A program made the position numbers and the translations under genes. This document shows positions 1-35,391 of a stretch of DNA of 35,391 bases, one piece after another. Position 1 is the stretch's first letter. Each line of letters opens with the position of its first letter. Origin of the DNA: an uncultured Lachnospiraceae bacterium (GTDB lineage Bacteria > Bacillota > Clostridia > Lachnospirales > Lachnospiraceae). The stretch is from NCBI GenBank assembly GCA_902789175.1, contig CADANF010000037.1, positions 1-35,391 on the forward strand, given 5' to 3'. Below the pieces are notes generated by a model, which saw nothing but the letters and a program-made list of their open reading frames with translations, did not search any database and was not told the origin of the DNA.

Positions 1-15
1 GTTTTTACGAGCCAT
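1..15 (-). CDS. start of a leftward gene, cut by the window edge
   Basis: On the minus strand an ATG at 15-13 is preceded by a strong AGGAGG ribosome site (minus strand of about 24-29) at proper spacing, and reads MARKN before the window ends. Only five codons are visible, so no product can be named. The AT-rich stretch behind it would be its upstream region, making it divergent from the gene at 226. It could still be a chance ATG, but the ribosome site is unusually good. Confidence 0.45.
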
Positions 16-225
16 AGTGAGTTCCTCCTATCTGGATATATAATACTATGTTTTAGGAGAAATCTCATTTTAATTTGAACTATTTATATACTAACATCAA
101 AATAAACAGCATAATATAATGGCGTTGGTAGGAATAATATTCATGTAGTCACATTTACAGATAATACAACAAACTTTTTGGGATTAAAAGAATTAGCATA
201 GTTATTATGTGAAAGGGACTTACAT

Positions 226-990
226 ATGGAAAATATTATATCTTTAATAACGGCGATAATTTCTTTAGTTGTAACAATTTTTATCGGTATATATCAAATT
301 AAACAAAGTGAAAGAATGGCTAAATTTGAAAAAAGACAGGATGAGAGGGATGAAAAGAGGTTTAAAGAAGAAGTAGATTCTAAAGTGGTGAAGTTTGTTA
401 CAAAGTATCATAAAGAAATAGGTTTATTGCCTTTATGTTTGATGGCTACGTTGTATGATAGATATAGACCATACAACAGGGAAATGTATCTTGAATTTAA
501 TGCATTATCTGATACAGTTCAGGATGCTATTTTAGAATCTCAAGGACTGAAAATTCCTAGATTTAAAGAAAATTTTTATGGTCATTGCCTTAAATTACTA
601 AATGATTATTTGAATAAGAATTTTAAATCAGATATAAATTTTGGGTTATATGATAGAGGAAAGTATCTATATTACGCAATAGATGACTATGGTAAGAAAA
701 AAACTGAGTATGAAAGAATAAGTGACAGAATAACTGATGTTATTGTTTATGATAGTGATGAAAAGAGAATAGATAGATTATTTTATGAGGTTAGGGATTT
801 ACCGTGTGAAAAATTATGTGATGCAATGGTCATTATTATGTATTGGGTAGCATATAACTCAGATGATAACAGTGAATCAGAAAATTATAAATCATGGATT
901 CCTCCTTATGGAGAAGAAAGAATAGATACTATGGAGGACATGTTTTTAATGTTATTATTGGTTACGTATCTGAAGTTAGGATTGAAGTAA
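226..990 (+). CDS. membrane-anchored protein of unknown function
   Basis: 254 residues, not recognised as a characterised family. Residues 5-23 form one hydrophobic segment, followed by a highly charged stretch (about residues 30-55, rich in K, E, R, D) that is probably helical or coiled coil. The remainder is a soluble, Tyr- and Asp-rich domain, so the likely topology is one N-terminal anchor with a cytoplasmic body. The start has an AAAGGGA ribosome site 8-14 bases upstream. Base composition is markedly more AT-rich than the housekeeping genes from about 4500 onward, which fits an acquired gene. It heads a run of small accessory genes. A role in defence or immunity is possible from context only; nothing in the sequence proves it. 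Confidence 0.7.
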   Translation: MENIISLITAIISLVVTIFIGIYQIKQSERMAKFEKRQDERDEKRFKEEVDSKVVKFVTKYHKEIGLLPLCLMATLYDRYRPYNREMYLEFNALSDTVQDAILESQGLKIPRFKENFYGHCLKLLNDYLNKNFKSDINFGLYDRGKYLYYAIDDYGKKKTEYERISDRITDVIVYDSDEKRIDRLFYEVRDLPCEKLCDAMVIIMYWVAYNSDDNSESENYKSWIPPYGEERIDTMEDMFLMLLLVTYLKLGLK

Positions 991-1029
991 TTTTAAGATA
1001 ATATGTGGATTAAAGGTTGGAAAAGCATA

Positions 1030-1350
1030 ATGAAAAAAGAAACAATAGATAGAATCAGAAATTTTACAACAGATAGGGACTGGGACAAGTTCCATAGTCC
1101 TGCTAATCTGGCGAAATCCATTTCCATTGAGGCAAATGAGCTTCTGGAATGCTTTCAGTGGAGCGATGAGGATTATGATTTAGAGCATGTTAAAGAGGAA
1201 CTGGCGGATGTTCTTGTTTATTGCAGGAACATGCTGGATAAACTTGGCCTTGATGAGGATGAGATAGTTAATAGCAAGATGGCTAAAAATGAAGCTAAAT
1301 ATCCGGTGGATAAGGCGAAGGAAAGCAGTAAGAAGTATACGGAACTGTGA
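1030..1350 (+). CDS. MazG-like nucleotide pyrophosphohydrolase
   Basis: 106 residues. The helical MazG fold is shown by the metal-binding pattern EANELLE (about residues 37-43) and the second acidic motif EELADVLVYC (about 58-67). Enzymes of this family hydrolyse nucleoside triphosphates to the monophosphate and pyrophosphate, often cleaning non-canonical or excess (d)NTPs in the cytoplasm. The length fits the short single-domain class. A start nine codons upstream (1003) is open, but the purine-rich AAAGGTTGG stretch at 1011-1019 lies properly upstream of 1030, so I choose 1030. A 40-residue membrane peptide follows 16 bases later. The exact substrate cannot be read from the sequence. Confidence 0.85.
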   Translation: MKKETIDRIRNFTTDRDWDKFHSPANLAKSISIEANELLECFQWSDEDYDLEHVKEELADVLVYCRNMLDKLGLDEDEIVNSKMAKNEAKYPVDKAKESSKKYTEL

Positions 1351-1366
1351 GAGGAGACATTTTGAA

Positions 1367-1489
1367 ATGAATAAAATAAGCGTTAAGTTGATACTTTCAT
1401 TTATAGCTTTTTTAGCAGTAAATCTTTGGCTTATTTTTACGGTTTTCTTTTGGGGAATACTTATTGTTGGGCCTATATGGTTTAAATAA
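1367..1489 (+). CDS. small single-span membrane protein
   Basis: 40 residues: a short MNKISVK head, then an almost continuous hydrophobic segment rich in Phe, Trp, Leu and Ile, ending GPIWFK. A GAGGAG ribosome site (1351-1356) sits 10 bases upstream, right after the stop of the MazG-like gene, so the two are probably co-transcribed. No family recognised. Small peptides of this kind can be regulators of membrane complexes or toxin-like, but no antitoxin RNA or partner is evident. Confidence 0.5.
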   Translation: MNKISVKLILSFIAFLAVNLWLIFTVFFWGILIVGPIWFK

Positions 1490-1537
1490 TAATTTGAAAT
1501 GTGCCTTGGCTCAGAATGTATTAAAATTGGAGGATAA

Positions 1538-1902
1538 ATGGAACACTCAGATACATTTCAAAAACAGGGAGAGAGTTACTTCCTCCTGATATCGTTGAAT
1601 ACTTTCAGGAATTTAGATCGGTTGATTATATTAATGTTTTAAGAAAAAGATTATCGGAATATACATTTGCAGAGTGGATGGTTTGTCTGCAGGAAAGAGT
1701 TTTATTGGAGCAGTGCGTACCATTTTTTATTGAAATACTGGATAAAAATCCTCTTCATCCTGGATATTTTGAGAAGGGATATGTGTTATGCGCAGTGACG
1801 CTGATCGATAAGATTTTTTGGGATAATCATAAGGATTGGTACTTGCGTGTGAAGAGTATTATGGATGGAGTGCTTGATTCATGTGAGAATAAAGCAGATT
1901 AG
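1538..1902 (+). pseudogene. contact-dependent-inhibition-type immunity protein, frameshifted at codon 2-3
   Basis: An ATG at 1538 with a GGAGG ribosome site (1529-1533) is followed by ATGGAACACTC. In this frame translation ends after about 34 codons. Adding one A to make GAAACACTC shifts reading into the frame that stays open to the TAG at 1902 and gives a protein of about 121 residues starting METLRYISKTGRELLP. The body (IVEYFQEF, AEWMVCLQERVLL, LDKNPLHPGYF, FWDNHKDWYL) resembles small immunity proteins of the contact-dependent inhibition (CdiI) type as I remember them; that match is from memory and moderate. The intact part without a good start is 1543-1902; an internal ATG at 1678 would give only 74 residues. 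It is either a real one-base loss or a sequencing error in a short A run. Confidence 0.5.
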
Positions 1903-1944
1903 GGAGTGATAAGAGGCGAGTATATTGAGGCGTATAGAAGTTTT

Positions 1945-2040
1945 TAAAACAACGTGATGATATGGCGAGACTGCGATGATATGGCACGGTGGAGTTGAGA
2001 TAGCGTAGTAATGCTGGGAGGGTGTGGTAGCGTTGTTTTA
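1945..2040. repeat. 10-bp inverted repeat enclosing short direct repeats
   Basis: TAAAACAACG at 1945-1954 is exactly complementary to CGTTGTTTTA at 2031-2040. Inside are two copies of GATGATATGGC about 19 bases apart. No open frame of note covers this stretch. It may be a remnant of a small element or a leader structure for the gene at 2057, whose ribosome site follows directly. Confidence 0.4.
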
Positions 2041-2056
2041 GCGAGAAAGGAAGCAT

Positions 2057-2569
2057 ATGGGAAATACATTTAAAAATTATTCAAAGGAAGGTCAGAAGCT
2101 GCCTATGTTTGGGATAGGGCCTTATCTGATATATGGGATTGCATTTCTTAAGGCAGTGGTTATTGTCCTTACCTCGTATGTTTTTAAAGTCGGCATTCTG
2201 GAGAATATCTGGGTATGGATTTTTCGTATTGCCGGCGGAATCGCTATTATTCTTGGTATCGTCATTTGGTTTATTGGAGCGATGCGCTCAGGGATGGATG
2301 AAAATATTACAGATAATAAGCTTAAGACGGACGGGATTTATTCCTGGGTTAGAAATCCTATGTATACAGGCTGCTGGTTTATCATGATAGGGATCAGCTT
2401 TATGTGGCATAACTACTGGATGCTTCCTATTATTTTAATAGACTGGGTAATATTTACGATTGTACTTAAGAATACAGAGGAAAAATGGCTGCTTGATGTA
2501 TATGGCCAGGATTACGAGGATTACAAAAAACGAGTTAATAGATGTATTCCGTGGATACCTAAAGAATAA
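2057..2569 (+). CDS. isoprenylcysteine carboxyl methyltransferase-family membrane protein
   Basis: 170 residues with about four membrane spans (roughly residues 21-44, 50-75, 98-118, 122-140). The C-terminal part carries the pattern of the ICMT/PEMT-like family: RNPMYTGCW, then NTEEKWLLDVYGQDYEDYKK and a terminal RCIPWIP. The NP-Y-G motif and the EE-L---G--Y--Y motif belong to the S-adenosylmethionine-binding membrane core. Bacterial members are mostly uncharacterised; the methyl acceptor may be a lipid or small molecule. The start has a GAAAGGAAG ribosome site. It stands alone between accessory genes. Confidence 0.75.
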   Translation: MGNTFKNYSKEGQKLPMFGIGPYLIYGIAFLKAVVIVLTSYVFKVGILENIWVWIFRIAGGIAIILGIVIWFIGAMRSGMDENITDNKLKTDGIYSWVRNPMYTGCWFIMIGISFMWHNYWMLPIILIDWVIFTIVLKNTEEKWLLDVYGQDYEDYKKRVNRCIPWIPKE

Positions 2570-2605
2570 TACTGGATACCGAAACGATAAGAAGGGACAT
2601 TTGTT

Positions 2606-3115
2606 ATGTATTACGGAAAAATAAGAGGACAAAAGAGAAAACTTAAGATGTTACTTAAGAATATTGAAAAGATAGAACCTTATCAGAAAATAGATGAAGC
2701 TTATGATAATAGATTTGATCACTTTCATGTTCCAAGTAATCCATGGATAGAAATGCCAAAGACTTCTTCAAAAATAAAAACAACGTTTTGTGAAGCATGG
2801 ATAAGAAAAACAGAAGAGATACTTAGAGCAAAACCAAAGGATTTAAAATTTTGTAAAGTTGTTTGTTGTTTGTCTATTCCTCATTTATGGGATTCACAAA
2901 TAATTATATTTTATGATCAGGAGTATTATGATCTATTTTGGAAACGACGTGGTGATTATCAGGAATGGACAAGAATAAAAAACGGCAGGCCATTGATCAA
3001 AGAAAGAAATATTGATACGGATTTAAAAGAAGTATGTGTCGATGAGACAATCACAGATGAGGGGAAGAAATATATTTCATATATATGGTTTTATGGAGAA
3101 GTGAGAGAAGAATAA
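2606..3115 (+). CDS. DUF3916-like protein
   Basis: 169 residues, soluble, rich in aromatic residues. The pattern KIRGQKRKLK near the N-terminus, then FDHFHVPSNPWI and later VVCCLSIPHLWDSQIIIFYD, resembles the uncharacterised DUF3916 family as I remember it; this is a recollection, not a search. Members are often found near immunity genes of polymorphic toxin loci, which would fit the frameshifted immunity-like gene 700 bases upstream. The start has a GAAGGGA ribosome site. No catalytic motif recognised. Confidence 0.6.
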   Translation: MYYGKIRGQKRKLKMLLKNIEKIEPYQKIDEAYDNRFDHFHVPSNPWIEMPKTSSKIKTTFCEAWIRKTEEILRAKPKDLKFCKVVCCLSIPHLWDSQIIIFYDQEYYDLFWKRRGDYQEWTRIKNGRPLIKERNIDTDLKEVCVDETITDEGKKYISYIWFYGEVREE

Positions 3116-3209
3116 GGCAATGAATCAATGGTATTGATAGAGTCTTAGGCTTGTGACTAGTGAGACAAGGGATGTAAAACGATTAATTGAAGATATAGTT
3201 CGGAAATAT

Positions 3210-3250
3210 ATTCGGAAGGAAATCAATGGCAAATTGACATCCTTCCGAAT
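3210..3250. repeat. inverted repeat after the DUF3916-like gene
   Basis: ATTCGGAAGG (3210-3219) pairs exactly with CCTTCCGAAT (3241-3250) around a 21-base loop. No clear T run follows, so it is not a standard terminator. It lies directly before a degenerate copy of the 55-bp palindrome. Confidence 0.4.
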
Positions 3251-3253
3251 GAT

Positions 3254-3290
3254 GTTAATGAGCCATGGTCCCGGGGAGTAGGATCATTTT
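3254..3290. repeat. degenerate 55-bp palindrome copy (A)
   Basis: GTTAATGAGCCATGGTCCCG followed by GGATCATTTT shows the left arm and core of the intergenic palindrome family, with the A-tract and right arm eroded. It lies upstream of the gene at 3333. Confidence 0.5.
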
Positions 3291-3332
3291 CGGGAAGATT
3301 TCATTTGAAGCATGGTTTAAAGGAGTAGGGCC

Positions 3333-4331
3333 GTGGGAAAAAATAAATGGAAGGGAAAAAGTAAAAGAAAGAATGGGGAATCTGGCGAAAATAAGCTTCC
3401 AATAGGTGTGACATTAGTGCTTATACTGCTTGGCAGCGTTGCATTTGTCATGTTTTGTGTGGGTACCGGGTTTATGATTGATGCGATCGTAGCTTTTAGT
3501 ACCGGCGACGTGAAGTCTGGCGAAGTGGCAAAATATATATGGAGAATAGTACCGGTAGGGATAATACATATTATCTTTTTTATTGCATTTTGCCTGGATG
3601 GAATACCTGGTTTGAAAAAATCAAAGGAGGAATCCTATAGGGAAGATATTTGGGGGATATTCCTTATTGTAATGGCTTTTTCGGCAGTCGTATTGATGGC
3701 GCTGGCAGGGAGATACGGCAGGGAGATGGATGGTATAATAGGGTTTTTGACCCTGCCTGCTATAGGTGTTTTAGTCACGCCTAAGATGGTTAAAAGTGAG
3801 TTGAATAAGATGAAGAAATGGGAAAGTTCATCGGTCGGGCTATCATTTGCAAAAGATGAGAAAAATATTTATAAGGTGAGAAAACCTGTTTCATTTGAAA
3901 GAAGGCTCTTCTGGGAAGTGTTTAAGTATCAGATGAAGATGGCGTTGGGAGCAATTTTAATTATTACCGTTTTGATCATTATGGCAATACATAGATTAAC
4001 TCACAAAACTCACTGGACAGGAAGGGCTGCATATAGAGGTCCATTTTATTCATTTACTTTAATTGTAGGGGTATGTATATTTGCAATTCCGGCAGTTATA
4101 GTTTTTTTGACAAAGACAATTTACAAATTGAGTATCGTGAAGAGACAAAAATATAAAGCCTATCATGTTACGGCAAAAAGGGCGAATGATAAGGCGGTTA
4201 TAGTTGAGTTCGGTAATAGAGTTAAAAGTTTTAAGTATCCTCAGTGCGTAGGCATAAGGAAAAAGAAGATCAATGATACAAAAGCGACTTTGATTCTGCT
4301 GCCGGATCTGGTAATGATCTTTCCGGATTAA
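3333..4331 (+). CDS. polytopic membrane protein of unknown function
   Basis: 332 residues starting at a GTG placed 7 bases after an AAAGGAG ribosome site (3319-3325). The first 20 residues are strongly basic (K/R-rich, cytoplasmic). Six hydrophobic segments follow at about residues 27-53, 68-88, 104-125, 130-148, 203-220 and 236-262, then a basic C-terminal domain of about 70 residues. No motif of a known enzyme or transporter family is evident. It is flanked on both sides by copies of the intergenic palindrome and appears to be a single-gene unit. Confidence 0.7.
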   Translation: MGKNKWKGKSKRKNGESGENKLPIGVTLVLILLGSVAFVMFCVGTGFMIDAIVAFSTGDVKSGEVAKYIWRIVPVGIIHIIFFIAFCLDGIPGLKKSKEESYREDIWGIFLIVMAFSAVVLMALAGRYGREMDGIIGFLTLPAIGVLVTPKMVKSELNKMKKWESSSVGLSFAKDEKNIYKVRKPVSFERRLFWEVFKYQMKMALGAILIITVLIIMAIHRLTHKTHWTGRAAYRGPFYSFTLIVGVCIFAIPAVIVFLTKTIYKLSIVKRQKYKAYHVTAKRANDKAVIVEFGNRVKSFKYPQCVGIRKKKINDTKATLILLPDLVMIFPD

Positions 4332-4372
4332 AAGTGATTTGGACCATGGTCCCGGAGGCAATGGTCCACTTT
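4331..4372. repeat. 55-bp palindrome family copy (B), variant
   Basis: GGACCATGGTCCCGGAGGCA followed by ATGGTCC, flanked by AAAGTG and CACTTT. It begins at the stop codon of the preceding gene and joins copy C almost directly. Confidence 0.7.
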
Positions 4373-4374
4373 CG

Positions 4375-4429
4375 GTTAACATAAAAATGAGCCATGGTCC
4401 CGGGGGCAATGGCCCACTTTTATGTTAAC
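4375..4429. repeat. 55-bp palindrome, full copy (C)
   Basis: GTTAACATAAAA and TTTTATGTTAAC arms enclose GAGCCATGGTCCCGGGGGCA and a matching right arm. An eroded third fragment (GGGGGAGTGGCTCATTT) follows at 4434-4455. Confidence 0.85.
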
Positions 4430-4501
4430 CTAGAGCTCGGGGGAGTGGCTCATTTGCTAGTGGCACGTTTTTTACTGAAGTATTTAATGAAAGAGTGATT
4501 T

Positions 4502-4987
4502 ATGAAAAAGATAATTGTTATCGGCTGTCCGGGAGCAGGAAAAAGCTGCTTTTCAAGGCGGCTGAGAGATAAATACAATCTTCCACTTTACTATCTGGAC
4601 ATGATGTGGCATTTGCCGGACAGGACAAATGTTACCAGAGAGGAATTTGCTAAAAAGCTTGAAGAAATTTTAAAAATAGACAGTTGGATCATTGATGGGA
4701 ATTATATAAGTACCATGGAAATGAGACTTAAATATTGCGATACAGTTTTTCTGCTGGATTATCCGTTGGATGTATGTTTGGATGGTGCGAGAAGAAGGAT
4801 TGGAACAAAAAGGGAAGACATGCCATGGATGGAAGAAACATTTGATGAGGAGTTTAAACAGTGGATCCTGGATTTTCCAGAGAAGCAGCTGCCTAGGGTG
4901 TATCATTTGCTTCAGCAATATAAAGAAGGAAAAGAGATTCATATATTTAAGACAAGAGAAGAAGCGGATAAATATTTAGATGAGTGA
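4502..4987 (+). CDS. P-loop kinase, FlaR/adenylate-kinase-like
   Basis: 161 residues. A Walker A motif GCPGAGKS occupies residues 8-15; LYYLDMMWHLPD (about 29-40), IIDGNY (about 63-68) and a lid-like region with RRR near residue 98 follow. This layout is typical of the small NMP-kinase-like proteins annotated as 'DNA topology modulation protein FlaR-related', usually about 160-180 residues. They probably phosphorylate a nucleotide or small metabolite; the substrate is unknown and the 'topology' name is historical. The ribosome site is AAAGAG. The next gene starts 8 bases downstream, so the two are co-transcribed. Confidence 0.8.
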   Translation: MKKIIVIGCPGAGKSCFSRRLRDKYNLPLYYLDMMWHLPDRTNVTREEFAKKLEEILKIDSWIIDGNYISTMEMRLKYCDTVFLLDYPLDVCLDGARRRIGTKREDMPWMEETFDEEFKQWILDFPEKQLPRVYHLLQQYKEGKEIHIFKTREEADKYLDE

Positions 4988-4995
4988 GGATTAAA

Positions 4996-5811
4996 ATGAT
5001 TCAATTTGGAATGCCAACGCTTATTGAGAATAATACTTTAGAGGAAAATATAGCACTTTGCCATAGTCTGGGGCTTAAATTCATAGAACTTAATATGAAT
5101 TTCCCAGAGTATCAGCTGGAGAGTCTTGAACAGACTGATAAACTGATAGAGGCGGCAGAGAAAGCAGGAATATATTATACGATACATTTGGATGAAAATT
5201 TAAATATCGCTGATTTTAACCAGCTGGTTACCGGAGCATATCTGGAAACGGTTCGCCGAACGATAGAAGTTGCAAAGAAACTTATGGTTTTAAGGGATAG
5301 CTACGGAGACAGAAGCCAGCCTCTTACTCTAAATATGCATATGAACCATGGTATATTTATCACTTTGCCTGACAGGAAGGTGCAGATGTATGATCGCGAT
5401 TTTGACAGCTATATAAGTGCTTTCGCAGATTTTCGAGCTAAGTGTGAGGAATGGATCGGCAGCAGTGACATTAAGATTGTTATTGAAAATACTGACGGGT
5501 TCAGGGAGTATGAAAAAAGGGCGATAGATTATCTGCTTCAAAGTGCAGTGTTTGGATTAACCTGGGATATAGGACATTCTAAGGCTACTGGAGAGAAGGA
5601 TGTTTCATTTATTAGGGAACATGAAGATAAATTGATCCATTTTCATATCCATGACGGGATTGAAAAACCACCGAAGAATCACCTGGCTCTTGGCGATGGG
5701 GAGATTGACATTTGGGAGAGATTGAGGCTTGCTGAAAGCAGAAATGCCAGATGTGTTCTGGAAACAAAGACAATAGAAGCACTCAAGAAGTCAGTTGAGT
5801 GGCTTGGTTAA
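4996..5811 (+). CDS. sugar phosphate isomerase/epimerase, TIM-barrel
   Basis: 271 residues of the AP-endonuclease-2-like xylose isomerase fold. Metal-ligand motifs are visible in order: ELN (about residue 32), TIHLDE, MHMNHG, IVIENTDG (Glu ligand), LTWDIGHSKATG (Asp and His ligands), HFHIHDG, and a terminal LETKT (Glu). These enzymes isomerise or epimerise sugars or sugar acids using divalent metal in the cytoplasm; the substrate cannot be inferred. A GTG at 4984 is open, but the ATG at 4996 has AGTGAGG at good spacing. The stop codon TAA lies within the GTTAAC end of the following palindrome. Confidence 0.8.
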   Translation: MIQFGMPTLIENNTLEENIALCHSLGLKFIELNMNFPEYQLESLEQTDKLIEAAEKAGIYYTIHLDENLNIADFNQLVTGAYLETVRRTIEVAKKLMVLRDSYGDRSQPLTLNMHMNHGIFITLPDRKVQMYDRDFDSYISAFADFRAKCEEWIGSSDIKIVIENTDGFREYEKRAIDYLLQSAVFGLTWDIGHSKATGEKDVSFIREHEDKLIHFHIHDGIEKPPKNHLALGDGEIDIWERLRLAESRNARCVLETKTIEALKKSVEWLG

Positions 5812-5861
5812 CATAAAAATGGACCATAGTCCCGGGGGCTGTGGCTCATTTTTATGTTAAC
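5807..5861. repeat. 55-bp palindrome, full copy (E)
   Basis: Starts at the GTTAAC that contains the TAA stop of the isomerase gene. The left arm CCATAG pairs with CTGTGG through a U-G wobble. It shares its last GTTAAC with copy F. Confidence 0.85.
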
Positions 5862-5899
5862 ATAAAATTGAACCATAGTGCCAGGGACTGCGGCTCATT
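5856..5899. repeat. 55-bp palindrome, eroded copy (F)
   Basis: A tandem partner of copy E: GTTAACATAAAATTGAACC, core CCAGGG, then CTGCGGCTCATT. The outer right arm is missing. Confidence 0.7.
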
Positions 5900-5914
5900 G
5901 GATAGGGAATTAGT

Positions 5915-6583
5915 ATGAAATATAAAAATATAACTAAAGCCATTTTTATAAAAAGACCGAACCGATTTATTGCGGAAGTTGAGGTAGATGGCAAGAAAGA
6001 AACAGTGCATGTAAAGAATACAGGCAGGTGCAGGGAGCTGCTGATCCCCGGATGTGAAGTCTGGCTTACGGCACCGGGGACGCCTGACAGGAAAACAAAA
6101 TATGACCTGGTGGCGGTAAGAAAAAATACAGGTGTCATTTTTAATATTGACAGTCAGGCGCCCAATGCAGTTGTAAAGGAGTGGCTGGCGAAGCAGGATT
6201 TTAGCAAGGTTCTTCCGGAATATAGATATGGGGAATCAAGGATTGATTTTTATATAGAAAAGAAGAAAACTCCAGAGGAAAGAGAAGTCCGTTATCTAAT
6301 GGAAGTTAAGGGATGTACTCAGGAAATCGATGGAGTCGGATACTTTCCTGACGCTCCTACAGAACGGGGAGTTAAGCATATAAGGGAACTGATCAAGGCT
6401 AAAAATGAAGGCTATAAGGCGATTCTTACCTTTGTGATCCAGATGGATGGAGTAGAAGAAGTAAGGGCAAATGTTGCGACTCATCCGGAATTTGGTGAAG
6501 CTATGGAGAATGCCCGTAAAGCCGGGGTAGAGATACTATTCCTTCAGTGCCATGTTACTGAGGACGAAATATATATAAAATGA
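5915..6583 (+). CDS. sfsA: SfsA, sugar fermentation stimulation protein homologue
   Basis: 222 residues, close to the family's 230. The N-terminal OB-like part has RPNRFIAEVEVDG and HVKNTGRCRELLIPG; the nuclease-like C-terminal part has SRIDFYI, YLMEVKGCT, FPDAPTERGVKHIREL and ILTFVIQMDG, which are the signature stretches of SfsA. The E. coli protein binds DNA and influences maltose metabolism; the Asp and Glu-x-Lys residues resemble a PD-(D/E)xK nuclease site, so a nucleic-acid role is likely. The ribosome site is weak (GGGAATTAGT). It is a single gene between palindrome copies. Confidence 0.92.
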   Translation: MKYKNITKAIFIKRPNRFIAEVEVDGKKETVHVKNTGRCRELLIPGCEVWLTAPGTPDRKTKYDLVAVRKNTGVIFNIDSQAPNAVVKEWLAKQDFSKVLPEYRYGESRIDFYIEKKKTPEEREVRYLMEVKGCTQEIDGVGYFPDAPTERGVKHIRELIKAKNEGYKAILTFVIQMDGVEEVRANVATHPEFGEAMENARKAGVEILFLQCHVTEDEIYIK

Positions 6584-6603
6584 CGCAGGTGTAAAATAAT
6601 GTA

Positions 6604-6654
6604 GTTAACATAAAAATGGACCATAGTCCCGGGGGCTGTGGCTCATTTTAATAT
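6604..6654. repeat. 55-bp palindrome copy (G), right arm eroded
   Basis: GTTAACATAAAAATGGACC, core CCCGGGGG, then CTGTGGCTCATTTTAATAT. It lies about 20 bases after the sfsA stop and directly before the antiporter ribosome site. Confidence 0.75.
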
Positions 6655-6670
6655 AAAGAAGAGGATTAAT

Positions 6671-7849
6671 ATGTTAGTAAGTATTGCACTAATTATGATA
6701 GTAGGGCTCATTTTAGGATGGCTATGTAAAAAAGTTAAATTGCCCAGCCTGATAGGAATGCTGATAACGGGCATTGTTTTGGGACCTTACATCTTAAATG
6801 TTATTGATAAATCAATTCTTGCGATTTCGGCAGATATCAGGAAAATGGCACTGATCGTCATTTTAACAAGAGCAGGCCTAAGTCTTGATATTGCGGGACT
6901 AAAAAGAGTTGGAAGGCCGGCTGTTCTGATGTGTTTTGTACCGGCCAGTTTTGAGCTTTTGGGAATGATAAGTATAGCGCCTAAGTTGCTGGGAATATCG
7001 GTTATGGAAGCGGCAGTTATGGGGGCAGTGCTTGCTGCGGTTTCTCCTGCGGTTGTCGTGCCTAGAATGGTAAAACTTATGGAGGAAGGTTATGGAACAA
7101 ATGAACAGATTCCACAGCTCATCCTTGCGGGGGCATCAGTAGACGACGTCTATGTGATAGTTTTATTTACCACATTCCTTGGAATGATCCAGGGAGGGGA
7201 AGTTTCGGTTGTAAGATTTGTAAATATTCCAGTCTCGATCATTCTTGGAATTATTATAGGAGTCCTTGCAGGATGGGCACTTTCTTTTTTATTTAAAATG
7301 ATACATATGCGGGATACAGTGAAGATCATGATAATACTTTCGGTATCATTTTTGCTGGTATTCCTGGAGGATAGCTTAAAGACGGCGGTTACATTTTCAG
7401 CACTGATATCTATCATGTTTATTGGGGTTGCGATGCAGAAATACCGCAAGGCAGTGGCTTTAAGACTTCAGTCGAAGTTTAACAAGCTGTGGGTCATCGC
7501 GGAAATATTCCTGTTTGTTTTAGTGGGAGCGACTGTTGATATAAGCTACCTTAAGAATGTGGGAATTAAAGCGATTTTAGTTATCATTGGGGCACTGATT
7601 TTTAGAATGCTGGGGGTTTTTGTCTGCTTGCTTGGCACAAAGCTAAGTAGTAAAGAAAGGCTGTTTACCATGATGGCTTATACGCCAAAGGCGACGGTGC
7701 AGGCCGCAATCGGAGGAATCCCATTAAGCCTTGGACTTGGCTGTGGCAATATAGTCCTTACAGTGGCAATCCTTGCCATCGTGATCACAGCACCACTGGG
7801 AGCATTTGCAATAGACAGCACATATAAACGATTCTTAGAACAAAAATAG
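6671..7849 (+). CDS. cation/proton antiporter (NhaP/KefB-type fold)
   Basis: 392 residues, almost wholly hydrophobic, with about 12 membrane spans. The first helices read GWLCKKVKLPSLIGMLITG, then VLGP, as in the Na+/H+ exchanger domain. VVSPAVVVPRM-like sequence (about residues 130-140) and the ASVDDVYVIVLFT stretch (about 158-170) match the conserved core, with the paired Asp expected to carry the ion. It probably exchanges Na+ or K+ for protons in the inner membrane. An upstream GTG (6638) lies inside a palindrome copy; the ATG at 6671 follows GAAGAGG and is preferred. No C-terminal TrkA domain is present. Confidence 0.85.
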   Translation: MLVSIALIMIVGLILGWLCKKVKLPSLIGMLITGIVLGPYILNVIDKSILAISADIRKMALIVILTRAGLSLDIAGLKRVGRPAVLMCFVPASFELLGMISIAPKLLGISVMEAAVMGAVLAAVSPAVVVPRMVKLMEEGYGTNEQIPQLILAGASVDDVYVIVLFTTFLGMIQGGEVSVVRFVNIPVSIILGIIIGVLAGWALSFLFKMIHMRDTVKIMIILSVSFLLVFLEDSLKTAVTFSALISIMFIGVAMQKYRKAVALRLQSKFNKLWVIAEIFLFVLVGATVDISYLKNVGIKAILVIIGALIFRMLGVFVCLLGTKLSSKERLFTMMAYTPKATVQAAIGGIPLSLGLGCGNIVLTVAILAIVITAPLGAFAIDSTYKRFLEQK

Positions 7850-7892
7850 TTAACATAAAAGTGGACCACACTCCCCGGGACTATGGCTCATT
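7849..7892. repeat. 55-bp palindrome copy (H), truncated
   Basis: TAGTTAACATAAAAGTGGACC begins on the G of the antiporter stop codon; the core is CCCCGGG and the right arm ends early at GGCTCATT. Confidence 0.75.
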
Positions 7893-7914
7893 AGGTCCTA
7901 AGTTTTACTTTTTG

Positions 7915-7943
7915 TTGAAAAAAAAGACCTGTGGAAGTATACT
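7915..7943 (+). promoter_or_regulatory. sigma-A promoter of the DUF4132-type operon
   Basis: TTGAAA (7915-7920) and TATACT (7938-7943) are separated by exactly 17 bases. This is the only good promoter before the gene at 8062, leaving a leader of about 110 bases. Confidence 0.6.
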
Positions 7944-8061
7944 GAAAACCAGGTAGAAGCTTTTAAAAGCCTAATAATAAACGCAGAGAACTAGTGTAAA
8001 ATGAAGCACAATAAAAGCCAAAATACCAGTGAGAAAAGAAACATTTCGGGGATTGCTTTCA

Positions 8062-8550
8062 ATGGAAATATTGATAAATTTAAAAACACTTGGGAAAAAG
8101 AGCAGAAGGATAAGACCTGTTTCTTTTATCTATGAAAAAAAGCCTGAGACTTTGAGAGAGTTTATTGATCAGACGGTACTGATTATGGTCAGGACTTTTA
8201 AGGAAAGGCAGAAAAAATCAAAAGAAGGATTTTTGCCAGAAGCTTTATCAGAACAAGCTATTAATGACATGGCGGAACTGGGTAAGGTGGCCTTTGGTTA
8301 TATCTATAACGAAAATGAAGTCAGCGAAGAAAAGGCTATAAAGACTGCAGAAGATGCAGTAATAGACGGCCTGGTTAAAATTTTTATAAATGGCTCTGAT
8401 ATAACCGATATGGCTCTTGATTTAAGAAACGTAGAGATTGATGAGATAGAAGCCTTTTATGCTTCTCATTTAGAGAAAAAAATTGAAATAAATGAGGGTG
8501 ACCAGGTTACATTTGTGAAGCTTGCAATGCTTGCAGGAAGAAGATGGTAG
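8062..8550 (+). CDS. small conserved-looking protein heading the DUF4132 operon
   Basis: 162 residues, soluble. The order is: a basic strand-rich head (MEILINLKTLGKKSRRIRP), PETLREFIDQTVLIMVRTF, a charged helical middle, and an ending GDQVTFVKLAMLAGRRW. I believe short genes of this type recur directly before DUF4132 genes, but that is recollection. The head could be a beta-grasp-like fold (two strands then a helix); this is speculation. The start at 8062 follows CGGGGA at 9 bases; a GTG at 8029 lacks a ribosome site. A terminator-like hairpin stands between it and the next gene. No catalytic motif is visible. Confidence 0.7.
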   Translation: MEILINLKTLGKKSRRIRPVSFIYEKKPETLREFIDQTVLIMVRTFKERQKKSKEGFLPEALSEQAINDMAELGKVAFGYIYNENEVSEEKAIKTAEDAVIDGLVKIFINGSDITDMALDLRNVEIDEIEAFYASHLEKKIEINEGDQVTFVKLAMLAGRRW

Positions 8551-8554
8551 TGTG

Positions 8555-8587
8555 AAGCCGATTCTGATGATAGAACCGGCTTTTTTT
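8555..8587 (+). terminator. terminator-like hairpin inside the operon
   Basis: AGCCGATTCT and AGAACCGGCT pair with one mismatch around GATGAT and are followed by seven T. It lies between the 162-residue gene and the large gene at 8609, so it may make transcription of the large genes partial. Confidence 0.65.
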
Positions 8588-8608
8588 GTAAGATTCTAGG
8601 GAGGGTTT

Positions 8609-10735
8609 ATGGAGATTTCAGAAATTAAAGAACTTGGAAAGAAAGTGGAACGTGAATATATAGAAGGGGATAAAAATAAGATTAAGGAATTCGGGACAGA
8701 AGTTTCTAACTTATTGGAAAAATTAGATAATAATTGTAGTTTTTATTCTAATTCCTGTGTTGAGAACTGTCTTGGGAAGGAATTCAGGTTAGCCTTAAAA
8801 AATAATGTAAAACCTTCAGATTTTTTTAAGTCCAATATTAATAGAATGCAGGGCTTTATAAGTGATGAGCTTCTGCCTTATTTTTATATATCGCTGGACA
8901 GTGTGAATCTCTGGCAGATTGACAGAGGACATAGCTATAGGCAGTCATACAGGGCAAAGTCTGACTATCTTGCTTATATCGATGATGTAAGAGAAATAAT
9001 AAGAGAATATAGAGCACTTACCAACTATGGAGTAGATCTTTATGATATTTTAACTGAAAATGTTTCCGAGGAATTAAAGGCTTACTTTGAGACATGGTCT
9101 TATAAGTATCCTAGACTTGAGTATTATCTTGCTGCAAGACTGGATCAAAAGGATGAAAAGTTAGAGGAAATCCTTACAGATATCTTCTTTGGACAGACAG
9201 GGGAAATAAAAGATAGCTATATCCGTGCCATTTGCATGAGTCATAATGAAAAAATGTATGAAGTTCTGGGAAAGACTCTGCTGGCAGCCAGACTTTCTGA
9301 GGGTTTAAGACAGTCTAGTGTTGAAAATGCAGATTATGGAACAATAGAGGCATTTAAGTATCTCTTAAAGGTAATTAAAGATAATAATCTTATAAGATAT
9401 TCATCAATACAAAGAGCTATCTGTACTTATTTAGGACTTATCGCTAATTATGACAAGCCTATAGACAGGATTACAAATAAAGAACTGAATCTTATGGTAG
9501 ATGCTTTGGAAGATGAAAATGAGAGACAGGCTATGCTTGAGTCTAAAGATGCCGTAAAGTGCTATGTAGGACTTTGGGCAGGTGCCCTTATTGATGTGGG
9601 CACGGCTTATAAGGATGTGGTGTCATTAGTAAATCAGGATGATCCTTTTAGAAGAAAAGTTGCCTGCTTTTTCCTGATAAATGGCTCTTTTCCTTATTCA
9701 AGAGAAAGTATCTGTAAGGGTATTGTGAGAAATTATTATGATGATCTGGAACTTATGGCAATAATAATGAAGGATTTTATGTCTGGTGCTTCATCATGTA
9801 TGCGTAAAGAGTTATATCCGGATAATGACAGGTTTAATAGGAAGTTTTATGAAAGAAAGCATGTCTATGCAGATTACAGCTATTATTTTGATAGCCTTGA
9901 AGAGACAAAAGAATTCCTTGATATCTTTTATAAAATACTTGAAATTATGCCAAAGAAGGGAGTGACATTTTCTCCTTCAGTTTTTCCATGGAATGATGAA
10001 ATCCTGACAAGAAGTGATTTATGGGAAAGAATAGGATTTTTAGTGTCTGCTCTTAAGGATGAAGAAGGAATACTTAATGTTGCAAGAAATTTAAAAGAGT
10101 TAACTGGAGAGTGGGGTGGAAGTAGAGAAGATATGATAGATCTCTTGCTTAGAGAACCTGAATCAAAAGAGCTTATGGAAATCCTTACTCTTGAAATAGC
10201 TGATGCAGGAGAAAACTCTAGAAAGCTGGCCTATAATCTCTTGGTGCAGGAATTAATATGTGACAGATCAGAGCATGTATGTAAGGAACTTGTAGCTCCA
10301 AAGGGACAGCTTCCTGAATGTTCATATATGATATTAGAAGATCTTCTCAGACTGAAGAAAGCAGATGTGAGAAGCAACATTTTAAAGTTACTAAAAACAA
10401 GACCTTATGATAAGCAGATAGAAATGCTTAAGAGACTCTTAAAAGATAAGAAAGAAGAAAAAGTTACTGCTGGGCTTGATATTATAATGCAGCTTAAGAA
10501 AAATAACAGTCCTTACTTTGAGGAAGCAAAGAAATGCATGAATCTTCTTTCTGACACAACAACAAAAGAACAGATACTCATTGATGAAATTTTAGAAAAT
10601 AGTGCAGAGGAAAAGGTTGAGATGGAAAGTCTGTTTGATAAGACAGCTGCTTATGATCCACAGATCGATGAAGAATATGTGGCTGATGCCATTGATACAT
10701 TCCTTGAAACCTTTAAGGAAAGTTCTATAGGGTAA
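8609..10735 (+). CDS. large helical-repeat protein, N-terminal half of a DUF5724/DUF4132-type protein
   Basis: 708 residues, soluble, nearly all alpha-helical by composition. The C-terminal third (about residues 470-690) reads like HEAT or armadillo repeats, e.g. LTGEWGGSREDMIDLLL and CSYMILEDLLRLKKADVR. A clear GGGAGG ribosome site precedes the ATG. The frame ends with TAA at 10733-10735, but the same frame is open again at once and continues for another 1053 residues that carry the DUF4132 region. I infer that the pair is one protein of about 1765 residues interrupted by a stop, or a split gene. Related E. coli proteins (YehI/MolR) are of unknown function and lie by MoxR-type ATPase and VWA genes; none is present here. 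Confidence 0.75.
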   Translation: MEISEIKELGKKVEREYIEGDKNKIKEFGTEVSNLLEKLDNNCSFYSNSCVENCLGKEFRLALKNNVKPSDFFKSNINRMQGFISDELLPYFYISLDSVNLWQIDRGHSYRQSYRAKSDYLAYIDDVREIIREYRALTNYGVDLYDILTENVSEELKAYFETWSYKYPRLEYYLAARLDQKDEKLEEILTDIFFGQTGEIKDSYIRAICMSHNEKMYEVLGKTLLAARLSEGLRQSSVENADYGTIEAFKYLLKVIKDNNLIRYSSIQRAICTYLGLIANYDKPIDRITNKELNLMVDALEDENERQAMLESKDAVKCYVGLWAGALIDVGTAYKDVVSLVNQDDPFRRKVACFFLINGSFPYSRESICKGIVRNYYDDLELMAIIMKDFMSGASSCMRKELYPDNDRFNRKFYERKHVYADYSYYFDSLEETKEFLDIFYKILEIMPKKGVTFSPSVFPWNDEILTRSDLWERIGFLVSALKDEEGILNVARNLKELTGEWGGSREDMIDLLLREPESKELMEILTLEIADAGENSRKLAYNLLVQELICDRSEHVCKELVAPKGQLPECSYMILEDLLRLKKADVRSNILKLLKTRPYDKQIEMLKRLLKDKKEEKVTAGLDIIMQLKKNNSPYFEEAKKCMNLLSDTTTKEQILIDEILENSAEEKVEMESLFDKTAAYDPQIDEEYVADAIDTFLETFKESSIG

Positions 10736-10750
10736 GACTGTTATCAGGCT

Positions 10751-13700
10751 TTGGGTTTAAAAAACAGAAATAAGAAGTTTAAATTGATTGACAGTATAAG
10801 GATGAACAAGGCTGCAAAGGAAGATATAGAACTCCTTTTTGATATAGATAATCTTGTCAGAGAAAATGAAAATCTTGAATATGACAGCTACTCTGAACCA
10901 GTGCTTATTTCAAGAAGTTTAAATTATCTTTATGAAAATGGAAAGTGTACGTACAGACTTCCATATGAGGAAATCTGGGATAAATTTTATGAAGAGAGAA
11001 ATATCAAAGAGGCCAGTCTTGTAAGACTTAAGCATAATATGTTTTATGTTCGACAATATAATACCAGCCTATTCTTTTCTGATTTTCGTCCTGTATTTGA
11101 AAAGATTTACGGTCCTATCATTCGCATGGAACAGGTAAATAAACTTAAATATAGAAGTCAGGTTCTTTGTCTTTTAGAGTATTTCCTTAAAAAAACAGAT
11201 TATAAGAAGAATAGGGAAAAATATTCTATAGCCATTGGATATTATCTTTTAAATTGTAATGAAGAAATAAGAGTAAAGTACAAGGAAAAAGAGATAAAGC
11301 AAAATTATTATCAGCCAAGACAAAGAAAACATGATCCGGATCAGATCTTTATCAAGAGCATTTTTGAAATGGAATTTATCAGAAATGATATTTTCACAGA
11401 ACACACTGATGATAGATTTTTTCCATTATATTTCCTCATTGATAAGGAGATAGAAGAGGTAAATAAGTTAAATGCCTCTTTTAATGGCGATTATTATTAT
11501 ATCCAAAGCAAACTAGAGACGATTGATTATCTTTCAGCTTTTATAAACGGATATATTACAGAGGACTTTATGTATCGTATGCTTCTTTCTAAAGCACATA
11601 TCGAAAATACATTTGAGGCCATTTCAGATCTTTATGTGAAAGTAAGGGAGAGGGATAAGAGGAAAGAAACAAGAGAAAAAACCTATTATTTCAGAAAAGC
11701 TAGCAGACTTGAAAAGTTCTTAAAGATAGAAACAGATAAAAATGATAATTTAAGCAGTGATAAATTTGAATGCCTTGATGAAATACAAAAGAAAAAAGTA
11801 GATCTTATATGCAAGGTTTATGAAAAAATCTTCTCGGCTGTTCTTAGAACGGAACTTTATAGAGGTGAGACAGAAACTGAATATTCAAGTTATATATCTA
11901 AGATAAAGAGGATATATGGAGTAAAAAATTTCGTACAGATTCTTTCAGCATTAGGACAGGATACAATAGATAGATCTGGAATTAGTTATTACAGAAATAG
12001 TATTGTAACAAAGAGGAGCAGTCTCTCTTATCTGCTGGGAATATGTGTTCCGGATTCAAAAGATGGAGACATTCCGGCTCAGGCAAAGCTTCTTAAAGAG
12101 CTGATAAGTGGCAGGGATATAAAGGAAAGCAGGCTGATAGAGGCCGGGCTTTTTAGTCTGGAATGGCTGCCTGTTATAGAAAAATATCTGGATTGGCCAT
12201 ATTTTACATCAGGGGCTTATTATTTTATTGCGCACATGAATGATAACTTTAGCGATGCAAAGAAGGCTATGATAGCTAAATATACTCCTCTCACAGCGGA
12301 TGAGCTTAATATTGGAGCGTTTGATGTCAACTGGTTTAAGGAAGTATATGCAGGTCTTGGCAAGAAGAGGTTTGATCTTATCTACAAGGCGGCAAAATAT
12401 ATCTCTGATGGAACAAAACATACAAGAGCAAGAAAGTTTGCTGATGCAGCCAGCGGTATTTTGGAAATTACCAGTACTGAAGCAGAAATTGAGGCGAAGA
12501 GAAATAAAGATCTTCTTATGGCCTATGCACTTATACCAACTGATAAGAAAGACGAAAGTGTCAGAAAGTATAATTTTATACAGAGATATGTAAAGGAATC
12601 AAAGAAGTTTGGAGCTCAGAGAAGAGCCAGCGAAAAAGCTGCCGGAGAGATGGCCATAAAGAATATGGCTAGAACTGAAGGTTATGATGAGACCAGGTTC
12701 ATAATGATGATGGAAAGAAACATTTCCCAAAAAATGTCAGTTTATTTTGAGGAAAAACCTTTGCAGGATTACAAGGTCTTTCTTTCGGTTGAAGAGGACG
12801 GAAAAGTTAATCTGTCAGTAAAGAAAGATGATAAGGTATTAAAGTCAATTCCTGCGGCCATTAAAAAGGATGAATATATACTGGAATTATCTGATGCTAA
12901 GAAGACTTTTACGGATCAGTATAAAAGAACCAAGCAGATGCTAGAAGAAGCTATGGAAGATGAGACTGAGTTTTTCCTTTCAGAGATTCTTAGTATTTCC
13001 AAGGATCCTGTGTTAGGTCAGATTGTAAATAAACTGGTGTTTAAACATGATGATTTCTTGGGATTTGTTGAAGACTTTAAAGATAAGGGATTTAAGGATG
13101 ATGATAAATTTGTGATTGCTCATCCATATCATCTTTTTAAGCAGGGCAGATGGCATGAGTTTCAGAAGATCTGTTTTGAAAAAACTATAAAGCAGCCTTT
13201 TAAACAGGTGTTCAGAGAATTATATGTAAAGGATGAAGACGAGTTAAAGTCAGATAAATCCGTAAGATATGCAGGAAATCAGATAAGACCAAAGATGGCT
13301 ATGGCTCTTCTTAAGTCAAGACGCTGGATTCCGGATTTATATGAAGGAATTCAGAAGGTCTATTATAAAGAAAATATAATAGCCACAATCTGGGCATTAG
13401 CTGACTGGTTTTCTCCTAGTGATGTGGAAGAACCAAATCTGGAGGCGGTTATATTTTTTGACAGAAAGACATTTGAAAAAAAGGCGATAAGTGAAATTCC
13501 TGATATCATCTTCTCAGAAGTAATGAGGGATGTGGATCTTGTTGTAAGTTGTGCTCATGCGGGTGATATCGATCCTGAGATGACTCATTCTACAATAGAG
13601 ATGAGAAGGGCAATAGCAGAATTCCTTATACCTATGTTCAAGTTAAAGAATGTGGAACTTAAGGAAAGTCATGCTATTATAAAGGGGCAGCTGGCAACTT

Positions 13701-13912
13701 ATAATCTTCATCTTGGCAGCGGAGTCATCCATCAGCAGGCAGGACCTATGATAAATGTTCTTCCTGTTCATTCACAAAAGAGAGGACGTATTTTCCTGCC
13801 GTTTGTGGATGATGATCCAAAGACTTCAGAGATAATGTCAAAACTTATCATGCTTTCTGAGGATAAGAAGATTAAGGATCCAGCGATCCTTGCACAGATA
13901 ATAAAAGAGTAG
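10751..13912 (+). CDS. DUF4132-domain protein (C-terminal half)
   Basis: 1053 residues from a TTG at 10751, in the same frame as the gene before, 15 bases past its stop. There is no ribosome site for this TTG or for the first ATG (10802), which argues against independent initiation. The DUF4132 region spans roughly residues 540-760 (GTKHTRARKFADAAS, FGAQRRASEKAAGEMA, DYKVFLSVEEDGKV). The conserved C-terminal domain is at about 940-1053 (SCAHAGDIDPEMTHSTIEMR, HLGSGVIHQQAGP, LPVHSQKRGRIFLPFVDDDP). The function is unknown; the E. coli homologue MolR was linked to molybdate regulation. The stop codon TAG touches the next palindrome. Confidence 0.8.
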   Translation: MGLKNRNKKFKLIDSIRMNKAAKEDIELLFDIDNLVRENENLEYDSYSEPVLISRSLNYLYENGKCTYRLPYEEIWDKFYEERNIKEASLVRLKHNMFYVRQYNTSLFFSDFRPVFEKIYGPIIRMEQVNKLKYRSQVLCLLEYFLKKTDYKKNREKYSIAIGYYLLNCNEEIRVKYKEKEIKQNYYQPRQRKHDPDQIFIKSIFEMEFIRNDIFTEHTDDRFFPLYFLIDKEIEEVNKLNASFNGDYYYIQSKLETIDYLSAFINGYITEDFMYRMLLSKAHIENTFEAISDLYVKVRERDKRKETREKTYYFRKASRLEKFLKIETDKNDNLSSDKFECLDEIQKKKVDLICKVYEKIFSAVLRTELYRGETETEYSSYISKIKRIYGVKNFVQILSALGQDTIDRSGISYYRNSIVTKRSSLSYLLGICVPDSKDGDIPAQAKLLKELISGRDIKESRLIEAGLFSLEWLPVIEKYLDWPYFTSGAYYFIAHMNDNFSDAKKAMIAKYTPLTADELNIGAFDVNWFKEVYAGLGKKRFDLIYKAAKYISDGTKHTRARKFADAASGILEITSTEAEIEAKRNKDLLMAYALIPTDKKDESVRKYNFIQRYVKESKKFGAQRRASEKAAGEMAIKNMARTEGYDETRFIMMMERNISQKMSVYFEEKPLQDYKVFLSVEEDGKVNLSVKKDDKVLKSIPAAIKKDEYILELSDAKKTFTDQYKRTKQMLEEAMEDETEFFLSEILSISKDPVLGQIVNKLVFKHDDFLGFVEDFKDKGFKDDDKFVIAHPYHLFKQGRWHEFQKICFEKTIKQPFKQVFRELYVKDEDELKSDKSVRYAGNQIRPKMAMALLKSRRWIPDLYEGIQKVYYKENIIATIWALADWFSPSDVEEPNLEAVIFFDRKTFEKKAISEIPDIIFSEVMRDVDLVVSCAHAGDIDPEMTHSTIEMRRAIAEFLIPMFKLKNVELKESHAIIKGQLATYNLHLGSGVIHQQAGPMINVLPVHSQKRGRIFLPFVDDDPKTSEIMSKLIMLSEDKKIKDPAILAQIIKE

Positions 13913-13966
13913 TTAACATAAAAGTGGACCACACCCCCCGGGACTATGGTCCACTTTTATGTTAAC
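13912..13966. repeat. 55-bp palindrome, full copy (I)
   Basis: Begins on the last base of the DUF4132 gene's TAG. GTTAACATAAAAGTGGACCA pairs with TGGTCCACTTTTATGTTAAC; the core contains CCCCCCGGG. As RNA it is a strong hairpin with a T-tract, so it probably ends this operon. Confidence 0.9.
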
Positions 13967-13987
13967 CAAATTTAGTGAGAGAAAGTA

Positions 13988-14016
13988 TTGACAAACGATA
14001 GTTAGGCGTGTATAAC
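13988..14016 (+). promoter_or_regulatory. sigma-A promoter of the feo operon
   Basis: A consensus TTGACA (13988-13993) and TATAAC (14011-14016) lie 17 bases apart. Transcription should start near 14023, about 140 bases before feoA. Confidence 0.75.
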
Positions 14017-14137
14017 TAATGTTGTTAGCACAGACTAACTATTTTTATAGGTATGGGTTAGTTTGGGATAACCCTACTAAATATATGGCTTAGAAGAATC
14101 TAAGCATATTTTTTTGAATGATAGTTAGTTATAACTT
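13996..14137. promoter_or_regulatory. operator-like repeats in the feo leader
   Basis: GATAGTTAGGCGTGTATAACT lies across the promoter spacer and -10 box, and a shorter version, GATAGTTAGTTATAACT, recurs near 14120-14136. Between them are GTTAG-CACAGA-CTAAC (14024-14039) and GGGTTA-N8-TAACCC (about 14055-14074). Such TTAG/CTAA dyads recall DtxR/IdeR-type or Fur-type metal operators; which regulator binds is an inference. Confidence 0.45.
14088..14115 (+). terminator. attenuator-like hairpin upstream of feoA
   Basis: GCTTAGA (14088-14094) pairs exactly with TCTAAGC (14099-14105) around AGAA and is followed by ATA and seven T. It sits between the promoter and feoA, so it would end transcripts early unless overcome. 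Confidence 0.55.
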
Positions 14138-14162
14138 ATTGGAATTAGGAGGATGAATCGTG

Positions 14163-14372
14163 ATGCCACTTACTTATGCAACTCCTGGAGAAGAGAACAT
14201 TATTAAAAAAGTGGGAGGGAGTCCGGATGTGAAGAGACATTTGGAAAATCTTGGATTCACACCTGGGGGTATGGTAACACTTGTTAATGTATTAGGTGGA
14301 AATGTCATTGTCAAAGTTAAAGAATCCCGAATTGCTTTAAATGAAGATATGGCAAGGAAGGTTATGATCTAA
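14163..14372 (+). CDS. feoA: FeoA-domain protein, first copy
   Basis: 69 residues, the normal size of an SH3-like FeoA domain: MPLTYATPGEENIIKKVGG, then HLENLGFTPGGMVTLVNVLG, GNVIVKVKESRIALNEDMAR. FeoA proteins are small cytoplasmic partners of the FeoB ferrous-iron transporter. AGGAGG at 14147-14152 serves either the GTG at 14160 or the ATG at 14163; I choose the ATG. It heads feoA-feoA-feoB-Cys-rich protein. Confidence 0.9.
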   Translation: MPLTYATPGEENIIKKVGGSPDVKRHLENLGFTPGGMVTLVNVLGGNVIVKVKESRIALNEDMARKVMI

Positions 14373-14406
14373 AAAATAAAGCGTTGAAAAAATGGAGGTA
14401 GAATTG

Positions 14407-14628
14407 ATGAATACGCTGAAAAATGCACAGGTTGGCAGCACGGTGAGTGTTGTGAAGCTGCATGGTGAAGGAGCAATTAAAAGAAGGATTATGGACATGG
14501 GAATTACAAGAGGTACATCTGTATATGTTCGTAAGGTTGCACCTTTGGGAGATCCTATTGAAGTAACAGTAAGAGGTTATGAGCTTTCACTTAGAAAAGC
14601 AGACGCAGATTTGATCGAAATCGAATAA
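14407..14628 (+). CDS. feoA: FeoA-domain protein, second copy
   Basis: 73 residues: a second SH3-like FeoA domain (GEGAIKRRIMDMGITRGTSV, VRKVAPLGDPIEVTVRGYEL, SLRKADADLIEI), closer to classical FeoA than the first copy. The upstream ATG at 14392 is part of the ribosome site itself (GGAGG at 14394-14398), so the start is 14407. Two different FeoA proteins before one FeoB is a common Clostridia arrangement; they probably regulate or stabilise the transporter. Confidence 0.92.
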   Translation: MNTLKNAQVGSTVSVVKLHGEGAIKRRIMDMGITRGTSVYVRKVAPLGDPIEVTVRGYELSLRKADADLIEIE

Positions 14629-14732
14629 AGAAAAGCTAAAATGAAGAAATGTAAATATTAAGCTAAAAAAATGATAGAGAGTAGATAAAGTTGATCAGAG
14701 CATAAGCATAAGGTGGAAGGAGACTTGATAAA

Positions 14733-17201
14733 ATGAATTTGAAAATAGCACTTGCAGGAAATCCAAACAGCGGAAAGACAACGCTTTTTAATGAACTTAC
14801 AGGTTCAAATCAGTTTGTTGGAAACTGGCCTGGAGTTACAGTTGAAAAGAAGGAAGGAAAATTAAAGAAACATGAAGATGTAGAAATTGTTGACCTTCCA
14901 GGTATTTATTCACTTTCTCCATATACATTAGAAGAAGTTGTTGCCAGAAATTATCTTATAGAAGAGAAACCGGATGCTATTCTTAATATAGTAGATGGAA
15001 CAAATCTTGAAAGAAATTTATATCTTACAACTCAGCTTATAGAACTTGGAATTCCAGTGGTTCTAGCCATAAATATGATGGATGTGGTTAGAAAAAACGG
15101 GGACTCGCTTAATACTAAGGAATTAGCAACTCGACTTGGTTGTGAGATTATTGAAATATCAGCCCTTAAGGGGGAGAATACACTTAAAGCTGCAGAAGCA
15201 GCTATCAAAGCAGCTAAAGAACAAAAAAATGTACCGCTTCATACATTTTCAGGACCGGTTGAACATGCTCTTGCTCATATAGAAGAAGTGGTTGTTCATG
15301 ATATGCCTGAAGAGTCTCAGCGCTGGTATGCAATTAAGGTGTTTGAAAGAGATGAGAAAGTATTAGAAAAGCTTAAAATATCTGATGATATTAAAGCTCA
15401 TGTTGAAAATGACATCAAAGCAGCTGAAAAAGAGATGGATGATGACTCAGAGAGTATCATCACAAATGAAAGATACATTTATATAGCAGAAATACTTAAA
15501 GGTATTTTTAAGAAGAAGGATGCTAATAAATTAAGTACTTCGGATAAGATTGATAAGATGGTTACAAATCGATGGTTAGGTCTTCCAATCTTTGCAGCGG
15601 TAATGTTTATCATTTACTGGGTTGCGATGGTTGGTGTGGGGGCACCGGCTACAGATTGGACAAATGATTGCCTTTTTGGAGATGGTTATCACCTCTTCGG
15701 TATCGGTAGTGCTGCAGCTGATGAGGCTGCTGCAAATTATACAGCAGCTATGCAGGCAGTTGATGCTTATTTAGGTTTCAATGAAGAAATTTCAATTGAA
15801 GATATGGAGTCTTATGTTCCTTTGGAACCAATGGTTTCATATACTGTTGAAGATGAAGAAACATTAGAGCAGGGGGAGATTAGCGTTTACTATGATAAGA
15901 TTCCGGATGGTGTGGACCCGGATGAAGTAAATGCTATGACATATCTTGAAGCTGTTGATTATTTTAGGGAAAATGGTACCGAAGAGGTTGATCCTTCCAA
16001 TTATGGCGTTTGGGTTCCGGGCGTTCCTGCACTTGTTGAAAAAGGACTTGATAAGATCAAATGTGCTGGATGGGTTAAGAGCCTTGTATTAGATGGAATT
16101 GTAGCTGGTGTTGGTGCTGTTCTTGGTTTCGTACCGCAGATGCTTGTGCTTTTCTTCATGCTGGCATTTGTTGAAGCCAGCGGATATATGGCGCGAGTTG
16201 CTTTCGTATTAGATAGAGTATTCCGTCGTTTCGGCTTATCAGGAAAGAGTTTTATTCCTATCCTTATTGGTACAGGCTGTGGAATCCCGGGTATCATGGC
16301 ATCTCGAACCATAGAAAATGAAAGAGACCGCAGAATGACCATAATGACAACTACATTTATTCCTTGCGGCGCCAAGGTTCCATTTATAGCTATGATCGCA
16401 GGTGCGATTTTTGGTGGAAGTGCATGGATTTCAACAGGAGCATATTTTATTGGAATAACAGCGATCATTACATCAGGTATCATTTTAAAGAAGACAAAGG
16501 CATTTGCCGGAGAGCCAGCGCCATTTGTAATGGAGCTTCCAGCATACCACTGGCCAACACTTAAAAATGTCCTTCGTTCTATGTGGGAGAGAGGATCAAG
16601 TTTTATAAAGAAAGCCGGAACAATCATCCTTCTTTCAACTGTTATTATCTGGTTCCTTTCTAGATTTGGCTGGGTTGATGGAAATTTCGGAATGCTTGAA
16701 GATGATGCAATAGGAAGCAGTATCCTTGCGGCTGTTGGTAAGGGAATTGCATTTATCTTTAAGCCGCTTGGATGGGGAAACTGGCAGGCGGCCGTTGCTT
16801 CAATCACAGGCCTTGTAGCTAAGGAAAATATCGTTGGTACTATGGGTGTTCTCTATGGCGGAGAGGGCTCAGCCTGGGCAGCACTTGCAGCAGCATTTAC
16901 AACTGCATCAGGACTCAGCTTCCTTATATTCAACCTCCTTTGTGCTCCTTGCTTTGCAGCAATCGGTGCAATAAAAAGAGAGATGAATAATGCAAAATGG
17001 ACCTGGTTCGCAATTGCTTATGAATGTGGATTTGCGTATGTGGTATCATTTGTAGTATATCAGTTTGGTAACATTTTATTAGGTAATACAAATATAATTG
17101 GTGCTATAATTGCTTTAGTAGTAACAGTAGGATTTTTATATTTATTATTCAGACCATATAAAGAAGCAGTAACACTTAAAAATAAGGTGGTGGTAAGTTG
17201 A
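14733..17201 (+). CDS. feoB: FeoB, ferrous iron transporter with G domain
   Basis: 822 residues. The N-terminal GTPase has G1 GNPNSGKT (9-16), G3 DLPG (54-57), G4 NMMD (114-117) and G5 SALKG (143-147), followed by the helical GDI domain. The membrane part has the Gate-type motifs (VEASGYMARVAFVLD, PILIGTGCGIPGIMASRTIE, PCGAKVPF). It imports Fe2+ across the inner membrane under GTP control. Between the first membrane helix (about 283-303) and the next is an unusual acidic soluble insert of about 110 residues (roughly 311-425). The ribosome site is GGAAGGAG. The next gene overlaps its stop by four bases. Confidence 0.97.
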   Translation: MNLKIALAGNPNSGKTTLFNELTGSNQFVGNWPGVTVEKKEGKLKKHEDVEIVDLPGIYSLSPYTLEEVVARNYLIEEKPDAILNIVDGTNLERNLYLTTQLIELGIPVVLAINMMDVVRKNGDSLNTKELATRLGCEIIEISALKGENTLKAAEAAIKAAKEQKNVPLHTFSGPVEHALAHIEEVVVHDMPEESQRWYAIKVFERDEKVLEKLKISDDIKAHVENDIKAAEKEMDDDSESIITNERYIYIAEILKGIFKKKDANKLSTSDKIDKMVTNRWLGLPIFAAVMFIIYWVAMVGVGAPATDWTNDCLFGDGYHLFGIGSAAADEAAANYTAAMQAVDAYLGFNEEISIEDMESYVPLEPMVSYTVEDEETLEQGEISVYYDKIPDGVDPDEVNAMTYLEAVDYFRENGTEEVDPSNYGVWVPGVPALVEKGLDKIKCAGWVKSLVLDGIVAGVGAVLGFVPQMLVLFFMLAFVEASGYMARVAFVLDRVFRRFGLSGKSFIPILIGTGCGIPGIMASRTIENERDRRMTIMTTTFIPCGAKVPFIAMIAGAIFGGSAWISTGAYFIGITAIITSGIILKKTKAFAGEPAPFVMELPAYHWPTLKNVLRSMWERGSSFIKKAGTIILLSTVIIWFLSRFGWVDGNFGMLEDDAIGSSILAAVGKGIAFIFKPLGWGNWQAAVASITGLVAKENIVGTMGVLYGGEGSAWAALAAAFTTASGLSFLIFNLLCAPCFAAIGAIKREMNNAKWTWFAIAYECGFAYVVSFVVYQFGNILLGNTNIIGAIIALVVTVGFLYLLFRPYKEAVTLKNKVVVS

Positions 17202-17377
17202 ATTATCTGGTTGATAATTTAGGAAATATTGTTGTTATAGCAGTTCTTATTTTAATTACAGTGTTGATAATAAGAAAGCTGGTAAGAGATAAGAAAAGCG
17301 GAAAGTCCGCCTGCGGATGTAATTGCGGCCATTGCGCCATGAGCGGAAGCTGCCACAAGAATACCGCATCTAAATAA
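17198..17377 (+). CDS. FeoB-associated Cys-rich membrane protein
   Basis: 59 residues starting at a TTG that overlaps the feoB stop (TTGA), with AAGGTGGTGG 6 bases upstream. One membrane helix (about residues 9-26) is followed by RKLVRDKKSGKSACGCNC, then GHCAMSGSCHK, giving five cysteines. This is the small protein often found after feoB in Firmicutes. It may bind Fe2+ or help assembly at the membrane, but its role is unproven. It is easily missed because of its size and TTG start. Confidence 0.88.
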   Translation: MNYLVDNLGNIVVIAVLILITVLIIRKLVRDKKSGKSACGCNCGHCAMSGSCHKNTASK

Positions 17378-17401
17378 GCCAATTCTATTTCCATAATATA
17401 T

Positions 17402-17440
17402 GCCCGGTGCAGTTTAATTATGCTGCATCGGGCGTTTTTT
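17402..17440 (+). terminator. terminator of the feo operon
   Basis: GCCCGGTGCAG (17402-17412) pairs with CTGCATCGGGC (17423-17433), with one G-U pair, and is followed by G and six T. It is 25 bases past the last feo gene. Confidence 0.88.
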
Positions 17441-17505
17441 GATTTCCCGATATCGATTCGCTGTGTAAGAGAGCGTTGCAATTTACTTGCTATGAGGGAA
17501 ATTAA

Positions 17506-17570
17506 TGCAAGTTTACATAAAAATGGACCACTGCCTCCGGGACCTAGGTCCATTTTTATGTAAACTTGCA
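17506..17570. repeat. 55-bp palindrome copy with extended arms (J)
   Basis: GTTTACATAAAAATGGACC and its complement surround CTGCCTCCGGGACCTA. The dyad continues outward through TGCAA/TTGCA and is followed by eight T, making a good second terminator before the acyltransferase. Confidence 0.85.
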
Positions 17571-17624
17571 TTTTTTTTGTCATGAGTGTATAAAGAATAG
17601 GTTCAAGAAATAAGGAGTGACAAA

Positions 17625-18674
17625 ATGACAGAGAAAATGACAAATCCAGCATCGCAGCAGGTTATTCCAGCAGCGAAAAATACAAATAAAGAACGTATCT
17701 ATCTTTTTGATAATATTAAATTTATCCTCATAATCCTTGTAGTGGTAGGACATTTTGCAAATGTATTCTGCGACAGATATCCATCATTTAAATCGGTATA
17801 TTTATTCATTTATATTTTTCACATGCCGCTGTTTATCTTAATTTCAGGCATGTTCCACAGAAACGTTAACATAAAAGAAAAAGTCCTTATGTTCTGTTTC
17901 CTTGGTTATTCGGAGAAGCTTCTCAGATTTCTTGTGAGCATCATAGGAAATAAGAAGAAGCCCAATATGGATGTATTTGAGGATAACGGCCTGCCTTGGT
18001 TTATGTTCTGCATGGCAGCATTTATTTTATTAACCTATCTTGCAAGAGATATAAATAAAATGTATCTGCTTTGCTTTTCTATAGTTCTTATGGTGGCTGC
18101 GGGCTATGATAAAGAAATTGGTGATTTCCTTTATCTTTCAAGGATCTTTGTTTTTTATCCATATTACATTTTAGGAACCATGACCAGACCTGAAATGATA
18201 ATGAAGATAAATAGAAATAAAATATTCAAATTTGCCTCAATCATAATATTTGGAATGGCTCTTGCGGCATGTTTTCATTTTCTGGATATGTCCTATAACT
18301 TAAGGCAGTTTTATACAGGCTGCCATCCATATCCAAAGAACCATTTTCTGACGGGACCATTGCTTAGGATTTTTTGCTATATCACTTCGTTTGTCATGTT
18401 TATTCCATTTTTTGCCTTCGTACCGGCAAAGAAAATTCCTTTGGTAAGTGAATTTGGTAAGAGGACCCTACAGGTGTACTTCTGGTCAGATCTTGTGAGA
18501 CTACCGGTGATCAACCTTTACAGGAGCCAACTTTTATTATTTACAGCCACATTTGGAGGAAAAGCAGTGTATCTTGGGTTAAGCGCGGTCCTTGCCTTCA
18601 TCCTCCTTACTAAACCATTTGGGTTTATGGTCAACTGGATAAGAAATATGGATAATATCAGGATAAACAAGTAA
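17625..18674 (+). CDS. membrane acyltransferase (acyltransferase-3 family)
   Basis: 349 residues with about ten membrane spans. The N-terminal stretch FDNIKFILIILVVVGHFANV contains the family's catalytic-type His (VVGH), followed by FIYIFHMPLFILISGMF, both hallmarks of acyltransferase family 3. Members acetylate or acylate cell-surface sugars such as peptidoglycan or exopolysaccharide, or act on small molecules. There is no C-terminal SGNH domain, so it resembles stand-alone OafB/WecH-type proteins. The start follows AAGGAG. No operon partner: the next gene is 300 bases away across a MITE. Confidence 0.88.
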   Translation: MTEKMTNPASQQVIPAAKNTNKERIYLFDNIKFILIILVVVGHFANVFCDRYPSFKSVYLFIYIFHMPLFILISGMFHRNVNIKEKVLMFCFLGYSEKLLRFLVSIIGNKKKPNMDVFEDNGLPWFMFCMAAFILLTYLARDINKMYLLCFSIVLMVAAGYDKEIGDFLYLSRIFVFYPYYILGTMTRPEMIMKINRNKIFKFASIIIFGMALAACFHFLDMSYNLRQFYTGCHPYPKNHFLTGPLLRIFCYITSFVMFIPFFAFVPAKKIPLVSEFGKRTLQVYFWSDLVRLPVINLYRSQLLLFTATFGGKAVYLGLSAVLAFILLTKPFGFMVNWIRNMDNIRINK

Positions 18675-18739
18675 AAAAATGTATAAATAAGTCATAATCA
18701 GCTGTAAAAATCAAAAAAAATAATAAAATGTTACTTATA

Positions 18740-18908
18740 CTAGTATAACGTTCGCAAAATAACTGGACTAATGCGCTGAATGCTTGCTCGAGAGTGCGTC
18801 TCAAAAAACGTAGGCGTAGCGGGCTACGCTGAGGATGGATTTTTGAGGCGTGCTATCGATGTAAGCAGGCAAGCATTCAGTCCAGTTATTTAAGTGACGT
18901 TATACTAG
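18740..18908 (+). mobile_element. MITE-like inverted-repeat element, copy 1 (169 bp)
   Basis: CTAGTATAACG at one end and CGTTATACTAG at the other. The arms pair over AAATAACTGGACT and GAATGCTTGC, with a central GCGTAGC-GGG-CTACGC hairpin. No coding capacity. Nearly identical copies occur at 25211 and, inverted, at 32461. It fills most of the space between the acyltransferase and the surface-protein gene. Confidence 0.85.
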
Positions 18909-18979
18909 TATTGTCCATCAAAATATTGAGAATAAAAGAAGGCAGAACAATATAGAGAGAAAAAATGGAGGGGCATAAA

Positions 18980-19384
18980 ATGAAACGAAGAGTGTTTTTA
19001 CTTCTGCTGGTCAGCCTGATCATAAGTCCCCTTTGGGGAATAACAGCAAATGCTTCCGACAAGATAAGAATTACCCTTGTGGGAGACAATGAGGCAGAAG
19101 AATCAAAAGTTATTGAGATTTCCGTGGGAGACACATTTACAGTTCCTGAGTGTGAATTTGAAGAGCCGGAAGGTCTCATCTTTGGAAGATGGAGCATAGG
19201 TGGGGAAGTCCTTTTTCCTGGTGAAGTTCTGGAATTAACTGAGGATACTGAGATTCATGCATATTGGGTTGAACCTCTCACAATTAATGTAGATGTTTAC
19301 TGTGGGGAGACAAAAGGTATAGGGGGAATTGTAAGTTTTCCTGCTGATACGAATGAAAAAGAATCTAATAAAGGTTTATTTTAA
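18980..19384 (+). CDS. surface protein, N-terminal fragment (frameshifted gene)
   Basis: 134 residues. It has a signal peptide (MKRRVFLLLLVSLIISPLWG, cleavage probably after ANA) and then one InlB/Listeria-Bacteroides-type repeat (VGDTFTVPECEFEEPEG and a FGRWSIGG core). The ribosome site GGAGGGG at 18967 sets the start at 18980 rather than 18965. The frame ends at TAA 19382-19384, while the next frame opens at 19353 and carries the rest of the protein including the sortase signal. Removing one A from GAAAAAG (about 19355-19361) joins them: DTNEKNLIKVYFKKTATIL. I read this as one gene broken by one base, or a sequence error. Confidence 0.7.
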   Translation: MKRRVFLLLLVSLIISPLWGITANASDKIRITLVGDNEAEESKVIEISVGDTFTVPECEFEEPEGLIFGRWSIGGEVLFPGEVLELTEDTEIHAYWVEPLTINVDVYCGETKGIGGIVSFPADTNEKESNKGLF

Positions 19385-20678
19385 AAAGACAGCAACAATT
19401 CTTGACGGGGCTGAGCTAAGCATTGACCTTCCGGTTGAAGGTAATGCTGTAAGACCGGTTACCGTATATACTGAAAATGATGCAAAGTATAGCGTTACAG
19501 AGAGTTTCTGGCTCTGTCCGGATTCAGATCTTACGCCAGAGTCATTTAAAGCCGGAGTTAATTACCGCGCCCATATTATTTTAAAGCCTGATGAAGAGGA
19601 CACTGTTTTTTCCAAGTATTCCAATATTACTGTAAATGGAGAGAAGCCGGCTGATATCTGGGAAAATGAAGATGGACGTTCGGTTACTGTGATCACAAAA
19701 AATTATAAGCCGCTGGAACTTATTGATACACTCGAAATCTTTTTAAATTTCCCTGCTATTTCAGATGTTCCAAATGTTGCCGACGCCTGGGTTAAAGAGG
19801 GTTCTCCTTATAAGATCTACAGTGCAGCCTGGTTTAATGCCGTGGAGCAAAACGGCGAGGAAAAATATTCAGAGCCAGCATCATATGTAAGCGGAGGAAG
19901 TTACTTTATAGAGATCAGTTTAACTTCTGCAGGCAATTATGTATTTGCAGATACAGATAAAATAAAAGCTACTGTAAATGGAGTTTCTGCGAGAGTTGAG
20001 GCTGTTGCCAGCAACCAGATTGCAGTTATTCCAGATCCTTATATTTTCGGCTTAGCTGGAACACCATATAAGCTTACAGTTGGAAATGAAGCTGAGTGGA
20101 AACCGGGGGACGGTGCATTTGAAATTGTTGTAAAACATGAAAGTGATGCAACAAATCATACATTTGAAAAGTTTGATGGCATTGAGGTTGATGGAGAGAA
20201 AGTTGATCCTTCAGAATACGTGGCCAGTGCAGGCAGTGTAAAGATCAAGTTTAAAGAAAGCTATCTTGCACGTCTTTCAACCGGCGAGCATAAGATCGTG
20301 GTATTTTTTAATGATGGATATATGGCTGCAGGAACATTTACAACTAACAAGGCTGACGGTAAGAATGGTGATGGGGAAAATGCTTCTAACCTCGTTGATC
20401 CAGCGGGTAACAATACAGTCCCAGAGGCGAATGACGCAAGTATCAAGGACGGGAACGTAAGTCCAGAGACTAAGAATGTAAGTCCAGAGACTAAGAATGT
20501 AAGTCCAGAGACTAAGAATGTAAGTCCAGAGACTAAGAATGTAAGTCCAGGGACTAAGAATGTAAGTCCACAGACAGGTGATGACACTCATCTTGTTTTT
20601 GGCTTTATCATTCTTATACTTTCAATTTTTGGAATTGTTATGTGTATAAAGAGCAAGAAGAAAAAAACTAAAGAATAA
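19353..20678 (+). CDS. surface protein, C-terminal fragment with sortase signal
   Basis: 441 residues, without a signal peptide or good ribosome site, so it is the downstream part of the gene at 18980. Two related domains of about 115 residues can be seen (each ends in a strand pattern with VNGEKP or VNGVSA), then a third beta-rich domain (IEVDGEKVDPSEYV ... GEHKIVVFFNDGYMAAGTF) and a linker. Next come five copies of NVSPETK/NVSPGTK and a sortase-type end: SPQTGDD, a hydrophobic helix, and a KSKKKKTKE tail. It would be attached to the cell wall by a sortase. The ligand is unknown. Confidence 0.75.
   Translation: MKKNLIKVYFKKTATILDGAELSIDLPVEGNAVRPVTVYTENDAKYSVTESFWLCPDSDLTPESFKAGVNYRAHIILKPDEEDTVFSKYSNITVNGEKPADIWENEDGRSVTVITKNYKPLELIDTLEIFLNFPAISDVPNVADAWVKEGSPYKIYSAAWFNAVEQNGEEKYSEPASYVSGGSYFIEISLTSAGNYVFADTDKIKATVNGVSARVEAVASNQIAVIPDPYIFGLAGTPYKLTVGNEAEWKPGDGAFEIVVKHESDATNHTFEKFDGIEVDGEKVDPSEYVASAGSVKIKFKESYLARLSTGEHKIVVFFNDGYMAAGTFTTNKADGKNGDGENASNLVDPAGNNTVPEANDASIKDGNVSPETKNVSPETKNVSPETKNVSPETKNVSPGTKNVSPQTGDDTHLVFGFIILILSIFGIVMCIKSKKKKTKE
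20454..20575 (+). repeat. 21-bp tandem repeat coding for NVSPETK
   Basis: Five full units of about AATGTAAGTCCAGAGACTAAG and a sixth partial unit. All keep the reading frame, so copy number can change the stalk length of the surface protein without a frameshift. The units are almost identical, pointing to recent expansion. Confidence 0.9.
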
Positions 20679-20698
20679 AATACTGAATAGAAGAATAA

Positions 20699-20753
20699 AG
20701 AAAATGGCGGTTATGAGAGAAATCTTATAGCTGCCATTTTCTTATTATTTTTT
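20699..20753 (+). terminator. terminator after the surface-protein gene
   Basis: AGAAAATGGCGGTTAT pairs imperfectly with TATAGCTGCCATTTTCT and is followed by a T-rich run. The A-rich left side makes it plausible in both directions. Confidence 0.75.
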
Positions 20754-20886
20754 GTGAATGATTAAAATTACCGTTATTTTGACGGAAACGATGTCAGTAT
20801 GAATGTTTTTGTTGGATATAATATACAATGCTGTTATGATGGTGTTAAAACTTTGATAACCCTCCTATCCTCTTATTAAGGCCAGG

Positions 20887-20957
20887 GCGGGAGTTAAAAA
20901 TTTGCCATTATAATAAGCATGTAGATTTAATGCTGAAGGAAAGTGCGGGAGTTAAAA
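20887..20957 (+). repeat. direct repeat in the leader of the flavoprotein gene
   Basis: GCGGGAGTTAAAA occurs at 20887-20899 and again at 20945-20957, just before the ribosome site AAAGGAGG. The rest of 20754-20969 shows a TATAAT box at 20817-20822 without a clear -35 partner, and no gene. Confidence 0.35.
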
Positions 20958-20969
20958 TAAAGGAGGACT

Positions 20970-23780
20970 ATGGAAGACAAACTTAAAGATTGGAAAATCG
21001 GGGATCCGATGATCAATGAAAATGATTATTGGCAGGATCCAAATTACGTGGCGGAGGATAAAGAAAAGGAAAAGCTGGTTTTAAAACTGGCTACTATGAT
21101 CACTGACCGTTATGTTAAGAAATTTATGAAGAAGATCAATAACAGGGATCCGGAATATTGGATGCTGGACATGATACTTGATAAAGAGCAGGTCAGATTT
21201 CTCATTAATTTCAAAAAAACAAGAGTGCCATATAGCATAGAAGAACTGGCAAAAATGAATAAAATGAGTGTGGAAGATACTGAAAAAATGGTGGACAGGC
21301 TGGTCTGGATCGGAATTATAGAGATGAACCGCGCCAAAACAGAAGATAAACATAAGCAGTATGAACTTCCGATATTTGTGCCGGGTTCAGCAGAATTTAT
21401 GATGATGCAGGATAAATTAACAGATGAATTTCCACAGCTGGCTACATTTTTCAATCTGATGACACAGCTTCCACTTGGAGGAATCACTCAGATGGTGCCA
21501 CCGGGAGGCGCAGGTGTCGGAATGCATGTTATTCCTGTTGAAAAAGCCATCAGTCTTGAAAATGAATCTGTGCCGGTGGAACATCTTTCTAGATGGATTG
21601 ATATGTATGATAAATTCGGCATTTCTGAATGTTCCTGCAGAAAACAGCAGGCCATGAGAGGCGAAGGATCCGGTGAGATCCGCGGTGAATATTGCATTGG
21701 TATGGGCGATATGGCAGAATATATGGACAGCCGTGGCATTGGACATTACATTTCAAAGGAAGAGGTTTACGAGATTCTTGAGAGAGCTGAAAGACACGGA
21801 TATGTGCATCAGATAACCAATATTGATGGAGAGGGAAAGATAGTTGCAATCTGTAACTGCGCTCCCGGAGTCTGTAATGCACTTCGTACTTCGCAGCTTT
21901 ACAATACGCCAAATCTTTCTGCATCTGCCTACAGGGCTCACGTGGATAAGGAAAAGTGCGTAGCCTGTGGAAAATGTGTGGAGGTTTGTCCGGTTGGAGC
22001 GGCAAAGCTTGGACAGAAACTCTGTAAGAGAAATGGTGCCGAAGTCACTTATCCAAAGACTGAGCTTCCTGATAAGAAAAAATGGGGTCCAGATAAATGG
22101 AATTATAATTATCGTGATGATGCAAAGATTAATTGTTATGATACGGGAACTGCTCCTTGTAAAACTGCGTGTCCGGTACATTTGTCAGTGCAGGGATATA
22201 TAAAAATGGCAGCAGAAGGAAGATTCGAGGATGCATTAAAGCTTATAAAGCAGGACAATCCATTTCCAATGATCTGCGGCGCTGTATGTAACAGAAGATG
22301 CGAGGATGCATGTACAAGGGGAACAATTGATGAGCCCCTTGCTATTGACGAGATAAAGAAATATATAGCTTCGCTTGATATTGATAAAGAGAGACGATAC
22401 ATTCCTTTATGCGAGAAGCATGATGGGGGGATGTGGTCCGATGATTATAAAATGGCTATTATCGGTGCGGGACCTGCAGGCCTTGCAGCGGCATACTTCT
22501 TAAGAAGAGACGGCTATCCGGTTACCATTTTCGAGAAGGAAAAAAAGCCAGGCGGAATGCTTATGAATGGTATTCCAAGTTACCGTCTTGAAAAGGATAT
22601 AATAGAGGCGGAAATTGATGTTATAAAAGAGATGGGTGTCGAGATAAGGTGCAACGTGGAAGTAGGGAGAGATGTTACATTTGAATCCCTTAGAAATGAA
22701 GGCTATAAGGCTTTCTTTATCGCCGTGGGATGTCAGGGCGGAAGAAAAACAGGAGTTCCTGGGGAAGATTCTGAGGGCGTTATGACAGGCGTTGATTTCC
22801 TCAGGATGATCAATGCTGATAATTCCAAAAAGATCAGCAAAGAAACAGTTGTTGTAGGCGGCGGAAATGTTGCTATAGACGTGGCTAGAACTGCTGTAAG
22901 GGCGGGGGCTGCAAAAGTTAAAATGCTCTGTCTTGAAAGTTTAGAGGAAATGCCTGCCGCAAAGGATGAGATCGCTGAGGCAAGAGAAGAGGGAATTGAG
23001 ATAATCAACAGTTACGGACCTAAGGAGATACTTACTGAAAATGGGCGGGTTAAAGGTATCATTTTTAAGAAGTGCTTATCAGTAAAGGATGCTGACGGAA
23101 GTTTTAATCCTTCTTATGATGAAAATGATACTTTGACAATTGAGTGTGAAAATGTGCTTCTTTCAATCGGTCAGTCTATCATTTGGAATGATCTTCTTAA
23201 GGGAACTAAGGTGAAATTAAGACCAAATGGTGGTATAATCGCAGACGAGCTTACGCTGCAGACTGACGAGCCGGATATATTTGCCGGGGGAGATGTTTTT
23301 ACAGGTCCTAGATTTGCGATTGACGCCATAGCAGGCGGCAGGGAAGCGGCAGTGTCTATGAACCGCTTCGTGCATCCTGGTAACAGACTTGATCTAGCGA
23401 GAGATAGAAGGAAGTTCATCGAGTTTGATAAAAATGATATTCAGAGTGAAAGTTTTGATACTGCGCCAAGACAGATTCCTGGAAGAAAACAGGGAATTGC
23501 CAGCGAAACATTTGAAGATCTAAGGCTTACATTTACCGAGGAACAGGTTAAGAAGGAAGCCACGAGATGCCTTGGATGCGGCGCCACAACAGTGGATGAG
23601 CATCGCTGCATAGGCTGCGGACTTTGCACAACAAAGTGCGAATTCGATGCAATCCATCTGACCCGCGACATTCCAGAGGCCAGCACTATGGTAAGAGCAG
23701 AAGATAAATTTAGCAAGGTAGGCCCATACGCCGCAAAGCGCGCCATAAAGATAGTAGTTAACAAAATTAAAGGTGAGTAG
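20970..23780 (+). CDS. iron-sulfur FAD/NAD(P)-dependent oxidoreductase, GltD-like
   Basis: 936 residues, cytoplasmic. An N-terminal domain of about 320 residues is helical with winged-helix-like parts and Cys motifs CSC (221-223) and CNC...C (295-302). A 4Fe-4S ferredoxin motif CVACGKCVEVCP follows at 330-341. Then comes the GltD-like cluster domain (CKTACP, CGAVCNRRCEDAC), FAD-binding GAGPAG (499-504), NAD(P)-binding VVGGGNVAIDVARTA (about 637) and a C-terminal ferredoxin part (CLGCGAT, CIGCGLCTTKC). It probably moves electrons between NAD(P)H and ferredoxin or another acceptor in anaerobic metabolism. It is not a true glutamate synthase subunit: no large subunit is nearby. The ribosome site is AAAGGAGG. 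Confidence 0.88.
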   Translation: MEDKLKDWKIGDPMINENDYWQDPNYVAEDKEKEKLVLKLATMITDRYVKKFMKKINNRDPEYWMLDMILDKEQVRFLINFKKTRVPYSIEELAKMNKMSVEDTEKMVDRLVWIGIIEMNRAKTEDKHKQYELPIFVPGSAEFMMMQDKLTDEFPQLATFFNLMTQLPLGGITQMVPPGGAGVGMHVIPVEKAISLENESVPVEHLSRWIDMYDKFGISECSCRKQQAMRGEGSGEIRGEYCIGMGDMAEYMDSRGIGHYISKEEVYEILERAERHGYVHQITNIDGEGKIVAICNCAPGVCNALRTSQLYNTPNLSASAYRAHVDKEKCVACGKCVEVCPVGAAKLGQKLCKRNGAEVTYPKTELPDKKKWGPDKWNYNYRDDAKINCYDTGTAPCKTACPVHLSVQGYIKMAAEGRFEDALKLIKQDNPFPMICGAVCNRRCEDACTRGTIDEPLAIDEIKKYIASLDIDKERRYIPLCEKHDGGMWSDDYKMAIIGAGPAGLAAAYFLRRDGYPVTIFEKEKKPGGMLMNGIPSYRLEKDIIEAEIDVIKEMGVEIRCNVEVGRDVTFESLRNEGYKAFFIAVGCQGGRKTGVPGEDSEGVMTGVDFLRMINADNSKKISKETVVVGGGNVAIDVARTAVRAGAAKVKMLCLESLEEMPAAKDEIAEAREEGIEIINSYGPKEILTENGRVKGIIFKKCLSVKDADGSFNPSYDENDTLTIECENVLLSIGQSIIWNDLLKGTKVKLRPNGGIIADELTLQTDEPDIFAGGDVFTGPRFAIDAIAGGREAAVSMNRFVHPGNRLDLARDRRKFIEFDKNDIQSESFDTAPRQIPGRKQGIASETFEDLRLTFTEEQVKKEATRCLGCGATTVDEHRCIGCGLCTTKCEFDAIHLTRDIPEASTMVRAEDKFSKVGPYAAKRAIKIVVNKIKGE

Positions 23781-23834
23781 TTAACATAAAAGTGGACCAT
23801 GGTCCCGGGGGTTGTGGTCCATTTTTATGTAAAC
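23780..23834. repeat. 55-bp palindrome, full copy (K)
   Basis: Starts on the last base of the flavoprotein gene's TAG. GTTAACATAAAAGTGGACCA, core CCCGGGGG, right end CATTTTTATGTAAAC. It separates that gene from the TSCPD gene. Confidence 0.88.
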
Positions 23835-23863
23835 TTATCTAATAACATTAAAAGGAGTTTAAA

Positions 23864-24109
23864 ATGGAACATTTTAGTATGCCACTTAAGGGTGTTTGTT
23901 CAGTGAAAGTTGATTTTGATATGGAGGATGGATTACTCCACAACGTGAAATTCACAGGCGGTTGCGATGGTAATTTAAAAGCCATCGGAAGACTTGTTGA
24001 GGGAAAGAAAGCAACTGAGATTGCTGATATTTTAAGAGGCAACAAATGTGGCTTTAGGTCAACATCCTGCGCAGACCAGTTGGCACTGGCGTTAGATAAG
24101 ATTCAGTAA
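23864..24109 (+). CDS. TSCPD-domain protein (TIGR03905-like)
   Basis: 81 residues. The pattern GVCSVKVDFDMEDG, then VKFTGGCDGNLKAI, LVEGKKATEI and CGFRSTSCADQLA matches the small stand-alone TSCPD family. The same domain is found at the C-terminus of some ribonucleotide reductases. Four cysteines may bind metal. The eponymous TSCPD reads TSCAD here (Pro to Ala). The function is unknown. AAAGGAG gives a clear start. Confidence 0.88.
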   Translation: MEHFSMPLKGVCSVKVDFDMEDGLLHNVKFTGGCDGNLKAIGRLVEGKKATEIADILRGNKCGFRSTSCADQLALALDKIQ

Positions 24110-24113
24110 CTTG

Positions 24114-24226
24114 GTTTGACATAAAACTGAGTCATGGTCAATGAGCCTGGGTACGGAATAAACTGAAACATGGTCCCGGAAATGAGCCTGGGTCTCGGGG
24201 AGTATGGCCTGTTTTCAGATTTGACT
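24114..24226. repeat. eroded and rearranged palindrome copies (L)
   Basis: TTGACATAAAACTGAGTCATGG and a second fragment ACTGAAACATGGTCCCGG, with AATGAGCCTGGGT duplicated at 24140 and 24181 and an outer TTTTCAGATTTGAC arm. Two or more old copies seem to have decayed here. No gene is present between 24110 and 24590. Confidence 0.5.
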
Positions 24227-24233
24227 GGCATAT

Positions 24234-24262
24234 TTGACAAGTAGATATTTTGGGTTTACAAT
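24234..24262 (+). promoter_or_regulatory. sigma-A promoter of the thiamin operon
   Basis: TTGACA (24234-24239) and TACAAT (24257-24262) are 17 bases apart, with the riboswitch starting about 25 bases later. Confidence 0.75.
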
Positions 24263-24287
24263 CAGTAATTGTTTGAATTAAATAAAA

Positions 24288-24380
24288 AGATAAGCGGGAG
24301 CTTGTGTGCCAGGCTGAGAGGAAGTAAAGAACTTCGACCGGTAACCTGATTTGGATAATGCCAACGTAGGGATGATAAAC
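24288..24380 (+). ncRNA. TPP riboswitch (THI element)
   Basis: The conserved blocks GCGGGAGC, GGCTGAGAGG, ACCGGTAACCTGATTTGGA and TAATGCCAACGTAGGGA are present in the right order and spacing. The aptamer binds thiamin pyrophosphate. The terminator at 24422 gives a classic transcription-attenuation switch that turns thi genes off when the vitamin is plentiful. Confidence 0.95.
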
Positions 24381-24421
24381 TGAATTTTAAAGATCAGCTT
24401 GTTTTAATTTTACGATTTTTT

Positions 24422-24452
24422 ATGGAGTATCCTTTTTGGGTACTCCATTTTT
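24422..24452 (+). terminator. expression-platform terminator of the TPP riboswitch
   Basis: ATGGAGTATCC (24422-24432) pairs with GGGTACTCCAT (24438-24448) across five T, with one wobble, and is followed by a T run. Confidence 0.88.
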
Positions 24453-24521
24453 ATTATGCGAATTTGAGCCGGAAGGCGAGATGCAATAAGTTAAGCCGCA
24501 AGGCTAGATACTGACTATAAA

Positions 24522-24576
24522 GTTAACATAAAAATGGTCCATAGCCTCCGGGACCTAGGTCCACTTTTATGTTAAC
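24522..24576. repeat. 55-bp palindrome, full copy (M), in the thiE leader
   Basis: GTTAACATAAAA and TTTTATGTTAAC enclose a less perfect stem (GGTCCATAG against CTAGGTCC). It lies between the riboswitch terminator and the thiE ribosome site (AAAGGAG). Confidence 0.88.
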
Positions 24577-24590
24577 TAAAAGGAGACGAC

Positions 24591-25214
24591 ATGGCAGATA
24601 AAAAATTATACTTCATTACGGACAGTTCAGAGTATGAGAGGGATGAATTCCTTCGAAGAGTTGAAGAGGCATTAAAAGCCGGGGTTTCTTTGATACAGCT
24701 CCGTGAGAAGAATAAAACTACAAGAGAATATATAGAAATAGCGACAGCGGTGCATGATCTGACAAAAAATTATAATGTGCCTCTTATAGTAGATGACCGT
24801 GTGGATGTGATGCTGGCAGTCGATGCAGAAGGGGTCCATCTTGGCGCAGAAGATATGCCACTTGATATGGCAAGAAAGCTGATCGGTACAAATAAAATAT
24901 TGGGTGCCACAACAAAAACAGTAAAAGCCGCTAGAGACGCTTATGAAAATGGAGCTGATTATCTTGGGGTTGGAGCTATTTACCCAACCACCACAAAGGT
25001 TAAGACTATCATTACTTCGACAGATACGCTTTCAAAAATCTGTAAAAATGTTCCTATCCCCGTTTTTGCGATAGGTGGTCTTAATCCTGCGAATTTAGAT
25101 GTGTTAAATGGAATCAATATTGAAGGGGTTTGTGTGGTATCAGCTATCATGAAAGCTGAGTCACCTTATAACGCAACATTAGAGATGCAGAGAGCAATCT
25201 CCAAGCTGAACTAG
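24591..25214 (+). CDS. thiE: thiamin phosphate synthase
   Basis: 207 residues, the usual length for this TIM barrel. Motifs: ITDSS near the start, IQLREKNKTTREY (about 35-47), PLIVDDRVDVML, VHLGAEDMP, GATTKT, YLGVGAIYPTTTK (pyrophosphate loop) and FAIGGLN. It joins HMP-pyrophosphate and thiazole phosphate to give thiamin phosphate. It is the first gene after the riboswitch. Its stop codon TAG is part of the CTAGTATAAC end of MITE copy 2. Confidence 0.95.
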   Translation: MADKKLYFITDSSEYERDEFLRRVEEALKAGVSLIQLREKNKTTREYIEIATAVHDLTKNYNVPLIVDDRVDVMLAVDAEGVHLGAEDMPLDMARKLIGTNKILGATTKTVKAARDAYENGADYLGVGAIYPTTTKVKTIITSTDTLSKICKNVPIPVFAIGGLNPANLDVLNGINIEGVCVVSAIMKAESPYNATLEMQRAISKLN

Positions 25215-25378
25215 TATAACGTTCGCAAAATAACTGGACTAATGCGCTGAATGCTTGCTCGAGAGTGCGCCTCAAAAAACGTAGGCGTAGCGGCGGGCTA
25301 CGCTGAGGATTTTTGAGGCGTGCTATCGATGTAAGCAGGCAAGCATTCGGTCCAATTATTTAAGTGACGTTATACTAG
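25211..25378 (+). mobile_element. MITE-like inverted-repeat element, copy 2 (168 bp)
   Basis: The same ends and orientation as copy 1, inserted at the very end of thiE and before thiS. Small differences are confined to the centre (GGCGTAGCGGCGGGCTACGC) and a few arm bases. It could form a long hairpin in the thi mRNA. Confidence 0.85.
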
Positions 25379-25419
25379 CAAGGGGAAAGATACATTTTAT
25401 TTAAAGAAAGGAGCGTAAT

Positions 25420-25614
25420 ATGGTAAAAGTAAACGGCGAGTCATTTGAAATGGATGGCAGGTCGGTAGCATTTATGTTGGACAGTCTTAAATATGACAGG
25501 ACCAGGGTAGCAGTGGAGATTAACGAAGAAATAGTGCCGAGATCAACTTATGAAAATACTATCCTAAAAAATGGCGATACAGTGGAAGTTGTAAGCTTTG
25601 TAGGAGGTGGTTGA
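25420..25614 (+). CDS. thiS: sulfur carrier protein
   Basis: 64 residues, beta-grasp, ending in the required Gly-Gly (VVSFVGGG). The C-terminal glycine is adenylated by ThiF and converted to a thiocarboxylate that donates sulfur to the thiazole. AAAGGAG lies 7 bases upstream. It follows the MITE, so it relies on read-through from the riboswitch promoter or on a promoter I could not identify. Confidence 0.95.
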
Positions 25615-25674
25615 AAAACAGCAGATCTTTCATCACTATTTGTGACGCGGATTGACCGCAAAATGGAGATTAAT

Positions 25675-26319
25675 ATGGATAATAATATTCCATCAAAAGA
25701 GGAATTTTATGAGGCTCTTAGTGTAAGACATGGCAAAGATAATCAGGAGAAATTCAGGGCGGCGACAGTTGCTATTTTAGGACTCGGAGGTCTTGGTTCA
25801 AATGTATCTATCTGCCTTGCGAGAGCCGGTATAGGGAAACTGATCTTAATCGATTTTGACAAAGTTGATATAACCAATATTCATCGGCAGCAATATAAAC
25901 TTGAGCAGATCGGGCTGGAAAAGACTAAGGCCCTGGCTGATAACTTGAGCGAGATAAATCCATTTATGGAAATCGAGACTCATCAGGTAAAGGTAAATGA
26001 ATCTAACATCCATCAGCTTTTAAATGAGGCAGATATAGTCTGTGAGGCATTTGACAATGCAAAGAGTAAAGCCATGCTGGTTAATTATGTTTTGGAACAT
26101 TTTCCAGATAAATATATAGTTTCTGGATCCGGAATGGCTGGATTTAACAGCGCGAATATGATCTCAACGAAGAAATTATCAAAAAGATTTTATCTTTGCG
26201 GAGATGGAGTCAGTGATGTAAATCTGGGAATCGGACTTATTTCATCAAGGGTTATGGCCTGCGCTGCTCATGAGGCTCATATGGTTCTAAGAATACTTAT
26301 GGGGGAGACGGATGCGTAA
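25675..26319 (+). CDS. thiF: ThiS adenylyltransferase
   Basis: 214 residues, the short form of the E1-like ThiF family. The ATP-binding glycine loop is ILGLGGLGSNVSICLARAG, followed by LILIDFDKVDITNIHRQQY with the conserved Asp and Arg, and later CEAFDNAKSKAM and VSGSGMAGF. It activates the ThiS C-terminus as an acyl-adenylate. An upstream GTG at 25642 is open, but GGAG at 25665-25668 points to the ATG at 25675. The CXXC zinc pairs of long ThiF/MoeB proteins are absent, as expected for this short class. Confidence 0.92.
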   Translation: MDNNIPSKEEFYEALSVRHGKDNQEKFRAATVAILGLGGLGSNVSICLARAGIGKLILIDFDKVDITNIHRQQYKLEQIGLEKTKALADNLSEINPFMEIETHQVKVNESNIHQLLNEADIVCEAFDNAKSKAMLVNYVLEHFPDKYIVSGSGMAGFNSANMISTKKLSKRFYLCGDGVSDVNLGIGLISSRVMACAAHEAHMVLRILMGETDA

Positions 26320-26401
26320 ATTAAGACTTACCCGCCGTGCCCAAAGGCGTTCGTCATGCTACAAAAGTTGAATAATAGTCGGAATATAAAGAGGAAAAAA
26401 T

Positions 26402-27190
26402 ATGGTAGATAATAAAAAAAATCTAGATAGTGACAAGTTGGTGATCGGCGGCAGGGAGTTTAATTCCCGCTTTATCCTTGGGTCGGGCAAATATTCCATG
26501 AAGCTTATCGAAGCTGCTATAAAGGATGCCGGTGCTGAGATAATCACACTTGCCGTAAGACGTACAAATACAAAGGAAGAGGAAAATATCCTTGATTTCA
26601 TTCCTGAAAATGTAACCCTCCTTCCTAATACAAGCGGCGCAAGAAATGCAAAGGAAGCTGTAAGGATCGCCCGGCTGGCAAGGGAATTGGGCTGTGGTGA
26701 CATGGTAAAGATTGAGATCATGAAAGATACTAAATACCTTCTTCCTGATAACTATGAGACTATCAAAGCCACAGAAATACTCGCAAAAGAGGGCTTTATC
26801 GTAATGCCTTATATGTATCCGGATCTAAACTCAGCAAGAGAACTGGTAAATGTCGGTGCGGCGTCAGTCATGCCTCTTGCTTCACCTATAGGTTCGAATA
26901 AAGGTCTTGCCACAAAAGAATTCATACAGATTTTGATTGATGAGATAGATCTTCCTATTATTGTTGACGCAGGCATTGGAAAGCCTTCTCAGGCCTGCGA
27001 AGCAATGGAAATGGGGGCTGCTGCAGTTATGGCAAATACAGCCCTTGCTACAGCAGGTGATCTTATGCTTATGGCATCAGCTTTTAAGGATGCGATAAAT
27101 GCAGGCCGTAAGGCTTATCTTTCAGGGCTTGGCCGCGTACTCCAGAGAGGAGCACAGTCCTCAGATCCACTCACAGGATTTCTTAGATAG
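26402..27190 (+). CDS. thiG: thiazole synthase
   Basis: 262 residues, TIM barrel. The N-terminal [17 protein letters not shown], the MVKIEIMKD stretch with the lysine that forms a Schiff base with deoxyxylulose phosphate, the [10 protein letters not shown] loop, and [20 protein letters not shown] and [11 protein letters not shown] phosphate loops are all present. It condenses DXP, dehydroglycine and ThiS thiocarboxylate to the thiazole. The ribosome site is AGAGGA. It pairs with thiH just downstream. Confidence 0.96.
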
Positions 27191-27242
27191 AAGTAGAAAT
27201 AGTAAGGAAAGCGGCACAGTATTCCTTATCCAGGAGGCAGAT

Positions 27243-28499
27243 ATGGAGAATCATTTTTTTGTAGATTCGGATGAATTATCCCCAAAGGCATTGGAGATCA
27301 AGCATAGAATAGAGACTGATCCAAAGGCCAGAACAAATCATATGGAATATCTTCCGGGGATGGATGTTCTTAAGTCAGATATATGTGAAAAAGTAATGAG
27401 TCATATGAAATCATATGACTACAGCAAATACACAGCGTTGGATGTAAGAAGAGCGCTTAACCATGAAAGATGCACGATTGATGATTTCAAGGCACTTCTT
27501 TCACCGGCGGCAGAGCCATTTTTAGAGGAAATGGCGAAGAGAGCAAGCCAGGAGACGAGTAAGCATTTTGGCAACACGGTTTACATTTTTACGCCGATCT
27601 ATATTGCAAATTATTGCGAGAATTACTGCATTTATTGCGGTTTCAACTGCTATAACAAGATAAATCGCCTGAAGCTCAGCCTTGAAGAGATTGAGCATGA
27701 GATGAAAGTTATCAGCGACAGTGGAATGGAGGAAATCCTTATACTTACCGGGGAAAGCCCAGCCATGTCAGATGTAAGATATATCGGCGAGGCAGTTAAG
27801 ATTGCAAGAAAATATTTCCGCATGGTTGGAATCGAGGTTTACCCTGTAAATGTTTCTAACTATAAATATCTCCATGAATGTGGCGCGGATTATGTTACGG
27901 TTTTTCAGGAAACCTACGACACTGATAGATATGAGCAGCTACATTTGATGGGAAATAAGAGAAGCTGGCCATACCGTTTTGATGCACAGGAAAGGGCCCT
28001 GATGGGTGGAATGAGGGGAGTTGCATTTTCAGCGCTGCTGGGACTGTCAGATTTTAGAAAGGATGCGCTGGCGACAGCCCTACATGTATATTTCCTGCAG
28101 CGAAAATATCCTCATGCGGAAATGTCACTTTCCTGCCCAAGACTTAGACCTATCATAAATAACGAGACCATAAATCCACTTGATGTGGGAGAAAAGCAGC
28201 TCTGTCAGATATTATGTGCGTATAGAATCTTCCTTCCTTTTGTCGGGATCACGGTATCATCCCGCGAATCGGCACAGTTTAGAAATGGAATCGTAAAGAT
28301 AGCTGCGACTAAGGTATCTGCCGGAGTTTCAACGGGAATTGGAGATCATGAAGATAAGTATGAAAAAAGAAAAGAAGCAACGGATGTACATGGCGACGAG
28401 CAGTTTGAGATAGCCGACGAAAGAAGCCTTCAAAATATGTATAGTGACATTTCTGCGGAAGGCCTTCAGCCGGTATTAAATGACTATATCTTCACTTAG
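27243..28499 (+). CDS. thiH: 2-iminoacetate synthase, radical SAM
   Basis: 418 residues. The radical-SAM cluster motif is CENYCIYC at residues 125-132 (CX3CX2C), in the context NYCENYCIYCGFNCYNKI, followed by the ILTGESP region and a C-terminal part typical of ThiH. It cleaves tyrosine to dehydroglycine and p-cresol under anaerobic conditions for ThiG. The ATG at 27243 has CAGGAGG 7 bases upstream; earlier in-frame codons overlap thiG and are not used. Its TAG stop touches palindrome copy N. Using ThiH rather than the oxygen-dependent ThiO fits an anaerobe. Confidence 0.95.
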   Translation: MENHFFVDSDELSPKALEIKHRIETDPKARTNHMEYLPGMDVLKSDICEKVMSHMKSYDYSKYTALDVRRALNHERCTIDDFKALLSPAAEPFLEEMAKRASQETSKHFGNTVYIFTPIYIANYCENYCIYCGFNCYNKINRLKLSLEEIEHEMKVISDSGMEEILILTGESPAMSDVRYIGEAVKIARKYFRMVGIEVYPVNVSNYKYLHECGADYVTVFQETYDTDRYEQLHLMGNKRSWPYRFDAQERALMGGMRGVAFSALLGLSDFRKDALATALHVYFLQRKYPHAEMSLSCPRLRPIINNETINPLDVGEKQLCQILCAYRIFLPFVGITVSSRESAQFRNGIVKIAATKVSAGVSTGIGDHEDKYEKRKEATDVHGDEQFEIADERSLQNMYSDISAEGLQPVLNDYIFT

Positions 28500-28553
28500 T
28501 TAACATAAAAATGGACCACAACCCCCGGGACTGTGGTCCATTTTTATGTTAAC
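28499..28553. repeat. 55-bp palindrome, full copy (N), between convergent genes
   Basis: Begins on the G of the thiH TAG and ends 10 bases before the stop of the leftward ABC permease. GGACCACA...TGTGGTCC with CCCCCGGG in the middle, flanked by A- and T-tracts. Its position between converging genes fits a terminator working both ways. Confidence 0.92.
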
Positions 28554-28562
28554 TAGATTCGT

Positions 28563-29396
28563 TCAAGACCCGGTGCCGCTGTAGCGGCTGGCGCCGTACA
28601 TCCAGAGTTTATAACTCAGATAAAAGAAGAATATTCCCGCAAAAGGTGACAGCCATGAAAGAAGCGGAATCTCATCTGGCCGGAGTATCACAAGGCTTGG
28701 ATAGTAAGCGATAAATGCAATCGGCATGATGAATGTAAAGATAAATCTAAATACCGGGTTAAATATTGTTATCGGATACTTGGCATATTCTTTGAATCGA
28801 TATACAAAATCCAAAACGAAAAATGAATTCTGTATCCAAAAACAGGTTGCAGCGGCAGCGGTCTGAAGCGCGATCATTATAAGAGAAGCTGTGATAAGAA
28901 AGATCATAAGCTTAACAATTGAAAGAAAACTAAACCTAAGTCCCATTTTAACCCAGGCATAGATAAGAGTTCCTATGCCAAATGCCAGCTGGCCCAGCCC
29001 CTTAACATCAAAAACTTCCGACTGATAATAAAAGAAAAGGTTTATAGGTCTGAAGCAGTATTTGATAAAATCACCGGAATAAACATTCATACGAAGACTC
29101 CAGTTATTATCGAAGAAACACTGGGCCGGCGTAACGGAAATAAGTGAAAAGCCATAAAGAAACAGCATTTCATAATAGGTCCAGTTGTTTATAGTCGGAA
29201 AATTCCGAAACAGGATCCAGAAACCGACGAAACCGGAAATATTTGTGCATATCATTCCTATGGTTGAAATGATAAAATCCGCGCGGTAACTCATTTTACT
29301 CTTAAGGTCCTGAGCCAGGATTTTAAAATAAATGCGAAAATAAAACCTCAGGTTGTGTTTTTTTATCGTTTTTTCATTTAAAGAACTAGTTTTCAT
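28563..29396 (-). CDS. ABC-2 type exporter permease (second)
   Basis: 277 residues with six predicted membrane spans and a basic N-terminus. It resembles the ABC2_membrane_6 (PF06182-like) permeases that occur in pairs beside one ATPase (FRNFPTINNWTYYEMLFLYG, VYSGDFIKYCFRPI). The start at 29396 follows GGAGG; the codons upstream (29411) overlap that ribosome site. It is the last gene of the leftward trio; the substrate is unknown. Confidence 0.82.
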   Translation of the reverse strand: MKTSSLNEKTIKKHNLRFYFRIYFKILAQDLKSKMSYRADFIISTIGMICTNISGFVGFWILFRNFPTINNWTYYEMLFLYGFSLISVTPAQCFFDNNWSLRMNVYSGDFIKYCFRPINLFFYYQSEVFDVKGLGQLAFGIGTLIYAWVKMGLRFSFLSIVKLMIFLITASLIMIALQTAAAATCFWIQNSFFVLDFVYRFKEYAKYPITIFNPVFRFIFTFIMPIAFIAYYPSLVILRPDEIPLLSWLSPFAGIFFFYLSYKLWMYGASRYSGTGS

Positions 29397-29400
29397 CAGA

Positions 29401-30204
29401 TCAACCTCCATTCACAGTAATCTGCTTTATTGAAATCTTCCAGAATAATTTGCTTATTATAAACATTACAATGCACCAGCCCAGCTGCATTAAAAGGGTG
29501 GAAAGCGTTGTCTGCCATTTTAAATCTTTCCCTAAAAGTATGGAAAGTGGAGCATTGTAAATGGATTGAAAGGGCAGATAATAAACTATCTTTTTTAATG
29601 TTTCAGGGAAAAATGCAATAGGGATCGTCACTCCTGAAAAAAGCATGACCACCACCTGTTTCATAATATTTATACCCCAGATGGACTCGGTATAAAGGCA
29701 AATGGTTCCTACAAAAAAGTCGATACTGTAATTTATTGATACCGCTAAAACAACCGAGATCACGAAGTAAATCAGGTTGATACCCATTGGGATCGCGCCT
29801 TGAGTCACCACCGTAACTATGATAAACGTCGGTAAAAATGTAAGAAAAAACTGGCTGATAAATGATCCGGAATATGACCAGAACAGATATTTCCTGTAGT
29901 CCATGGGTTTAAGCAGGTCTAATACGATCTTTCCGGATTGGATATTCCTTCCGATTTCCCATACCGCATACATTTCCATGAAATTAAATAATGCTGTAGC
30001 AAGCACGAGATAAATAAGAGTGTCCGAAAATGTCATCCCTCTTACAACACTAGTACCTGCGGATTTATAAATTGCCTGCCATAAAAAGTAAATGATCGTG
30101 AGATATAGGATGTTACCGATGACAATGATTATAAAGGACAGGCGAAATTGCAGCGATTCAATAAGGCCAGCTCTTGTCAGGGTTAGATATTTCCTTAATT
30201 TCAT
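29401..30204 (-). CDS. ABC-2 type exporter permease (first)
   Basis: 267 residues, six membrane spans, the same family as its neighbour: RAGLIESLQFRLSFIIIVIG, and MEMYAVWEIGRNIQSGKIVL followed by LKPMDYRKY, the hallmark stretch of this permease class (compare the partner's SGDFIKY-RPI). The ATG at 30204 follows GGAGGA; the upstream ATG at 30219 is within the ribosome site. The spacing of 4 bases to the next gene indicates tight co-translation. Confidence 0.83.
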   Translation of the reverse strand: MKLRKYLTLTRAGLIESLQFRLSFIIIVIGNILYLTIIYFLWQAIYKSAGTSVVRGMTFSDTLIYLVLATALFNFMEMYAVWEIGRNIQSGKIVLDLLKPMDYRKYLFWSYSGSFISQFFLTFLPTFIIVTVVTQGAIPMGINLIYFVISVVLAVSINYSIDFFVGTICLYTESIWGINIMKQVVVMLFSGVTIPIAFFPETLKKIVYYLPFQSIYNAPLSILLGKDLKWQTTLSTLLMQLGWCIVMFIISKLFWKISIKQITVNGG

Positions 30205-30218
30205 ATGGTCCTCCTCCA

Positions 30219-31220
30219 TCAGATATGTTCTTCGTAAATTTTCTTTATAACTTCTTCGGTAGATATTTCTTCCAGCTGCATATCTTTAATGATATAAGAC
30301 TTCTGAAGGGCGCTAAGAACATCTATTACTTTGATCTTATCTTCATTTACAAGAATGGAGATCCAGTCTTCATCCGAAGAAATGGAGCAGTCAGGATGCA
30401 AATGTTTAATCTTTTCAGCTTCTTCATTCATGTCACCGTTTATCCTGATCTTTAGTGTGCGGTAGGAACCAAAGAAACCTTTTAAATGCTCGATGTCATT
30501 GTCATAAAGCATTTTTCCTTTATCTATTATTACGATCCTCTTACAAAGAGCATCTACATCTCCCATATCATGAGTTGTAAGGATAACAGTGGTTTTCTTT
30601 TGTTTATTAAGGGCCTGGATCAAAGTCCTTATCTTTGCTTTCATGGAAACGTCAAGACCGATGGTAGGCTCATCCAGAAAAACGATTTTTGGATCATGCA
30701 GAAATGCTGCTAGTATATCACTTAAAGTTCTCTGACCAAGTGACATTTGTCTTACAGGTTTGTGAAGGATAGGTTCTATATCCACCAGTGATTGATAAAA
30801 TTCCAGAATATTTTTATAATCGGAGTCACTAACCTGATATATATCTTTTAAGATCTTAAATGATTCTATTAAGGGAAGCGCCCACCAGAGCTGGGATCTC
30901 TGACCAAATACTACGCCGATTTCCTGGGCGTTGCGGCTACGGTTTTCATAGGGAACATTTCCACTTACAATTAATTCTCCGCGACTTGGTCGAAGTACTC
31001 CGGTCATCATTTTGATAGTGGTGGATTTTCCGGCGCCGTTTGGCCCCAGGTAACCTACAATCTCCCCCTGATCGATTGTCATGGTTATATCATCTACAGC
31101 GTGTACTATCTTATAATCTCTTGAGAAAAGATCTTTAAGACTTCCTTTAAGTCCTTCGTGACGATTAAGAACTTTAAAATCTTTGGAAACATTTTTCATA
31201 ATGATTGCGTGATCTGTCAT
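30219..31220 (-). CDS. ABC transporter ATP-binding protein
   Basis: 333 residues. Walker A GPNGAGKST (about 59-67), Q-loop GQRSQLWWALP, signature MSLGQRT (about 155), Walker B KIVFLDEP and the switch His in TTHD are all intact. A C-terminal domain of about 90 residues follows, as in long DrrA/NodI-like exporter ATPases. GQRSQLWW after the Q-loop is typical of the subfamily that pairs with two ABC2_membrane_6 permeases. AAGGAG gives the start. The operon is divergent from the AraC-type gene at 31549, which may control it. Confidence 0.92.
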   Translation of the reverse strand: MTDHAIIMKNVSKDFKVLNRHEGLKGSLKDLFSRDYKIVHAVDDITMTIDQGEIVGYLGPNGAGKSTTIKMMTGVLRPSRGELIVSGNVPYENRSRNAQEIGVVFGQRSQLWWALPLIESFKILKDIYQVSDSDYKNILEFYQSLVDIEPILHKPVRQMSLGQRTLSDILAAFLHDPKIVFLDEPTIGLDVSMKAKIRTLIQALNKQKKTTVILTTHDMGDVDALCKRIVIIDKGKMLYDNDIEHLKGFFGSYRTLKIRINGDMNEEAEKIKHLHPDCSISSDEDWISILVNEDKIKVIDVLSALQKSYIIKDMQLEEISTEEVIKKIYEEHI

Positions 31221-31290
31221 TTTTTCATCTCCTTTATGTTGTGTGGGTTATGTATTTTAAATATTTATTTGCTGGGTAGTCTGTTGATTC

Positions 31291-31381
31291 AGCAGCTGAA
31301 TATTTCATTGACTCAGGATCATTAATCTTAGCAGCTGAATATTTCATTGACTCAGGATCATTAATTTTTGCAGCTGAAAAC
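31291..31381. repeat. 39-bp tandem repeat in the ABC/AraC intergenic region
   Basis: Two full units beginning AGCAGCTGAATATTTCATTG (31291 and 31330) and the start of a third at 31369 (TGCAGCTGAA). Each begins with CAGCTG, itself a palindrome. They lie between two divergent genes and may be binding sites for the AraC-type regulator. Nothing else was found in 31221-31548 except the hairpin at 31486. Confidence 0.7.
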
Positions 31382-31485
31382 TTTCTTGTTCTATTTGTTC
31401 CAACTCAGATATGCTTGATTATTTACTTAATTATAAGTATATTATCTTTGTAAGGGTATTTATATGGTGTTTCATATCCATTTTT

Positions 31486-31524
31486 ATAACTATCTTACAT
31501 GATGGGAAAAGATAGTTATATTTT
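31486..31524 (+). promoter_or_regulatory. inverted repeat before the AraC-type gene
   Basis: ATAACTATCT (31486-31495) pairs exactly with AGATAGTTAT (31510-31519), followed by ATTTTT. It may be an operator or an attenuator hairpin; the ribosome site AAGGAG of the regulator comes right after. Confidence 0.5.
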
Positions 31525-31548
31525 TAACAGATTAAGGAGAAAATTGTT

Positions 31549-32451
31549 ATGAAACGAGAATTAATGGGGCTGATCGTAAAAAGAGATGATGGTTCAGAAA
31601 TAATTAATTATAATAACGAGGCATTTCCATCTTACATAAATGACGGTTGGATAAGGCCGCATGTAACCTGGGAGAGAGTGCCGCATTTTCATGAGGATGT
31701 GGAAATACTTTCTGTTAAATCTGGGAGGATGGCTTATTCTGTAAATGGAAACATAATTGAGCTGAATGCGGGAGATACCATTTTTGTAAATGCAAATCAG
31801 ATTCATTACAGCATAGCGGTGGATGAAGAAGTGGCGAAATATGTAATATTTGTCATAAATCCATCCATTCTTAAAACATCAGTCGCAGTGGAAATGCAGG
31901 CGGTTATGCCAATTCTTTCAAATCCCAATCTTTCCTATATAAGATTTTGTGGCGAAACAGAGAATAAAAAAGCTATCTATGAGATTATGCAGACTTTGCC
32001 GGATGTGAGGCAGGACGCATTTCAGGTGAATAAGAGATTTTTTTCTATCTGGGAAATAATCATGAGGCAGGGTGAGTCTTATGGATTATTTGGAAATGAC
32101 ATCGACGTGGATATTCATATGCAGTCATTTAAAAAGATGATGTATTTTATCCAGAAGGAATATCAAAATAAGGTGACGCTGGAGATGATCGCTGCCAGCG
32201 GAGGTGTTAGCAAATCCCTGTGCAACAAGCTTTTTAAGAAGTACGTGGCAGTTTCACCGATAAATTATCTTCTTGAGATCAGGATAAAGAAAGTTACGGA
32301 ATATCTGAGAAACACCTCATATTCGTTATCTGAGATAGCTGAGTTATGTGGATTTAACGGTGCAAGTTATATGGCAGAGATGTTTAAAAAATCTACGGGA
32401 GTCTGCCCACTAAATTACCGGATTAAAAATAAGGGAATAATTGGGCAATAG
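31549..32451 (+). CDS. AraC-family transcriptional regulator
   Basis: 300 residues. An N-terminal cupin-like sensor domain (PHFHEDVEILSV at about 46-57, ELNAGDTIFVNANQIHY) is followed by the double helix-turn-helix domain (about residues 195-295: VTLEMIAASGGVSKSLCNKL, then YSLSEIAELCGFNGASYMAE, MFKKSTGVCPLNYR). It binds DNA in response to a small ligand, often a sugar. Divergent from the ABC exporter; the 39-bp repeats between them are candidate sites. Confidence 0.92.
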   Translation: MKRELMGLIVKRDDGSEIINYNNEAFPSYINDGWIRPHVTWERVPHFHEDVEILSVKSGRMAYSVNGNIIELNAGDTIFVNANQIHYSIAVDEEVAKYVIFVINPSILKTSVAVEMQAVMPILSNPNLSYIRFCGETENKKAIYEIMQTLPDVRQDAFQVNKRFFSIWEIIMRQGESYGLFGNDIDVDIHMQSFKKMMYFIQKEYQNKVTLEMIAASGGVSKSLCNKLFKKYVAVSPINYLLEIRIKKVTEYLRNTSYSLSEIAELCGFNGASYMAEMFKKSTGVCPLNYRIKNKGIIGQ

Positions 32452-32460
32452 GTGTTGAGT

Positions 32461-32623
32461 CTAGTATAACGTCACTTAAATAACTGGACCGAATGCTTGC
32501 CTGCTTACATCGATAGCACGCCTCAAAAATCCTCAGCGTAGCCTGCTACGCCTACGTTTTGAGACGCACTCTCGAGCAAGCATTCAGCGCATTAGTCCAG
32601 TTATTTTGCGAACGTTATACTAG
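32461..32623 (-). mobile_element. MITE-like inverted-repeat element, copy 3 (163 bp, inverted)
   Basis: The same element in reverse: CTAGTATAACGTCACTTAAA at the left and TTTTGCGAACGTTATACTAG at the right. It starts 9 bases after the AraC-type stop codon. The centre is a few bases shorter than in copies 1 and 2. Confidence 0.85.
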
Positions 32624-32685
32624 GGAGTTTTTATCGAATCAACGCTTACCGAAACTTAATATCTCTGGGATTCACTATGGGACTA

Positions 32686-32740
32686 CTTTACATAAAAATG
32701 GACCACAGCCCCCGGGACTGTGGTCCATTTTTATGTTAAC
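32686..32740. repeat. 55-bp palindrome, nearly full copy (O)
   Basis: CTTTACATAAAAATGGACC to CATTTTTATGTTAAC, with GGACCACAG/CTGTGGTCC-like arms around CCCCCGGG. The 62 bases between MITE 3 and this copy show no gene. Confidence 0.88.
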
Positions 32741-32756
32741 TTGATGGAGAGTGAAA

Positions 32757-33467
32757 ATGCAAGGTTTAATGATAGGAATAGGAGTGGGAATTGCTCCAGG
32801 AATGCTTACAGATGAGGCAAAACAGGCAATCAAAATGGCGGATATGATAACCATCCCTGTTGAAGATAAAGAAAAAAGCAGGGCTTATAAACTGGCTGAA
32901 TCAGCGATTCCTGAATTAAAAGATAAACAGATCTTAATGCTTGATTTTAAGATGGAAAGAGATAATAAACTTGAGTCAGAGAATCATTTGCAATTATATA
33001 AAGTAATTAAAGAGTATATTAAGCAAGGGAAAAATGTGGCATTTCTGACTATCGGTGACCCTGCAATATATTCTACATTTTCTTATATGATGGACAAAGC
33101 AAAGACCGATGGGATCTGCTGTAAAATGATAAGTGGGGTTTCTGCTGTATCTGCCTGTGCGGGACGGCTGGGGATTCCTTTATCTTGCGGAAATGAAATG
33201 ATACATATAATTCCAGGGATTGAAAACCTTAAGGAGGTTCTGGATTATCCTGGAACGAAGGTAATCATGAAATGTGGTAAAAATATAGCTAAAGTTAAGC
33301 AGATTCTTAAAGACTACGAAGAAAGAAACTTAAAGTCAGGAATTAAAATTGCTATTTACGCAGTTTCAGAATGTGGTATGATAGACGAGGCTTGTTATGA
33401 GGGAATTTCAAATATCCCTGATGATGCAGGTTACATGACTACAATCATAGTAAAAAAAGCAGATTAA
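32757..33467 (+). CDS. tetrapyrrole methylase-like protein, CbiL-like
   Basis: 236 residues. The overall pattern is that of precorrin-2/cobalt-factor-2 C20-methyltransferases: an N-terminal GIGVGIAPGMLT, VAFLTIGDPAIYSTFSYMMD (about 96-115), MISGVSAVSACAGRLGIPLS and a C-terminal TTIIVKK. These enzymes transfer a methyl group from SAM to the corrin ring. The N-terminal GPGDP loop of the family reads GIAPG here, two residues shorter, and no other cobalamin gene is nearby. Its activity or substrate may have changed. The ATG at 32757 follows GGAG; the GTG at 32751 is too close to it. Confidence 0.7.
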   Translation: MQGLMIGIGVGIAPGMLTDEAKQAIKMADMITIPVEDKEKSRAYKLAESAIPELKDKQILMLDFKMERDNKLESENHLQLYKVIKEYIKQGKNVAFLTIGDPAIYSTFSYMMDKAKTDGICCKMISGVSAVSACAGRLGIPLSCGNEMIHIIPGIENLKEVLDYPGTKVIMKCGKNIAKVKQILKDYEERNLKSGIKIAIYAVSECGMIDEACYEGISNIPDDAGYMTTIIVKKAD

Positions 33468-33519
33468 AAAACAAAAATGGACCATAGTCCCGGAGGTTGT
33501 GGTCCACAATTATGTAAAC
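33465..33519. repeat. 55-bp palindrome copy (P), left end eroded
   Basis: Overlaps the TAA stop of the CbiL-like gene. ACAAAAATGGACCATAGTCC, core CCCGGAGG, right end GGTCCACAATTATGTAAAC. The left GTTAAC is lost to an A run. Confidence 0.75.
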
Positions 33520-33552
33520 TGGATAAGGATAGAGAATAAAGGAGAAATAAAA

Positions 33553-33918
33553 ATGACTTGTTTAGGAAATATCATATGGATGATCTTTGGAGGAATCTGG
33601 AGTGCATTAGGATGGTGCATAGCCGGCATACTCTGGTGTATATCGATTGTTGGAATACCAGTGGGACTTCAATGTTTTAAGCTGGCATCTATATCCCTTG
33701 ACCCATTTGGAAAAGATATAGAATATGATGGAGGAGCGGGATCATTTATCTTAAATATCATCTGGTTTATTGTTTCAGGTATGGAACTTGCCTTAGGAAA
33801 TGCCATTATTGGTTTGATATTTTGCATGACAGTTGTGGGAATTCCTTTTGGCCTGCAGTTCTTTAAAATCGCAAAACTGGCTCTTTGCCCATTCGGCGCA
33901 AGAGTAGTAAGAAAATAG
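33553..33918 (+). CDS. yccF: YccF-family inner-membrane protein
   Basis: 121 residues built from two similar halves. Each has NIIW, a hydrophobic helix pair, VGIPVGLQCFKLASISLDPF or VGIPFGLQFFKIAKLALCPF, and then G-R/K. This duplication and the VGIP-GLQ-FK motif define the YccF family. It is a small membrane protein of unknown function, possibly a partner of a transporter. AAAGGAG sets the start at 33553; a GTG at 33499 lies in a palindrome copy. The TAG stop touches the next palindrome. Confidence 0.92.
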   Translation: MTCLGNIIWMIFGGIWSALGWCIAGILWCISIVGIPVGLQCFKLASISLDPFGKDIEYDGGAGSFILNIIWFIVSGMELALGNAIIGLIFCMTVVGIPFGLQFFKIAKLALCPFGARVVRK

Positions 33919-33972
33919 TTAACATAAAAATGGACCACAGTCCCGGGGGCTGTGGTCCATTTTTATGTTAAC
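33918..33972. repeat. 55-bp palindrome, perfect-type copy (Q)
   Basis: The most regular copy: GTTAACATAAAAATGGACCA and exact complement at the right, GGACCACAG pairing with CTGTGGTCC around TCCCGGGGG. It begins on the G of the yccF TAG. Confidence 0.95.
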
Positions 33973-33990
33973 TACTTTAAGAATATAAAA

Positions 33991-34019
33991 AAAACCTCGT
34001 CAAAGACGAGGCTTTTTTT
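33991..34019. terminator. strong bidirectional terminator
   Basis: CCTCGTC (33995-34001) and GACGAGG (34005-34011) around AAA, with eight A before and seven T after. It follows palindrome Q directly, so yccF has two terminators in a row. The 150 bases after it are AT-rich with no gene. Confidence 0.9.
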
Positions 34020-34174
34020 AACAATAAACAATAAATAAATGAGAGAGTTACGAAAAAACTTTATGGTCTTAATATAAACTATAGTTATGAACATAATATT
34101 AACAAAAATGAAACGTTTGGTAAATTAATGATGAATTTGTGTAAATAATTTGAAATAAGCCATAAAAAAGAATC

Positions 34175-35391
34175 CTAGTATAAGCGTTATTAATTAACTC
34201 GACTGTTTAACAGGCAAAGTATCTACGACAACTTCTTCACTGGGATCAATCTCCTCAAGCTTATATTTCCAGTGATAAACAACAGGGTTCTCGTTGATTT
34301 CATCAAAGTATTTATAAATTCTGGTTACGAGTTCTTCTTTAGTTTTTACTCGTATCCCTTTCAATGCCTGACGGGTAAGCTTACTAAAGAAGCCTTCTAC
34401 AAGATTCAGCCAAGAACCATGTTTTGGTGTGAATACAAATTCAAATCTACCTGGAACAGTAGCAAGATATTTTCTTGTTTCCTCGGAAGAATGAACTTTT
34501 AAATTATCAAGTACTAAACGGATTTTATCTCCTTTGGGATACTTTGCATCTAGCAGTTTCAAGAACTCTATATAATCCTTACTGTTATGAGATTCCTTAA
34601 CTAATGGAATTGCTTCGCCAGTTTGTAAATCTATCCCTGCAAGTAATGAAACAGTGCCAAGCCTTTTATACTCATAATCTCTACTAATTGTTTTATGCTT
34701 GTCGTCTGGTGCAAGATCGTCTGAAGTATTAGCAATAGCTTGAATACCTGGCTTTTTATCATACGAAAGTACATGTACAACTTGCCCATCTTCAGAGAGT
34801 GGCAGTAACTTTCCGGTCTCATCAAACTGCATTGAAAGCTGTTTGTATACAAGAAGTACATTATGCATTTTACTTTCAAAATCAGGATCACGGTTCTCAC
34901 AGTAATATGTGATCTTGTTAGGCTTAATATCTGCCTCTTCAAGTATTGTACGTACCTTAGATTGACTTATGGTAGATAGCCTTAAATGACCAGCTTGCTC
35001 AGCATATTTGTTAATATGCTTGGTCAGTAACGCTCTGGTCCATACCTCGGCTGCATAACCTAAATCAACAGGTTTTTGGCATGCAAGATTGATGATCCAT
35101 GCTTTTTCGTCATCTGTGATTTCTGCATTTCTACCACGCCCAGGGGCATCAAAGAGGGCATTTTCAACACCGCCTTCTTTAAACTTTTTCAAACATAATA
35201 AAACGCTGCATCTGTTGATACCTACTTTATCAGCAATTTCGTCAATTGATGTTGCGTCAGCACGAAGCAATAGAATTCGGGCTCTTCCAACGGTTTGTGC
35301 CTGAATGGTTCTCGAACGAGTCTGAAGTTCCAAGTATTCTCGTTCCTCTGTTGTAAGTATTATTGCTTCTGCTTTTCTGCCCATGATATAA
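34175..35391 (-). mobile_element. IS630-family insertion sequence, cut by the window edge
   Basis: Left end at about 34175: CTAGTATAAGCGTTATTAA, 3 bases before the transposase stop. This resembles the CTAGTATAACGTT ends of the three MITEs. The right end lies beyond the window, so the target duplication (TA in this family) cannot be checked. Confidence 0.75.
34194..35384 (-). CDS. IS630-family transposase
   Basis: 396 residues, apparently full length. An N-terminal helix-turn-helix (SIDEIADKVGINRCSVLLCL, about 45-65) and second DNA-binding part are followed by the DDE catalytic core: first Asp in SYDKKPGIQAI (usual form DEKP), second Asp in LVLDNLKVH and Glu in HGSWLNLVEGFFSKL. It cuts and pastes DNA at TA targets. 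The frame is intact, so it could still act on its own element and on the MITEs. Confidence 0.92.
   Translation of the reverse strand: MGRKAEAIILTTEEREYLELQTRSRTIQAQTVGRARILLLRADATSIDEIADKVGINRCSVLLCLKKFKEGGVENALFDAPGRGRNAEITDDEKAWIINLACQKPVDLGYAAEVWTRALLTKHINKYAEQAGHLRLSTISQSKVRTILEEADIKPNKITYYCENRDPDFESKMHNVLLVYKQLSMQFDETGKLLPLSEDGQVVHVLSYDKKPGIQAIANTSDDLAPDDKHKTISRDYEYKRLGTVSLLAGIDLQTGEAIPLVKESHNSKDYIEFLKLLDAKYPKGDKIRLVLDNLKVHSSEETRKYLATVPGRFEFVFTPKHGSWLNLVEGFFSKLTRQALKGIRVKTKEELVTRIYKYFDEINENPVVYHWKYKLEEIDPSEEVVVDTLPVKQSS

Follow-up and report, generated by a model that had tools for sequence, protein, structure and literature searches.

The window analysed here, a stretch of 35,391 nucleotides from an uncultured Lachnospiraceae bacterium, carries many copies of a short palindrome, which raises the question of what these repeats are and what they do to the genes around them. 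We consider it probable that they are atypical REP-like palindromes, double-ended and approximately 57 bp long, whose foot is GTTN and not GTAG, and that they go with one RAYT, present as a single copy inside their array. The RAYT would spread the element via single-stranded hairpins, probably near its own locus, and insertions would survive where the upstream gene is spared. The many copies would then serve as exchange points, most simply via recombination between direct repeats, and the array would thereby behave as a collection of gene blocks that can be removed. At some sites, a side effect of the RNA hairpin may be the termination of transcription. Against this explanation stand, among other points given below, a foot other than GT[AG]G, on which a canonical REP was rejected, and the lack of the genome-wide spread of copies that most REPs show.

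The palindromic element and a matching RAYT

The preliminary description had counted about 17 copies of a 55-bp palindrome, and a copy or remnant was found at all 17 places (Table 1). All nine full copies were recovered where described, each of them an imperfect 55-bp palindrome. Their ends, described as GTTAAC, are GTTNAC and GTNAAC, except for copy 32686, which starts with CTTTAC. The form of the element is R-GTTNAC...GTNAAC-Y, approximately 57 bp, double-ended and without a GTAG foot; the foot is mostly GTTA, otherwise GTTG or GTTT, followed by AC. The copies described as eroded showed lower profile scores, with two corrections: the copy at 24114 is a mere mosaic of fragments, and the one at 4434 is a fragment recognised by eye that gave no match in the profile search. 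The GTTAAC said to be shared by adjacent copies is indeed common to copies 5807 and 5856 (5856–5861), and the remnant at 4331 (4329–4372) continues into the GTTAAC of copy 4375.

Table 1. Copies of the palindromic element and associated features in the window
Feature	Position	Strand	Evidence
Eroded copy	3254..3290	.	14 bits
Eroded copy, reaching into next element	4329..4372	.	29 bits
Full palindromic element	4375..4429	+	profile search
Right-half fragment	4434..4454	+	by eye
Full element; provides TAA stop of ORF 4984-5811	5807..5861	+	
Partly eroded copy; GTTAAC common with 5807-5861	5856..5899	+	32 bits
SfsA gene (PF03749); inter-element block absent from UBA3772 array	5915..6583	+	
Element, right end eroded	6604..6658	+	profile search, 53 bits
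Element without right end; its first G completes TAG stop of ORF 6638-7849	7849..7892	+	43 bits
Block of three ORFs, two of them for large proteins (DUF5724, DUF4132, DUF7737); absent from UBA3772 array, single element in its place	7893..13911	+	
Full element; first G completes stop codon	13912..13966	+	
Full element, ends GTTTAC/GTAAAC	17511..17565	.	
Full element; first G completes stop codon	23780..23834	+	
Element-fragment mosaic	24114..24215	.	8.5 and 11.6 bits
Full element in thi leader; TPP riboswitch (24284-24389) 5', thiE-like ORF from 24591 3'	24522..24576	+	
Full element, flanked by convergent genes; its first G completes stop of ORF 27099-28499	28499..28553	.	
Full element, left end CTTTAC	32686..32740	.	
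Eroded copy	33465..33519	+	39 bits
Full element; first G completes stop codon	33918..33972	+	

The genome-wide count was run with the arm pattern GTTAACATAAAANTG, which showed 84 exact matches in the own genome (52 on the + strand, 32 on the − strand). The reversed arm pattern showed none, indicating that the repeat is not due to chance. The family reaches beyond the window, since 74 of the 84 matches fall in eight blocks totalling approximately 97 kb of 2,749 kb (approximately 3.5% of the genome). Viral contigs contained no exact match to the element, and among plasmids and phages, with E values up to 10 allowed, no record reached 80% query coverage.

The gene context of 184 copies was 98 ++, 49 −−, 18 +− (convergent) and 6 −+ (divergent), with 8 copies within predicted ORFs and 5 at sequence ends. 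The distance from stop codon to element was below 80 bases in 164 measurements, of which 74 were −4, 0 or +1, 3 were 2–3 and 50 were 4–15. Matches below 35 bits were left out of these counts, orthologous copies in different species were counted separately, and a convergent context gave two distances. As a high-copy, short intergenic palindrome that lies mainly at the 3′ ends of ORFs, the element is like a REP.

The RAYT is by family a Y1/HUH single-stranded DNA nuclease with putative activity, and the motifs HVH and YIHNNP are present; a search of solved structures showed no match at E 1. An orthologue at 87% identity or above was found in 4 of 61 genomes of the genus, the same four that are rich in the element (83 to 92 matches each). 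Relatives at 39% identity or below occur in 17 other genomes of the genus. The dN/dS of the RAYT was 0.13 to 0.19 in three pairs. Elements flank the gene on both sides in three genomes, and in the own genome one element lies 49 bp from it; the orthologue in G066 ends at a contig edge (residues 1–125). A sister RAYT in G011 sits among copies of a different palindrome, 53–57 bp long in 16 of 30 measured copies. Among ten RAYT-bearing stretches of congeners, the gene was located by the filter in seven; related palindromes lie on both sides of it in three of these and not in the other four.

Gene blocks and proposed exchange points

At nine loci, accounting for 16 of 59 indel rows, comparison between close relatives showed whole genes present or absent with an element at each of the two junctions; the SfsA gene of the window is among them. 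Elements with 20-bp margins, by contrast, make up 2.8% of the sequence. A further 25 rows were without any element and 18 had elements at only part of the junction; no comparison was free of metagenome-assembled genomes, and the stretches had been selected for containing elements. The shorter version at such gene-block loci retains one element. Among the matches listed for the congener G029, the relatives of four blocks that follow one another in the window are distributed over four contigs. Among those listed for G002, the SfsA and FeoB-like relatives lie approximately 12 kb apart, indicating that the blocks are not unlinked in every congener.

The preliminary description had called the element mobile. 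Its REP type and the matching RAYT agree with this, but movement is hardly seen, because 292 of 296 comparisons between relatives, which are not independent, place the element identically and four have it in one relative only. The copies used in the flank, mismatch and covariation tests were de-duplicated by sequence and flank and taken from co-directional contexts. No target duplication was found at them, as direct flank identity was without excess at k = 1–8. Transposition of the IS200/IS605 type proceeds without target duplication. Facing ends 950 bp apart on contig C12 were considered as a parent transposon and rejected, since they enclose a response-regulator-like gene (by eye) and not a transposase. 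Element-bounded allele swapping was also rejected: identity steps across elements were no larger than those between other neighbouring ORFs (62 vs. 88 pairs, p = 0.26).

The exchange could be placed within the element, counted in gene direction over 55 positions, at seven of the nine loci: 1–24, 5–52, 1–39, 5–21, 1–13, 1–24 and 1–16. At the other two, window 4375 and SfsA, the loss of an element end left no crossover interval that could be used. All seven intervals are compatible with one common point near 5–13, for which the chance is approximately 0.0025 under uniform crossover when the best-fitting comparison is taken at loci with two relatives compared. Second comparisons at three loci exclude 5–13, with exchange at 48–52, further right if ungapped (C38:22128 against UBA3772), at 1–4 (C39:6015 against UBA3772) and at 1 or less (C38:18384 within the own genome, where the first element is without its left end).

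Plain homologous recombination or replication slippage between the dispersed palindromes, with the RAYT irrelevant to gene exchange, has a chance only a little short of even. The junctions lie inside a 55-bp direct repeat, left and right arms are shuffled over the family, and the exchange falls elsewhere in some comparisons. The left bias would then be due to chance or to polymerases stalling at the base of the hairpin. However, such recombination by itself leaves the stop-codon contact and the co-occurrence with the RAYT unexplained.

An unlikely alternative is a RAYT-driven, integron-like platform of gene cassettes, run by a domesticated HUH transposase, in which an element and the gene or genes that follow it would move together as one unit. 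Single-stranded DNA would be cut at a fixed base near the left end (approximately GTTN|AC) and rejoined at another element without homologous recombination. The common point near 5–13 agrees with such cutting, whereas the three second comparisons do not. At the SfsA locus, the right end of the single element matches that of the first element, although the second no longer has its own, and the unlinked arms suggest crossovers inside the element too. In the stretches compared, no unit was found at two different places with high identity, which also speaks against such cassettes.

Termination and assembly as alternatives

The preliminary description read the element as a ready-made bidirectional intrinsic terminator maintained by selection on the transcript, a reading that is supported in part but that we regard as improbable. 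Folding predicted an RNA hairpin with a U-run for both strands of four intact copies and, in a fifth, for the + strand (z −5.7 to −13). The gene contexts also fit termination, 147 being co-directional and 18 convergent but 6 divergent (n = 184). The G-U pairs that had hinted at transcript selection are not favoured, with 99 G.T against 105 A.C mismatches on the gene strand of 78 distinct full copies. Aligned copies showed covariation at pair 4-52 and core pairs 21-35, 22-34 and 24-32, but the outer arm pairs 13-43, 16-40, 17-39 and 20-36 showed none (p 0.07 to 0.24); arms varying independently of pairing had been named beforehand as evidence against a terminator. Eroded copies are tolerated, and the one at 7849 folds no better than shuffles (z +0.2). 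The copy between the TPP riboswitch and thiE is kept in four species (own and three relatives), which counts against a terminator because an efficient one there would silence the operon.

Assembly artefact, meaning false joins at short repeats in draft assemblies, is very unlikely, although the own genome consists of 78 draft contigs and the three relatives are metagenome-assembled. In 7 of 10 tests, nothing like the missing segment was found in the compared stretches of the genome lacking it; the other three showed only relatives at 67% and 75% (two tests) or only element copies inside the segment (one). For the 3.6-kb unit of RGIG507, no close copy was found anywhere in the own assembly or in that of UBA3772.

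One RAYT, one element family and gene-block differences thus coincide in four related genomes, and a sister RAYT of the same genus sits in arrays of another palindrome. In this setting, whether gene exchange is tied to the RAYT and the palindrome can be tested. Should the enzyme carry out the exchange, it would add a second way of keeping swappable gene cassettes, one that needs no integrase.

Comparison with known systems

The preliminary description had assigned the element to no named family. No Rfam family matched any element at gathering score: the TPP riboswitch was the sole such match in the window, and what matched around one element at a low threshold fell far short of the cut-offs in every case. 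Judged by titles and abstracts, no paper was found on this repeat or on REPs in Lachnospiraceae, but the REP/RAYT literature covers elements of this kind.

Integron attC arrays and CALIN resemble the system in having, at the 3′ ends of genes, palindromes of comparable length, with a stop codon in or near the site and gene blocks that can be removed. The ends of attC are RYYYAAC...GTTRRRY, from which the element ends RGTTAAC/GTTAACY differ by one mismatch each. The array also differs in its multi-gene and reversed blocks and in lacking an integron integrase (TIGR02249): none of 41 genomes exceeded the 265-bit cut-off, and the best own match reached 75 bits. An attC assignment was rejected on the end mismatches and the missing integrase.

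RUP-type MITEs are small palindromes mobilised by IS630, and an IS630-type transposase is present in the window. Unlike RUP-type MITEs, the elements show no TA duplication; TA stood on both sides in 5 of 78 copies, whereas its presence on the left in 31 and on the right in 19 would predict approximately 7.6, and a TA-duplicating IS630-type MITE was therefore rejected. No element match was found in 33973–35391, near the transposase gene, where the contig ends inside the IS.

The TIRtrons (TIRYT), as outlined in sections of PMC3733652, likewise have a RAYT-like gene with non-GTAG flanking inverted repeats that form families. The GGGGWSAS motif, which that outline gives for some TIRs only, is missing from the element consensus (24 copies). 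The sister palindromes carry GGGGACGG, which is near to this motif. The double-foot REPs of subclass 2.4, in the part of PMC6006769 that treats them, have a complementary foot at both ends, as here, but their feet are GT[AG]G...C[TC]AC.

The REPtrons, in the sections of PMC3733652, PMC6006769 and PMC8266576 that describe REP and RAYT, are alike in high-copy intergenic palindromes near ORF 3′ ends and in a HUH/Y1 gene that occurs as a single copy with the palindrome on its flanks. The termini of GTAG REPs are reported in a section of PMC3733652 to supply stop codons, as the elements do here. A passage of PMC8266576 describes the mechanism of REP spread as still to be elucidated. By the same descriptions, REPtrons differ in the foot GT[AG]G against GTTN and from the near-symmetric 57 bp of the element. 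They also spread genome-wide, whereas the element forms arrays; a section of PMC3733652 gives T. roseum GTAG-23 as a clustered exception. A further difference from REPtrons is that gene-block presence and absence at the elements is a feature of the arrays described here.

Copies and distribution of the element

The nine full and several eroded copies listed in the preliminary description were all found in place in the window as a 55-bp imperfect palindrome. The arm GTTAACATAAAANTG had 84 matches in the own genome (2.75 Mb in 78 contigs), against 0 for the reversed control. The spread was uneven: eight blocks, approximately 97 kb altogether, hold 74 of the 84 matches. Across 149 co-directional copies, a purine precedes the element (A 0.62, G 0.30), and full copies are followed by a pyrimidine (T 0.52, C 0.40); therefore, the unit is approximately 57 bp. 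Many copies keep an intact left end, lose the right TTATGTTAAC and stop at position 42–49 (stretches L034, L037–L040, L044 and L047; window copy 7849). Copies of a second dispersed repeat (table) are 94–96% alike across own contigs 4, 8, 20, 37 and 41, and 80–89% copies occur in several congeners.

Of the 61 genomes of the genus, four gave 83 to 92 matches to a covariance model (24 copies as input, both strands counted, 92 being the number scored), five gave 2 to 4 weak matches and 52 gave none. The exact-arm search, on a 61-genome set without the other two carrier genomes, showed many matches in two genomes and a single match in three others. Among 84,980 species genomes, a set that possibly excludes the own genome, a 21-base arm matched 49 stretches, all from three Lachnospiraceae assemblies: UBA3772, Eubacterium sp. 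RGIG507 (cattle duodenum) and SRR12081298_bin.41. By contig coordinates, they correspond to G018/G062, G071/G061 and G066/G063, respectively. No arm match was detected in viral contigs, and no record in the plasmid and phage collections covered 80% of the query.

Features of the window (contig 37) and the RAYT-like gene
Feature	Contig	Position	Remarks
RAYT-like gene	38	17549-18334	PF01797; 261 aa; within array, 49 bp from element
IS630-type transposase (DDE_3)	37	34194-35384	minus strand, at contig end
Second dispersed repeat, ~170 bp	37	18739-18912, 25210-25378, 32461-32623	
ORF	37	20261-20678	tandem NVSPETK repeats, then C-terminal hydrophobic stretch; surface-protein-like by eye
TPP riboswitch	37	24284-24389	
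Three-ORF block	37	7893-13911	
Two large proteins	37	8609-13912	inside block absent from UBA3772 array; DUF5724 in one, DUF5724 + DUF4132 + DUF7737 in other

Gene ends and possible termination

The ORF context was counted for 184 copies (at least 35 bits) from stretches of the four species: 147 were co-directional, 18 convergent, 6 divergent and 8 within predicted ORFs; the other 5 stood at the ends of sequences. Stop-to-element distances below 80 bases (n = 164) were −4 in 25, 0 in 30 and +1 in 19; the others were 2–3 in 3, 4–15 in 50, −9 or −6 in 6, and longer in 31. At distance −4, the TAA stop comes from the element. At distance 0, TAG is finished by its first G, as at 7849, 13912, 23780, 28499 and 33918 in the window. 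The stop codon is touched by 20 of the 51 own-genome copies in co-directional context. PMC3733652 reports GTAG REPs near ORF 3′ ends, likewise supplying stop codons.

The element had been proposed as a bidirectional terminator. Five intact copies folded well (z −5.7 to −13), four of them on both strands, but the eroded 7849 copy did not (z +0.2). G-U pairs had been taken as a hint of selection on the transcript; this was not borne out by 78 distinct full copies, with 99 G·T against 105 A·C gene-strand mismatches, nor did the outer arm pairs show covariation. Core orientation split 40 to 33 among these copies, leaving 5 unclassified. In the window, the TPP riboswitch, ahead of thi genes, is separated from a thiE-like ORF (named by eye) by a full copy, and the order riboswitch, element, start codon is kept in all three relatives. 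Termination may occur at some sites, but it is probably not what keeps the element family.

Gene-block differences and their proposed exchange at elements

In arrays of close relatives, gene order is kept and whole inter-element blocks differ; each block comparison takes in at least one metagenome-assembled genome. UBA3772 has a single element in place of the window's element–SfsA–element, and again in place of the three-ORF block. The element-bearing stretches of the four species contained 59 rows of indels of at least 250 bp: 16 had an element at each end and also in the shorter sequence (nine loci after grouping), 18 had elements at part of the junction, and 25 had none. Elements occupy 2.8% of the sequence when 20-bp margins are counted in. 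At one locus, a four-ORF, 3.6-kb unit is present in RGIG507 but in neither the own genome nor UBA3772; because UBA3772 is more distant than the own genome, gain in RGIG507 would be the simplest reading for these three of the four genomes.

Missing segments were sought in stretches of the lacking genome in ten tests: seven gave nothing, two gave relatives (67% and 75%), and one matched only element copies internal to the segment. Congener G029 is 99% complete and without a match to the model; it has relatives of four consecutive window blocks on four contigs, perhaps not all of them orthologues at 62–73% identity. In congener G002, SfsA and FeoB-like (labelled by eye) relatives lie approximately 12 kb apart among the matches listed. 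The element was in both relatives in 292 of 296 comparisons and in one only in 4. One of these 4, UBA3772 C41:1196, looks absent from RGIG507, where the same genes flank the site but no clean insertion joint is seen. No identity step was found at the elements.

Read in gene direction, the single element that is left usually combines the upstream flank of the first with the body of the second. By best comparison, all seven resolved loci were compatible with a common exchange point near positions 5–13, which fits a fixed cut or polymerase stalling at the hairpin base. Second comparisons contradicted this at three loci (48–52 or further right; 1–4; 1 or less). Taken at face value, the SfsA locus places the exchange at the right end, and across the family the left arm is not linked to the right. 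Given these observations, homologous recombination would be the first choice among the possible mechanisms.

The RAYT and known repeat classes

A RAYT orthologue (at least 87% identity) was present in 4 of 61 genomes, exactly the four element-rich ones; that of SRR12081298_bin.41 is cut by a contig end. Relatives at 39% identity or less occurred in 17 other genomes. The gene carries HVH and YIHNNP motifs, with a dN/dS of 0.13 to 0.19, and thus appears to be maintained.

Among seven congener RAYT genes, three had other palindromes on both sides and four shorter ones did not. The core of one such palindrome occurred 103 times in G011, with dense runs among the matches listed on contigs 11 (around another RAYT), 13 and 15; its arrays are stretches L201–L205. 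Of 30 measured, 16 were 53–57 bp long; 20 were co-directional or convergent, 2 divergent and 8 within predicted ORFs, and exact stop-codon contact was not seen. Such a core occurred 83 times in G002, more scattered among the matches listed, with a cluster at the RAYT, and once in G005.

Feature sets of the integron attC and of RUP were used for comparison. Element ends and the integrase test both failed for attC, and a TA-duplicating MITE failed too, as no duplication was found. The element would act like a REP with its RAYT. Unlike canonical REPs, of which the GT[AG]G foot is a defining feature, it proved to lack that foot. It resembles the TIRtrons, likewise non-GTAG, described in PMC3733652.
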